A stretch of 52,477 nt of DNA from the NCBI GenBank assembly GCA_943331445.1, contig CALQLO010000014.1:1-52477 (forward strand). The letters are read 5' to 3'. The notes under the pieces were generated by a model, which was given only the letters and a program-made list of their open reading frames with translations, ran no database searches and had not been told where the DNA came from. Position numbers and translations under genes: made by a program. Position 1 is the first letter of the stretch. Every line of letters begins with the position of its first letter. This document shows, in pieces, positions 1 to 52,477 of this stretch. This stretch comes from Akkermansia muciniphila (GTDB taxonomy: Bacteria > Verrucomicrobiota > Verrucomicrobiia > Opitutales > UBA953).

Positions 1-144
1 AAGTTCGCCCTCGATGTATGGTATGTCGACCACCGCACCTTCTGGCTCGACCTGAAAATCGTGGTGCGGACTTTTTTTAAAGTCTTCGCTCGGAGTGGTA
101 TTAACTCGGAAACGGCGGCAACAATGGAGGAATTTCAGGGTTAA
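1..144 (+). CDS. C-terminal end of a bacterial sugar transferase (WcaJ/undecaprenyl-phosphate glycosyl-1-phosphate transferase family), partial
   Basis: The frame is open from the first base of the window to a TAA at 142-144 and gives 47 residues; the start lies outside. The tail contains FWLDLKIVVRT (residues 14-24), then a GI-E-T-ATMEEF-G ending. This matches the usual C-terminus of inner-membrane sugar-phosphate transferases that load the first sugar onto undecaprenyl phosphate in exopolysaccharide or O-antigen synthesis. Such an enzyme would start glycan assembly for the glycosyltransferases that follow. The next gene begins 6 bases downstream on the same strand, so the two are probably co-transcribed. 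The family call rests only on this tail, so the sugar is unknown. Confidence 0.72.
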   Translation, partial: KFALDVWYVDHRTFWLDLKIVVRTFFKVFARSGINSETAATMEEFQG

Positions 145-150
145 AGCCGC

Positions 151-768
151 ATGTGGATTCATCAATTTATCAACAAACTTTTCCCTGCCAGGATTCGCTC
201 CCGCGAGTTGCGGGAATGGAAGGTGCGGGATTTTGCTGGGCCCAGCCCGTCATACATTAAGCGACGCGTGCTACTTCGCCTCGGGATCCTTGAGGGCACG
301 TGGGTTGAGACCGGTACCTATCTTGGGGAGACCACGGCGATATTGGCTGAAAAGGCTAAGCAGGTTTATAGCATCGAGCCAGAGCCAGCACTGTGCGCAC
401 GCGCGCAAGCGTTGTTCGCGGGTCGCCGAAATATCGAGATCATCCGTGGTACGAGTGAGCAGATCTTCCCGGGACTCATGCTGCGACTATCCGGCGATGT
501 GAGCTTCTGGCTGGATGGACATTACTCCGCCGGCATGACTTTTAAGGCCGACAAGGACACGCCGATTAAGGAAGAGTTGGCCGCCATCGCCCAAGCCTTG
601 CCGCGTCTCGGCCGGGTTGCTGTTATGGTGGACGATGTGCGTTGTTTTGAGCCCTCGCACCCCGATTTTGCTCATTATCCTTCGCGTCTATTTCTGGTGG
701 AATGGGCGGAGCGTCTTGGCCTCAAGTGGCACATTGAGCACGACATCTTCGTCGCCCGTAAGGACTAA
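151..768 (+). CDS. class I SAM-dependent methyltransferase-like protein of the polysaccharide island
   Basis: A 205-residue protein. Residues 53-62 (ETGTYLGETT) fit the glycine-rich SAM loop, and SIEPEP (74-79) gives the acidic end of strand 2, both typical of a Rossmann-fold methyltransferase. The segments WLDGHYSAG and VMVDDVR resemble the later strands of this fold. The substrate cannot be read from sequence; a sugar hydroxyl or another glycan precursor is plausible given the neighbours. The ATG lies 6 bases after the sugar transferase stop. GGAGGA occurs only about 20 bases upstream, which is too far for a normal Shine-Dalgarno site. It ends convergently with the GT2 gene, 26 bases away. 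Confidence 0.75.
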   Translation: MWIHQFINKLFPARIRSRELREWKVRDFAGPSPSYIKRRVLLRLGILEGTWVETGTYLGETTAILAEKAKQVYSIEPEPALCARAQALFAGRRNIEIIRGTSEQIFPGLMLRLSGDVSFWLDGHYSAGMTFKADKDTPIKEELAAIAQALPRLGRVAVMVDDVRCFEPSHPDFAHYPSRLFLVEWAERLGLKWHIEHDIFVARKD

Positions 769-794
769 GGCTAAGCCGATATCTTTCGGAGCCG

Positions 795-1859
795 TCAGCG
801 GCCCACGCCAAGAATCTTAACCGATTGGCGCAGGAGCATCCACGCGGCGCTCAACGGCTCGCGCAGGAACGCGCACGTAATCCAGCCGAGCCCCGTCAGG
901 GTGCGTCCCTGTTTGATTAAGATAAAAGCTCCGGGCATGAGGATATGGCGGGCATGACTGCCGCGCCTAAGGTAAGGACGGAGCTCCCAAGATTGCGTTA
1001 GTAAGTCAGCAAAGTCAGCCGCGGGCGCAAGGCGTTGGCGAAGTAATTCCAGGCGCGTCTGCAGGAAGAGCGCTCGTTCGTCTGGCTCGAGCTGGAAGCG
1101 GGCGAGGTCGCCCTCCCTGACTGGCGTATTTAGTCCGTCAATCGGGTCGGGTTGGCCGCGGCGTCGGCGTCGGGCACTACACATGGCCGCAAAGGCGGCG
1201 ATGGTCTGGGCGGTGCGGTGCGTATGCGTGATGCTGGCTCCGTGGATTCGGTAGTACGTGAGCACTTCCGGGAGATTATCTATCTCATGATGTTCGGCCA
1301 TCCGGAGCCACAGGTCATAGTCTTCCGCTCCTAATTTAAACGCAGGGCGATAACCGCCGACGGCCAGAGCGGCGGAGCGACGAAGCATGATGGCAGGCTG
1401 GGCAAGGACACATCGACGCTCGAGTGTCTCGGCGACCAACGCCACCCCCGTTGGGTAGCGGAGTATGTGAAGCGGGTGGCCTTCGGGGTCGATGTATTGA
1501 ATGAAACTTCCGAGCACTGCCACCTGGGGGTGTGCCTGGAGGTAGGCTACTTGACGTGATAACCGCGAGGGGTTGGCCAAGTCATCTGCATCGATAAAAG
1601 CCAGGAGTTCACCCTGAGCCATGCGCAGGCCCGTATTACGTGTTTTTACTAAACCCTGATTTTCCTGAGAATGAATGCGTAGCCGGGGGTCTCGAGAGTA
1701 TTCAGCCAAGACGTCCGCCGTGCCATCCGTCGAGCCATCATTAATCACCAGAAGTTCGTAGTCCGTAAAATCTTGGGCGAGAATACTCTCGATCGCCTGT
1801 CGTAGATAGCGTTCGCCGTTCCACACGGGAAGGACGACGGAAACCTGAGGCTGGCCCAT
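795..1859 (-). CDS. family 2 glycosyltransferase
   Basis: A 354-residue GT-A-fold glycosyltransferase. The N-terminus has the GT2 hallmarks: SVVLPVWNGERYL, a nucleotide-binding DGSTDG at residues 41-46 and the metal-binding DADD at 90-93. A later ED-DLWLRM segment matches the usual position of the catalytic base. Such enzymes add a sugar from a nucleotide donor to a growing lipid-linked glycan at the cytoplasmic face of the membrane. The C-terminal ~120 residues form a helical extension with no clear membrane segment. It is the last gene of a minus-strand run with the GT11, DUF268 and oxidoreductase genes. Donor and acceptor are unknown. Confidence 0.9.
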   Translation of the reverse strand: MGQPQVSVVLPVWNGERYLRQAIESILAQDFTDYELLVINDGSTDGTADVLAEYSRDPRLRIHSQENQGLVKTRNTGLRMAQGELLAFIDADDLANPSRLSRQVAYLQAHPQVAVLGSFIQYIDPEGHPLHILRYPTGVALVAETLERRCVLAQPAIMLRRSAALAVGGYRPAFKLGAEDYDLWLRMAEHHEIDNLPEVLTYYRIHGASITHTHRTAQTIAAFAAMCSARRRRRGQPDPIDGLNTPVREGDLARFQLEPDERALFLQTRLELLRQRLAPAADFADLLTQSWELRPYLRRGSHARHILMPGAFILIKQGRTLTGLGWITCAFLREPLSAAWMLLRQSVKILGVGR

Positions 1860-1906
1860 GGCTTAATGCAACTCCGCCCCGGTGGGGCGTCCATCCCTAA
1901 CTCGGC

Positions 1907-2770
1907 TTAGGCCGTCAGCCAGCTGGCAGGCCGGAGGTCGCGGGTATCGAGGCCGCTGCTTGGCTGGAACCACTGCGCCGGGGTGATCACGATTTTGGCG
2001 GGATTGGGATTCAGCCAGGCCCCCCACCACGAGAAACTGCTATTCGCCGTGATATGATGCGAACAGCGGGACATGAGCAGCAAGTCTTCGAGGGCGGAAG
2101 CGGTATGCTCGGAAATGTAGCGGGTGTCCGCTGGTAGCGGCAGGTGTGCCCTCACCCAGGCGGGGTCATCGGTAAAGACGCAGACAGTCGGTGAGGCTGG
2201 GAGGCGTTGGGCTAGAATCGCCAGGGCCCGCTCATAGTAAGCAAGGGGCGTAAGGCCGTGGAACGCTTGGTTTTTTGCTTCGACGTAATCACCCCGTCGG
2301 ACGTGCAGCGAGACGGATGGGTCGGCCGGAATCAGTCGGTGGGCAAGTTGCTCGATGGCTCTGACGTGGGTGGCTGCAGGCTGGAAATCACGCCGAATTA
2401 CCTCAGCCTGCTCAGTGAAATAAAGTTCGCTCTGGAAATATCCATCAAGGGTTACGGGGGCGGATAAGGCGAAGACCGCGGGATTAAAAGGGAAGGAGGT
2501 TTCGTGGAAGTAATCACGGATGCCCAGTGTGGAGCGCACCCATCGCTTAAGGCGACCAGGAGGCCTGGGAGGTCGCCCGGCCGTGAGGGTGTGGTGATTG
2601 GGCGCGAGGGCGAAGCCCGCTAAGTCGAACGGGCGGTGGCCCCGTCGGTTAAGTCGACGAAGGTCGAGGGTAAGGCCGGCGCCTAATCGCAAGCTCAGCG
2701 CTCGGGCGGCCGCATACTGGAACATCTGATTGCCGAGGCCACCGTCGATAATGGAGGTTACCGTCGGCAT
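1907..2770 (-). CDS. family 11 glycosyltransferase, alpha-1,2-fucosyltransferase-like
   Basis: Read from the ATG at 2770 this is 287 residues. Family GT11 signatures are all present: GGLGNQMFQYA (10-20), the GDP-fucose motif HVRRGDY (156-162), FTDDPAWV (199-206) and the C-terminal TANSSFSWWGAWLN (241-254). The family transfers L-fucose from GDP-fucose in alpha-1,2 linkage, usually to galactose (H-antigen type). An upstream in-frame ATG at 2809 would lengthen it by 13 residues, but it lies inside the preceding gene. The ATG at 2770 overlaps that gene's TGA by one base, which indicates translational coupling, so I chose it. Linkage and acceptor need biochemical proof. Confidence 0.9.
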   Translation of the reverse strand: MPTVTSIIDGGLGNQMFQYAAARALSLRLGAGLTLDLRRLNRRGHRPFDLAGFALAPNHHTLTAGRPPRPPGRLKRWVRSTLGIRDYFHETSFPFNPAVFALSAPVTLDGYFQSELYFTEQAEVIRRDFQPAATHVRAIEQLAHRLIPADPSVSLHVRRGDYVEAKNQAFHGLTPLAYYERALAILAQRLPASPTVCVFTDDPAWVRAHLPLPADTRYISEHTASALEDLLLMSRCSHHITANSSFSWWGAWLNPNPAKIVITPAQWFQPSSGLDTRDLRPASWLTA

Positions 2771-3570
2771 CAGGACGCTAAATGTTTTCGAAAGACGTAG
2801 ATGCCGCAACCGTAGCCATCCCGGATTTCCGCCGTGTGCAGGTTTACGTTCTGATGCAGGTCGCCCGCGTCATCGACATAATCAAAGCGGAGTAATTCCA
2901 GACGGCATCCTCCGGTTGGCCATTCCAGGATTTCGCGCGGAGCGAAGATGCGGTGGGCATTGAAGCACACCTGGGTTTGGGCCGCAATCGGGAAGCTGAT
3001 ATAAAAAGTTCCGCCGGGCTTAAGCATGCGCAGCAGGTTCACGAATCCGCGGCGATGGCCGTCGGGCATTAAGGGATCAGTGTAACGGCCCAAGCCGAAG
3101 TGCTCAAGCGTGTGAAGGCACGAGACGGAATCCGCAATCTCCGTGGGAGCGTTTGTTTCCTGCATGAGGTCTGCCTGCAGGAAGCGGATATTCTCATGGC
3201 CCGTACCTTGTAACGGGCGGACGTCCATGATCTCGATCGGACGAAAGGCAGCTACGTGTGCCACAAAGCCATCCACGCGCGAGCCGACGTCGATGTGCCG
3301 TAAGGGCTTCGCTTGGTGAATCAGCGAGGCGACCAAGAGGTCCTGGTGAAAATAGTGACCACGGGCACTACCGGCCTGGTCGGCATAGTCGTAGAGGATG
3401 GGGAAGAGTTTATCGACCTTGCCGCCTTTGGCGATGAACTCGCGGCGATGTGAAAGATAAAGCGGAAGGTAGCGCAGTGGCTGCCGCTGACGCAGTAACT
3501 TCGAGAGTAAGCGCCAGGCGCTGGGATCAAAGCTGCATTGGAGAATATCAAGGAAGGATGTCTTGGGCAT
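2770..3570 (-). CDS. DUF268-family SAM-methyltransferase-like protein
   Basis: A 266-residue protein matching the DUF268 family found in bacterial surface-glycan clusters. The diagnostic stretches are HIDVGSRVDGFVAHVA, IEIMDVRPL, NIRFLQADLM and SCLHTLEHFGLGRYTDP. Together they form a class I methyltransferase-like fold with a SAM-binding first motif and a Leu-Glu-His-Phe fourth motif. The substrate is unknown, though a sugar O-methyl or N-methyl role is commonly assumed. The stop overlaps the GT11 start by one base. The ATG is 15 bases after the oxidoreductase stop, so all three are likely one transcript. Confidence 0.82.
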   Translation of the reverse strand: MPKTSFLDILQCSFDPSAWRLLSKLLRQRQPLRYLPLYLSHRREFIAKGGKVDKLFPILYDYADQAGSARGHYFHQDLLVASLIHQAKPLRHIDVGSRVDGFVAHVAAFRPIEIMDVRPLQGTGHENIRFLQADLMQETNAPTEIADSVSCLHTLEHFGLGRYTDPLMPDGHRRGFVNLLRMLKPGGTFYISFPIAAQTQVCFNAHRIFAPREILEWPTGGCRLELLRFDYVDDAGDLHQNVNLHTAEIRDGYGCGIYVFRKHLAS

Positions 3571-3585
3571 AGGGAAGGCAGGGGG

Positions 3586-4686
3586 TCAGATTGCTTTGCC
3601 GCCGAGCTTGGCAAGCATCGGGTCTGCCCGAAGTGGCAAGTCAACGGGTGCGCCGCTGGTCTGGGCAGATTGATAGAGCGCGAGGATAAGTTCGACGGCT
3701 TTGCGACCTTCGGCGCCGTTGACGGCGGGCCGGCGGCCGGCGCGGATCGCGGCGATGGCTTCCTCGAGATTAGCCCGATGCCACGCGTGCCCGATGGCCT
3801 TAGGATCATTGGCGCCCGCCCCGCCGCCTTCGGTCGCGGTGGCGACTTGGGCGGCGTCAGACGGCAGGGGCTTTTCGAATTCAAAAGCCGTTAGTTTGTC
3901 GTCGCGCAATACGGCCGAGCCGCTCGTGCCATGGATGCGGATCTCGGCAGGGAAGCCCGTGGCTGACCAGCAAGCGGTGGAGCCGGCGATGGTGGCGCGA
4001 CAACCGTTGGCGAATTCGATCCAGCCGGTGGCGATATCCTCGACTTCAATGCCGCCATGGGCGACGAGTCCAGCGGTGGCGGAGACGCGCTTAGGCGGTC
4101 CGAGGAACCAGAGAAGGAGGTCGATGGTGTGGATGCCTTGGTTCATCAGCGCGCCGCCACCGTCGAGGGCGAACGTGCCGCGCCAGGCGGCGGAGTCATA
4201 ATAGGCCTGGGTGCGCCACCAAGGGATGAGGGCTCCGGCGAGCGTGAGCTTACCGAAGCGACCGGCGTCGAGAGCGGCCTTGAGCGCGACCGCTCCCGAA
4301 CCGAAGCGGCGGGGTAAGATGCCGGCGACCGTCACGCCGGCCTGGGCGCAGGCAGCGGTGAGTGCGTCGCAGCGGGCGAGGGTGACCTCAAGAGGCTTCT
4401 CCACGACAACATGTTTGCCGGCCTGAGCACAGGCGAGGGCTGGAGCGAGGTGGTCACCGCTCGGCGTGCAGAGGCAGATGATATCGATGGCTGGATTCGC
4501 AAGGAGTGCCTCGGGCGTCTCGGCGAACGTGATACCGTGCTTAGTCGCGAAGTCGCGTCCCTTGGCGGGCGAACGGTTATAAGCCGCGACGAGCTTCACG
4601 CCCGGAATCTCGGCGAGCGCTTTCGCATGGAACTCGGCGATCATGCCGGTTCCCCAGATCCCGAATCCTAAGGGCCTTGCGGACAT
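3586..4686 (-). CDS. Gfo/Idh/MocA-family NAD(P)-dependent oxidoreductase
   Basis: A 366-residue protein. The N-terminal Rossmann domain carries GIWGTGMIAEFH (9-20), and the conserved Glu-Lys-Pro is at 96-98 (VVEKPLE). GIHTID (184-189) supplies the Asp/His pair expected at the active site of the second domain. Family members oxidise or reduce sugars and sugar nucleotides. In this cluster it may help make a modified nucleotide sugar, but the substrate cannot be named. It is the first gene of the minus-strand run ending in GT2. A decayed second copy of its first 35 codons lies at 5820-5924. Confidence 0.88.
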   Translation of the reverse strand: MSARPLGFGIWGTGMIAEFHAKALAEIPGVKLVAAYNRSPAKGRDFATKHGITFAETPEALLANPAIDIICLCTPSGDHLAPALACAQAGKHVVVEKPLEVTLARCDALTAACAQAGVTVAGILPRRFGSGAVALKAALDAGRFGKLTLAGALIPWWRTQAYYDSAAWRGTFALDGGGALMNQGIHTIDLLLWFLGPPKRVSATAGLVAHGGIEVEDIATGWIEFANGCRATIAGSTACWSATGFPAEIRIHGTSGSAVLRDDKLTAFEFEKPLPSDAAQVATATEGGGAGANDPKAIGHAWHRANLEEAIAAIRAGRRPAVNGAEGRKAVELILALYQSAQTSGAPVDLPLRADPMLAKLGGKAI

Positions 4687-4951
4687 GTCCGGATGTCTAG
4701 GCCAGAAGTCATGACGAGGGAAGGGCAGAATCGCTGGTTAGTCCTTGGTTCTGCGTGCGCCTGCCGCGACGAGCGCCCAGAGGGCGAGAAGGGTAGTCAG
4801 ACGTCATGCTCTGCCAGGCCAAACCGAAGGTTGCTAGCGATGGCGGGGTGGCGCGATGCGCCCGCCCCATACAAGAGGTTGGCGCCGAGACCTCGGCCAC
4901 GCTCTGAAGGCTGGTTCCGCTGAGTCCGCGGCAACCGGAGAGCCAGAACTT
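4687..4951. other. intergenic stretch with possible decayed coding sequence
   Basis: 265 bases between two minus-strand genes with no intact gene. On the minus strand a hydrophobic reading (LTTLLALWALVAAGARR followed by TKD) runs into a TAA at 4738-4740. It is cut off upstream by a TGA near 4804. A neighbouring frame upstream also reads like protein. Together they look like the frameshifted 3' end of a lost membrane-anchored protein, but the pieces are too short to identify. No promoter or terminator is evident. Confidence 0.3.
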
Positions 4952-5743
4952 CTATAAGCTACGCCAGCAGGGCGGGAGGACCGCATCCCGTCGTCCGGGG
5001 ATGTTGCTGCGGTCCAGGGCGTGCGGGAAGTCCGTCGCCGTGGACCGCCGCGTCGAGCGATCCTTCCGGTGGAAGGTAAATTCCATCAGCGGAGGAAGAT
5101 CGAAGCCCTTGTAACGGAGCACGGCCGTGGCGTTGTTGACGTGGGCATGCACGACGTCGAAGTCCTGGGTCAATTGCCCGAAGGCGAGCGCGATCTGCTG
5201 GAGCCCGAAGCGTTCGGCGATCAGTTCCAGCGAGTGGAATTCGATGACGATGGTGCGGAATCGGCGCAGGGTCGCGCGCGAGGTCGAAAGCAGCACGGGG
5301 TACTCGCCGCCCTCGATGTCCATCTGGAGGATCATGTCTGACTCTCCCGGCGCGTTGCGTCCGATCCAGGATTCAAGGGTGGTGAACACCTCGTCATCCC
5401 GTGCGCCGAGGTACTTCTTTTCGAAGCTGAAGAGGGGGTTCGACACGGGTGGCCCCTCGACCGAGTAATCGGCCATCAGGCTACGGATGCCCCGACGCGC
5501 ACAGGCTTCCTCGAAATCCGCCGTCGCGGCCACGCCAGGCGAGAAGCAGGTGCGGACTCCTTCCAGGTCGTCAGGGACGAGGTAGCCTCCGTCGGTCTCT
5601 CCGCCGATCCGGATCAGCTTGTGCTCCGTCCTCACGGGCCGAACGGAGGCCAGGAAACGTGCGATTTCCTCGCGGGAAGAGCCTTTACTCAGGCGAAGCG
5701 TGCCGGGGAGCAGGTACTGATTGATGAAGTCGCGGATTTTCAT
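4952..5743 (-). CDS. FkbM-like methyltransferase family protein
   Basis: A 263-residue protein. It opens with a helical segment, followed by LIRIGGETDGGYLVPDDLEG, then CFSPGVAATADFEEACA where FkbM-type proteins bind SAM. MDIEGGEYPVL matches the D-x-E-G-x-E element of FkbM methyltransferases, and VIEFHSL follows. The C-terminus ends FPHALDR...LPPCW, a common ending in this family, so the gene is probably intact. Family members O-methylate sugars or other small molecules. It stands alone on the minus strand between decayed DNA on both sides. The ATG at 5743 is the only good start. Confidence 0.8.
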   Translation of the reverse strand: MKIRDFINQYLLPGTLRLSKGSSREEIARFLASVRPVRTEHKLIRIGGETDGGYLVPDDLEGVRTCFSPGVAATADFEEACARRGIRSLMADYSVEGPPVSNPLFSFEKKYLGARDDEVFTTLESWIGRNAPGESDMILQMDIEGGEYPVLLSTSRATLRRFRTIVIEFHSLELIAERFGLQQIALAFGQLTQDFDVVHAHVNNATAVLRYKGFDLPPLMEFTFHRKDRSTRRSTATDFPHALDRSNIPGRRDAVLPPCWRSL

Positions 5744-5819
5744 GCGAGGTTAGCGTGTCCTGATGCAAAGGTTACGAAGGAAGGGGTCATCGGCAAGCGG
5801 CAGATTGACCCGCGCGGAT

Positions 5820-5924
5820 AGAGGCCACGAGCTTCACGCTCCAGATTTCTGCGAGCGCCCTCGCGTGGAACTCGGCGATCATGCCGGTTCCCCAGATGCC
5901 AAAACCTAGGGGCCGTTGGGACAT
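5820..5924 (-). pseudogene. 5' fragment of a second Gfo/Idh/MocA oxidoreductase gene
   Basis: Reading from the ATG at 5924, 35 codons align without gaps to the start of the oxidoreductase at 3586-4686. Thirty of the 35 residues are identical, including GFGIWGTGMIAEFH. Similarity ends abruptly near 5820, and no downstream part of the gene is present. It is therefore a truncated paralogue, left by a duplication followed by deletion or by gene replacement. The rest of 5744-6031 holds no other recognisable gene. Confidence 0.85.
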
Positions 5925-6031
5925 AGGGGAGGTTATGTGGGAAACGCGGATGAGGGAAAGGATGAACCTAATCGCCCCCGCCCTTTCAGTCGTCTATTTA
6001 CAATCACCCATGGTCGGACAGGTTTGGTGTC

Positions 6032-6769
6032 ATGCGGTTACTCCACTCGCTTCGCGGTCGTTGCCTCATGTTAATGCGAATATGCGGATATCAGGGCGAC
6101 GCCCTTTTTTTTGGGGTGCGGTTCCCGGTCCGGCTCGCGCCGTCACCAACGATTATCAGACATCTTGACGCCCAGCGTTACGAGCGTGCCGAGACCTTGC
6201 TTGTCCGGCAGTTTCTGCCCCCAGGTGCGACGGTCCTAGAGTTAGGGGGAAGTCTGGGTATCGTTTCCTCGGTGATTCTTGGTGGTCGGCCGCTCAGACT
6301 CGTGACCTACGAGGCCGTACCAGCTTTCGCGGTGATTGGCCGTCAGGTAGTCGCTCACAACTTTCCTTCAGCGGATTATGTCTGCATCAACGAGGCCGTC
6401 GGTCCAGTTGACGTGCCCGAAGTTACCTTCCATTGGTCGCCGGATCAATCCTTGGCCGGCTCGGCTGGCACGGCCTCCAGTGAAGGGCTTGGGCTTATCC
6501 GCGTCCCGGCCGTCGACCTGGCGTCAGCGGTCGCGCGCCACGGAATCGCCCCGGGCGCCTGGCTGGTCGCTGACATCGAAGGCATGGAGTTCGAACTGCT
6601 TCTTAATCAGTCCGGCGCATTCGCCCCGTTCGCAGGAGTAATCATGGAGTGCCACGATGGCGAATACGCCGGCCGCCATCGCGATCAGCGGGAGGTTGAG
6701 ACGATGCTGGCTTCAGTGGGCTTCCGGTTACTTAGACGGATAGGCCCTGTTATCTGCATGGCACGATAA
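6032..6769 (+). CDS. FkbM-family methyltransferase
   Basis: A 245-residue protein. The SAM-binding segment ATVLELGGSLGIVSS (residues 66-80) is followed by TYEAVPAF at the end of strand 2. The FkbM hallmark AVDLASAV...LVADIEGMEFELL sits near residues 170-195, and GVIMECHDGEY follows. The family methylates hydroxyl groups, often on sugars. The exact start is uncertain because further in-frame ATGs occur in the first 15 codons and none has a clear ribosome-binding site. It is the only plus-strand gene between two minus-strand genes and ends convergently with the GT25 gene at 6795. Confidence 0.82.
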   Translation: MRLLHSLRGRCLMLMRICGYQGDALFFGVRFPVRLAPSPTIIRHLDAQRYERAETLLVRQFLPPGATVLELGGSLGIVSSVILGGRPLRLVTYEAVPAFAVIGRQVVAHNFPSADYVCINEAVGPVDVPEVTFHWSPDQSLAGSAGTASSEGLGLIRVPAVDLASAVARHGIAPGAWLVADIEGMEFELLLNQSGAFAPFAGVIMECHDGEYAGRHRDQREVETMLASVGFRLLRRIGPVICMAR

Positions 6770-6794
6770 GCCAAAAGGGGAGCGGCCAAAGGCC

Positions 6795-7574
6795 TTATTT
6801 CCTGCGCAGGTTTTCCACCTTCTTGAAGCGCAATCCGAGCCGCCCGAGCACACCTTGGTCGTGCCAGGTGCGCCGGACGCTTAGCCAGGCGCGCCGGATT
6901 TCTCGCCCAATCTTGGCGGGAAAACTTACCGTGGGTTTAAGGCGGTCGCCGATCAGTGAGTTCGCGTCATCCCGATGGGAGGCCAAGGAGGGCTCACAGT
7001 GAAGGAGGGTGACGCCGTGCTCCCATTCCAGGTTCATGAAGTCATCGACGGCACACCAGAAGCGGGAGGATTTTTCTAAGAGCGCACGAGCTGCTTCAGG
7101 TGTAATCAGATAGGCCACCGCGCCAGTTCCTGGGACGGTGGGCCGACCTAGGCAGGCTTCCCCCTCCAGCTCAGCCCAGCGCCGGAATGGCCTAGAGGGT
7201 AGGCTATAGACTTTCGCCACCCAAGGCCGTCCGGTGATTTTCTCCGCCGCGAGGTGGATCGAGGGAAGATTCGTTGATGCAAGATGGGCGTCGTCTTCCA
7301 GAATAAGGAAGCAGCCGCTCGTGGCTTCGGCTACTTTTTGCCAGGCACCCCGGTGGGCAAGGAAGCAGCCCATTTCCCCTTTGCGTAAAGGGTAGCCATA
7401 GAATTGGAGACGCCGGTGCTCATCGTAAACATCGCCGATGTCACCTGCTTCGCCGATGAAGATCGCCGGGGATAGCGTAAAGCGAAGGTTGAGCTGGCCG
7501 AGTCGGGCCACCGCGGTCGCATGCCTCGGTGAGCCTGCGTGGCTGATCAGAATAATGTGCGTCTCGGCGCCCAT
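6795..7574 (-). CDS. family 25 glycosyltransferase (LPS-type)
   Basis: 259 residues from the ATG at 7574; a TTG two codons upstream is also open. GT25 features are HIILISHAGS at the N-terminus, LRKGEMGCFLAHRGAW (the family's G-E-x-G-C-x-x-S/A-H element) and FLILEDDAHL, where the acidic EDD binds the metal-nucleotide donor. GTGAVAYLITPEAA and DDFM match the later conserved blocks. GT25 enzymes transfer galactose or related sugars to lipopolysaccharide or other glycans. It is clearly diverged from the two plus-strand GT25 copies at 7730 and 10426 and lacks their HWWE motif. Confidence 0.85.
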   Translation of the reverse strand: MGAETHIILISHAGSPRHATAVARLGQLNLRFTLSPAIFIGEAGDIGDVYDEHRRLQFYGYPLRKGEMGCFLAHRGAWQKVAEATSGCFLILEDDAHLASTNLPSIHLAAEKITGRPWVAKVYSLPSRPFRRWAELEGEACLGRPTVPGTGAVAYLITPEAARALLEKSSRFWCAVDDFMNLEWEHGVTLLHCEPSLASHRDDANSLIGDRLKPTVSFPAKIGREIRRAWLSVRRTWHDQGVLGRLGLRFKKVENLRRK

Positions 7575-7729
7575 ATCCAATCGATGTCTCTAGCGGGCGC
7601 GCTGTGCAATCGATAAACCCCCGCGAGTAGCCCATGCGAGGGTGCGACGTCGGCTAACTTAGGTAGAAATGCCTATCCTAAAATCTTGTGAAACAATGAA
7701 ACAAAATATAACCAAGACCCCCCGAACGC
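7575..7729. promoter_or_regulatory. divergent intergenic region between two GT25 genes
   Basis: 155 bases between divergent starts. The right-hand half (about 7660-7720) is AT-rich compared with its surroundings and includes TCCTAAAATC, which could hold a -10 element for the gene at 7730. No matching -35 box or operator is convincing. It is reported because both flanking genes must begin transcription here. Confidence 0.35.
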
Positions 7730-8485
7730 ATGTGTCCGATTCTCGTGATAAATCTCGATGCCTCGAGGGCGCGCATGACTGCAGCCGACCAAAAACTGCA
7801 GGCCTGTGGTCAAGGATATGAGCGCTTGGCGGCCGTGAACGGTCGCGCGTTGCCAGCGGAGGAGCTGGCAGGCGTGGTCTCGGCGGACCGAGCTGATTTC
7901 TTTAAACTCCTCTCAGCTGGGGAGGTCGGATGTTATCTCAGCCACCTCCGGGCGTTGGAGCGAATGGTGCGCGAGGGATGGCCTCGCATGGTGGTCTTGG
8001 AGGATGATTTTCAATTAAAGCCGGACTTCCTGCCAGCCATGGAGGCGCTCTTGGCCGTGCCAGGTGAACCGCCCCATCTTATCAAGTTAGAGGGCACACT
8101 CTCTGGCGGCGATGTCGTCACCCGATTGGCCACAGGGCACAAAGTGGTCCGGCATCGCCGCCCGCCGATCAATGCGACGGCCTTGCTTTGGTCGCTGGAG
8201 GGAGCCCGTCGATTCCTCGCCCAATCTAGCAAGCTCCGTCGTCCGGTCGACGTACAGATGAAGCATTGGTGGGAGGGCGATCTCGACGTGCTGGCCATTA
8301 CGCCCGCCATTGTCGGGCTAGACCCAGAACTCTCGAAGGAGTCCACTATTGGAGCCCGCCGACCCGTCGGTTTCTCCGGCCTCATCCGGCGGTTGGGGTA
8401 TCGGGTAAGTTATTCGCTGGCCAGCCACTGGCATTGCCTCCGCAAATTTGGCTTTGGCGGCTGGCGCCGGGCGACCTTCGGCTGA
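7730..8485 (+). CDS. family 25 glycosyltransferase, intact copy of a paralogous pair
   Basis: A 251-residue protein. CPILVINLD opens the fold, FFKLLSAGEVGCYLSHLRAL (57-76) is the GT25 conserved block and MVVLEDDF (87-94) gives the metal-binding acidic residues. WSLEGARRFL (154-163) and KHWWEGDLD (178-186) follow. It aligns from end to end with the amber-interrupted gene at 10426, so this copy is presumably the working one. Such enzymes add hexoses to LPS or exopolysaccharide; the sugar is not determined. It is flanked by genes on the opposite strand and has its own upstream region. Confidence 0.87.
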   Translation: MCPILVINLDASRARMTAADQKLQACGQGYERLAAVNGRALPAEELAGVVSADRADFFKLLSAGEVGCYLSHLRALERMVREGWPRMVVLEDDFQLKPDFLPAMEALLAVPGEPPHLIKLEGTLSGGDVVTRLATGHKVVRHRRPPINATALLWSLEGARRFLAQSSKLRRPVDVQMKHWWEGDLDVLAITPAIVGLDPELSKESTIGARRPVGFSGLIRRLGYRVSYSLASHWHCLRKFGFGGWRRATFG

Positions 8486-8500
8486 GCCTATACGGTGCGA

Positions 8501-9298
8501 CTACTCCAGCACCAGTAGGGCGTTGTTCCGCGTGCTCTTGACGAGGCGGTAGCCACAACCGCGCAGGATGCCGGCCATGACGTCGCTGTCGTGTAAGTGC
8601 TCCATGCAGATGCGTTTCGGCCAGCGTGAACGCGGAGCGGCGCGGAAGAAGGGCTCGAGGGCGGCGCGCTCGAAGCCTTCGACGTCGATTTTCAGCGCAT
8701 CAATCGTCTGCAAGCCGGCGTCATCCAGGATGCTGAGTAACTGGCGCACGGCGAAGTCCCCATGAGCATCGTCGCGGACGATGTGCGCGATGGCGAGGTC
8801 GTTGCGGAGCACGACGAGTTTGGCCTTGCCGTCGAAATCGCCGACGCCGACATCGAAGACCCGGGAGGTGTCGAGGCCGTTGAGTTCGAGATTATGGCGC
8901 AGGCGGGCCACACAAACAGGGTTGGGCTCGATGGAGACGACGCGGCCTCCCGGCTTGAGGAAGTTACCGAGTGCAACCGAATACAGGCCAATGTTGGCGC
9001 CGACATCGACGAACGTGCCACCAGGGCCCGTGCCCGCCTTCAGAAAATCAATCTCTTCTTGATTGTAGCACGGGTGAATGAGCAGGGCACTGTCGACGAG
9101 GTTAGTCGTGGGGTAGACTCGGAAGCGTCCGAAGACCGACTCGACATCGACCGGTCCGGAGCGAAGGGCGTTGAGTAACTTAACCCAGAGGGGGCGAAGT
9201 GAGCCGCGGTAAAGCGGGGGAATCCGAATCACGCCGAGGGCGATACGTTGCAATAGGGAGGCGCGGAGCTCTCCGAAGGCGGGGGCGGCGGGGGTCAT
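8501..9298 (-). CDS. FkbM-family methyltransferase
   Basis: 265 residues from the ATG at 9298. The open frame runs upstream to 9565, but that part overlaps the next gene and reads as low-complexity non-protein, so I reject it. FVDVGANIGLYS (96-107) is the textbook FkbM SAM-binding motif, followed by VVSIEPNPVCVARLRHN. IDALKIDVEGFERAAL is the FkbM D-x-E-G-x-E element. MEHLHDSD precedes a C-terminal strand. The role is probably O-methylation of a sugar. It lies 61 bases after the GT10 gene on the same strand and may share its transcript. Confidence 0.88.
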   Translation of the reverse strand: MTPAAPAFGELRASLLQRIALGVIRIPPLYRGSLRPLWVKLLNALRSGPVDVESVFGRFRVYPTTNLVDSALLIHPCYNQEEIDFLKAGTGPGGTFVDVGANIGLYSVALGNFLKPGGRVVSIEPNPVCVARLRHNLELNGLDTSRVFDVGVGDFDGKAKLVVLRNDLAIAHIVRDDAHGDFAVRQLLSILDDAGLQTIDALKIDVEGFERAALEPFFRAAPRSRWPKRICMEHLHDSDVMAGILRGCGYRLVKSTRNNALLVLE

Positions 9299-9359
9299 GA
9301 CGGTTAGCGGCAGTCTCTTCTCACCGGGTTTATTTTCAATCAGAATAACCTGCGCAAAA

Positions 9360-10325
9360 TCAACGCACGCCCATCTTCCAGAGCATCCCGTCAAGACGAC
9401 AGCATAGGCTCGCGAGCCGTTGCTGGAGTGGCGACGCATAGGCGTGCTCGCGTAGCGTGCGATGCCGATAGTGCCGGGCGCTCGGCTTGATGCCTGCATC
9501 AAGCAGGGCAAGGAGCGGGTTGATGAGATAATCGTCCGAGAGGCAGGTCGGTTCACGATTATCACGAAATGGTGGCGTCGAGAGCAGTGCGAGGCGAGCC
9601 TGGGGGTCGGCGTCGACGGCCAGAATGTGTTCGATGGCGGCGGCTTCCGTCGCGAAGTTGGAAACGTTAATCATGCAGCCGGGATTGAATTCGCGGCCAA
9701 TATCCGGAGCCCCCCAGTAAATGGGAATGGTGCCGGCGAGTAGCGGCTCGACGAGTTTCTCGGTCACACACCCTGGTGAGCTGGTATTCTCGAAGGCTAG
9801 GTTGAAGCGGAAGCTCCGGAGGAATGACATTTTATCCGCTAAGGGCTTATTCGTCGTATTGAAATGTCGGCCCGCGGAGACGAGCGGTCGGCGGCGGTGG
9901 AGCGCCCGGAAGAAGCGATTACGGTCGGGGCCGCGGGGATTGCTGGCGACAAAGCAGGCGAACTCGGCGCGATCAAGTAAGGGGCGGGCGTCGTAGTTGG
10001 CCGGGCGGATGAGCGAACCAAGTTCTGGCAGCACCTGTGCATAGTAAGGGAAACGGACGGCCCGGGGGTCGCCCGCGAGCTCGACCGGCGTGTAGGCAAG
10101 GTCACACTGCTCGAAGTCAGGCAACATGTTCTCGCCGGTAACATAGACCTTCAGGCCTTTGAAATCCCAGTGGCGTTCGCCAAAATCGGAGTAGATCAGT
10201 AAATCCGCCGTAGCGAAGTCCGCTCGCACTACCTCACGGTGCAAGGACAGCAGCCGGAAGATGCGTTCCACGGTCGGGCTAGAGCCGCTAGCCCAGTCCG
10301 AGAATGCAATGCGAAGCGGTACCAT
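9360..10325 (-). CDS. family 10 glycosyltransferase, alpha-1,3/1,4-fucosyltransferase-like
   Basis: A 321-residue protein. The C-terminal half has the GT10 signature: FNLAFENTSSPGCVTEKLVE (174-193), then PIYWGAP (201-207) and FNPGCMINVSNF (213-224). The same blocks bind GDP-fucose in Helicobacter and vertebrate alpha-1,3-fucosyltransferases. The N-terminal acceptor domain begins with LRIAFSDW. Such enzymes make Lewis-type structures by adding fucose to N-acetylglucosamine or glucose. The C-terminus shows none of the heptad repeats seen in Helicobacter enzymes. The start at 10325 is the first ATG, 100 bases from the divergent GT25 pseudogene. Confidence 0.9.
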   Translation of the reverse strand: MVPLRIAFSDWASGSSPTVERIFRLLSLHREVVRADFATADLLIYSDFGERHWDFKGLKVYVTGENMLPDFEQCDLAYTPVELAGDPRAVRFPYYAQVLPELGSLIRPANYDARPLLDRAEFACFVASNPRGPDRNRFFRALHRRRPLVSAGRHFNTTNKPLADKMSFLRSFRFNLAFENTSSPGCVTEKLVEPLLAGTIPIYWGAPDIGREFNPGCMINVSNFATEAAAIEHILAVDADPQARLALLSTPPFRDNREPTCLSDDYLINPLLALLDAGIKPSARHYRHRTLREHAYASPLQQRLASLCCRLDGMLWKMGVR

Positions 10326-10425
10326 GAATGCGACCTCAAGATGTCCGTGGGCGACGGGTTGGCAAACAAATCAGGCTTCGGTCTGGTCTGGCGTCCGACG
10401 AGCGCGCGGCTCAACATCCACGGTC

Positions 10426-11211
10426 ATGAGTGTCAGTCCGAGTGAGCTGCATCGCCCTTGCCCGATCTTGGTGATCAATCTCGCTGGTTCGACCGTGCGT
10501 TGGCAGAAGGTTTCGGCGGCACTGGAGGCGGTGGGATTAACTTTTGAACGGCATGAGGCATCGGATGGCCGCCTTTTATCAGCGACGGAAATCGCCCAAC
10601 TTGCGCCATGGAATCCAGCAGCGTTCTTTAAGCCTCTCTCGCCTGGGGAAGTTGGGTGCTGCCTCAGTCACGTGTCTGTAGCCGAGCGGATTATCCGCGA
10701 AGGATGGGAGCGCACATTAGTCCTCGAAGACGACTTTCTCTTGGCGGATAATTTCGTCGCACGGCTGAAAGATTTGCTGGCCGTGCCCGGCCCGCCCGCC
10801 GATCTGATTAAAATCGAGGGAGCATTACGCGGAGGCGAAAGAGTGGCGGAGACTCCCGGAGGTCAGCAACTCTACCGCCATCGGCGTCCGCCTTCCCGCA
10901 CCGCCGCCCAACTCTAGTCTCTGGAAGGTGCCCGTAAATTCCTGGCCAGCGCCCAGCCTTTTCTACGGCCTGTGGACGTGCACCTGAAGCACTGGTGGGA
11001 ACATGACCTAGAGATTCTCTATGTCCGGCCTTCACTTGTCGTGGATGGCGACGCCACGGGAGTTACCTCAACGATTGGGGCCCGGCCTGCCAGTGGACTG
11101 GGCGGCGCACTCCGTCGACTGCGCTACAAGGCCAGCTTCGCTTTCGCCAGCCAGTGGCATTACTTGAGGCGGTATGGGCTGGTGTCGTGGTGCCGGCAGC
11201 TGCTCGGCTGA
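10426..11211 (+). pseudogene. family 25 glycosyltransferase gene interrupted by an in-frame amber codon
   Basis: From ATG 10426 the frame reads CPILVINLAGS, FFKPLSPGEVGCCLSHVSV and TLVLEDDF, then stops at TAG 10915-10917 (codon 164). The same frame continues SLEGARKFLA, KHWWEHDLEI and STIGARP to a TGA ending at 11211. The stop lies exactly at the position of Trp154 in the intact paralogue at 7730, offset by the 10 extra N-terminal residues, with no gap between. A single TGG-to-TAG change explains it. Otherwise both halves look undamaged, so the mutation is recent, suppressed, or a sequencing error. The gene ends 4 bases from the dnaE stop. Confidence 0.88.
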
Positions 11212-11215
11212 GGAC

Positions 11216-14200
11216 TCAAGCGCGCGGGCCATACTTGCGCTGGGGTGCCTGGGTCGGGGCCACGGGCTCAATCTGCACGCCCGCGCAGGCTGGATGCCGA
11301 CCGAACTCGCCGTAGCTTTCGGTATCAAAGCGGGTCGTCATGCCACGAGAAGCTTCCGCTACGAGGACGCGTCCGTCGGGTTGGATGATCCCGATCTGGA
11401 CGATGGTGGGGCCATCGACCTTGCGGGTGTGGGCGACGATTTTCTCCATGAAGTCGCCCGCGTCCGCGCCAGGCTTGAGCGCGAAGAGGATCTTCTTGAT
11501 GAGGGTCGGGGCGCGACGGAGAGGGGTAATGGCGTGGGCGCTCAGCGACCATTCGCCTCGTTCTTCTCGGAAGTTAAGGCGGGCATCAACGATGACGTGT
11601 GAGCCATCCATGAGTAGCGGCAACTCCCCGTCTTTAAGCAGAGCGGCGGCCTCATAGGCTTCCGAGAACATCATCACGGGGATGGTGACAGAGCGGGAGG
11701 CGACGGTGAAGAGTGCCCAGGGGCGATTATCTTTCTTGGAAATCTTCTTCTCGAGGCCGGCGACAATGCCGCAGACGCGCACGGTGTGGCGTTCTTTCTT
11801 ATCGAGCTCGATGCGGTCCGGCGTGACGGTGAGGGTGGCGACGGCTTCGTCGAGGCCGTGGTAATCAGCGAGTGGATGGCCGCTGAGATAGAAGCCAAGG
11901 AGGGCCTTCTCGCTGTTGAGCATCTCGAGCTTGGGCATCTTCTCCGACTTGCGCAGAATCATGTCGGTGGGCCGGGCCGCCCCGGCATCTTCCGCGCCGA
12001 GCATGTCGAAGAGCGAGCCTTGTCCGCTGGCACGTTCCTTGCGTTCGCCTGCGAAGTGGCGGCGGACAGATTCAATGGAGTCGACGAGATGTCGGCGATC
12101 TTCGCTCGTGAAGTCGAAGCCGCCGGCACGGACCAGGCAGTCCAGGGTGCGGGAATTGAGATCGAATTCGCCCATGCGGCCCACGAAATCGGCAAAATCT
12201 TTAAAGGGCCCATTCTTTTCGCGCTCCGCCACGATGTTGCGGGCGGCCTGTTCGCCGACGCCCTTGATGGCGCCGAGGCCGAAGCGGATGGCGTTATCCT
12301 TGATGACCGGGGTGAAGTCGGTGTCAGACTGGTTTACATCCGGCCCGAGCGCCTTCATGCCGAGGGCTTCGACTTCCGCCATGAATTCGGCGAGTTTGTC
12401 GGCATTACCTTGCTCGGAGGTGAGCACGGCCGACATGAACTCGACCGGGTAGTTGGCCTTCAGGTAAGCCGTGCGGTACGAGAGAATGGCGTAGGCGGCG
12501 GAGTGTGACTTATTGAAGCCGTACTCGGCGAACTTCTCCAGGGTCGCGAAGATTTCCTCCGCTTTCTTCTTATCGATGTTATTGGTCGTCTTGGCGCCCT
12601 CGACGAAGATGGAACGCTGCTGCTCCATCTCCTCACGGATCTTCTTGCCCATCGCCCGGCGGAGCATGTCGGCGCCGCCGAGGGTGTAGCCAGCCACCAC
12701 GCGGGCGGCTTCCATCACCTGTTCCTGGTAGACCAAGATGCCGTAAGTCTCTTTGGCGACCTTCTCGAGGAGCGGGTGGGCATATTTGACGAAGTTAGGA
12801 TCATCCTTCCCCTTGATGTAGTCGCCGATGAACTGCATCGGGCCAGGTCGGTAAAGGGCGATCAGCGCGACAATCTCATCGATGGCTGAAATATGGAACT
12901 TACGGCAGAGCGATTGCATGCCGCCCGATTCAAGCTGGAACACGCCGACAGTCTTGGCTTCATTGAGCAGGGCAAAGGTCGCGACATCCTCGAAGCCGAC
13001 TTTCTCAATATTGAACTCGGTTTTCCCGCGGTGCTTGCGCACGAGCTTCTGGGCGTCGTCGATGATGGTGAGCGTCTTCAGGCCCAGGAAGTCCATCTTA
13101 AGTAGGCCGAGTTTCTCGACGGGGTCCTTGGCGTATTGGGTCGTCAGGTCGCCTTCCTGCATCGTCACGGGGATGATATCGGTGAGCGGCCGGTCGGCGA
13201 TAATCATGCCGCACGCATGCTTACCAGAGTTACGGACCATACCCTCGATGACTCGGCCGGTCTCGATGATGCTCGCAGCCTGCGGATTAATGGCGACCTC
13301 CTCGCGGAGCTCGTTGGATTTTTTCAGGGCGTCTTCGAGCGAAATATTAATGTCATCCGGGACGAGTTTAGCGAGGCGGTTGGTCTCGACGAACGGTAGG
13401 TCGCGGATGCGGGCAAGGTCGCGGACGACCATCTTGGCTCCGAAGGTGCCGAAGGTGATGATGTTCGCGACGCGGTCTTCGCCGTATTTTTTGCGGACGT
13501 AGCCAACGACCTCGTCGCGACGGCGCATGCAGAAGTCGATATCGAAGTCGGGCGCAGAGACGCGTTCCGGGTTTAGGAAGCGTTCGAAGAGTAGGCCGAA
13601 GCGAATGGGATCGATGTCCGTGATCTTGAGGCAGTACGCCACGATTGAGCCGGCGCCCGAACCGCGGCCGGGGCCGACGGGGATGTCATGACGTCGAGAC
13701 CAGTCGATGAAGTCCCAGACGATGAGGAAGTAGTCGACGAAGCCCGTGCCGGCGATGACGCCCATCTCATAGTCGACGCGTCGGCAGAGCTCGGCGGGGC
13801 TGGTCTTCCCAGGGCCGGGAATCTTCTCGTCCTTCCAGGCCTTGGGGGAGTCGTAGTCGACGCCGTAGCGCTCCAGTAACCCCAGTTTCACTTGATCGAG
13901 CAAATAGGAACCATTCGCGCGCATGGCTTTACGCTTTTCTGCTTCGATGACGAAGTCGCCGGCTTTACCCGCCGAGACCATGAGGCCGTTCTTGAGTTTC
14001 TCGTAGCCGTCCAAGATCTCATCAATCTTGTCGTCGGCCTTGGGCTTCACGCCCTCGCTGAAGATGTAGACGGGGTAGTTATTTTGCCCGACGGGTAGCT
14101 TCACGTCGCACATCTCTGCGATGTCGACGGTGTTCTTAATCGCTGCGGGGACTTCGCTGAAGACGCGCAGCATCTCAGCCTCACTCTTTAGGTAGAACTC

Positions 14201-14962
14201 CGTGGCGGAGTAGCGCATGCGGCGCTCATCGGCTAGGCGGGCGCCGGTCTGAATGCACAGCATGGCGTCGTGGGCCACAGAGTCGCTAGCATCGACGTAG
14301 TGCACGTCGTTCGTGGCGACGACGCGGAGTTGGAATTCCGTGGCGAGTTTGAGGAGGTCGGCGATGATGCGCTTCTGTTCCTCCAGGCCGTGGTCCATGA
14401 GCTCGATGACGAAGTTCTCGCGGCCGAAGATTTCGACGAATTTGCCACAGGCTTTGCGGGCAGCTTCATAGTCGCCCCGGAGGAGCGCCTGCGGGATGAC
14501 GCCCTGGAGGCAGCCGGAGAAGCCGATCAAGCCATCCGCATGCTTGGCCAGCTGCTCGAGGTCGGTGCGCGGTTTGTAGTGCAGGCCACGCACGTGCGCG
14601 TCGGAGACCAGTTTGGTGAGGTTCTGGTAGCCTTTGAAATTCCGGGCGAGCACGCCCATATGGAAATACTTATGCTCTCGGCGGTCCGGCTTATCGGTGA
14701 GCGCGTGATCCCAGACGAGGTAGAGTTCGCAACCGAGCAGCGGCTTGAGCTTCACATCGCCCTTGGAGCGTTGCTTGGCCTCGTTCCAAAAATCGAAGAG
14801 GCCGAAGAGGTTGCCGTGGTCCGTGATGGCCACCGCCCGCATATTCATATCGCAGGCGCGCTCCATCAAGCGGTCGATGCGGCTACAGCCGTCGAGCATG
14901 CTGTAGTCGGTGTGCACATGCAGATGCACGAAGTCTCGACTGATGTTTGCGGGGTCGGCCAT
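11216..14962 (-). CDS. dnaE: DNA polymerase III alpha subunit
   Basis: The 1248-residue replicative polymerase catalytic subunit. The N-terminal PHP domain starts [15 protein letters not shown] and continues with [10 protein letters not shown], so the histidines thought to bind metal in active PHP domains are kept. The catalytic aspartates sit in PDFDIDF (471-477), preceded by [21 protein letters not shown] and the HACGMII block fit the fingers and palm. After a tandem helix-hairpin-helix region come an OB fold ([15 protein letters not shown]) and a C-terminal domain. It is somewhat longer than the E. coli enzyme. The ATG at 14962 has no strong ribosome-binding site. Confidence 0.97.
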
Positions 14963-15089
14963 GCGGAGGCCGATAATAGGGAGGGGCTCGCGGTCAGGGG
15001 AAGGGCATAATCGGCGGGGTTATTCGCGGTCGGGCGGGAAGGGTGGGCTTGCCTGCCTCTGGGGCGGTGCCCAATGATTGGATATTCCC

Positions 15090-16079
15090 ATGAGCGATCG
15101 CCGCCTTTCATCCCTCCAGCAGCTTTTGGTCGGTTTGGTCTTGGGTGCAGGCTACGGCCTCATCTCCCGCCTGCTCTTTGCGCCGATGAGCCATGGCGGC
15201 AAGACGTCAGCATTTTATGCGGTGATGTCCTGCAGCTTCATCTTCTTGGTCCCTTTGGTACTCGGCTTCGTGGTAGTCTGGTTCGGTGAAGTCGAGAAGC
15301 GCTGGTTACGCCGGATCATTGGCCCCTGGTTCGCTGGCCTCGCTTTCATGGCGTCGGCGATCGGGTTTAATCTGGAAGGCTGGATTTGTGTGATTCTCTG
15401 GCTACCCATCGTCTTGGTCATGTCGACGTTGGGCGGGGTGCTGGCTGGCGTCATCCTAGACCGCCAGCCGTCAGACGGCTCAAAGCGCCTCTGCTTCGCC
15501 GCCGTGGCGTTGCTGCCGTTCGTGGCCGGTCCGCTGGAATCATTACGGGAGCGGTCGACGGAGATCGCCACAGTGCACACAGCGATTGAAATCAAGGCCA
15601 CGCCGGGCCAAGTCTGGAGGCAGATCCGCTCGGTACCCCGCATTACCGAAGCCGAGCACGGCTTCTCGCTGAGCCATAAGCTTGGCTTCCCGCGACCGAC
15701 CGAGGCGATCCTTGAAGGCACCGGTGTCGGTTCGGTGCGCTATGCCCGCTTCGAGGGCAATGTGCTCTTCGTCGAGAAAGTGACCGAGTGGGCGGAGAAT
15801 AAGCGCCTGTCGTTTTCCATTGTCGCCGACACGAAGAATATCCCCCCGACGACGTTTGATGAACACGTGACCATCGGCGGGCCGTATTTCGACGTCCTCC
15901 ATGGTTCTTATTGGATTGAGCCGCGCGGTGCAGACCGCGTCGTGCTGCACCTCGCCAGCGACCAGCGTCTCTCGACAGGCTTCAACTTCTACTCCCACTG
16001 GTGGACCGAATGGCTGATGAACGACCTGCAGGCTTATATTCTGCGGATCATCAAAGCCCGCGCCGAGCAGGCCGCATAA
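15090..16079 (+). CDS. membrane protein with C-terminal SRPBCC (START-like) domain
   Basis: 329 residues from the ATG at 15090; a TTG at 15078 is also in frame. The first ~150 residues hold about four or five hydrophobic segments (for example LLVGLVLGAGYGLI, FIFLVPLVLGFVVVW, VILWLPIVLVMSTLGGVLAG). After a short linker the soluble C-terminal ~170 residues read as an SRPBCC ligand-binding fold: ATVHTAIEIKATPGQVWRQI at the start and VVLHLASDQRLSTGFNFY near the end. The function is unknown; such domains bind hydrophobic ligands. It is transcribed divergently from dnaE and ends convergently with tyrS. Confidence 0.75.
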   Translation: MSDRRLSSLQQLLVGLVLGAGYGLISRLLFAPMSHGGKTSAFYAVMSCSFIFLVPLVLGFVVVWFGEVEKRWLRRIIGPWFAGLAFMASAIGFNLEGWICVILWLPIVLVMSTLGGVLAGVILDRQPSDGSKRLCFAAVALLPFVAGPLESLRERSTEIATVHTAIEIKATPGQVWRQIRSVPRITEAEHGFSLSHKLGFPRPTEAILEGTGVGSVRYARFEGNVLFVEKVTEWAENKRLSFSIVADTKNIPPTTFDEHVTIGGPYFDVLHGSYWIEPRGADRVVLHLASDQRLSTGFNFYSHWWTEWLMNDLQAYILRIIKARAEQAA

Positions 16080-16088
16080 GCGCCGCGC

Positions 16089-17276
16089 TTACTTCACCTT
16101 CACGAAGGTGCGCTTGCCGGCCTGAATCACCCATTCGCCCGCAGGCTTAGTGACTTTCAGGGCTGGATCAGAGACCTTGTCTTCGCCGATCTTGACCGCG
16201 CCACCCTCGATGAGCCGGCGGATTTCCTTTTTAGAGGGGAAGAGATTCGTTGCAGCCAAGAGGTCGACGATGCCCACTTCGGCGGCTCCGCCCGAGACGG
16301 CCTCCCAGGCGAATTCCGGCATATCGGTCCGCACGCCGCCCTTGGAAAAGACATTCTCAAACTCCGCCCGTTCTTTCGTACCGGCGCCGGCACCGTGGAA
16401 TTTATCTGTCAGGCGTGTAGCGAGTTGCTTCTTGGCCTCCATCGGGTGGCCGGCCTTGAGCTCGGCGATTTCTTCCGGTGCGCACAAGAGAAGGAGGTCG
16501 TAGTAGACCCACATCGTCGTATCGGGCACCGACATGATGCGGCCGAACATATCTTTCGCACCGTGATTGAAGGCGATGTAGTTGCCGAGGCTCTTCGACA
16601 TTTTCTTCTCGCCGTCGAGGCCGACGAGTAGCGGCATGCCGAGCACGGCCTGGGGCGGCTGGCCTTCTTGTTCCTGTAGGTCGCGGCCGACGAGCATATT
16701 GAAAAGCTGGTCACTGCCGCCGATCTCGATGTCGCACTTAAGCATCACCGAGTCGTAGCCCTGGAGGAGTGGGTAGAGGAATTCGACAATCGAGATGGGC
16801 GTGTTTGAGGCGTGGCGCTTGGCGAAATCATCGCGGGCGAGCATCTGCGCGACGGTCATGCGTCGGCTGAGCTGGAGGGCGTCGAGGAACGACATTTTGC
16901 CAAACCACTCACTGTTGCGGCGGACTTCGGTTTTCTTAGGATCGAGAATCTGGTAGGCTTGTTCGAGGTAGGTCTTGGCGTTCTCCTCGATCTCCGCTTC
17001 AGACAGGACGGGCCGCGTCTCGGATTTACCGGTGGGATCGCCGATGCGAGTGGTGTAGTCGCCGATGATGAGTACAGCCTGGTGGCCGAGTTCCTGGAAC
17101 TGGCGTAACTTCTGGAAGACCACCATGTGGCCGAAGGTTAGGTCGGGGCGAGTGGGGTCGACGCCGAGCTTCACGCGGAGGGTCTTGCCGGCCTCAAGGC
17201 GCTTCAAAATCTCCGCCTCACCGATGAATTTCTCGGTGCGGGATTTCATGATTTTCAACTGTTCCGCGGGGGACAT
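16089..17276 (-). CDS. tyrS: tyrosyl-tRNA synthetase
   Basis: 395 residues from the ATG at 17276; a TTG at 17315 is open but unlikely. The class I HIGH-like motif is TFGHMVV (47-53), and the KMSKS loop is present as EKKMSKSLGN near residue 230. GDYTTRIGDPTGKSETRP and the tyrosine-pocket region EFLYPLLQGYDS fit the ~400-residue TyrZ-type enzymes. The C-terminal S4-like RNA-binding domain starts around NLFPSKKEIRRLIEGGAV. The enzyme charges tRNA-Tyr in the cytoplasm. GGAGAG lies about 7 bases before the ATG, one of the few Shine-Dalgarno-like sites in this window. Confidence 0.95.
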   Translation of the reverse strand: MSPAEQLKIMKSRTEKFIGEAEILKRLEAGKTLRVKLGVDPTRPDLTFGHMVVFQKLRQFQELGHQAVLIIGDYTTRIGDPTGKSETRPVLSEAEIEENAKTYLEQAYQILDPKKTEVRRNSEWFGKMSFLDALQLSRRMTVAQMLARDDFAKRHASNTPISIVEFLYPLLQGYDSVMLKCDIEIGGSDQLFNMLVGRDLQEQEGQPPQAVLGMPLLVGLDGEKKMSKSLGNYIAFNHGAKDMFGRIMSVPDTTMWVYYDLLLLCAPEEIAELKAGHPMEAKKQLATRLTDKFHGAGAGTKERAEFENVFSKGGVRTDMPEFAWEAVSGGAAEVGIVDLLAATNLFPSKKEIRRLIEGGAVKIGEDKVSDPALKVTKPAGEWVIQAGKRTFVKVK

Positions 17277-17322
17277 GCCATCACTCTCCCCGAAGACGGG
17301 GAAGGGGGAAGACAAAATGATA

Positions 17323-17378
17323 GGGGTTGGGGTGGGGGTAGGGGTTGGGGTAGGAAAGAGGGGTGCAAAAGTGCAAAG
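17323..17378 (+). repeat. G-quadruplex tract plus tandem GTGCAAA motif (left copy)
   Basis: Five runs of four or five G (17323-17326, 17329-17332, 17334-17338, 17341-17344, 17347-17350) are separated by one or two bases, an ideal quadruplex-forming pattern on the plus strand. GGTGCAAAAGTGCAAAG follows at 17362-17378. Both modules recur inverted at 17559-17618. They lie in the 370-base gap between tyrS and the M20 gene, which holds no gene. Confidence 0.8.
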
Positions 17379-17395
17379 TGGCTTACCGCCTCTAA

Positions 17396-17512
17396 GGTAG
17401 GGACATGATCACTATCGCCTCCTATGGTGGGCCGCCCTGCGGCGGCCGAGGACAGCACGTGGTGCTGTCCCTACCTCGAGACCGCGGCTGACCAAGGGTG
17501 GTCAGCCCTACC
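17396..17512 (+). repeat. REP-like cluster: hairpins followed by CTACC
   Basis: Two hairpins have different stem sequences but the same tail. GGACAGCAC pairs with GTGCTGTCC (17450-17470) and GGCTGACC pairs with GGTCAGCC (17486-17507); each is followed directly by CTACC. A third hairpin, GGCCGCC with GGCGGCC, is at 17430-17447. The block opens with AAGGTAGGGACATGAT (17394-17409), whose exact reverse complement occurs at 52222-52237. The preserved pairing and tail suggest a dispersed repeat family. Confidence 0.75.
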
Positions 17513-17558
17513 TCCCGACGGCTAAGACCCGAGACCCGAATTCCGGAATATTTTCCTA

Positions 17559-17618
17559 CCCCTGCCCCTACCCCTACCCCCACCCCCAACTTACATCCCA
17601 CCTTTGCACGTTTGCACC
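17559..17618 (-). repeat. G-quadruplex tract plus tandem GTGCAAA motif (right, inverted copy)
   Basis: C-runs at 17559-17562, 17565-17568, 17571-17574, 17577-17581 and 17583-17587 give a quadruplex-capable G-strand on the minus strand. CTTTGCACGTTTGCACC at 17602-17618 is the reverse complement of the left copy's 17-base motif with one mismatch. The order of the two modules differs from a simple inverted repeat, so this is a mosaic. It ends about 30 bases before the M20 gene start. Confidence 0.78.
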
Positions 17619-17646
17619 GTCCGCCATTCCCTCCTTACTTCCTGCC

Positions 17647-19032
17647 ATGGATCTTGTCCGTGAACTGATCGACTACGTTAAGCACCCCAGCGTCTCCACC
17701 GACCCGGCCTTCAAGGCAGGCATGGATGGAGCCCGCGAGCATATCTGTGGTTTGCTGAAGCAGGCCGGCCTCGAAGTCGAAGTCGTGCCGACGCCCTTGC
17801 ACCCGATCGTCCTCGGCCGTCGGCGCGGCCCGAAGGAATGGCCCCACATCGTGTTATATGGTCATTATGATGTGCAGCCCGCCGACCCGCTGAATCTCTG
17901 GACGACGCCCGCTTTTGAGCCCGTCGTGCGCGACGGTAAAATCTGGGGACGTGGCACCGCGGATAACAAGGGACCGCACCTCGTCGCGGTCGCTGCCCTC
18001 ACGCGTTTGCTCAAGCGCCGGCCTGACCTCCCGTTGCGCATCACCTTCCTGATTGAGGGCGAAGAGGAAATCGGCTCCCCGAGTTTCCCGGAGTTCTTGC
18101 ATAATCATAAGGCCGAGCTCGCCGAGGCGGATTGCGTCCTCCTCTCCGATACCGCATCGCCATCGGCCGATCAGATTGTCATCACGACTGGCTTGCGCGG
18201 CATTATTGGCCTCGAGGTTGGCCTCACCGGCCCGCGTTCGGACCTGCATTCCGGCCTGCATGGCGGTGCCGTTTATAATCCAATCCAGGCCTTGGCGGAA
18301 CTTTGCGCCTCACTGCATGATGCGGATAACGCCGTGGCCATTGATGGATTCTATGATGGCGTGGAACAGCCGACCCGCTGGGAGCGGGAGGAGTTGCGCA
18401 AGTTGCCACTCTCGGAGGACGAATACCGCCGCTTCCTAGCCGTGGACGAATTGCACCCCGCTCCGGGTCTGGATGGACTCGAGGCGGTACGCTTCGCCCC
18501 CACTTTGGAATTCAATGGCATCGGCGGTGGCTACCAAGGCAAAGGCTCCAAGACCGTCATTCCCTCCAAGGTCTTCGCAAAGATTACCTGTCGGCTCGTG
18601 CCGGGGCAGGATCCTGTCGACGTACACACCAAGGTCGCCGCGGCCATTCGCGCGCGTTCACCGAAAGGGGTCCGGGCAGAGATTATCGAGATGCAGGGTA
18701 ATGCGGCTTACTATGTCTGCCCACCTGATCGTCCGAATACGCCCAAGGATCAGAATCCGGTGCTCGCCCGGGCTTTCCGCGAGGCTGACAAAGCCATCGC
18801 CGAAGCCTTTGGCAAAGCCCCGCTTTATCTCCGCGAAGGTGGCAGCGTGCCCATCATCGGCGATATCCGCCGCGAGACGGGTTTAGACTCCGTGATGATT
18901 GGCTTGTTTACCCCCGATTCAAACCTGCATGCCCCTGACGAGAACTTCGAACTCCGCATGGCTGAGCGGGCGGTGAACGCCTACGAGAAGGTCCTGGAAC
19001 GACTGGCGGGTACCGACCGCGGCCCGCGTTGA
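17647..19032 (+). CDS. M20-family metallopeptidase (dipeptidase)
   Basis: A 461-residue two-zinc peptidase. The expected ligands are visible: His73 and Asp75 in YGHYDVQPAD, the bridging Asp106 in GTADNKGP, the catalytic and metal Glu pair in IEGEEEIGS (136-144), Asp168 in LLSDTA, and a C-terminal His in NLHAPDENFE. The inserted dimerisation domain starts near the DLHSGLHGG segment, which supplies the second His typical of the family. It resembles carnosinase-like and general dipeptidases of the M20 group, and cytoplasmic peptide recycling is the likely role. There is no signal peptide. Confidence 0.92.
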   Translation: MDLVRELIDYVKHPSVSTDPAFKAGMDGAREHICGLLKQAGLEVEVVPTPLHPIVLGRRRGPKEWPHIVLYGHYDVQPADPLNLWTTPAFEPVVRDGKIWGRGTADNKGPHLVAVAALTRLLKRRPDLPLRITFLIEGEEEIGSPSFPEFLHNHKAELAEADCVLLSDTASPSADQIVITTGLRGIIGLEVGLTGPRSDLHSGLHGGAVYNPIQALAELCASLHDADNAVAIDGFYDGVEQPTRWEREELRKLPLSEDEYRRFLAVDELHPAPGLDGLEAVRFAPTLEFNGIGGGYQGKGSKTVIPSKVFAKITCRLVPGQDPVDVHTKVAAAIRARSPKGVRAEIIEMQGNAAYYVCPPDRPNTPKDQNPVLARAFREADKAIAEAFGKAPLYLREGGSVPIIGDIRRETGLDSVMIGLFTPDSNLHAPDENFELRMAERAVNAYEKVLERLAGTDRGPR

Positions 19033-19038
19033 GTCGGC

Positions 19039-19857
19039 TTAGTCCTCTGCCCGCATGGCTGAGTGGTCTTTGTCTAAGGCTAAAATGAGTGAGGGAAATT
19101 CGGACCGGGTCTTTTCCGCCATACAGTAGCCTGGATCAAGAATGGTGAGCGGTCCGGGTTGCCTCGCCAGGAGCGCGTTCCAGTGCGACTCATCGTGCCA
19201 GATGGCGATGATGCCGTTGGCGAGATCGGCCTCAATTCGCCGGGCGCATTCGGCGGAGGCCGCGAGATAGGCTGCGGCGGTGCCGCCCTGAAAGCCGCCG
19301 GCGTAATAGTTCACCCCTTGGTCAGGCGGAATGCAGGCACGGCTTTCGGGGCGCGTCTCGTAGGTGTAGTCTCGCCGCTTTTTTTGGTAAAAACGGCAAT
19401 GACGTACGGCGGTAAGGCCAGCGCCCAGAATCTCGTCTCCGACCTCGGCGACGAAGCGCATATCGCAATCTGAATAAAAAATATAGTCATACCCCGAAAG
19501 GTCCGGCACCTGGCTGAAGAACCGATAGCGCAACAGGGTCATCATCGGCCAGGCCTCATGTTCGATGTGCTTCAGTCGGATGGCGCCCCTGGCACGTCCG
19601 TTGCGCCGTGCGACGAGCGCGAGGCAATCCGGTGTCTGGTCGAGATTGGTGAATAGGATCACCTCATAATGATCCCCAGGGAGGAAGTGCCGGTCGGTCG
19701 ATTCCAGGAGTGGCTCCACCAACTTGAAATATTTGTTGGTCGCCACCACCAGGAGGACAACCCGGCGCGGCGCCAGGGTTTTCTTACGACCCATTTTCTG
19801 GAGCCCTCGGGCGATTCTGCGGAGCAGTCGGGAGATGGCAAAGATGAGTCGCCGCAT
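19039..19857 (-). CDS. family 6 glycosyltransferase (histo-blood-group ABO transferase family)
   Basis: 272 residues from the ATG at 19857; a GTG at 19878 is an alternative start. The order of motifs matches GT6 throughout: [16 protein letters not shown] (39-54), FYSDCDMRF (127-135), [13 protein letters not shown] (165-177), [10 protein letters not shown] (183-192) and [15 protein letters not shown] (213-227). DCD at 130-132 sits where mammalian enzymes have the metal-binding DVD. Family members add galactose or N-acetylgalactosamine alpha-1,3 to galactose, often needing an alpha-1,2-fucose on the acceptor. The gene lies alone between housekeeping genes, convergent with the M20 gene and 8 kb from the fucosyltransferases. 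Donor and acceptor are not known. Confidence 0.9.
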
Positions 19858-20002
19858 AGCGTGTTGCCGAGAGTGCACACCCTGCGAGAGCCATAGCGAG
19901 AAGGATGCGGGAAATTTTGCCAGATACCGCGGATTTTCAAAGGAAGTCCGCCATTTTCCCCTTTCTTTGCACCATGGAAGGGTTTACCTTCGGAAGTTCA
20001 CC

Positions 20003-20875
20003 ATGGCTGTCTTTCGTAAACGTACGCACACCCCGACTCCTAAGAAGAAGGATATCCCGGCCGGGCTCTGGACCAAGTGTCCGCAGACGGGCGAGATGGT
20101 CTACACGAAGGACCTCGAGGCCAACTGGAACGTTTTCCCGGTCAGCGGCCACCACGAGCGCCTCTCGACCAAGCGCCGCATCGCCCTCCTGATCGACGAA
20201 GGCTCCTGGAAGGAGACCGATAACAAACTCGCCTCCAAGGACCCACTTAAGTTCACCGCGGGTGGCTCTTACCCTGAGCGCTTAGTGCAGCACCAAAAGA
20301 AGTCCGGCCTCCGCGACTCCGTCATCTGTGGCCACGGCCTGATGGATGGCTTGCCGGTTTCTCTGGCGATCATGGACTTTACCTTTATGGGCGCCTCGAT
20401 GGGCTCGGTTGCGGGCGAGAAGGTCACTCGGGCCATTGAGCGGGCAATCAAGATGAAGTGTCCTTGCGTTGTCGTCTGCGCCTCTGGTGGCGCCCGCATG
20501 CAGGAAGGCATCCTCTCCCTCATGCAGATGGCCAAGACCAGTGCCGCCTTGGCGAAACTCCGTTCCGCGGGCCTGCCTTATATCGCGGTCCTGACCAATC
20601 CCACCATGGCCGGCGTCATGGCCAGCTACGCCACCCTGGGTGATGTTATCGTCGCCGAGCCCGGCGCGCTGATCGGCTTTGCCGGTGCCCGCGTCATTAA
20701 GGAGACGACCAATCAAGATCTGCCAGAAGGGTTCCAGACCTCCGAGTTCCTCCTCAAGCGTGGCCTGATTGATATGATTATTCACCGCAAGGAGATGAAA
20801 TCGAAGCTCGCGAGCCTGTTGCGCGCGCTCGCCCACCGTAAGGTCAAGGTGAAGGCCGTGAAGCGCCGCGCCTGA
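20003..20875 (+). CDS. accD: acetyl-CoA carboxylase carboxyltransferase subunit beta
   Basis: 290 residues from ATG 20003; the frame stays open upstream to 19724, but that part overlaps the GT6 gene and is not protein-like. The crotonase-fold body is well kept: [41 protein letters not shown] and [14 protein letters not shown]. It catalyses carboxyl transfer from biotin to acetyl-CoA in fatty-acid synthesis with AccA, which is not in the window. The N-terminal zinc ribbon is odd: of the four usual cysteines only Cys26 remains, with Thr29, Phe45 and Ser48 at the other sites although the flanking GHH is kept. folC starts 2 bases after its stop. Confidence 0.96.
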
Positions 20876-20877
20876 GC

Positions 20878-22158
20878 GTGGCCGACGCGGAGATGACTCC
20901 CGAAGAGACGCTCCGCTGGTTGACCGGACTTCGTAACCTTGGCTCACGCCTCGGCGTGGAGCGCATGCGGACGCTGTCCTCTCGAATCGACCATCCCGAG
21001 CGCGCGGCGCCTTGTTTCCATATCGCGGGCACCAACGGCAAGGGCTCGACCTCCGCGATGATCGAGGCGATTCAGCGCGCGCAGGGTCGCCGCACCGGGC
21101 TCTACACTAGCCCACACCTGGTTGCCATCGGTGAACGCATCCAGATTGATCGCCAACCTTTGGCGGATGCGGCCGTCGTAAAACGCGCCGAACAACTCCG
21201 GCCGCATTACGCGGCCATCCGTGCTGAGGATCCGGAGAGTGCTCCCACGTTCTTCGAATTGATTACGGCCGCAGCGCTGCTGGAGTTCGCTGCCCGCAAG
21301 GTCGACGTCGCGATCCTCGAGACCGGCCTCGGTGGACGACTTGATGCCACGAATATTTGCACGCCAGAGGTTTGCGTGATTACTTCCATCGGGCTGGACC
21401 ATCAGGAATACCTTGGTTCGACGCTCACATCCATCGCGGCGGAGAAGGCGGGCATTCTCAAGCCTGGCGTGCCGTGCGTGGTCGCCGATATGCCCGCCGA
21501 AGCGGAAGCCGTGATGATTGCCCGGGCCCGCGAAGTCGGCGCACCCCTTCATTTCGTACGCGATCGTTTCTCCGCGGGGCTACCCGCCACGAACCTCGCG
21601 GGGGATCACCAGCGTCGCAATGCTGGGGCCGCGTTACTCGCTTGCGAATTGGCGAAGCGCCTACCGATGGACGATGCTAAGGCCCGCACCGCCCTCCGTT
21701 CGGTTGAATGGGCCGGCCGCTGGCAGGAAGTCCGCCTCGCCGATGGGCGGCGACTCATCATCGATGGATCGCACAACGAAGAGGGCGCCCGAATCATCGA
21801 GCCTTTGCTCGCCGCCTTACAGTCCCCCACGGTTATTATCGGCGCGCTGGGCTTAGAGCGTGCCCGTCCGCTCGTGGCCGTCGCCGCTCGGCATGCCGCT
21901 CGGCTCGTTATGGTCCGCCCAGATAACGAGCGCGCGAGCTCGGCGGAAGAGCTCAGCACTCTCGTGCCCGCGGATTTCCCGGGGCAGATTGATCGTGCCA
22001 ACATCGCCGCCCTTTTTTCAGCTCCGGCGAAGTGTGCCGCCGTAGGCGAGACTATCGTTGTACTCGGGTCACTGTACCTCGTTGGTGAAGTCCTCGCACG
22101 CCTACACGGACAAGGCTTGCCTGATGCCTGGCAAGATCGCCTGCCACCCGTTCGATGA
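20878..22158 (+). CDS. folC: bifunctional folylpolyglutamate synthase/dihydrofolate synthase
   Basis: 426 residues from a GTG at 20878; an ATG at 20893 is the alternative. The P-loop GTNGKGS is at 51-57, after FHIA. YTSPHL and ETGLGGRLDATN are the folate- and metal-binding motifs of the Mur-ligase-like fold. TSIGLDHQEYLG and AAEKAGI follow, and the C-terminal domain has IIDGSHNEEGA. The enzyme adds glutamate to dihydropteroate and folates. It is tightly coupled to accD (2-base gap) and overlaps the next gene by four bases (ATGA), so all three form one operon. folP, the preceding enzyme in the pathway, is at 31161-32009. Confidence 0.95.
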   Translation: MADAEMTPEETLRWLTGLRNLGSRLGVERMRTLSSRIDHPERAAPCFHIAGTNGKGSTSAMIEAIQRAQGRRTGLYTSPHLVAIGERIQIDRQPLADAAVVKRAEQLRPHYAAIRAEDPESAPTFFELITAAALLEFAARKVDVAILETGLGGRLDATNICTPEVCVITSIGLDHQEYLGSTLTSIAAEKAGILKPGVPCVVADMPAEAEAVMIARAREVGAPLHFVRDRFSAGLPATNLAGDHQRRNAGAALLACELAKRLPMDDAKARTALRSVEWAGRWQEVRLADGRRLIIDGSHNEEGARIIEPLLAALQSPTVIIGALGLERARPLVAVAARHAARLVMVRPDNERASSAEELSTLVPADFPGQIDRANIAALFSAPAKCAAVGETIVVLGSLYLVGEVLARLHGQGLPDAWQDRLPPVR

Positions 22159-22961
22159 CCGATTATACTTTCATCCCGCCCAGTGGCAATGCACCCAAGG
22201 TCGATCCCGCCGAACTACCCCAATGGCTGATTGAAGAGGATGATGACTACATGGCCTTCGATAAGCCGGGTTGGCTGGTGTGCCATCCATCGAAGGATGG
22301 CCCGTGGTCGTCGCTCATCGGGGCCGTGAAGGAATGGAAGCAGATGGAGGTATCACATTTAGTCAGCCGTCTCGATCGCGAGACGAGCGGGATTATCCTC
22401 GTCGCGAAACACTATGACGCCGCTTCGGCCGCGCAGACCGCGATGGAGCGCCGCATGGTCGTGAAGACCTACTTCGCGCTGCTCAAAGGCGAGCTCAAGG
22501 AGCCCGTCATGGTCGACCAGCCGCTGGGGCCGGATGAGACCAGCCAAGTCGTGGTGAAGACCGCGGTGCGCGAAGGCCCGGGCACCTTGCCTGCCGCGAC
22601 CTTCTTCGAGCCCATACTCGTTCGTAACGGTTATACCCTCGCGCGCGTGCAGCCGCACACCGGCCGCAAGCACCAGATCCGCGCCCACGCCTTCTGGCTC
22701 GGGTTGCCCGTCATCGGCGACAAACTTTACGGCGGCGATGACTCTCTCTATATGGAGTTTGTCGCGCACGGCTGGACCCCACGTCTGGCGGCAGCTCTCG
22801 AAATGGGCCGGCAGGCGTTGCATGCGGCCAAGCTCGAGTTCCGTTTCCCACCGCGCATCACGCGCACGTTCACGGCGCCGCTCGCACCGGATATGCGGGA
22901 TTTTGTCGTAAAGAAGATGGGGTTCAGCGCTGAGGAGCTGGCGGAAGCGTTGAAGTCGTAG
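22155..22961 (+). CDS. RluA-family RNA pseudouridine synthase
   Basis: A 268-residue protein. The catalytic aspartate is in HLVSRLDRETSG, the RluA family signature, and LARVQPHTGRKHQIRAHAF with GLPVIGDKLYGG completes the active site. There is no N-terminal S4 domain, so it resembles the shorter RluA/TruC-like members. It isomerises a specific uridine in rRNA or tRNA; the site cannot be told from sequence. The ATG overlaps the folC stop, which indicates translational coupling. The 101 bases to the convergent comF gene show no clear terminator. Confidence 0.9.
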   Translation: MTDYTFIPPSGNAPKVDPAELPQWLIEEDDDYMAFDKPGWLVCHPSKDGPWSSLIGAVKEWKQMEVSHLVSRLDRETSGIILVAKHYDAASAAQTAMERRMVVKTYFALLKGELKEPVMVDQPLGPDETSQVVVKTAVREGPGTLPAATFFEPILVRNGYTLARVQPHTGRKHQIRAHAFWLGLPVIGDKLYGGDDSLYMEFVAHGWTPRLAAALEMGRQALHAAKLEFRFPPRITRTFTAPLAPDMRDFVVKKMGFSAEELAEALKS

Positions 22962-23062
22962 CGGATGCTGAGTGCGGAATAGAAAACACACGGGTTACGG
23001 CCTTCGGTAATCATCCGCCGCCACTTGTATGGGACCCAATAAATTCAGCCCTCTGCTCTAGT

Positions 23063-23791
23063 CTACCCGTGGCACAGTGCGGCGGCGTCGACGAGTTCCG
23101 CTCCAGCTTTTTTTAAGGCGACGGCGCAACTATGGAGCGTCGCCCCAGTCGTTAGGACGTCGTCGATGACCACATAGCGCTGGTTGGGACTGACGAAGGA
23201 TCCGGCTGCTAGTTGAAAGACGCCCGCGACGTTCTGACGACGCTCAGCTCGGCCAAGTCGGGTCTGTGATTCGGTCTCCTCGGTTTTGCGAAGAAGCCCA
23301 AGGGATTCGCATCCCGGAATCCGGGTCGCCAGAAAGTCCCCGAGCCGCTCGGCTTGATTGTAGCCGCGATGCCGGAGTCGATTGGGGTGGAGGGGAACGG
23401 GGACGAGAATCGATCCGGCTAGGTGGCGTCGGAATAGCTCGTCCGATAGCGCTACGGCAGCAAGGTCGTCGAGGAGGAACGGGCTTCGCCCGTATTTAAT
23501 GCGGTGGATGATGGCGCGTGCGGGGCCGCGGGCGCGAAAGGCGCAGACGGCTCGGCCAAAAGCGGGGTGGAGCTCATGGCAATGTGGGCAAGCCCGGTCG
23601 CCTTCGATGATGCCCTCGAATGGGTGGCCACAGGTTATGCAGCGCGGGTCAGTGATCCGGTCGAGCCGGTCGGCCCCGGCAAAAGACAGGTGAAGCCAGC
23701 CTTCGTCGTCCAGAGGTTCCTGCGTGACGGCGCAGTCGCGGGGAAAGACCAGGTCGAACAGACCCCGGTCCAGGTCATCGAGGAGTCCCAC
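23063..23791 (-). CDS. comF: ComF-family phosphoribosyltransferase-like protein
   Basis: 242 residues from a GTG at 23791. The N-terminal zinc-ribbon pairs are CITC and CPHC, followed by AVCAFRARGPARAIIHRIKY, a segment typical of ComF. VPVPLHPNRLRHRGYNQA and the PRPP-loop VVIDDVLTTGAT near residue 212 are the type I phosphoribosyltransferase core. ComF is linked to uptake of transforming DNA in competent bacteria, but homologues are widespread and the molecular role is not settled. Its start overlaps the ogt 3' end by 17 bases, so the two are co-transcribed. Confidence 0.9.
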   Translation of the reverse strand: MGLLDDLDRGLFDLVFPRDCAVTQEPLDDEGWLHLSFAGADRLDRITDPRCITCGHPFEGIIEGDRACPHCHELHPAFGRAVCAFRARGPARAIIHRIKYGRSPFLLDDLAAVALSDELFRRHLAGSILVPVPLHPNRLRHRGYNQAERLGDFLATRIPGCESLGLLRKTEETESQTRLGRAERRQNVAGVFQLAAGSFVSPNQRYVVIDDVLTTGATLHSCAVALKKAGAELVDAAALCHG

Positions 23792-24242
23792 GTCGTTCGG
23801 CGGCTAGCCAGGCCTGCTTGCGGCGGAGACCCCATGCGAAGCCCCCTGGGCCCGTTCGGCTGACGATACGATGGCAGGGGATGAGGATGGCGAGAGGGTT
23901 GGCGCCCAAGGCTGTGCCAACAGCTTGGGCCGACTTGCATCCGATGGCCTTGGCGAGTTCACCGTAGGTACGGGTCTGGCCAACTGGGATGGCGCGGGCG
24001 GCTAACCAGACCCGGTGTTGGAACTCTGTGCCGACGGCGACGGTGCGCCGAATCGCAGGCAAGGCGCCGGGGGCGATCTGGACACCCCACGTCAACAATC
24101 GCCGACGAGCGGCCGCGGGAGTCGCCGGGGTCCGCAGGATGAGGTCGCCGCTTGCCGTGACCACTAAGACGAACCCCGTCTGGCGACCCAGCCGGACATG
24201 GCACCCGCGGAGGGAATCCGATGACACGTTGACGAGGCGCAT
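23775..24242 (-). CDS. ogt: methylated-DNA--protein-cysteine S-methyltransferase
   Basis: A 155-residue suicide repair protein. The alkyl-accepting Cys123 lies in IPCHRIV, the family signature, after TYGELAKAIG and the helix-turn-helix AQAVGTALGANP. It takes methyl groups from O6-methylguanine and O4-methylthymine in DNA. The N-terminal domain is short, closer to Ogt than to Ada. It is the first gene of a two-gene run with comF and is divergent from the patB-like gene, with 55 bases between the starts for both promoters. Confidence 0.93.
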   Translation of the reverse strand: MRLVNVSSDSLRGCHVRLGRQTGFVLVVTASGDLILRTPATPAAARRRLLTWGVQIAPGALPAIRRTVAVGTEFQHRVWLAARAIPVGQTRTYGELAKAIGCKSAQAVGTALGANPLAILIPCHRIVSRTGPGGFAWGLRRKQAWLAAERRGTPR

Positions 24243-24297
24243 CCAGAGAAAATGCGTTTGCCCGTGAGCGAGTTCAATCCAAGGTTCACCTCAGACC

Positions 24298-25458
24298 ATG
24301 GCTTTTGATTTCGACAGCACTCCGGAACGCGCCGGGACCGACAGTACCAAGTGGCACAAGTATGCCGGGCGTGACGTCATCCCCTGTTGGATTGCCGATA
24401 TGGATTTCAAGTCGCCGCCCGCCGTCACCGAGGCAATCAAGGCTCGGGCCGAGCACGGCGTCTTCGGCTACCCTGCGCAACGCGATCAGGTCTTCAACTC
24501 CATCGTCGGCCATCTCCGCCGTCAGCACGGCTGGGAGATCAAGCCCGAGTGGATCACATTCATGTGCTCGTTGGTGCCCGGAATCCACGCGACCATCCGC
24601 TGCGCGAGCAAGCCGGGCGAGTCCGTTGTCACCACGGTCCCCGTTTACCCTCCTTTCATGACGGCGCCGGTCCTCTCGGAGCGTAACCCGCTCAAGCTCG
24701 AGATGGTTTTCGCCGACGGGCGCTGGACATTTGACTGGCCGAAACTCGAGGCCGCCTGTGCGCAGCCGCACGCCAAGGTGCTCCTGCTCTGCAATCCCTA
24801 TAACCCCCTCGCCCGTGTCTTCGACCGGGCAGAGTTGGACCGTTTGGCTGCGCTCGTGCGCAAGCATGACCTCACCGTTTGTTCAGACGAGATTCACTGC
24901 GACCTCGTGCTCGATCCCGCCGCCAAGCACACCATCTTCGCCACGCTCGGTGAGGATATCGCTGCACGCACGGTCACACTCATGGCCGCCAGCAAGACTT
25001 TCAATGTCGCCGGCCTCACCTGCGGCTTCGCCATTATTCCTGACGCCCAATTGCGGACGCGTTTCCGCCGCATCTTGCAGGGACTTTCCCTTGATCAGAA
25101 TGTCTTCGGACTGGCCGCGACGCAGGCTGCGTTCGATCACGGCGAGCCCTGGCGGCAGGAGTGCGTGAATTACCTCCGAGGTAATCTCGACCTCATTGAG
25201 CAGGAGATTAAGACGATGCCAGGCGTCGTGCTTCGCCAGCGTCCGCAGGCTAGCTTCCTCGTTTGGTTCGACGTCACCGCCCTCGGCTTTGAGGACGCGC
25301 ACGCTGAATTTGAGAAAGGTGGCATTGGATTCAGTAATGGCGCTGACTTCGGCGGCCCTGGGCACGTGCGTCTGAACTTCGGTTGCCCCCGTGAGAAACT
25401 CCGCGAGATTCTGCGCCGCATGAAGGCGGTCGTCGCGCGGGCTCCGGGTAAGCCGTAA
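24298..25458 (+). CDS. PatB/MalY-type pyridoxal-phosphate C-S lyase (cystathionine beta-lyase-like)
   Basis: A 386-residue fold-type I PLP enzyme. VIPCWIADMDF near the N-terminus and CNPYNPLARVF match the MalY/PatB group. SDEIHCDLV supplies the Asp that holds the PLP ring nitrogen, and Lys233 in AASKTFNVAGL is the Schiff-base lysine. VRLNFGCPR near the C-terminus has the carboxylate-binding arginine. Family members cleave cystathionine or cysteine conjugates to a thiol, pyruvate and ammonia; some are true aminotransferases, so the exact reaction is open. The start ACCATG lacks a Shine-Dalgarno sequence. Confidence 0.9.
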   Translation: MAFDFDSTPERAGTDSTKWHKYAGRDVIPCWIADMDFKSPPAVTEAIKARAEHGVFGYPAQRDQVFNSIVGHLRRQHGWEIKPEWITFMCSLVPGIHATIRCASKPGESVVTTVPVYPPFMTAPVLSERNPLKLEMVFADGRWTFDWPKLEAACAQPHAKVLLLCNPYNPLARVFDRAELDRLAALVRKHDLTVCSDEIHCDLVLDPAAKHTIFATLGEDIAARTVTLMAASKTFNVAGLTCGFAIIPDAQLRTRFRRILQGLSLDQNVFGLAATQAAFDHGEPWRQECVNYLRGNLDLIEQEIKTMPGVVLRQRPQASFLVWFDVTALGFEDAHAEFEKGGIGFSNGADFGGPGHVRLNFGCPREKLREILRRMKAVVARAPGKP

Positions 25459-25464
25459 GCCCTT

Positions 25465-26217
25465 TTAGCGACGCGCCAAAGCCTGCGTAATCACCACGCT
25501 GGCGAGGGCGGCGTTTTCGGCACGCAAGACGGTCGGACCAAGCACGACGGGTCGGAAGCCTGCGGCCCGGGCCGCGGCATATTCCATGGAGGTAAGATCG
25601 CCTTCAGGCCCGATCAACCAAAGCACTTTGGTGACCTGCGTGAAATCAAGGTGCGCGACCGGTTCAGCGTCGAATTCCAAAGATCCCGTTAGGCGTAGCT
25701 CGCCGGGCAGCGGTTCGGGTAGGCGCTCAATCCATTCCTGGAATTTAATCGGTGGCGAAATCGTCGCGAGCCAAGGGTGGCCGGATTGCTTACAGGCCTC
25801 GACGGCTTGCTGCTGCCAGCGTTGGGTGCGGGTGCGCGCACGGTCGCCTTCGAGTTTTAGTTCGGTGCGCGCGGTCTCGAGCGGAATGACGGAGGCGGCG
25901 CCCGCTTCACAGATACTCCGAATTAAATCATCCATCGTGCCCCCCTTGGGCATCCCCTGGGCGACGGTGATCTCGGGCTTGCTGCGCTCAGAGGCGCGCG
26001 CGCGGATCACTTCGACGACCGCGGCGTCGCCATCGGCTGAGGCGAGTTTACCTTCGACAACTAGGCCTTCACCGTCGAGCAGCACCAAGGCATCACCGCG
26101 GCGCGCGCGGAGACTACGCACCACGTGGGCGCTTTCCTCGGCAGAGAGTTGTACGTGGGCGCCCGGCTTGCAGGCTGGTGCTTGGTCGTGATGGATCCAG
26201 ACGCGCAGTGGGCTCAT
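25465..26217 (-). CDS. rsmE: 16S rRNA (uracil(1498)-N3)-methyltransferase
   Basis: A 250-residue SPOUT-class methyltransferase. The N-terminal PUA-like domain carries HVVRSLRARRGDALVLLDGEG. The middle has AQGMPKGGTMDDLIRSICEAG and AVEACKQSGH. The knot that binds SAM holds LIGPEGDLTSMEY and LGPTVLRAENAALAS. It methylates U1498 of 16S rRNA. The ATG overlaps the thiH stop by four bases (ATGA), so the two are translationally coupled. Confidence 0.94.
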   Translation of the reverse strand: MSPLRVWIHHDQAPACKPGAHVQLSAEESAHVVRSLRARRGDALVLLDGEGLVVEGKLASADGDAAVVEVIRARASERSKPEITVAQGMPKGGTMDDLIRSICEAGAASVIPLETARTELKLEGDRARTRTQRWQQQAVEACKQSGHPWLATISPPIKFQEWIERLPEPLPGELRLTGSLEFDAEPVAHLDFTQVTKVLWLIGPEGDLTSMEYAAARAAGFRPVVLGPTVLRAENAALASVVITQALARR

Positions 26218-27353
26218 GATTGCAGGGCGACCGGGCGGTCGTAAGAAGGATCCCAGTCTTTCCAGATGGGTTCATAGCCGGCGGTGCGGAGCATCGTGGC
26301 GAATTCTGCGGGAGGGCGGTCGTCTTCGATGGCGAATTGCTCGAGCGAGGCATCTTTGCCTTCAGCGTAGCCTCCCGGATTGGTGCGGGAGCCCGCGCTC
26401 ATCGCCGTGACACCGATGCGACTGGCGTGGTCGCGGAATTTACGGCTCTCGCGGGTGCTCAAAGTGAGTTCCACTTCGCTACTCAGCAGGCGGAAGGCGC
26501 AGATGGCCTGAACGAGGTCGCGGTCGGTCATCTCAACCTTTGGCTGCAATTCGCCCTCGTGCGGGCGGATGCGCGGGAAGGATACGCTGTAACGGCTTTG
26601 CCAGTGTTGGCGTTCCAGCCAGCGGAGGTGAAGCGCGGTGAAGAAGCATTCCGCCCGCCAATCCTCTAGGCCGAAGAGAGCACCGAGCCCGATTTTATGG
26701 ACGCCGGCAGCGCCCACGCGATCGGGAGCGTCCAAGCGATAATCGAAATCGGATTTACGGCCTTTCGGGTGGTGGACGTTATATGTTTCGCGGTGGTAGG
26801 TCTCTTGGTAGACGAGGACGGCGTTGAGGCCGTGGCGACGGAGCTCGATGTATTCCGCCGTCTCCATCGGTTGGACTTCCATCGACAGGGAGGAGAAGTG
26901 GGGCCGGAGTAGGTCGAGCGCTTCGACGAAGTAAGGCACCGCCACTTTATTGGATTCGCCGGTCAGCAGAAGCAGATGATCAAACCCTTGTTTCTTCAGG
27001 GCCCCCGCCTCGCGGAGAATTTCTGCAGGGTTAAGCGTCCGGCGGGCGACTTTATTGCCAGCGGAGAAGCCGCAGTAGGTGCAGATGTTCTGACACTCGT
27101 TGGAGAGGTAGGCAGGTGCGAATAATTGCATCGTGCGGCCGAAACGCCGGACGGTACGTTCATGGCTTAACTGCGCCATGCGTTCGAGGTGCGGGGCGGC
27201 CGCCGGCGAGATGAGTGCCTTGAAGTCTTCGAGGTCGGCCGTATCGGCTTCGGCTCGGGTAAGGGCGCGGAGCACGTCTGCCGACGTCTTCGCCTGGACG
27301 GAGGCAAGGACCTCGGCCCAAGGATGGGCGGCGTGGACGGCGGCAAAGGACAT
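26214..27353 (-). CDS. thiH: 2-iminoacetate synthase (tyrosine lyase of thiazole synthesis)
   Basis: 379 residues from the ATG at 27353; a TTG at 27374 is also open. The radical-SAM cluster ligands are Cys87, Cys91 and Cys94 in CQNICTYCGF (C-x3-C-x2-C). MEVQPMETAEY and VYQETYHRETYNVHHPKGRK are typical ThiH segments, as is SAGSRTNPGGY near the C-terminus. The enzyme splits tyrosine into p-cresol and 2-iminoacetate for the thiazole ring of thiamine. No other thi gene and no TPP riboswitch is visible nearby. It follows gcvT and gcvH and is coupled to rsmE. Confidence 0.93.
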   Translation of the reverse strand: MSFAAVHAAHPWAEVLASVQAKTSADVLRALTRAEADTADLEDFKALISPAAAPHLERMAQLSHERTVRRFGRTMQLFAPAYLSNECQNICTYCGFSAGNKVARRTLNPAEILREAGALKKQGFDHLLLLTGESNKVAVPYFVEALDLLRPHFSSLSMEVQPMETAEYIELRRHGLNAVLVYQETYHRETYNVHHPKGRKSDFDYRLDAPDRVGAAGVHKIGLGALFGLEDWRAECFFTALHLRWLERQHWQSRYSVSFPRIRPHEGELQPKVEMTDRDLVQAICAFRLLSSEVELTLSTRESRKFRDHASRIGVTAMSAGSRTNPGGYAEGKDASLEQFAIEDDRPPAEFATMLRTAGYEPIWKDWDPSYDRPVALQS

Positions 27354-27414
27354 CGGCCCAACTATGTAGGCCAAAGTCCCGCGAGGGCAAGGGTTCGCGG
27401 CGCCCGCGGCGCCC

Positions 27415-27795
27415 TTAGAGGATGGCGGAATAGCCAGCCGCGTCGAGCAGGCCAGCGAGCTCGGCCGGATTCTTGACCTTCACCTTAATCATCCAGGCGC
27501 TGCCGTAAGGCTCGCGATTCACGAGGTCCGGCGAATTATTCAAGTCGGCGTTGGCGGCGAGGATTTCAACCGAGACCGGGCTGTAGAGGTCGGAAGCGGC
27601 TTTGACGGACTCCACGGTGCCGAAGACGTCGCCATGGTTGAAGGTGGCGCCCACCTTCGGGAGGTCGACAAAAGTTACGTCGCCGAGTGCGGCTTGGGCG
27701 TGGTCGGTGATGCCAATGGTGGCCGTGCCGTCCGCCGCGACCTTGATCCATTCATGGTCCTTAGTGTAAAGAAGGTCGGCGGGCACGTTGCTCAT
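27415..27795 (-). CDS. gcvH: glycine cleavage system H protein
   Basis: A 126-residue lipoyl carrier. The lipoylated Lys65 is in GTVESVKAASDLYSPVS, and HEWIKVAADGTATIGITDHA is the standard N-terminal part. It shuttles the aminomethyl group between the P, T and L proteins of glycine cleavage. It lies 38 bases after gcvT and 61 bases before thiH on the same strand. gcvP is not in this window. Confidence 0.97.
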   Translation of the reverse strand: MSNVPADLLYTKDHEWIKVAADGTATIGITDHAQAALGDVTFVDLPKVGATFNHGDVFGTVESVKAASDLYSPVSVEILAANADLNNSPDLVNREPYGSAWMIKVKVKNPAELAGLLDAAGYSAIL

Positions 27796-27833
27796 GGCTT
27801 CTGGGTAAAGTGGATGGGGATTATTTCAACCCT

Positions 27834-28925
27834 TCACTTCACGAAAGCCTCGTTGGCGACTCTCAGCGGGATGCGGTTGCCGCGAATATCGACGGTCAGC
27901 TCGGTAGAGTGGGCGTGGCCGGCCGCGATCAGAGCGGTGCCGATAGGCTTATTAATGACTGGGGAGAGTGTGCCAGAAAGCACTTCACCCACGGCGGTTT
28001 CGCCGGCGAAAACCACGGCGCCTTGGCGGGCGATGCGGCGGTCATCGAGGGAGAAAAGGACGACGGAGGAGGACGGGCCACCTTCCACCTGGCGACGGAG
28101 GGCTTCCCGCCCAACAAATTCCGGCTTCGCAAATTTTACCGTCCAGGCCAGGCCGGCTTGGATCGGCGAGATGCGCTCGGAGATTTCATGTCCGTAGAGC
28201 GGGTAGTTTGCTTCCAGTCGAAGCGAGTCACGGGCGCCCAGCCCGGCGGGGACGAGCCCGTGGGGCTTGCCGGCGGCGAGGAGGGCGCGCGCGACTTTGT
28301 CGGCGGAGGCCGCCGGGAGGTAGACTTCGAATCCAGGTGAACCCGTGTAGCCGGTGCGGGAGATGATGCAGCCAGCTTCGCCCGCGACTTCGCCGACCAA
28401 GAAGCCGAAGCGCTTGATCGTCGCAAGCGGGGCGGCGGTGATTTCGGAGAGGATTTTTTCGGCGACCGGACCTTGGATCGCGAGCTGGGCCCAGGCCGCG
28501 CATTCATCGATGACTTCCACTTGGGCTGTACCGATGAGCGAGCGCATCCAGGCGATATCTTTCGGGGCGTTGGAGGCGTTGAGGCAGATGAGGAACTCCG
28601 ACTCGCCGAGGCGGTAGACAATTAAGTCGTCGACGCAGCCGCCGTCAGGCTGGCACATCACCGTGTAGCGCGCCATCCCGATGCGGATGGTGGACATCTC
28701 ATTGGTCATGATGCGATCGAGGAAGGCAGCGGCATCGCGGCCGCGGACGCGGGCTTCTCCCATGTGGGAGACGTCAAATAGGCCGGCTGTTTTGCGCACG
28801 GCCATATGCTCTTCAATGATGCCCGTGTATTGGACGGGCATTTCCCAACCGGCGAAGGGGACGATGCGCCCGCCGAGTTCGACGTGGAGTGCGAAGAGAG
28901 GAGTGCGGGCGAGCGTTTCCGACAT
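27834..28925 (-). CDS. gcvT: glycine cleavage system aminomethyltransferase (T protein)
   Basis: A 363-residue tetrahydrofolate-dependent aminomethyltransferase. FAGWEMPVQYTGIIEEH and GLFDVSHMGEARV are the hallmark N-terminal blocks. LAIQGP, ISRTGYTGSPGFEVYLP, GLGARDSLRLEANYPLYGHE and NEAFVK at the extreme C-terminus also match. It transfers the methylene group from lipoylated GcvH to tetrahydrofolate. It is the first gene of the gcvT-gcvH-thiH-rsmE run. Only about 40 bases separate it from the terminator of the upstream lipoprotein gene, so any promoter is short; no glycine riboswitch fits there. Confidence 0.96.
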   Translation of the reverse strand: MSETLARTPLFALHVELGGRIVPFAGWEMPVQYTGIIEEHMAVRKTAGLFDVSHMGEARVRGRDAAAFLDRIMTNEMSTIRIGMARYTVMCQPDGGCVDDLIVYRLGESEFLICLNASNAPKDIAWMRSLIGTAQVEVIDECAAWAQLAIQGPVAEKILSEITAAPLATIKRFGFLVGEVAGEAGCIISRTGYTGSPGFEVYLPAASADKVARALLAAGKPHGLVPAGLGARDSLRLEANYPLYGHEISERISPIQAGLAWTVKFAKPEFVGREALRRQVEGGPSSSVVLFSLDDRRIARQGAVVFAGETAVGEVLSGTLSPVINKPIGTALIAAGHAHSTELTVDIRGNRIPLRVANEAFVK

Positions 28926-28963
28926 AGGGCTAACAAGGTGCGTCCCCCGGCGTTGCTTCCAAC

Positions 28964-28990
28964 AAAAAAGCCCGACCTTTCGGTCGGGCT
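28964..28990 (-). terminator. intrinsic terminator of the PEGA lipoprotein gene
   Basis: AGCCCGACC (28969-28977) pairs with GGTCGGGCT (28982-28990) over a four-base loop. On the minus strand the 9-bp stem is followed by a run of six T. It lies 28 bases after the stop of the lipoprotein gene and before gcvT, separating the two transcripts. Confidence 0.88.
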
Positions 28991-29017
28991 TTGGGGCGTC
29001 GACGTGACGTGATTAAA

Positions 29018-30919
29018 TCAGAGCCCGAGCTCCTTGCGGAGGGCGGCGAGCTGTTCCTTATACTGGTCCTCGGTGATGGCCTTGGAGCGCAGGCGGCTTT
29101 CCAGCAGGGCGTAGCGGGCGTTGAATTCGGAGTAGGCGAGCTTATCGGCCTTAGCCTTGGCTTCCGCGGCGACTTTGGTGGCTTCGGCGATCTTGGCTTC
29201 GCCGTCGAGACGGGCATCGGCCAGGGCCTTTTCGGCGGCCTTGGTGGTTTCGGCGAGCTTGGCATCGGCCGCTTCCTTGGTGGTAGCGAGGAGCTTATCA
29301 CTTTCAGCCTTAGCGTTCGCGGCAGCCTGGGTGACTTCGGCGAGTTTCGCTTCGCCGGCTTCCTTGGCGGCGGCGACGAGCTTATCGCTCTCGGCCTTAG
29401 CGTTGGCGAGGGCCTTGGTGGTTTCGGCGAACTTGGCTTCGCCGGCTTCCTTGGCGGCGGCGACAAGCTTGTCGCTGGTGGCCTTTACATCGGCGATTTT
29501 GCTTTCGGCATCCAGACGAGCATCGGCGAGGGCCTTCTCGGCTTCAGCCTTCTGCTGGGCGGCAACCTTGCGGGCGCTTTCGGTGGCCTTGGTGGCTTCG
29601 GCGAGCTTGGCGTCAGCGTCGCGGAGGGCATTGGCGACGGCCTTCTCGGCAGCCTTGTCGGCGTTAGCGAGTTTATCCTGGAGGGCGGAGAGTTGATTCT
29701 TCGCGTCGCCGAGGGCTTTTTCCGCGGCGTCTGCGGCGGTCTTGGAATTGTCAGCCTTAGCCTGGGCGAGCTGCTTGTTGAGGTCGGTAACGAGCTTGAA
29801 GTTTTCTTCGCGCGCGTTGGCCAGGGCGGCAGCGTTGGCCGCCTTGAGTGCTTCGCGTTCTTCGTTGGCCTTGCCCACGGCAGCCTTCTGCTCTTCGAGG
29901 GCTTTCTGGATGTCAGCCAAGCTCTTGGCAGCTTCGGACTTCGCTGCCTTCACCCCAGCTTCGGTGGCGCGTGAGAGTTCGTCAGCGCGGGCGTTGAGGG
30001 CTTGAATCGCCTGGCGGGAATTAGCACTGGCTTCGTCCAAGGCCTTGGTTTCGGCGGCGTAAGAGGCTTCGAGTTTGGCAATGCGTTCTTCAAGCGACAG
30101 GAGGCCGGAGTTCTTGAGGGCAGCGGCCGTTAGGGCGGTGCGAGCACCAGCCAGCTTGGCGTCGGCGTCGGCGAGGTTCTTGGCCACCGCGGCCTTCTCG
30201 GCGTTTAACTTAGCTTCAGCCGCAGGATTCGGCTGCGATTCAAGGGCGAGGCGGCGGGATTCGATGCTGCGCAGCGAGCCTTCGGCTTTCGTGCGGCTGG
30301 CTTCAGCCGCAGACGTGGCTTCCTTGAGGGCGAGCTCGGCTTCGACGGCTTTGGCTTGGGCGGCGGCATCCGTTGAGGCGGCGGCTTTGGCGGCGGCGAT
30401 GGCCTTCGAAATTTCAGCCAGCTTCACTTTATTGGCGGCTTCACGGGTAGCCAGCGAGGCCTTGATCTTGGCGGCGGCTTGCTTGGCTTCGGCAATATCG
30501 GCGCGGGCGGCAGCTTGCGCTTCGGTTTCATCGCCCACGACTTTCTTGGCGAGGTGCTTGAAGTCCGGCACATCAATTTCCGGGACGACGACGTCGCCAC
30601 TTTGGGGGACGGCGGTGAGGTTGACCTTAATGGTGCTAGGGAAGCCGTACTCGATGCCTTCGCTGGTGGTGATCAGGCGGGGCTTAAGGGTGGTGCTTTC
30701 GGCGGTGTAGCCGCCCTTGCCGATCTGGAGCTCGTAATTCTTGGTGCGGTCCAGTTGCAGTGTGGCGGGCGTGCGGCCAACCGTTTCGCCGTTAAGGCGG
30801 ATGGCGGCACTGGTCGGGCTGGACTGTACGGTGATGGTGTCCATCAACGAGGAGTCGACGCTTGTGGTGCATCCGGAGATACCGGCACAAAGGACAAGAA
30901 GGGAAACGGGGATACGCAT
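29018..30919 (-). CDS. PEGA-domain lipoprotein with long alanine-rich coiled coil and SHOCT-like C-terminus
   Basis: A 633-residue protein. A lipoprotein signal ends in ISGC (Cys17), so the mature protein should be membrane-anchored in the periplasm or outer membrane. Residues ~27-105 resemble a PEGA domain: ITVQSSPTSAAIRLNGETVG, then TPATLQL. From ~120 to ~600 it is rich in Ala, Lys and Glu with continuous coiled-coil character. Residues 480-566 hold three 29-residue repeats containing AESDKLVAAAKEAGEAKLAE or close variants. The end (YALLESRLRSKAITEDQYKE) looks like a SHOCT oligomerisation motif. The function is unknown; a structural or envelope-spanning role is inferred. It has its own terminator. 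Confidence 0.82.
   Translation of the reverse strand: MRIPVSLLVLCAGISGCTTSVDSSLMDTITVQSSPTSAAIRLNGETVGRTPATLQLDRTKNYELQIGKGGYTAESTTLKPRLITTSEGIEYGFPSTIKVNLTAVPQSGDVVVPEIDVPDFKHLAKKVVGDETEAQAAARADIAEAKQAAAKIKASLATREAANKVKLAEISKAIAAAKAAASTDAAAQAKAVEAELALKEATSAAEASRTKAEGSLRSIESRRLALESQPNPAAEAKLNAEKAAVAKNLADADAKLAGARTALTAAALKNSGLLSLEERIAKLEASYAAETKALDEASANSRQAIQALNARADELSRATEAGVKAAKSEAAKSLADIQKALEEQKAAVGKANEEREALKAANAAALANAREENFKLVTDLNKQLAQAKADNSKTAADAAEKALGDAKNQLSALQDKLANADKAAEKAVANALRDADAKLAEATKATESARKVAAQQKAEAEKALADARLDAESKIADVKATSDKLVAAAKEAGEAKFAETTKALANAKAESDKLVAAAKEAGEAKLAEVTQAAANAKAESDKLLATTKEAADAKLAETTKAAEKALADARLDGEAKIAEATKVAAEAKAKADKLAYSEFNARYALLESRLRSKAITEDQYKEQLAALRKELGL
29222..29482 (-). 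repeat. three tandem 87-base coding repeats
   Basis: Within the PEGA lipoprotein gene, codons 480-566 form three 29-codon units. The nucleotide sequence is also similar between units, notably the stretch encoding SDKLVAAAKEAGEAK. This indicates recent internal duplication and a site where copy number could change by slippage or recombination. Confidence 0.75.
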
Positions 30920-30996
30920 AGTTTCGGGGCTTGGGGTGGTTGAATTCCGTTCAAAACCAATCTAGTTTCAACCCCTAAACACAATCGTTCCGAGGG

Positions 30997-31025
30997 TTGA
31001 CAGGCCTCCGCTGTGAACAACTCTG
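30997..31025 (+). promoter_or_regulatory. candidate promoter for tRNA-Thr
   Basis: A perfect -35 hexamer TTGACA at 30997-31002 lies about 40 bases before the tRNA. A weak -10 (AACTCT or ACTCTG) occurs 16-17 bases later. Transcription would start about 10 bases before the mature tRNA. The -10 match is poor. Confidence 0.4.
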
Positions 31026-31040
31026 TGAATGGGGGAGTTG

Positions 31041-31116
31041 GCCAGCATAGCTCAGTTGGTAGAGCAGCCGCCTTGTAAGCGGCAGGTCGTCGGTTCAAGT
31101 CCGACTGCTGGCTCCA
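31041..31116 (+). tRNA. tRNA-Thr (anticodon UGU)
   Basis: A 76-base cloverleaf with an encoded CCA end (31114-31116). The acceptor stem GCCAGCA pairs with TGCTGGC, the anticodon loop CTTGTAA gives UGU, and the T-arm contains GGTTCAAGTCC. UGU reads ACA and, by wobble, other threonine codons. A UUCG-capped hairpin (31140-31157) between this gene and folP may help end transcription from either side, although it has no T-run. Confidence 0.97.
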
Positions 31117-31160
31117 TCCCCCACCCATTTAGGCGGTTTAAGGGGCTTCGGCTCCTTGGT

Positions 31161-32009
31161 TCAGCCGTCCGTCCCGTGTCGCAAGGCATCGGCTGCGACC
31201 AGGAATGGGCGCAGTTCGGCGACATCGTGGGTTCGTACCATCGAACAACCTTGGGCTACGCCCCAGACCGCGGTGGCGATGCCGGCCGGTAATCTTTTCA
31301 ACGGGTCCGCCTCTTTCATCATCAGGCCTAAGGTGGACTTGCGGCTGGTGCCGAGCAGAACCGGGAAGCCTAAGGCGGCGATCAGCTCGAGGTTGCGAAC
31401 GAGCATGATATTTTGGGCCGGTGTTTTGCCGAAACCGAATCCTGGATCGGTCCATAATTGTTCCGCCGGCACGCCGGCGTCCAGCGAGACACGGATTGAC
31501 CCTCGTAGGTCTGCCAGAACTTCTGGCCAGAAATCCTGATAGGAGGGCGTCGGCCGGCGGTGCATCAAGATGAGCGGGCAGTGGAGGCGGGCGCAGGCCG
31601 AAGCCATTGGAGACCCTTTGGAATCAGCCTCAAACCGACCACCTTCGACATCATTGACGATGTCCGCACCCACTTCGATGCCCGCTTGGGCGACGGAGGC
31701 TTTATAGGTATCGATCGAAATCGGCAGCGCAGGGAATTGCCGACGCAGCGCTTTGATTACAGGAAGGAGTCGGGCGAGCTCGGTGCGCGCATCCACCGGG
31801 CTGGCGCCGGGGCGGGTCGATTCCGCTCCGAGATCGAGGATGTCGGCCCCTTCTTTAACGAGTATTTCAGCACGGCGGACGGCGCTCTCAACATCCGCCA
31901 CCTGGCCTCCATCGGAGAAGGAGTCGGGGGTCAGATTCATGATGCCCATGATCAGCGTACGCTTTCTCCAATCGGGAAGGGGGGTGCCGTGTGGGCTACG
32001 CCAAGACAT
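31161..32009 (-). CDS. folP: dihydropteroate synthase
   Basis: A 282-residue TIM-barrel enzyme. MGIMNLTPDSFSDGGQ (21-36) is the first signature, and DILDLGAESTRPGASPV the second. PISIDTYKASVAQAG, DIVNDVEGG and DPGFGFGKTPAQN follow in order. It condenses p-aminobenzoate with the pterin diphosphate, the step before FolC. The start is ACCATG without a Shine-Dalgarno motif. It points away from the cox operon and towards the tRNA. Confidence 0.95.
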   Translation of the reverse strand: MSWRSPHGTPLPDWRKRTLIMGIMNLTPDSFSDGGQVADVESAVRRAEILVKEGADILDLGAESTRPGASPVDARTELARLLPVIKALRRQFPALPISIDTYKASVAQAGIEVGADIVNDVEGGRFEADSKGSPMASACARLHCPLILMHRRPTPSYQDFWPEVLADLRGSIRVSLDAGVPAEQLWTDPGFGFGKTPAQNIMLVRNLELIAALGFPVLLGTSRKSTLGLMMKEADPLKRLPAGIATAVWGVAQGCSMVRTHDVAELRPFLVAADALRHGTDG

Positions 32010-32263
32010 GGTTCAGGGGGTTAAAGCACCCACCCATGGGTGCAAGACCCAAGGGCCTAAACGGGGATAGAAGAGGGGCGAGGTGCCCAGTATTAGCCGA
32101 TATGATGCGACAATATATGTGTAAGCATATGTTAATCAATAGTTTATATAATTAATTCCAACCCTATGTTCATGGGGGATCCCGGCCACACGAATTAGGC
32201 CAGCGGGGGGCTTGCAAATTACAGGGTTTTTACGGATTTTGCGGCGTCCGAAACTCATCCTTT
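32010..32263. promoter_or_regulatory. divergent folP/ctaC upstream region with an AT-rich core
   Basis: 254 bases without a gene. Bases ~32098-32160 are strikingly AT-rich for this genome and contain repeated CATATG/ATATATG words and a perfect -10-like TATAAT at 32147-32152. No good -35 box lies at the right distance. This is the likely promoter and control region of the oxidase operon, implying a leader of about 100 bases. No known operator was recognised. Confidence 0.45.
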
Positions 32264-33544
32264 ATGTTTTCTCGCTTCTTCAGTCGGGTCGGTCTGCTGG
32301 CCGCCCCCTTCCTCGCCCTGATCATGGCGGGTTGTTCCAAGGCCGACATGACCGTCCGCCAATCTACTTTGGATCCCAAAGGCCCGGTGGCCAAGGTTCA
32401 GTATGATGTTTTCATGGACACCGTCTGGCTGGTCGTCGTCCTCTTCATTCTCGTTGGCGGGCTCCTGGTTTATGCGGTCATCAAATTCCGGGCCCGTCCG
32501 GGTGATGAGGATGCCCCGCGCATCGAAGAAGGTCACGGCAACCCGCTCGTCGAAATCGGCCTAATCACCGCCTCCATTGGCGCACTGGTGATCATTGCGA
32601 TTCCGACGCTTAGCGCGATCTGGTACGATGATGATGTACCGGCTGAATCTGTCCCGACGTCCAAGCTCTCCGCTTGGTACCCCCGCCTCGAAGGTGCGAA
32701 GGAGAATTACGCCAAGGTCGTCGAGGAGCAGGTTCTGGAAATCGACGTCATCGGCAAGCAGTGGTGGTTCCGCTTCGAGTATCCGCAGCTCGGACTCACG
32801 AACGACGCTAAGCGTTCCGTGCCGAATGAGTTCGTTATCCCAAAGGGCAAGGCAGTCCGTATCAACCTTCGCTCCGAGGACGTCATTCACTCTTTCTGGA
32901 TTCCGAAGCTCGCTGGCAAGGTCGACCTCATGCCTGGCCGTAAGAACCATATGTGGATTCAGGGCGATGAAGTCGGCCATTACTACGGCCAGTGTGCCGA
33001 GTTCTGCGGCGACTCCCATGCCTACATGCTCTTCCGCGTCGAAGTCGTCGAGCCCGCTGAGTTTGCGAAGTGGGTGCAGAAGCAGAAGACCGACGCCGGC
33101 GAGGTCGTCGCAGGAACCAAGGCCGAGAAGGGCAAGGCGCTCTTTGCCGCCAAGACTTGCGTGATGTGTCACAATATCAGCGGACACTACGGTGCGGGCG
33201 CGTTTGCTCCCGACCTCACCCACGTCGCTTCGCGCAAGTCGCTCGCGGGCGCTTGGCTCGATAACCGTGACCCTAAGGCTCAGCTTGCCAAGGAGCAGCA
33301 GACCCAGAACACCGAATCATCCGTCGAAGTAGACAAGGCGGTGCTCAAGGCCAATCTCATCAAGTGGATCGGCTCCTCGGGCGTCGCCACCGGCGCTGAT
33401 GGCAAGCCGACCAAGGACGTCAAGCCCGGCAACCGGATGCACTTCTACAAGATGTTCAACGTCGCTGGTCTTACCGAGACCCAGCAGAAGTTCACCGCCG
33501 ACGAGCTGGACTGCCTGGCCGAATACCTCCTCACGCTGAAATAA
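32264..33544 (+). CDS. ctaC: cytochrome c oxidase subunit II with fused cytochrome c domain
   Basis: A 426-residue protein. A lipoprotein signal ends at Cys24 (LIMAGC). Two membrane helices lie at about 52-72 and 98-118. The cupredoxin domain supplies the binuclear copper ligands His209, Cys244, Cys248, His252 and Met255 in QCAEFCGDSHAYM. A C-terminal cytochrome c domain binds haem through Cys299, Cys302 and His303 (CVMCH), with Met392 a candidate sixth ligand. The subunit accepts electrons and passes them to subunit I. The haem domain is longer than usual because of an insertion around 330-385. First gene of the operon. Confidence 0.95.
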   Translation: MFSRFFSRVGLLAAPFLALIMAGCSKADMTVRQSTLDPKGPVAKVQYDVFMDTVWLVVVLFILVGGLLVYAVIKFRARPGDEDAPRIEEGHGNPLVEIGLITASIGALVIIAIPTLSAIWYDDDVPAESVPTSKLSAWYPRLEGAKENYAKVVEEQVLEIDVIGKQWWFRFEYPQLGLTNDAKRSVPNEFVIPKGKAVRINLRSEDVIHSFWIPKLAGKVDLMPGRKNHMWIQGDEVGHYYGQCAEFCGDSHAYMLFRVEVVEPAEFAKWVQKQKTDAGEVVAGTKAEKGKALFAAKTCVMCHNISGHYGAGAFAPDLTHVASRKSLAGAWLDNRDPKAQLAKEQQTQNTESSVEVDKAVLKANLIKWIGSSGVATGADGKPTKDVKPGNRMHFYKMFNVAGLTETQQKFTADELDCLAEYLLTLK

Positions 33545-33566
33545 ACCTTTCGAACCTTTCATTCCA

Positions 33567-35594
33567 ATGTCTCACGATTCCCACCATGACCCCGTCGCCT
33601 GCAAGACGGAGTTGGCACCCGAGCGCAGCGACCTCGGCCTGATCCGCCCTGACCGCACCACCGGCTGGACCGATTGGCTGACCACCGTCGATCACAAGAA
33701 GATTGGCATCCTCTACGGCGCGTTCGCCATGTTTTACTTCCTCGTGGGAGGCGTCGAAGCCCTCGCGATTCGAACCCAGCTGGCCCGCCCAGATAATGAT
33801 TTCATTACGGCGCGCATGTATAACCAGCTGTTCACCATGCACGGCACGACGATGATCTTCCTCGGGGTCATGCCGCTCTCGGCCGCATTCTTTAACTTCC
33901 TCGTGCCGCTGCAAATCGGTGCCCGCGACGTCGCTTTCCCTCGTCTCAACGCGTTCTCGCTCTGGACGTTCGTTTTTGGTGCCTTCGTGCTCAATGCTTC
34001 GTGGCTCTTCGAATTCGCACACCTCGCTGGATGGTTGAACTCGTTCGATTGGCACAAGGCCCTGGTCTATACGGATTTCGCTCCCGCCAATGGTTGGTTC
34101 AGTTACGCACCACTCTCTGGCACCTTCGGTCAGAACGGCCAGGCGCTGCGCTTCACCGGCGTCGGCACCGATTTCTGGATCATCGGCATCCAGGTACTCG
34201 GCATCGCCTCCCTGGCGGCCTCCTTCAACTTCATCTGCACGATCATTAACATGCGCGCCAAGGGCATGACCATGATGCGCCTGCCCGTGTTCACTTGGAT
34301 GACCCTCATCACGGCGATCCTTATCATTCTCGCCTTCCCGGCGATCACTGTCGCGCTCATCGAATTGATGTTCGACCGCGCTTTCGGCGCCAATTTCTTC
34401 AATCCCTCGGCTGGCGGCCAGCCGGTGCTCTGGCAGCACCTCTTCTGGATCTTTGGTCACCCGGAGGTTTACATCCTCGTGCTGCCCGCGATGGGCATTG
34501 TCTCGGAAATTCTCCCGACCTTCTCGGGTAAGGCACTCTTCGGCTACCCGATCATCGTCTTCTCCGGTGCCGTCATCGGCTTCCTGGGCTTCGCCGTCTG
34601 GAGCCACCACATGTTCACGACGGGCCTCGGCCCAGTGCCGACCGCCGCCTTCTCACTTTTGACCATGGCCATCGCTGTGCCGACGGGTGTGAAGATTTTC
34701 AATTGGCTGGGTACAATCTGGGGTGGCCGCGTCCGCTTCACTCCGCCGATGGTGCTTTCCCTCGGCTTCATCTGGATGTTCATGTGCGGTGGTTTCTCCG
34801 GCGTCATGCACTCCTCGGCTCCCGCCGACTCCCAGCAGCAGGATAGCTACTTCGTCATCGCGCACTTTCACTATGTGCTCCTCGGCGGCGTGCTTCTCGG
34901 CCTGATGGCGGGCCTGTATTTCTGGTTCCCGAAGATCTTCGGTCGCATGCCTAATGCGCCGATCGCATACCTCGCCTCAGGGATGGTCATCTTGGGCTTC
35001 AATCTCGCCTTCGGTCCGATGCACTACCTCGGCCTCGCTGGCATGCCTCGCCGTACGCACACCTACCACGCCGGCAACGGCTGGGAAACCTGGAATTACG
35101 TGGCCACTATCGGTGCTTACATTCTCGGCGCGGGCGTATTCCTCGCTTTCGCTAACCTCGCGTGGACGGCCTTTAAGGGTAAGAAGTGCTCCAGCGACCC
35201 GTGGGGTGGTCGCACCTTGGAATGGTCCCTGCCTTCACCTGTGCCCGAATATAACTTCGCCCAAGCGCCGATTGTGGCCACGCGCGATGCCTACTTCGAG
35301 GACAGGCATGGCGGCAAGCGCATCGCCTATGAGAACGATGGCGGCGAAGCCGGTGTCCACATGCCCAGCCAGTCTTGGATGCCATTGGTGGCTTCCACGG
35401 GCTTCCTCTTCGCAGGGTTCGGCATGCCGATGATGGCCATGGGCGTTCCGCACGCTGGGTGGATTGTCATCACGGGCCTCGGCGTCCTTATCCTCGGCAT
35501 CTGGCTCTGGGCCGTCGAAGGGCCTGGTGGCTACATGCTCAAGACTCCCGCTGCTGCTGGGTCGCCAGCTCCCGCCGAGACCGTCGCTCACTGA
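33567..35594 (+). CDS. ctaD: cytochrome c oxidase subunit I
   Basis: A 675-residue haem-copper oxidase core. His92 (MHGTTMIF) and His435 (AHFHY) fit the low-spin haem ligands, and His433 fits the high-spin haem. The copper-B site has His298, with Tyr302 in GHPEVYI, plus His347 and His348 in WSHHMF. The Tyr in HPEVY is the one cross-linked in A-type oxidases. About 100 residues beyond the usual core add two further hydrophobic segments near the C-terminus. It reduces oxygen to water and pumps protons. It sits 22 bases after ctaC. Confidence 0.97.
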   Translation: MSHDSHHDPVACKTELAPERSDLGLIRPDRTTGWTDWLTTVDHKKIGILYGAFAMFYFLVGGVEALAIRTQLARPDNDFITARMYNQLFTMHGTTMIFLGVMPLSAAFFNFLVPLQIGARDVAFPRLNAFSLWTFVFGAFVLNASWLFEFAHLAGWLNSFDWHKALVYTDFAPANGWFSYAPLSGTFGQNGQALRFTGVGTDFWIIGIQVLGIASLAASFNFICTIINMRAKGMTMMRLPVFTWMTLITAILIILAFPAITVALIELMFDRAFGANFFNPSAGGQPVLWQHLFWIFGHPEVYILVLPAMGIVSEILPTFSGKALFGYPIIVFSGAVIGFLGFAVWSHHMFTTGLGPVPTAAFSLLTMAIAVPTGVKIFNWLGTIWGGRVRFTPPMVLSLGFIWMFMCGGFSGVMHSSAPADSQQQDSYFVIAHFHYVLLGGVLLGLMAGLYFWFPKIFGRMPNAPIAYLASGMVILGFNLAFGPMHYLGLAGMPRRTHTYHAGNGWETWNYVATIGAYILGAGVFLAFANLAWTAFKGKKCSSDPWGGRTLEWSLPSPVPEYNFAQAPIVATRDAYFEDRHGGKRIAYENDGGEAGVHMPSQSWMPLVASTGFLFAGFGMPMMAMGVPHAGWIVITGLGVLILGIWLWAVEGPGGYMLKTPAAAGSPAPAETVAH

Positions 35595-35630
35595 GCCCCT
35601 CTTCCTTAAAACCTCTCAACTCTGACCTCC

Positions 35631-36299
35631 ATGTCTGAAACTGCCGACGCGCATGATGCGCCTACCTCCACCGGGATCGACCACAAGAAGCTCATTATGT
35701 GGCTCTTCCTGGCTTCGGACTGTATGTTCTTCGGGACGCTGATCTCGACGCACCTACTGTACCGCAAGCTCTACCCCTCGGGCTTCACCGACGCCGAAGG
35801 CCACCAGCGTTTCATCCAGAACCTGTTCAACATCGAGCTGACGTCGTTCTCGACGTTCATCCTGCTGATGTCCTCGTTCCTGATGGCCCTCGCGGTCTCC
35901 GCGATGCACAAGGGCGAGATTAAGTCATTCCGTCGCAACGTCCTCGGGGTGATTTTCTTCGGCCTGATCTTCCTGGGCTGTCAGGTCTTCGAGTTCACGC
36001 ACTTCTACCATCAGGGCCTGACGATTCAGAATAGCGTGCTTGGCTCGACGTTCTACGTCCTCACCGGTACGCACGGCACCCACGTCGCCATCGGCGTACT
36101 CTGGCTCATCCTGATGTACTTCTACAGTTTCACTGGGAAACTTGGCGGCCACATGGGCGCCCTCGACGTCGAAGTCGCCGGCCTTTACTGGCACTTCGTC
36201 GACATCGTCTGGATCATCATCTTCACGGCAGTCTATCTCGTCGAATACCTCGGGCCGAACGGCTTCTGGGGCACTGGCCTGCCTGCCGTCACCAAGTAA
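35631..36299 (+). CDS. ctaE: cytochrome c oxidase subunit III
   Basis: A 222-residue membrane protein with about five helices. WLFLASDCMFFGTLISTHLL, FELTHF-like VFEFTHFYHQG, VLTGTHGTHVAIGV and YWHFVDIVWIIIF are standard subunit III blocks. The length matches the shorter caa3-type subunit III. It stabilises the oxidase core. It is in line with ctaD (36-base gap) and the next gene (15-base gap). Confidence 0.95.
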   Translation: MSETADAHDAPTSTGIDHKKLIMWLFLASDCMFFGTLISTHLLYRKLYPSGFTDAEGHQRFIQNLFNIELTSFSTFILLMSSFLMALAVSAMHKGEIKSFRRNVLGVIFFGLIFLGCQVFEFTHFYHQGLTIQNSVLGSTFYVLTGTHGTHVAIGVLWLILMYFYSFTGKLGGHMGALDVEVAGLYWHFVDIVWIIIFTAVYLVEYLGPNGFWGTGLPAVTK

Positions 36300-36314
36300 T
36301 CCTGATTTACGACC

Positions 36315-36656
36315 ATGTCTTCCTCTCCCGAAGCCGCCCCCAGCCAGGAATTCCTCATCGAGGAAACCCGTCGCTACCACCACTTCATCACGTTGGCCCT
36401 TTGGCTGGCCGTGGTCACTGGTGCGGAGATTGTCCTGATCTTCCTGCCCATCCCGATGCCGGTGGTGCTCACCATCCTGAGCCTAATGTCCGCGGGTAAG
36501 TTCTTCGCGGTCATCCTCTGGTTTATGCACCTGATCTACGACAAGCGCCTGCTTTTCTGGATCTTCGTCGCCGCCCTGATGCTGACTTTCGCCACCTTCT
36601 CGGCATTGTTAGCGCTCTTCTCGGTCGACGTGCTTGACCCGAAGTGGATCGCCTAA
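36315..36656 (+). CDS. ctaF: cytochrome c oxidase subunit IV family protein
   Basis: A 113-residue protein with three hydrophobic segments (about 25-45, 48-70 and 80-102) and the typical KFFAVILWFMHLIYDKRLL stretch of prokaryotic subunit IV. It assists assembly of the copper site in related oxidases. It is the last gene before a strong terminator. The start ACCATG has no Shine-Dalgarno sequence. Confidence 0.85.
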   Translation: MSSSPEAAPSQEFLIEETRRYHHFITLALWLAVVTGAEIVLIFLPIPMPVVLTILSLMSAGKFFAVILWFMHLIYDKRLLFWIFVAALMLTFATFSALLALFSVDVLDPKWIA

Positions 36657-36678
36657 GCGACCCGACGACTTAACGACC

Positions 36679-36702
36679 AAGGCTCCGCGAGGGGCCTTTT
36701 TT
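36679..36702 (+). terminator. intrinsic terminator of the cta operon
   Basis: AAGGCTCC (36679-36686) pairs with GGGGCCTT (36691-36698) around a GCGA loop, with one G-T pair, followed by a T-run to 36702. It lies 22 bases after ctaF and separates it from ctaG. Confidence 0.88.
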
Positions 36703-36746
36703 GTGCCCGCACTTGCGAAGGGGCGCGGTTGGAATAATAAGAAGGG

Positions 36747-37529
36747 ATGCTGCGCATCCCGCTCCATTGGCACACCGAGCCGCTTCTGCTGCTCCTGGTC
36801 GTGGGCGCATCTTGGGCGCACGCCTTGGCGTGCGGGCCGTATCGGTCGGCTTGGGCAGTGGCGGGCACACCTTATCCCGTCGCCCATACGATCCGTTTTC
36901 ACCTCGGCGTCTTGGTGGGTTATCTCGCCGTGGGTTCGCCGCTCGATCAGCTGGGCGAGCAGTTTCTTTTCTCGGCCCACATGCTTCAGCACATGCTGTT
37001 GATCTACGTGGCGGCGCCCCTCTTGGTCACGGGCATCCCGCCGGACATCATTGACCGCTTGCTCGCCTCGCGGCCCACGCTGACGAAAGTGTTGCGCGCC
37101 CTCACACACCCGCTGGGCGGCGGCGTCCTCTTCACCTTATTTTTCTCGATTTGGCATTTCCCGGAGCTCTATGAGGCCGCCCTGCGTAGTCGCCCCCTGC
37201 ATGTCATCGAGCACTGGTCGATGTTCCTGCCCGCTGTGCTCATGGTCTGGCCGCTGTTTTCCCGTTCGACCATGCTCCCAGGCATCGGCTTTGGTGCCGC
37301 GATGTTCTACTCCTTCGCCCTGATGATTGCCGATTTGCCCCTTTGGGCCGCGCTCATCTTCGGGGAGCATCCCATTTACGATTCTTACCGACTCGCCCCG
37401 CGCATCAGTAGCCTGAGTGCTTCGGCCGATATGATTATGGGGGCGGTGGTGATGAAGGGCTTTAATGAAATCTTCGCGTTGACCTGCATGGGCTACGCCT
37501 TCTTTGCCTGGTACCGCCGCGATCAGTGA
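36747..37529 (+). CDS. ctaG: caa3-type cytochrome c oxidase assembly protein CtaG
   Basis: A 260-residue membrane protein with about seven helices of the Caa3_CtaG family. FSAHMLQHMLLIYVAAPLLV is the diagnostic segment, and HVIEHWSMFLPAVLMVWPL and the final MKGFNEIFALTCMGYAFFAW also match. The family is needed to assemble the copper centre of caa3 oxidase. It follows the operon terminator, so it may use readthrough or its own promoter. It ends convergently with the permease gene, 5 bases away. Confidence 0.9.
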   Translation: MLRIPLHWHTEPLLLLLVVGASWAHALACGPYRSAWAVAGTPYPVAHTIRFHLGVLVGYLAVGSPLDQLGEQFLFSAHMLQHMLLIYVAAPLLVTGIPPDIIDRLLASRPTLTKVLRALTHPLGGGVLFTLFFSIWHFPELYEAALRSRPLHVIEHWSMFLPAVLMVWPLFSRSTMLPGIGFGAAMFYSFALMIADLPLWAALIFGEHPIYDSYRLAPRISSLSASADMIMGAVVMKGFNEIFALTCMGYAFFAWYRRDQ

Positions 37530-37534
37530 GGGTC

Positions 37535-38680
37535 TTAGTGGCGCGAGGCGCGCTTAAGTAACCAGAGTGCCACGGACACGACGAAGACATTCGGCCCCCA
37601 GACAAGTAGGTCTGGGTGCAACGCTGGATTCTTCACGTACGTCGCCGCCGAGGTGAGCATGTAATAGGAGAGCGCTACGCCGAGCGCGACCGAGGCGTTG
37701 ACGAAGGTTTCTGATCGGCCGACGCGGACGGCGAGAGGAACCGCGAGTAGGGCGAGGGAGAAGACGGAAAACGCTCCGGCGAGGTGGGCCATGAACTGCG
37801 TACGTGCCATCATCTTGCGGAGTTCGATTTCCGCGGGCTTCATTTCCGCGGTCACCTGCCATCCTTTATCCATGGCATCAAGCAGCTCCGAGGTAGTCAG
37901 CCAGCGCAGTTTTCGTTCGAAGTTGGAGCCATCCTTGAAAATACCTGAAGCGGGGAATTCAACCACCGTGGTGCTGGCGGTGAAACCCGAGGCCGGATGC
38001 AGAAAGCTGGCATCGCCGGCTTGCTGAGATTCTGAGCGGACTTCCGACAGGGTGATGCGCAGCACGCCTTCGCCGGCTTTATTTTCGACCCGGTTGAGCC
38101 GAGCTTCTTTCGCGTGCAGCGTCTGCACCAGATGTCCTTGGGGGTCGATACGCCAAAGCCAGAAGTCGCGGAGGACTTCCCCCTCCCGCTCTGCGGCCCG
38201 AATGACCATGCCGGGAAATTGGCGATTCAACTTCCCCGGGGTGATGACGGAGGCGGGATTGTCTTTAACAGAGCCCACCAAGAGCTGCCGATATTCCGTA
38301 TTGGAGAACGGGGCGACCTCGAGATTGAGCCAGGCGGAAAGGAGGGCAAGGAAGCCAGCGAGCCATAGGGCGGGGCGGGCGATACGGCTTAAGCTCAGGC
38401 CGCTGGCCTTCATGGCGGTGAGTTCGTGCTGCGAGCTCAGTCGCCCGAAGGTAATCAGCACGCCGGTGAGTAAGCCCAAGGGCAGGGCGTACGGGAGCAC
38501 GCCGGGGAATAACAGTACGACGAGTTCCAATCCCTCCCATCCGCTCACCCGGCCGGAGGCGATCGCCCCAGCGACCTGGCCGAGGATATTACTCGCCACC
38601 ATCACGAAGATGAACGCGCCCGTCGCCGCACTGCTGGCGATGGCGGTTTCTTTTAGGACGTGGCGGTCGAGGATGCGCAC
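37535..38680 (-). CDS. LptF/LptG-family permease (YjgP/YjgQ)
   Basis: 381 residues from a GTG at 38680, chosen because VRILDRHVLKE matches the usual N-terminus; a TTG at 38692 is also possible. Three helices near the N-terminus, a ~150-residue periplasmic jellyroll-like domain and three C-terminal helices match LptF/G. With LptB these pull lipopolysaccharide from the inner membrane into the transport bridge. Only one such gene is present here, so its partner must be elsewhere, and F and G cannot be told apart. It supports an LPS-bearing outer membrane. Confidence 0.87.
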   Translation of the reverse strand: MRILDRHVLKETAIASSAATGAFIFVMVASNILGQVAGAIASGRVSGWEGLELVVLLFPGVLPYALPLGLLTGVLITFGRLSSQHELTAMKASGLSLSRIARPALWLAGFLALLSAWLNLEVAPFSNTEYRQLLVGSVKDNPASVITPGKLNRQFPGMVIRAAEREGEVLRDFWLWRIDPQGHLVQTLHAKEARLNRVENKAGEGVLRITLSEVRSESQQAGDASFLHPASGFTASTTVVEFPASGIFKDGSNFERKLRWLTTSELLDAMDKGWQVTAEMKPAEIELRKMMARTQFMAHLAGAFSVFSLALLAVPLAVRVGRSETFVNASVALGVALSYYMLTSAATYVKNPALHPDLLVWGPNVFVVSVALWLLKRASRH

Positions 38681-38725
38681 GCCATCATCCAAGCGAACCC
38701 AGCCGTCCCCTCCAAGGCGAAAGGG

Positions 38726-39487
38726 TTAAGGAGCGGCTTTCTGGTCCAAATCGGCGGGCAGGCTATGCCCCCACACCGACTCAATCTCGCTGGCTCGCAA
38801 CCAGCCGGACTTACCGTCGGCCGTGGTCACACGGATGTGTCCGTTAAAGGCTCGGCCAGTCCGCACGACATCGCCTTCGGACACGGCCTGCGTGGGTTCG
38901 CCCTGTAGGGTGGGTGTGAGTCGCAGGGAAATCTCGGTCTTACGGACTACCGCGCGATTCGCGCTGGAGCGTGCACCCCAGAGTCCAGGGATGCAGAGGG
39001 CGAGTAGCGTGAAGGCGGTGACGCGGATGCGCTGGTTCCATTCGCCAGCGGGTTGGCGCCGTAATCGCGGGAGAAGTATCGCCAGTAAGGCCGCCCAGAA
39101 GGACACGGCGGCGATGATAAGCCAGAGGTCGGCACTGAGCACCGCGGAGTAGTTCTCGGACCAGGTGCTTCCTGGGCGCTCAACCCCACCCGCATTCTGG
39201 CCATGGCGGATGCCAGCTAGGGCTACGGCATTATAAGGATCTAACAACAACGCCCGCTCCCAGCACACCATTGCCCGCCCCTTACGTCCGAGTCTCCATT
39301 CGGCATTGCCAAGGGCAGCCAAGAGGCCGGGGCTGACGCCATCGCGTTGGGCCTCTGCCTGCCAAGCCTCGACCGCCCCGGCGAATTCTCCTTTCGCATA
39401 GGCTTGTTCGCCTGCGGAGGGTGCGGGTGGCTCGCCCGCGAACAGCGAGGTCACCATCATGGCGAGGCTCAGCGCGAGTAGTCTCAT
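38726..39487 (-). CDS. batE: BatE-like protein with TPR and SH3 domains
   Basis: A 253-residue protein. A signal peptide (ALSLAMMVTSLFAG) is followed by TPR-like helices (EQAYAKGEFAGAVEAWQAEA; GRKGRAMVCWERALLLDP). Two hydrophobic segments then lie at about 120-142 and 155-170, with a C-terminal bacterial SH3 fold (LRLTPTLQGEPTQAVSEGDV). This is the usual BatE layout of aerotolerance operons. Its ATG overlaps the batD stop (ATGA), making it the last gene of the run. Confidence 0.82.
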   Translation of the reverse strand: MRLLALSLAMMVTSLFAGEPPAPSAGEQAYAKGEFAGAVEAWQAEAQRDGVSPGLLAALGNAEWRLGRKGRAMVCWERALLLDPYNAVALAGIRHGQNAGGVERPGSTWSENYSAVLSADLWLIIAAVSFWAALLAILLPRLRRQPAGEWNQRIRVTAFTLLALCIPGLWGARSSANRAVVRKTEISLRLTPTLQGEPTQAVSEGDVVRTGRAFNGHIRVTTADGKSGWLRASEIESVWGHSLPADLDQKAAP

Positions 39488-41157
39488 AGGAGGTCTCTCA
39501 AGATTGCCAGGAGCAGCAGGGCTTCCTCCTCATTGGCGATCGGGGTGGATGAATTTGCCCCGAACTTCTCGCTGCCGTCCGCATTAAAGAGCGCATCTAG
39601 CGTTTCCCTCTTTGCTTCGGGGAGGACGCGAAGGATGTCCGTCTGCGTCATCGCTGCCGACTCGGCGTCGAGCAGTGCAGCACAGCCAGTCTGGAGCCCG
39701 CGGACGGAGAGTCGCGCAAAAGCTTTTTGATCACCGCGAGCTTGGTTGGCTTGCCGGAGGGCTCGACGGACGAACCGTTTGGCCCGCCAGCGAACCACGA
39801 TTTGGGGATGGGTGGCCAGATAGCCCGCACCGATTACCACCGCGGCGGCGAGCCCGATGACGAAGAGCGCCAAGCCGTTACTTGACCAAAAAAGGGTGGA
39901 GGCAGCCAGGGGCTGAATCGCCCCGTTACGGCGGAAAGAGAACCCGTCATGAGGCCGAGGGTCGGCGAGCCCGGACATCTTGAGCTTGGGAGTGGTTCCG
40001 GCAGGCGTGGAGGGATCACTCGTGACTAGGTCTACTTTGGCCGGGGCATTCCCAGTGACGTTCACTTCAGCCGACGCGAATTCAAGCCGGCTAAACTGTT
40101 TGGTTTCTGGGTCGAAGGCGGAGAAGCGGATGACCGGGGTTTTTTGTTTACCCGGAAGCCGCGGCACCAAGGTGTAGACAAAAAAGCGCTGCTCTTCGGC
40201 GTGGCGGCGACGTTCAGTGGCCGGCAGCACATCCCAAGCCTCGTTGCTGGGAAGCTCCGGTGGGACGATGCGATCCAGATTACCGCTCCCCGTGAGCACA
40301 GCCCGCAGACGGATGGGCTCACCTACTTCAGGCTTTTCATTGGAGACTTGCTGGGGCTCGGCGCTGAATTTACCGATGGCTCCAGCCCAGTCAGCGGGGC
40401 GGCCTTTCTCTGGGACATGCGCGACGGTGATGCTGCGGCGGAAGGTGAAAGGACGATCGCGTCCGGCATTATTGAAAACCGAAGTGTTGCCGGTCTGGAT
40501 GAGCATGATGCCGTTGATGGCGACTTCGTTCTTTCCTTCTCGGATGGGCGTGAGTTCAAAGCTGGTCTGCCAGCCTTGGCCCATTTCAGTGGGGAGCGGC
40601 TGGCGGTCTGCGACGATGGCGAAAGTAAAGCCTTCGGCTACGGATTCTAGCCCGAAGGAGGCGACAACCGACTCTTGCTCCCCGCCCCGCATGTTAATGG
40701 CTCCACGGATGAGTTCACCGACATAGAAAGTGCGTTCCGGAATCGAGAGTTCGGCGCGGGCCTGGTTGGTGCGCACGAAGGCGACGGATTTACTCACGAT
40801 GAGCTTAATCTCGGGTACGTTGATCATCTTCCGCGGGAAGCGGAGTTTGAAACTGGGAATTAAATATTCTCCCTCTTGCTCCGGCGCGACGCCCGAGAAA
40901 TTGAGCGTAGCTTCGGTGGCATCCGGGCGAATAATCTGGCCGGACAGGCGCAGCGCCATGCCGCGCGGCGGGCGGATTTCTTTACCCACATTCTGAGCGC
41001 CGCCCAGCGTGACGTCGGACTCGACTTGAATCTGCAGGCGGAAGGGTTGCCCTGGGGCGGTGATTCGCGGGGTGATCTCCCAGTTGACACGATCATCGCC
41101 GTACGCGGTGATCGCGAGTAACAGTCCACCCGCCAAAATGGAGTAAAGCCGGCGCAT
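39484..41157 (-). CDS. batD: BatD-like oxygen-tolerance protein
   Basis: 557 residues from the ATG at 41157; the frame is open to 41250 but overlaps batC. A signal peptide (MRRLYSILAGGLLLAITAYG) leads to repeated beta-sandwich domains such as VNWEITPRITAPGQPFRLQI and GEPIRLRAVLTGSGNLDRI. One membrane helix lies near 435-458 (LALFVIGLAAAVVIGAGYLA), with a cytoplasmic tail after it. This matches the BatD family (DUF of the Bacteroides aerotolerance operon). The periplasmic domain probably contacts BatA/BatB. One base separates it from batC. Confidence 0.87.
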   Translation of the reverse strand: MRRLYSILAGGLLLAITAYGDDRVNWEITPRITAPGQPFRLQIQVESDVTLGGAQNVGKEIRPPRGMALRLSGQIIRPDATEATLNFSGVAPEQEGEYLIPSFKLRFPRKMINVPEIKLIVSKSVAFVRTNQARAELSIPERTFYVGELIRGAINMRGGEQESVVASFGLESVAEGFTFAIVADRQPLPTEMGQGWQTSFELTPIREGKNEVAINGIMLIQTGNTSVFNNAGRDRPFTFRRSITVAHVPEKGRPADWAGAIGKFSAEPQQVSNEKPEVGEPIRLRAVLTGSGNLDRIVPPELPSNEAWDVLPATERRRHAEEQRFFVYTLVPRLPGKQKTPVIRFSAFDPETKQFSRLEFASAEVNVTGNAPAKVDLVTSDPSTPAGTTPKLKMSGLADPRPHDGFSFRRNGAIQPLAASTLFWSSNGLALFVIGLAAAVVIGAGYLATHPQIVVRWRAKRFVRRALRQANQARGDQKAFARLSVRGLQTGCAALLDAESAAMTQTDILRVLPEAKRETLDALFNADGSEKFGANSSTPIANEEEALLLLAILRDLL

Positions 41158-41158
41158 C

Positions 41159-42124
41159 TCAGTAGTCCTTACCTTTCTTGTCGGTGGGCTTGCCTGGGGC
41201 GGCGCCATTCGCGCCTTTCTGGCCGGCCGGCATTTTGCGGCCGAATTCATTCTTGAGGCCTTCCAGTGAGCCGCGAGCTTCCTGTTCGGTCATCTTCTTT
41301 TCTTCGCCGTCCTTAGATTTTTTCTGTCCGCCGCCGGACTTGGGTTTCTTGCGGTCCTCCGGCATGAGGTCGTCATCATCGTCGTCATCGCCTTGGGCGG
41401 ACTGTGGGAGCTTATCATCCGGGATACGCTTCATGAGTTCACGGATGACCTCGCGTAGTTCTTCCTGCTTCTTGCGCTGCGCTTCGATGGTTTCCTCCAG
41501 GGCGGTGGTTTCACGTTTGAGGGCACGGAGTAGTTCCTCGATGGCGTCCGCATTACTGCGGGCCTGCGCATCGGCCTGATCCAGTTCGTGCGCTCCGCGG
41601 AAATCGTTGACCGAACGCGTCCAGACGGCGACGACCCCATTGCGCTTCACCACCATGGCCTCTTCCTTCGGGATGAGTTTCTTGATGGTGCGGTAGGTCT
41701 CGATGCCTCCGCCGAGTGCGGAAGTGGCCGGCACGTAGTCGGGCTCACGCTTCTCGGCCTTGGCTTTGTCGAGCAGCTCGATTTGGTCCTTCATGTCGGA
41801 GATATCCGCATCGGCGGCCTCGAGGTAGGAGCGTGCGATCGTGAGTTCCGTGATATCACCGGCCACCTTGCCGCCGAACGCCGCACTACCTTTACGGAAA
41901 CGGACATGGCCAAGATTATGGAGCGCTCCAGGGCGAAGAGGGTCGACGTCCTTCGCCAGTGAGGCGCGGAGGGCTTCTTCCGCTCCCGTGACATCGCCGG
42001 CGGCAAGTAGTTTGGTGCCGAGGTTATGTAATTCCCGGGCGTCCATCTTGGCCAAGTCGGGGGCGTTCTTATTTTGCGCGAAGACCGCGGCCGTAAGGAA
42101 GATGATGGCGAGCAAGTTTCTCAT
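41159..42124 (-). CDS. batC: BatC-like TPR protein with highly charged C-terminus
   Basis: 321 residues from the ATG at 42124; the upstream extension lies inside batB. A signal peptide (MRNLLAIIFLTAAVFAQ) is followed by TPR-type helices (ELHNLGTKLLAAGDVTGAEE; ALHNLGHVRF). A coiled coil at about 195-245 precedes a low-complexity tail with seven consecutive Asp, then Lys/Gly-rich stretches. It corresponds by position to BatC. The tail is disordered and of mixed charge. The ATG overlaps the batB stop by four bases. Confidence 0.75.
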   Translation of the reverse strand: MRNLLAIIFLTAAVFAQNKNAPDLAKMDARELHNLGTKLLAAGDVTGAEEALRASLAKDVDPLRPGALHNLGHVRFRKGSAAFGGKVAGDITELTIARSYLEAADADISDMKDQIELLDKAKAEKREPDYVPATSALGGGIETYRTIKKLIPKEEAMVVKRNGVVAVWTRSVNDFRGAHELDQADAQARSNADAIEELLRALKRETTALEETIEAQRKKQEELREVIRELMKRIPDDKLPQSAQGDDDDDDDLMPEDRKKPKSGGGQKKSKDGEEKKMTEQEARGSLEGLKNEFGRKMPAGQKGANGAAPGKPTDKKGKDY

Positions 42125-43134
42125 GGCTGGGTTTGTTGGCGGCGGGTGGAAAAGAGGGACTCCAGCACGAGAAAGAGGAGGGCGGCACCGATGAGCCATT
42201 CTTCGCGCGGAATGCCTCGTCGGCCCGCGCCATTTTCATCGGTGCCAGCCTGGATCGCTAAGCGCAGGGCTTCCATGCCTTCGCCGGCTTGACCGAGGCG
42301 GATGAAGCGCCCGCCGGTGCTGGCAGCGAGTTCGCCGAGGGTCTTTTCATCCAGGCGACTCCGGACTTCTTCACCAGAGGAATCTTTCAAGGTAGTGATG
42401 GAGCCTTGGGGCCCGATGACGCGGATGGGGCCGCCCGCCGGGGTGCCAATGCCAACGGCGTGGATCACGAGGCCTTTACGTTTCAGTTTCTTGGCAGCCT
42501 CGATGCCGCCAGCTTCCAAATCCTCACCATCCGTGAGCAGAATCAGTAGCTTGCGATTCCGATTGGAGAAGAAGGCAAGTTCGGACTCCTCGATGGCGCG
42601 CCCGATGTCGGTGCCGTTGACCTGAATACTTCCCGTGTCCGTTTCTTCTAGGGTGCGGAAAAAGGCGTCATAGTCGCGAGTCAACGGGCACTGCAGGAAC
42701 GCTTGGCCGGCAAAGGCGACCAGCCCGACATTGCCAGTGCCTTTCCGTTTCACGAAGTTCGCGATCGCCGCCTTCGCCCGCGCGAGTCGGGTGGGGGTCA
42801 TGTCTGCCACCAACATCGATTTGGAGACATCGAGGGCAAAGACCACATCCTCGGTGGCGCCACGTTGCTGGCTGACTTCGACGCCCCAGCGCGGGCCAGC
42901 AAGTGACGCGACCAATAAGATCAGCGCCACGGCGAGGGCGAAATCCTTGGTGCGCCGACGGGCAGCGGAATACCCCGCGGTCAGTTTGCTCAGCAGCCGA
43001 GCGGCGGCGAATTCGCCCAACCCCCGGCGGCGTCGGCGCTCTGACCAACGTAGGAGGCCGAAAGTAATCAGTCCGGCCAAGAGGGCGAGGATGAGCAGGC
43101 CCGGCTTTTCAAAATGGAGGTCGGCGGTATCCAT
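42121..43134 (-). CDS. batB: BatB-like von Willebrand factor A domain membrane protein
   Basis: A 337-residue protein. There are two N-terminal helices (LLILALLAGLITFGLL; FALAVALILLVASLAG), then a VWA domain with the metal site DVSKS (102-106) and ILLTDGEDLEAGG. A C-terminal helix lies near 312-332. VWA domains mediate metal-dependent protein contacts, and BatA and BatB are thought to form a complex in the inner membrane. It starts 3 bases after batA. The exact role of the Bat system remains unsettled in the literature. Confidence 0.9.
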   Translation of the reverse strand: MDTADLHFEKPGLLILALLAGLITFGLLRWSERRRRRGLGEFAAARLLSKLTAGYSAARRRTKDFALAVALILLVASLAGPRWGVEVSQQRGATEDVVFALDVSKSMLVADMTPTRLARAKAAIANFVKRKGTGNVGLVAFAGQAFLQCPLTRDYDAFFRTLEETDTGSIQVNGTDIGRAIEESELAFFSNRNRKLLILLTDGEDLEAGGIEAAKKLKRKGLVIHAVGIGTPAGGPIRVIGPQGSITTLKDSSGEEVRSRLDEKTLGELAASTGGRFIRLGQAGEGMEALRLAIQAGTDENGAGRRGIPREEWLIGAALLFLVLESLFSTRRQQTQP

Positions 43135-43137
43135 GGC

Positions 43138-44178
43138 TTAGGGCGCGCGGGGGCGGAGGAGCGCCCAGCCAAGTTCGCTCAATAGGAGTAGGCCGCCGAT
43201 GATGATCCAGACGAAGCGATAACTTTCATACGTGGTCGTCTCGCGGATGCGGACTTCCGTGCGCTCCAAACGGTTGATTTCTTCGTAGACGCGGCTGAGC
43301 TGATTCTGATCCAGCGCCCGGTAAAACTTACCCTCGGCGACGGTGGCCATCTTCATCAGCATGACATAATTCGCCGGATTAATCGTCTGCATCGGGATGG
43401 TGTTCCCCAGGAAATCGAGATGAAGCTTGCCCGTGCGACGGTCGAACTGGGGTAACACCGTGGGCTCATCCTTACCGAGCCCGATACAATAGAGCCGAAT
43501 GCCCATCGCATGGGCGAGTTCGGCGGCGGGGACGGGGAGGATGGCTTTGCTCATATTGTCATCCCCGTCCGTCAGGAGGATGATGACCTTGGAGTTCTTG
43601 CCCTTCACGTTCTTCATCCGATCGACGGCCATCGCCACGGCTTCGCCAATCGCCGTGCCGGTTTCCTGGATAATCCCGATGTGCATGCGGTCGATTCCCT
43701 TCTCAACCCAGACTTTATTGATGGTGAGCGGACTCAGCAGGTAGGGCTTACCAGAGAAGACGACCGCGCCGATGCGGTCATCAGGCCGCTTATTGATGAA
43801 CTCAAAGATGACATTCTGACTCGCCTGCCAGCGCGTAACCTTCTTCTCCAGCGGGCCCATATCCAAGGCCATCATCGACCACGAGAGGTCGACCACGAGC
43901 ATGATGTCCAAGCCCTCGGTTTCGCGTTCGATTTCCTTGTTCGCTGTCCGTGGTCCGGCGATGGCAATAATGAGGGCTGCGGCGGTCGCCAATCGAAGGA
44001 AAGGGCGGAGGCGACCGGCTTTTTCGCGGACCGGCCGGGAGATGCCATCCAGGAGGGTGATATCAGGGTAGAGCAGCGCTGAGGATTGCCCGATGCGTCC
44101 GCGCAGCCAGGAGTAAAGCGGAAGCAGCGCCAGCAAAAGTAGCGCCCACGGATACTGGAATTCGAAGTTGGTATCCAT
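43138..44178 (-). CDS. batA: BatA-like von Willebrand factor A domain membrane protein
   Basis: A 346-residue protein. The N-terminal helices are WALLLLALLPLYSWL and ATAAALIIAIAGPR, and the second is followed by the VWA domain with DLSWS (97-101) and ILLTDGDDNMS. The last helix is FVWIIIGGLLLLSELGWALL. The layout is typical of BatA (IIAIAGPR before the VWA domain). Its first base overlaps the stop of the preceding gene. It is paralogous to batB. Confidence 0.92.
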   Translation of the reverse strand: MDTNFEFQYPWALLLLALLPLYSWLRGRIGQSSALLYPDITLLDGISRPVREKAGRLRPFLRLATAAALIIAIAGPRTANKEIERETEGLDIMLVVDLSWSMMALDMGPLEKKVTRWQASQNVIFEFINKRPDDRIGAVVFSGKPYLLSPLTINKVWVEKGIDRMHIGIIQETGTAIGEAVAMAVDRMKNVKGKNSKVIILLTDGDDNMSKAILPVPAAELAHAMGIRLYCIGLGKDEPTVLPQFDRRTGKLHLDFLGNTIPMQTINPANYVMLMKMATVAEGKFYRALDQNQLSRVYEEINRLERTEVRIRETTTYESYRFVWIIIGGLLLLSELGWALLRPRAP

Positions 44179-44672
44179 TATCGTGGTGCTGGGCCGAAGG
44201 TCCGACGCGCATTTTCGATGCGTTGCGCAGCCTCGCGGATTCCCGCGGCGAGCAGCGGTAGCTCAACGGGATTACGGGCAAACTTGGCGGCGTCGGCGGC
44301 GGTGAGGACTGCTAGGAGCGGCTGGCGGGCGGGCAGAAAGACGGGGAGTGCGCTGATCTTCGTCGTCAGTTCTGCGGTGGAGAGCGAGGTTGCGGCCCGA
44401 ATGTCCACTTCGGCGAGGTAACGGCGCAAAGCCAGGGTGACGGCCGCGACATCGTTCGCGGGGTCGGCGAGCACCGTTTCCAGTTCGACGATGGCTGGCG
44501 TGACTACAGGGCGGCGACTACGCTGAGCCCAGGTCAGTAGGCCGATGAAAAGCAGGCCGCCGGCGATACACACAAGTAACGCGGGTGACCCCCAGAGTTC
44601 AAGGGGCACGGGCGGCTTGGGCCCTTGCAGGGTGAAAGTCACCTCATCGGTGGCGGCGGCGAGTAGGTTCAT
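44178..44672 (-). CDS. single-pass membrane protein of the Bat operon, DUF4381-like
   Basis: A 164-residue protein. One membrane helix at about 30-50 (ALLVCIAGGLLFIGLLTW) follows a short PPVPLELWGSP segment, typical of DUF4381-like proteins between DUF58 and BatA genes. The rest is a soluble helical domain (RRYLAEVDIRAATSLSTAEL). The function is unknown. It overlaps DUF58 by four bases and batA by one, so it is firmly part of the operon. Confidence 0.7.
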   Translation of the reverse strand: MNLLAAATDEVTFTLQGPKPPVPLELWGSPALLVCIAGGLLFIGLLTWAQRSRRPVVTPAIVELETVLADPANDVAAVTLALRRYLAEVDIRAATSLSTAELTTKISALPVFLPARQPLLAVLTAADAAKFARNPVELPLLAAGIREAAQRIENARRTFGPAPR

Positions 44673-45577
44673 CGGCGGCGGCGTCTCCGTTCGAAGAATC
44701 GTGCGAGCGTGGGGGCCACGGCGGCATCGAGCTCAAGTCGGGCGACATCCATGCCGGCGCGGGCCAGCCCCGCGGCGGTGGCGGCGAGGCGGGCTTCAGC
44801 GGAAGCGGCGAAGCGCCGGCGGACGGAGACGGAAGCGGTATTTACCTCGCGGATTTCGCCCGTCTCGGCGTCTTCCAAGGCAATGACGCCGACATCGGGC
44901 AGCACGCGTTCGCGCGTGTCGACCAGCTGGACGCAAGCGGTGTCGTGGCGGGCGTTCAGTTCGCCCAGCGCGGCGCCCATGACTTCGGCACCTTCAGCCC
45001 CGGCCAAGAAGTCGGAGACCACGAAGACCATGGATCGGCGCTTCAGGGCGCGGCCGAGCCGGCGCATGGGTTGCGCGAAGGAGGTGCGGCGGGAGCTTGG
45101 GGTAAATTCTAAAGCTTCACGAATAATGCGGAGCACATGGCGTCGGCCTTTCTTGGGACTTACCCAGAGTTCTTCTTTTTCCGTAAAGAGCAGTAGGCCG
45201 ACTTTGTCACCGGCTTTAAGCGCGGAGACGGCGAGACAAGCGGCGACCTCGGCGGCTCGCTCGCGCAGGGTTAGTTCTCCTGAGCCAAAGGAAGATGAGC
45301 CGGAGATGTCGAGGGCGATGACCATCGTAAGCTCACGTTCTTCCCGGTGCAGGCGGATGAACGGCTTGCCTGTCCGCGCGGTGACATTCCAGTCCATCGA
45401 CCGGACGTCATCCCCGGGCACATACTCGCGGAGTTCTTCGAAATCAGTGCCGCGCCCTTTGAAGCGTGAGAGGTAGGCCCCGACCATCGCATCGTTGACC
45501 ATGCGCGCGGCGACGATTTCGACGCGCTGGGCGCGGCGAAGGGTCTCCTGCGGATGGGTCTGGACGGGGCGGTCCAC
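44669..45577 (-). CDS. DUF58 domain protein (MoxR-associated)
   Basis: 302 residues from a GTG at 45577. AYLSRFKGRGTDFEELREYV, GDDVRSMDWNVTARTGKPFI and MVIALDISGSSSFG are the DUF58 hallmarks; the last is a VWA-like metal-site strand. It regularly occurs next to MoxR ATPases and is thought to be their client or partner. It lies 15 bases after moxR and overlaps the next gene (ATGA). Confidence 0.92.
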   Translation of the reverse strand: MDRPVQTHPQETLRRAQRVEIVAARMVNDAMVGAYLSRFKGRGTDFEELREYVPGDDVRSMDWNVTARTGKPFIRLHREERELTMVIALDISGSSSFGSGELTLRERAAEVAACLAVSALKAGDKVGLLLFTEKEELWVSPKKGRRHVLRIIREALEFTPSSRRTSFAQPMRRLGRALKRRSMVFVVSDFLAGAEGAEVMGAALGELNARHDTACVQLVDTRERVLPDVGVIALEDAETGEIREVNTASVSVRRRFAASAEARLAATAAGLARAGMDVARLELDAAVAPTLARFFERRRRRR

Positions 45578-45592
45578 GGGACTCCGGGCGGA

Positions 45593-46561
45593 TTAAGGAA
45601 CGCTGACGGCGTCGAGCACGCGGCGCACGATGGCGTCGGCATCGACTCCTTCGGCGTCGGCTTCGTAGGTGAGGATCAGGCGATGGCGAAGCACGTCCGG
45701 AGCGATATCCTTGATGTCCTGTGGGGTGACGTGGTCACGGCCTTGCAGGAAAGCCCAAGCCTTGGAGGCGAGGGTGAGATTAATCGTGGCGCGCGGCGAG
45801 GCGCCGAACTGGAGGAATTTCTTCAAGTCGGGGCCGCCCGGGTGTTGTCCGCGGGTCGCCAGCACGAGTGAGACGATGTAATCACGAATCGGGTCCGCCA
45901 CATGGATGGCATCGACCGCGGCGCGCGCCTGGAGGATTTCCTCCTTGGAGATGACGGCTTCGACATCGAGCTTCGGGGAGGTCGTCGCCATGGCGTCGAG
46001 AATCTTGCGCTCCTCCTCGCGGGTCGGATAGCCGATGTTCAGCTTCAGCATGAAGCGGTCAACTTGGGCCTCCGGCAGCGGGTAAGTTCCTTCTTGGTCG
46101 ATGGGGTTCTGGGTGGCGAGCACCAGGAAGGGCGAAGGAAGTTTGTGCGTTTCGCCGCCGAGGGTCACCTGACGTTCTTGCATGGCTTCCAGAAGGGCGG
46201 ATTGGACTTTCGCGGGCGCGCGGTTGATTTCATCGGCGAGCACGAAGTTGGCGAAAATCGGGCCGCGCTTGACACTATAGTCGCCAGACTTCGGGTCGTA
46301 GATGAGCGTGCCCACGATGTCGGCGGGCAAGAGGTCGGGCGTGAATTGGATGCGCGAGAAATCCGCATGGACGGTCTGGGCAAGCGTCCGGACGGAAAGG
46401 GTCTTCGCGAGACCGGGCACGCCCTCGAGAAGCACGTGGCCGTTGGCGAGAAGTCCGATGAGCAATCGGTCGACCAAGTACTGTTGGCCGACGACGACAC
46501 GGGCAACCTGCTCACGGAGGCGCGGCACCCAGGTGCCGGCGGCGTTGATGGAGTTAGACAT
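45593..46561 (-). CDS. MoxR-family AAA+ ATPase
   Basis: A 322-residue protein. Walker A is GVPGLAKT (47-54) and Walker B is FVLADEINRA. LATQNPIDQEGTYPLPEAQV is the sensor and MoxR signature region. Such ATPases act as chaperones on VWA-domain proteins, which fits the BatA/BatB neighbours. It is the first gene of the eight-gene run, 89 bases after pyrG on the same strand, and may have its own promoter in that gap. Confidence 0.93.
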   Translation of the reverse strand: MSNSINAAGTWVPRLREQVARVVVGQQYLVDRLLIGLLANGHVLLEGVPGLAKTLSVRTLAQTVHADFSRIQFTPDLLPADIVGTLIYDPKSGDYSVKRGPIFANFVLADEINRAPAKVQSALLEAMQERQVTLGGETHKLPSPFLVLATQNPIDQEGTYPLPEAQVDRFMLKLNIGYPTREEERKILDAMATTSPKLDVEAVISKEEILQARAAVDAIHVADPIRDYIVSLVLATRGQHPGGPDLKKFLQFGASPRATINLTLASKAWAFLQGRDHVTPQDIKDIAPDVLRHRLILTYEADAEGVDADAIVRRVLDAVSVP

Positions 46562-46650
46562 GGGGGTGGGGAAAGGGCCGCGCGGGGTGGCGCGTTTGGC
46601 GGATCTCCGCCCACTTGTCAGCGTCCGGCAGAGCCGGTTTCGTCTCTGAA

Positions 46651-48537
<1,887 letters not shown>

Positions 48538-48549
48538 TCACCCGCCGCT

Positions 48550-49221
48550 ATGTCCGCAAGCTCCTGCTCATCCTGCTGTCAGCCGTCTTCCATCGGGAAG
48601 AAGGTCGTGATGGCCCTCACTGGCCTAGTCTTGGCTGGGTTCGTCCTCGGCCACATGTCGGGTAACCTGCTGATGTTTAAAGGCGCGCCGGCGATTAACG
48701 AGTACGCGAAGTGGCTGCATGACCATGCTGGACTGCTTTGGGCGGCCCGCGTGGTGCTAATTCTCAGCGTTATCGCCCATATTTGGGTCGGCATTCAACT
48801 TACGCTGGAGAATCGCGCGGCTCGGGCGGGCGGTCCGGCTGATGAAGCCACGCGCCGCGCCACGGTGGCCTCGCGCACGATGCCTTACTCGGGTGTGGTC
48901 ATCCTGGCTTTCGTGGTCTTCCACCTCCTGCACTACACTTTCCGCACGGTCGCCCTCGATGGCGCCGTCTATGGGGACGACGTCTATAAGATGGTGGTCG
49001 CAGGCTTTTCCTGCCGCTCGGTCTCGATCTTCTACATTATCAGCATGCTTTTGCTCTGCCTCCACCTTAGCCACGGGGTCAGCAGCGTGTTCCAGACCCT
49101 CGGCCTGCGTAACGAGCGCTGGCGCTCCCGGCTTGATTTTGTGGCCTTGGCTTACGGCTGGATCATCGCCCTCGGCTTCATCTCCATCCCTCTCGCTGTC
49201 CTCACGGGCTGCCTCAAGTAA
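48550..49221 (+). CDS. sdhC: succinate dehydrogenase cytochrome b subunit
   Basis: 223 residues from the ATG at 48550; a TTG at 48523 is also open. This is a single-chain, five-helix membrane anchor of the b558 type (Bacillus/Bacteroidota style). SSIGKKVVMALTG leads into helix 1, and haem-ligand candidates are His in LGHMSGN, VIAHIWVG, LLHYTF and LHLSHGVSS. No separate sdhD is present. A Cys-rich N-terminus (four Cys within 10 residues) is unusual. It passes electrons from succinate to the quinone pool. It lies 12 bases before sdhA. Confidence 0.9.
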   Translation: MSASSCSSCCQPSSIGKKVVMALTGLVLAGFVLGHMSGNLLMFKGAPAINEYAKWLHDHAGLLWAARVVLILSVIAHIWVGIQLTLENRAARAGGPADEATRRATVASRTMPYSGVVILAFVVFHLLHYTFRTVALDGAVYGDDVYKMVVAGFSCRSVSIFYIISMLLLCLHLSHGVSSVFQTLGLRNERWRSRLDFVALAYGWIIALGFISIPLAVLTGCLK

Positions 49222-49233
49222 GCGCACGCGACC

Positions 49234-51162
49234 ATGAATCTCGACTCCAAGACCCCCGCCGGCCCGCTGGCCGATAAGTGGAATAATCATAAGGCCAAGC
49301 TCCGCTTGGTGAACCCGGCCAACCGCCGCAAATACCACGTCATCGTGGTCGGATCCGGCCTGGCCGGCTCCGCCGCCGCCGCTTCCTTCGCTGAGATGGG
49401 CTACGAGGTCTCCTGTTTCTGCTACCAAGACAGCCCTCGCCGGGCGCACTCGATCGCCGCGCAGGGCGGCATCAACGCCGCCAAGAACTACCAAAACGAC
49501 GGCGACAGCGTCCGCCGCCTCTTCCAAGACACCATTAAGGGAGGCGATTACCGCGCCCGTGAAGCGAACGTCTACCGCCTCGCTCAAGTCTCCACGAGCA
49601 TCATCGACCAGTGCGTCGCGCAAGGCGTGCCTTTCGCTCGTGAATACGGAGGCTTGCTCGCCAATCGCTCGTTCGGCGGTGCCCAGGTTTCCCGCACCTT
49701 CTACGCCCGCGGCCAGACCGGCCAGCAACTCCTCATCGGCGCCTACTCTGCACTCTCCCGCCAGATTGGCCTGGGCACGGTGAAGATGTACACCCGCCAT
49801 GAGATGCTCGACCTCGTCCTCGTCGACGGCAAGGCCAAGGGTATCGTCACGCGTGACCTCGTCACGGGCGCCGTTGAATCTTGGTCTTCCGATGTCGTCG
49901 TCGTCTGCACCGGCGGCTACGGCAACGTGTTCTACCTCTCCACCAACGCGCAGGGCTGCAACGTCACCGCGACTTTCCGCGCCCACCGCCGCGGCGCTGG
50001 TTTCGCGAATCCGTGCTACACGCAGATTCACCCGACCTGCATTCCGGTGCACGGCGAAGACCAGTCCAAGCTCACCCTGATGTCAGAATCGCTCCGTAAT
50101 GATGGACGTGTTTGGGTTCCAAAGAACAAAGTCGATTGCGCCAAGCCCGCCTCCGAAGTCCCCGAGGAGGCCCGTGATTATTTCCTCGAACGCAAGTACC
50201 CGAGCTACGGTAACCTCGCCCCGCGCGACATCGCCTCCCGCGCCGCCAAGGAAGTCTGTGACGAAGGCCGCGGCGTCGGCCAACTGGTCGACGGCAAGCG
50301 CCTCGGCGTCTACCTCGACTTCTCCGCCGCGATCAAGCGCCTCGGTGAAGCCGAAGTCCGCGCCCGCTATGGTAACCTGTTCGACATGTATGAGAACATC
50401 ACCGGCGAGAACGCATACAAGCAGCCCATGCGCATCTTCCCGGCCGTGCACTACACGATGGGCGGTCTCTGGGTGGATTATAACCTGCAGTCCAACATCC
50501 CCGGCCTGTTCGTCGGCGGCGAAGCTAATTTCTCTGACCACGGTGCCAACCGCCTCGGCGCTTCCGCGCTGATGCAGGGACTCGCCGACGGCTATTTCGT
50601 CCTGCCCTATACGGTGACCGATTACCTCGCCGGCGAGAAGTCCGGTAGCCGTCCTTCCAAGGACGCGCCGGAATTCAAGGCCGTCACCAAGGACGTCAAC
50701 GACCGCGTCGCGAAGCTCCTTTCGATCAACGGCACCAAGTCCCCGCGCTACTACCACAAGGCCCTCGGCAAGATCACCTGGGAGAAGTGCGGCATGGCCC
50801 GCGACAAGGCCGGCCTCGAAGGCGCGATCCGCGACCTCCAGGCGCTCCGCGACGATTTCTGGAAGAACGTGAAGGTCGTCGGCTCCGGCGACGCCCTTGC
50901 CCCCGAGCTCGAACGCGCTGGCCGCGTGGCCGACTTCCTCGACTTCGGCATCATGATGTGTCTCGACGCGCTCACCCGCGAAGAATCCTGCGGCGGCCAC
51001 TTCCGCACCGAATTCCAGGACGCCGGCGAAGCGAAGCGCGATGACGCGCAATACGCCCACGCCGCCGTCTGGGAATGGACTGGCGAAGGCCAACTTCCCG
51101 CTCGTCACGTCGAGCCCCTCGTCTACGAGGAGACCCAACTCTCCACCCGCTCTTACAAGTAA
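49234..51162 (+). CDS. sdhA: succinate dehydrogenase flavoprotein subunit
   Basis: A 642-residue flavoprotein. The FAD-binding [20 protein letters not shown] leads to [15 protein letters not shown], where the His should carry covalent [23 protein letters not shown] and the substrate-site HPTCIP are the other key regions. The size and NYQNDGDSV segment match the non-classical (Bacillus/Bacteroidota) type. It oxidises succinate to fumarate. Codon third positions are strongly C-biased, consistent with high expression. The start ACCATG has no Shine-Dalgarno motif. Confidence 0.97.
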
Positions 51163-51167
51163 TCACC

Positions 51168-51977
51168 ATGGTCCAGGACAACGGAAAAGAAGAATCCCTC
51201 GCGCTCAAATTGCGCGTCTGGCGTCAGCGCCGCGGCCAGCCCGGCGCGTTCGAAGAGCATGCGCTTGCCGCCGTGCCCACCTCGGCCTCGTTCCTCGAGA
51301 TGATGGACATGCTCAACGAGCAGCTCATCAAGGCGGGCAAGGACACCTTCGCCTTCGATCATGACTGCCGCGAAGGTATCTGCGGCATGTGCTCGATGAC
51401 GATCAACGGCATGCCCCACGGCCCGATCCCGGGCGTGACGACCTGCCAACTGCACATGCGCAACTTCCGCGACGGCGAGACGATCACCGTCGAACCGTGG
51501 CGCGCGCGCGCCTTCCCGGTGCTCAAGGACCTTGCCGTCGATCGCTCCGGCTTCGATAAGGTCATCCAGTCCGGCGGCTTCATCACCGTCCGCACCGGTT
51601 CCGCGCCCGAAGCCAATAACATCCCCGTGCCCAAGCCCATCGCCGACGAGGCCATGGACGCGGCGGAATGCATCGGTTGCGGCGCCTGCGTCGCCTCCTG
51701 CAAGAACGGTTCCGCGATGCTTTTCGTCGGCGCCAAAATCAATCACCTCAATATCCTTCCCCAGGGCCAGGCGGAGCGCGATCGCCGTACCCTCGCCATG
51801 GTGAAGACCATGGACGAAGCCGGCTTCGGCAATTGCACCAACTACGGCGAGTGCCAGGCGCATTGCCCGAAGAGCATCACCCTCGACGTCATCGCCAAGT
51901 TAAACCGCGACTATCTCCGCGCCCGCGTGAAGGAGTTCTTCTCCTCCACCGGCAAGCCTTCCAAAGGCGGAGACTGA
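51168..51977 (+). CDS. sdhB: succinate dehydrogenase iron-sulphur subunit
   Basis: 269 residues from ATG 51168; the frame is open further upstream but inside sdhA. The 2Fe-2S domain has Cys67, Cys72 and Cys75 in CREGICGMC, then Cys93. The 4Fe-4S ligands are in [11 protein letters not shown], and the 3Fe-4S ligands are in [12 protein letters not shown]. It carries electrons from SdhA to the membrane subunit. It starts 5 bases after sdhA and is followed by a terminator. Confidence 0.96.
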
Positions 51978-52038
51978 GCGCGAGCGGAGCTCGCGAGGGT
52001 CACGTGGGCAAGGGGACACGGTGACACGGGGAAAGTAA

Positions 52039-52068
52039 GAGGGCGCCGTCAGGCGCCCTTCTTGTTTT
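52039..52068 (+). terminator. intrinsic terminator of the sdh operon
   Basis: GGGCGCC (52041-52047) pairs with GGCGCCC (52052-52058) around a GTCA loop, followed by TTCTTGTTTT. It lies about 60 bases after sdhB. The remaining gap to 52282 contains a C-rich stretch with repeated CCGC-CACC words and the REP-like element. Confidence 0.87.
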
Positions 52069-52110
52069 CAATTTCCAACCGCTAACCGCCACCCGCCACC
52101 ACCTGACCTG

Positions 52111-52237
52111 GGTAGGGCGGCGATTACCATCGCCGCCGTTCGAAGTCGGCGACGTGGAGTCGGCCGGTCTTAGCCAGATGCGCGCAACTCCTGTGTTCGC
52201 TCGCGAACGGACGTGAGGGCAATCATGTCCCTACCTT
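52111..52237 (-). repeat. REP-like element related to the 17.4-17.5 kb cluster
   Basis: On the minus strand GGCGGCGAT pairs with ATCGCCGCC around a four-base loop and is followed by CTACC (52111-52137), the same architecture as the units at 17450 and 17486. At the other end ATCATGTCCCTACCTT (52222-52237) is the exact reverse complement of 17394-17409. The stretch between holds no gene. Confidence 0.72.
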
Positions 52238-52282
52238 CTGCTTCGCACCAATTCCCCCATGCCAGCAGACCCACGAGGTCGC

Positions 52283-52477
52283 TCAATCCGCCTCGACGAC
52301 CATCTGTTCGCTGACGCAGGTGAGGAGGACGCGGTTATTACCGTTAGCAGCCTGGAGCGCACGGACAAATTCGGCGACGGAGGCGGGATCCTTAAGGGTA
52401 ACTTCCAGGCGGAGCTCGGTCATTAGGCCGGCCTGAACGGTCTCGACGGACTTGAGCGACTGGTGCGAGAGGTGCTG
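52283..52477 (-). CDS. C-terminal end of an unidentified protein (possibly DUF4956-like), partial
   Basis: 65 codons are open from the window edge to a TGA at 52285-52283. The tail reads as a small alpha/beta domain: ELRLEVTLKDPASVAEFVRA, then NGNNRVLLTC. The pattern of strand, LKD, helix and NGN turn resembles the C-terminus of DUF4956 membrane proteins and ACT-like tails in general. The start and most of the protein are outside the window, so the family call is weak, though the coding call is better supported. It converges on the sdh operon. Confidence 0.6.
   Translation of the reverse strand, partial: QHLSHQSLKSVETVQAGLMTELRLEVTLKDPASVAEFVRALQAANGNNRVLLTCVSEQMVVEAD

Follow-up and report, generated by a model that had tools for sequence, protein, structure and literature searches.

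The Lewis-antigen LPS of Helicobacter pylori, with FutA/B, FutC and HP0826 (the last presumably a member of the GT25 family), is one of the described systems that resemble the locus reported here. The H. pylori gene list in the excerpt of PMC12342981 has no A/B-type transferase, and its genome setting differs as well. In the Escherichia coli O86 O-antigen, a GT11–GT6 pair, the alpha-1,2-fucosyltransferase WbwK and the GT6 enzyme WbnI, makes a B-like antigen, and the same source describes bacterial GT6 as NXN (PMC4202792, in excerpt). GT6 enzymes are also represented by H. mustelae BgtA and Bacteroides ovatus BoGT6a, the latter being a metal-independent NXN enzyme, and the GT6 of Parachlamydia acanthamoebae is described as metal-dependent and as belonging to the only two bacterial GT6s with DXD that were known in 2014 (both from the excerpted PMC3961637). 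The Prochlorococcus phage P-SSM2 possesses a cassette in which GT11 (PSSM2_265), GT6 (PSSM2_268) and GT25 (PSSM2_271) genes lie close together, and PSSM2_268 has a DXD motif.

The window, i.e., the whole stretch of 52,477 nucleotides that was analysed, encodes GT11, GT10 and GT6 enzymes (Table 1). Like the H. pylori system, it has GT10, GT11 and GT25 genes in one island, and like E. coli O86 it pairs GT11 with GT6. Unlike O86 and BoGT6a, its GT6 retains DXD; it also lies outside the sugar cluster, and a GT10 is present too. The GT6 is 42% identical to PSSM2_268, although P-SSM2 is a virus and the stretch of it that was fetched gave no GT10 match.

Table 1. Genes at positions 795 to 20875 of the window, with the supporting profile matches or observations.
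Feature	Position	Strand	Basis
GT2 glycosyltransferase, after GT11 on the minus strand	795..1859	-	PF00535 119 bits
GT11 fucosyltransferase (alpha-1,2 type by family)	1907..2770	-	PF01531 95.4 bits, cut-off 23.9
DUF268 / methyltransferase-like gene	2770..3570	-	PF03269 42 bits
Gfo/Idh/MocA oxidoreductase	3586..4686	-	PF01408 93 bits
FkbM-like methyltransferase, weak match	4952..5743	-	PF05050 28 bits
FkbM-like methyltransferase, weak match	6032..6769	+	PF05050 24 bits
GT25 glycosyltransferase	6795..7580	-	PF01755 56 bits
GT25 glycosyltransferase	7730..8485	+	PF01755 65 bits
FkbM methyltransferase, start approximate	8501..9340	-	PF05050 55 bits; TIGR01444 82 bits
GT10 fucosyltransferase, Helicobacter pylori FucT type	9360..10325	-	Glyco_transf_10 52.4 bits; FucT_N 57.9 bits
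GT25 glycosyltransferase, short, start approximate	10456..10917	+	PF01755 60 bits within ORF 10261-10917
dnaE, core gene bounding the island	11216..14962	-	neighbour likewise in G019, G016, G030
M20 peptidase, bounding the GT6 site on the left	17647..19032	+	
GT6 glycosyltransferase, DXD motif, phage-type	19039..19857	-	PF03414 123.6 bits
accD, bounding the GT6 site on the right	20003..20875	+	ATG seen

All three genes are on the minus strand, open, full length and above the Pfam cut-offs, and the family motifs can be read in each of them: GGLGNQMFQYA, HVRRGD (HxRRGD) and NSSFSWW in GT11, TGEN and FENT..VTEK in GT10, and SDCDM and WHDESH (with the conserved WHDES nucleophile motif) in GT6. The preliminary description had claimed three families with complete motifs, and the scores, motifs and frames bear this out. 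The NCBIfam search gave no match for GT11 or GT10, and the GT6 scored below the curated cut-off of NF041524 (family 6 glucosyltransferase; 156.4 vs 250 bits). GT11 starts at 2770 with an ATG that shares bases with the TGA stop of DUF268, the gene upstream of it. A PDB sequence search with GT11 found no match; its AlphaFold model (pLDDT 86) has a fucosyltransferase fold, with NodZ, AtFUT1 and FUT8 as the best Foldseek matches and POFUT1 also found (E 8e-9 to about 1e-5, TM-scores just ~0.5-0.6). The product of the GT11 enzyme HhFT2 of H. hepaticus is Lewis x, which is alpha-1,3-linked (excerpt of PMC4202792), so membership in GT11 does not fix the linkage. Among PDB chains, GT10 is closest to H. 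pylori FucT (2nzw, E 6e-31), with TGEN and VTEK aligned. The catalytic residues Glu95 and Glu249 (PMC4202792, in excerpt) correspond to the Glu residues of TGEN and VTEK, the positions being counted on the 2nzw alignment. The GT6 model (pLDDT 91) shows the GT6 fold and best matches human GTA/GTB and BoGT6a (chains 4ayj and 4cj8).

Sequence comparison placed the GT6 in a DXD-type branch consisting mostly of viral genes. DXD was found in 26 of 29 viral and 4 of 39 bacterial GT6 sequences, shares that hold for this compared set and not for all GT6, as the viral and the named bacterial loci were picked by their likeness to the window GT6. The near-identical viral loci L156/L157, L158/L159 and L141/L145 were counted singly in the 31 viral loci and 29 rows. 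Twenty-six of the 27 named bacterial loci were aligned, L017 being left out because a stop breaks its frame; 24 were NXN, and L004 and L005 were DXD. L004 nests among the viral rows and, therefore, its contig may be viral. The window GT6, reading SDCDM, fell outside the NXN clade of the BoGT6a type. Its sister in the final tree, which omitted the fragments L074, L169 and L171, was the long-branched L154, with unsettled bootstrap. Two earlier trees omitted the fragment L074 (from G081, reading DAD), and one of them also the long branches L003 and L014. The placing of human GT6 is unsure because it is on a long branch. The branch of the window GT6 is probably metal-dependent. At the positions of human 266 and 268 the window enzyme has Ala and Gly, leaving room for GalNAc; Arg takes the position of Gly/Ser235 of human GTA/GTB, where many viral relatives have Gly, and because of this replacement the active site may be altered.

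In the phage GT6 search, 71 records matched and 7 stretches were fetched. Among the DNA fetched, the ten best matches of the window GT6 were all viral, and the nearest GT6s were those of marine cyanophages and of other viral contigs. These relatives bear on the earlier suggestion of blood-group mimicry, in which the cap would hide the cell from the immune system or lectins of an animal host. The enzyme kinds are those of the H. pylori, H. mustelae and E. coli O86 systems (excerpts of PMC12342981 and PMC4202792), and in a genus of the same class GT11, GT6 and GT10 are large genes that follow one another. However, the ABO-type enzyme most resembles marine-virus ones and so lends no support to copying of an animal host, and there is a cytochrome c oxidase operon in the window; mimicry is accordingly regarded as very unlikely.

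GT11, GT10 and GT6 each had one match in the 2.4 Mb draft genome (E 0.001 or better), and when three positions were drawn at random on a circle of the genome size, 55 of 400,000 simulated trials put them all within about 17.1 kb. Chance closeness is thus ruled out by the sole match of each family and the simulation. A single operon is ruled out too, as four core-type genes, namely dnaE, an SRPBCC-like gene, tyrS and the M20 peptidase gene, separate GT10 from GT6, which is 16.6 kb from GT11. The preliminary description's statement that the families occur together therefore stands as to closeness, but does not extend to a shared cluster. The island next to dnaE that holds GT11 and GT10 varies between strains, and GT6 is alone in a separate swap site, the M20-accD gap. 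Of 14 congeners, 11 have nothing in this gap, which measures 117-142 bases in them; the other three (G004, G006 and G007) have a GT2-type gene there and a gap of ~1.1 kb, and in the window it spans 997 bases occupied by GT6. The gap genes were called by Pfam on L105 and L111, and L106 was judged GT2 by eye because it resembles L105. Recent arrival of GT6 from a genome of other base composition was rejected, its G+C of 0.59 being that of its neighbours, as was plasmid carriage (a set of 72,556 plasmid records yielded just 2 matches, both distant).

The gene content of the island varies among the congeners G019, G030, G001 and G016, and GT11, GT10 and GT6 are each distributed differently in the genus. 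Such variation would fit three unrelated pickups without a shared pathway, brought close by insertion hotspots in a region of sugar-gene turnover. This is unlikely in view of the DUF268-GT11-GT2 block, which is kept in the same order in G019 (the GT2 gene being 69% identical to GT11's partner there), the recurrence of GT10 near GT11 in three genomes (G019, G046 and G045), and an association of GT6 with GT11 that spans phyla. The Gfo/Idh/MocA oxidoreductase is conserved beside the variable sugar genes, with 83-91% identity in G019, G012, G030 and G001.

In a sample of 387 genomes of the phylum, GT11 was found in 13 of 13 GT6 genomes vs 60 of 374 others, and GT10 in 11 of 13 vs 50 of 374, counts that ignore kinship (10 of the 13 GT6 genomes are of one genus, including G081, which has only a GT6 fragment below the Pfam cut-off). 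The nearest GT11 match was within 2.2 kb of GT6 in 12 of the 13, the window genome being the sole exception. Beyond this sample, 25 of 27 GT6 genomes had GT11 and two lacked it, and 14 had GT10; GT11 occurred in the examined flank of 12 of these 27 loci and was missing from that of 15. A GT10 profile built from seven of our own sequences, which was run on these flanks and on the viral loci and may miss distant GT10s, found none on the flanks. GT11 was present in 19 of 31 viral GT6 loci, and a separate search of the viral loci gave four weak GT10 matches, barely above the Pfam cut-off. The triple set is not unique, because it is present in 14 of the 27 other GT6 genomes, 11 of them forming one clade of the GT6 tree and one (L013) having a weak GT10 match. 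Among the literature matches listed (title and abstract opening), there was no description of GT6, GT10 and GT11 in one locus.

Within the genus of the window genome, GT6 was found in 2 of 37 genomes searched, namely the window genome and G027 (75% complete), whose distant GT6 is 28% identical and in which no GT11 was detected. A rather improbable reading can be built on this: GT6 would act on another acceptor than GT11 and GT10, adding an alpha-galactose or GalNAc cap that needs no fucose, from a one-gene slot. Its separate locus, the GT2-type occupants of that slot in congeners, the GT6 of G027 with no GT11 detected beside it in that genome and the unusual Arg at the counterpart of human 235 agree with it, whereas the near-constant presence of GT11 in GT6 genomes, and its frequency in viral GT6 loci, argue against it. 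The earlier proposal that the enzymes act on the same glycan thus gains from the association elsewhere, by which GT11 and GT6 likely share one glycan, and is weakened by the separate site and by G027.

The search for GDP-fucose genes that had been proposed as a check found the pathway: gmd scored 566 bits (cut-off 415), and the adjoining fcl, nearly full length, reached 467 bits, just below its cut-off of 500. They are in a row on contig C11 with kdsB, a KpsF/KdsD-type isomerase gene and a Wzy_C-like protein gene, and since GDP-fucose genes sit beside Kdo genes, LPS is suggested as the target of decoration. A galE piece above the cut-off lies on contig C35, and the window includes an LptF/LptG gene. 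Of the 36 congeners, 28 have GT10, and 5 of these 28, G001 (96% complete, two GT10 matches) among them, had no gmd over the cut-off; among five GT11-bearing congeners, this was the case for one, G022 (75% complete).

The explanation that we favour, giving it an even chance, is a Gram-negative bacterium's surface-sugar system, variable between strains, with H-like, A/B-like and Lewis-like steps, the GT6 being a phage-type insertion. In the H-like step, GT11 would fucosylate a terminal galactose; in the A- or B-like step that follows, GT6 would attach GalNAc or Gal to the same galactose; and in the Lewis-like step, probably the last, GT10 would place another fucose on the GlcNAc next to it. GT10 is placed after GT6 because two GT6 enzymes of bacteria did not act on Lewis b and alpha-1,3/4-fucosyltransferases accepted finished A and B antigens, as reported in the excerpt of PMC12723683. 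Outer LPS would probably serve as the acceptor, and the island's GT25 and GT2 enzymes may be what builds it. GT6 would have been inserted at the M20-accD gap separately from the island, and the likely gain would be a switchable surface, e.g., against phages, rather than copying of an animal host. Against this explanation stand the distance between GT6 and GT11, the case of G027, the two GT6 genomes and the 15 flanks lacking GT11, the NCBIfam score of GT6, the Arg at the counterpart of human 235, and the congeners that have GT10 or GT11 but no gmd over the cut-off.

A wider proposal, possible but doubtful, is that bacteria and phages trade an A/B-type surface-switching set composed of GT11 and a metal-dependent DXD GT6, sometimes with GT10 and an FkbM methyltransferase. 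The window GT6 would then be a phage-type gene now changing the cell coat, ABO-type enzymes would belong mainly to phage-host conflict, and the vertebrate DXD enzymes may descend from this branch. Should our reading of the locus prove right, the H-then-A/B pathway would recur as a module of bacteria and viruses far outside animal hosts, in which GT6 is nearly bound to GT11; a cellular DXD GT6 near GT11 and GT10 would mark a testable, phage-shaped, blood-group-like surface sugar, and a bacterial enzyme would be available for comparison with the human ABO transferases.

The several methyltransferases noted earlier were confirmed as three FkbM-like genes, two of them weak matches below the NCBIfam cut-off, and one DUF268 gene. 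O-methylation of the glycan is at most suggested: in the viral relatives L163 and L164, an FkbM methyltransferase is fused to GT6.

The preliminary description had reported GT11, GT10 and GT6, the families behind the H, Lewis and A/B determinants, together in one window. This observation was borne out: all three genes are intact, each scores above its Pfam cut-off, and each is the only match of its family in the draft genome (2.4 Mb, 83 contigs, 94.8% complete), of which the window is an entire contig, C14. When three points were placed at random on a genome-size circle 400,000 times, they came to lie within about 17.1 kb of each other in 55 trials; the closeness of the genes is therefore not chance. 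The AlphaFold model of GT6 (pLDDT 91) matches ABO transferases, and that of GT11 (pLDDT 86) matches fucosyltransferases. While the observation stands, its interpretation as an A/B-like fucosylated cap that mimics host blood groups stands in part.

Coordinates of features in the window and at compared loci (L-numbers)
Sequence	Positions	Feature
Window	795-10917	GT11 and GT10 stretch, also with GT2, three GT25, three FkbM-like genes, DUF268 and Gfo/Idh/MocA oxidoreductase
Window	1907-2770	GT11, minus strand
Window	9360-10325	GT10, minus strand
Window		Between GT10 stretch and GT6: dnaE, SRPBCC-like gene, tyrS, M20 peptidase (17647-19032)
Window	19039-19857	GT6, minus strand
Window		Beyond GT6: accD (20003-20875), folC-like gene, rluA-like gene
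Window	29018-30919	PEGA-domain protein
Window	32264-37529	Cytochrome c oxidase operon comprising COX2 (which includes a cytochrome c domain), COX1, COX3, COX4-like (below Pfam cut-off), CtaG
L084	10551-12834	GT10, GT25-like, GT11
L097	1082-4951	Large GT10 protein
L098; L101	6151-7578; 4417-5862	GT11-like proteins
L094; L100	2214-13867; 4851-16482	Giant genes in a row (L100 read by similarity only): two GT10 proteins, 977 aa (969 in L100) and 1075 aa, separated by a single short ORF; GT6 within 786-aa protein; 756-aa protein combining Galactosyl_T, methyltransferase and GT11 domains
L163; L164	1199-4708; 1801-4657	Viral GT11, GT10-like and GT6 sets

GT11 and GT10 lie in an island beside dnaE. 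In two congeners (other genomes of the window's genus), G019 and G030, the interval from dnaE to the Gfo/Idh/MocA gene holds different mixes of GT2, GT25 (assigned by likeness to the window GT25 genes), GT10, GT11 or GT11-like, and FkbM genes, and partial contigs of G016 and G001 give a similar picture. Relatives of the window GT10 in these four genomes are 61-64% identical; GT11 has a 71% identical relative in G019, where a DUF268-GT11-GT2 block is conserved, and a partial relative, 99% identical, in G002. Of 36 congeners searched, several of them incomplete, 28 have GT10, 5 have GT11 and 1 has GT6, and the complete set occurs in one of the 37 searched, that of the window. A further congener from the phylum sample, G156, has GT10, and neither GT11 nor GT6 was found in it. 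At L097 (congener G016), a 1289-aa protein beside a piece of dnaE carries GT10 at its C-terminal end, residues 1-970 having no Pfam match. At L084, near a contig end in G046, GT10, a GT25-like gene (26% similarity only) and GT11 are consecutive, a Lewis-like set. Proteins of 475 aa (L098, no Pfam match) and 481 aa (L101) resemble GT11 weakly, scoring 45 and 42 bits with a custom profile.

GT6 stands elsewhere, between the M20 peptidase gene and accD. The accD search covered 33 relatives, 22 of them congeners, and both flanking genes were seen in 14 congeners. Taken up to the codon matching window position 20030, the gap is 117-142 bases in 11 of the 14; G004, G006 and G007 have a longer one, about 1.1 kb, with a GT2-type gene inside (L105, L106 and L111; Pfam run on two of the three loci). 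In the window it measures 997 bases and is occupied by GT6. The gap thus looks like a one-gene swap site, separate from the island, and GT6 sits in this second site.

Wider sampling links GT6 with GT11. In a phylum sample of 387 genomes, GT6 occurs in 13 (12 above the Pfam cut-off; G081 has a fragment); GT11 is present in 13/13 of these versus 60/374 others (Fisher p 1.5e-10), and GT10 in 11/13 versus 50/374 (p 4e-8), kinship being ignored in both tests. Ten of the 13 belong to one genus of the same class, leaving four lineages, all with GT11. In 12 of the 13, the closest GT11 match lies 59-2,193 bases from GT6; in the window the two are 16.6 kb apart. In G165, of the genus supplying the ten, GT11, GT6 and GT10 lie in three consecutive large fused genes, an arrangement found by likeness in G117; the giant genes in a row at L094 and L100 belong to this same-class genus. 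Of 27 named-genome GT6 loci, 12 have GT11 in the flanking stretch examined, and a custom profile detected no GT10 in these flanks. At the genome level, GT11 is present in 25/27 and GT10 in 14/27, all 14 also having GT11; the triple set is therefore not unique to the window, and 11 of the 14 genomes form one clade. Given GT11 in 13/13 and 25/27 GT6 genomes, the two families are close to obligate partners. Against this, GT11 was not found in the named genomes of L017 and L029, or in G027 (75% complete), the sole other congener with GT6, whose enzyme is only 28% identical to that of the window. The proposal that the three enzymes act on the same glycan is better supported than from the sequence alone, mostly through relatives, with these three genomes counting against it.

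A genome check for GDP-fucose synthesis found gmd (566 bits against a cut-off of 415) adjoining fcl (467 bits against a cut-off of 500) on contig C11. Next in the row come kdsB, a KpsF/KdsD-type isomerase gene and a gene whose product matches Wzy_C (O-antigen ligase) slightly below the Pfam cut-off. This proximity to Kdo genes suggests LPS as the glycan target. A galE match above cut-off lies on contig C35, truncated by the contig end. One reservation is that an above-cut-off gmd is missing in 10 of 36 congeners, five of them GT10-positive, including G001 (96% complete). In the proposed order GT11 would act first, GT6 second and GT10 last, because, according to PMC12723683, two bacterial GT6 enzymes do not accept Lewis b and alpha-1,3/4-fucosyltransferases accept A and B antigens. 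The GT6 residues at human positions 266/268 are Ala/Gly, leaving room for GalNAc, but Arg occupies position 235, where human GTA/GTB carry Gly/Ser, according to PMC4202792, so the product may be either A- or B-like. Its DXD motif (SDCDM) predicts metal dependence, by analogy with the metal-dependent Parachlamydia DXD enzyme described in PMC3961637.

This metal-binding motif also points toward viruses. Among 26 aligned named-genome GT6s, 24 have NXN, the replacement in BoGT6a-type (Bacteroides ovatus) enzymes, and two DXD (L004, L005); once phylum and viral loci are included, in loci chosen by likeness to the window GT6 or to the Pfam model, to which these shares apply, DXD appears in 26/29 viral rows versus 4/39 bacterial rows (the window, L004, L005 and G027). 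Among all DNA fetched, the top ten matches of the window GT6 are viral (38-43% identical), followed by L004 (39%) and L005 (36%); among the ten is P-SSM2, a cyanophage isolate with a cassette of GT11, GT6 and GT25. In a sequence comparison with the PDB, the window GT6 scored 115 bits against human ABO chains versus 100 against BoGT6a. In a GT6 tree built without the DXD columns, in which bootstrap had not settled, the motif label requires three changes across 69 rows, the five rows nearest the window GT6 by path are viral, and its sister is the long-branched L154 (support 97/80). GT11 is present at 19/31 viral GT6 loci. On viral contigs L163 and L164, an FkbM methyltransferase fused to an NXN-type GT6 lies close to GT11 and to a weak GT10 match, all on one strand. 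Contigs from IMG/VR are predicted to be viral and do not come from isolates. The host-mimicry claim is not supported: the GT6s closest to that of the window come from viruses, and the window itself encodes a cytochrome c oxidase operon. A phage-type GT6 at a cellular swap site is the more interesting fact. Elsewhere in the window, a 633-aa protein with one PEGA domain lies within its strongest AT skew (-0.30).
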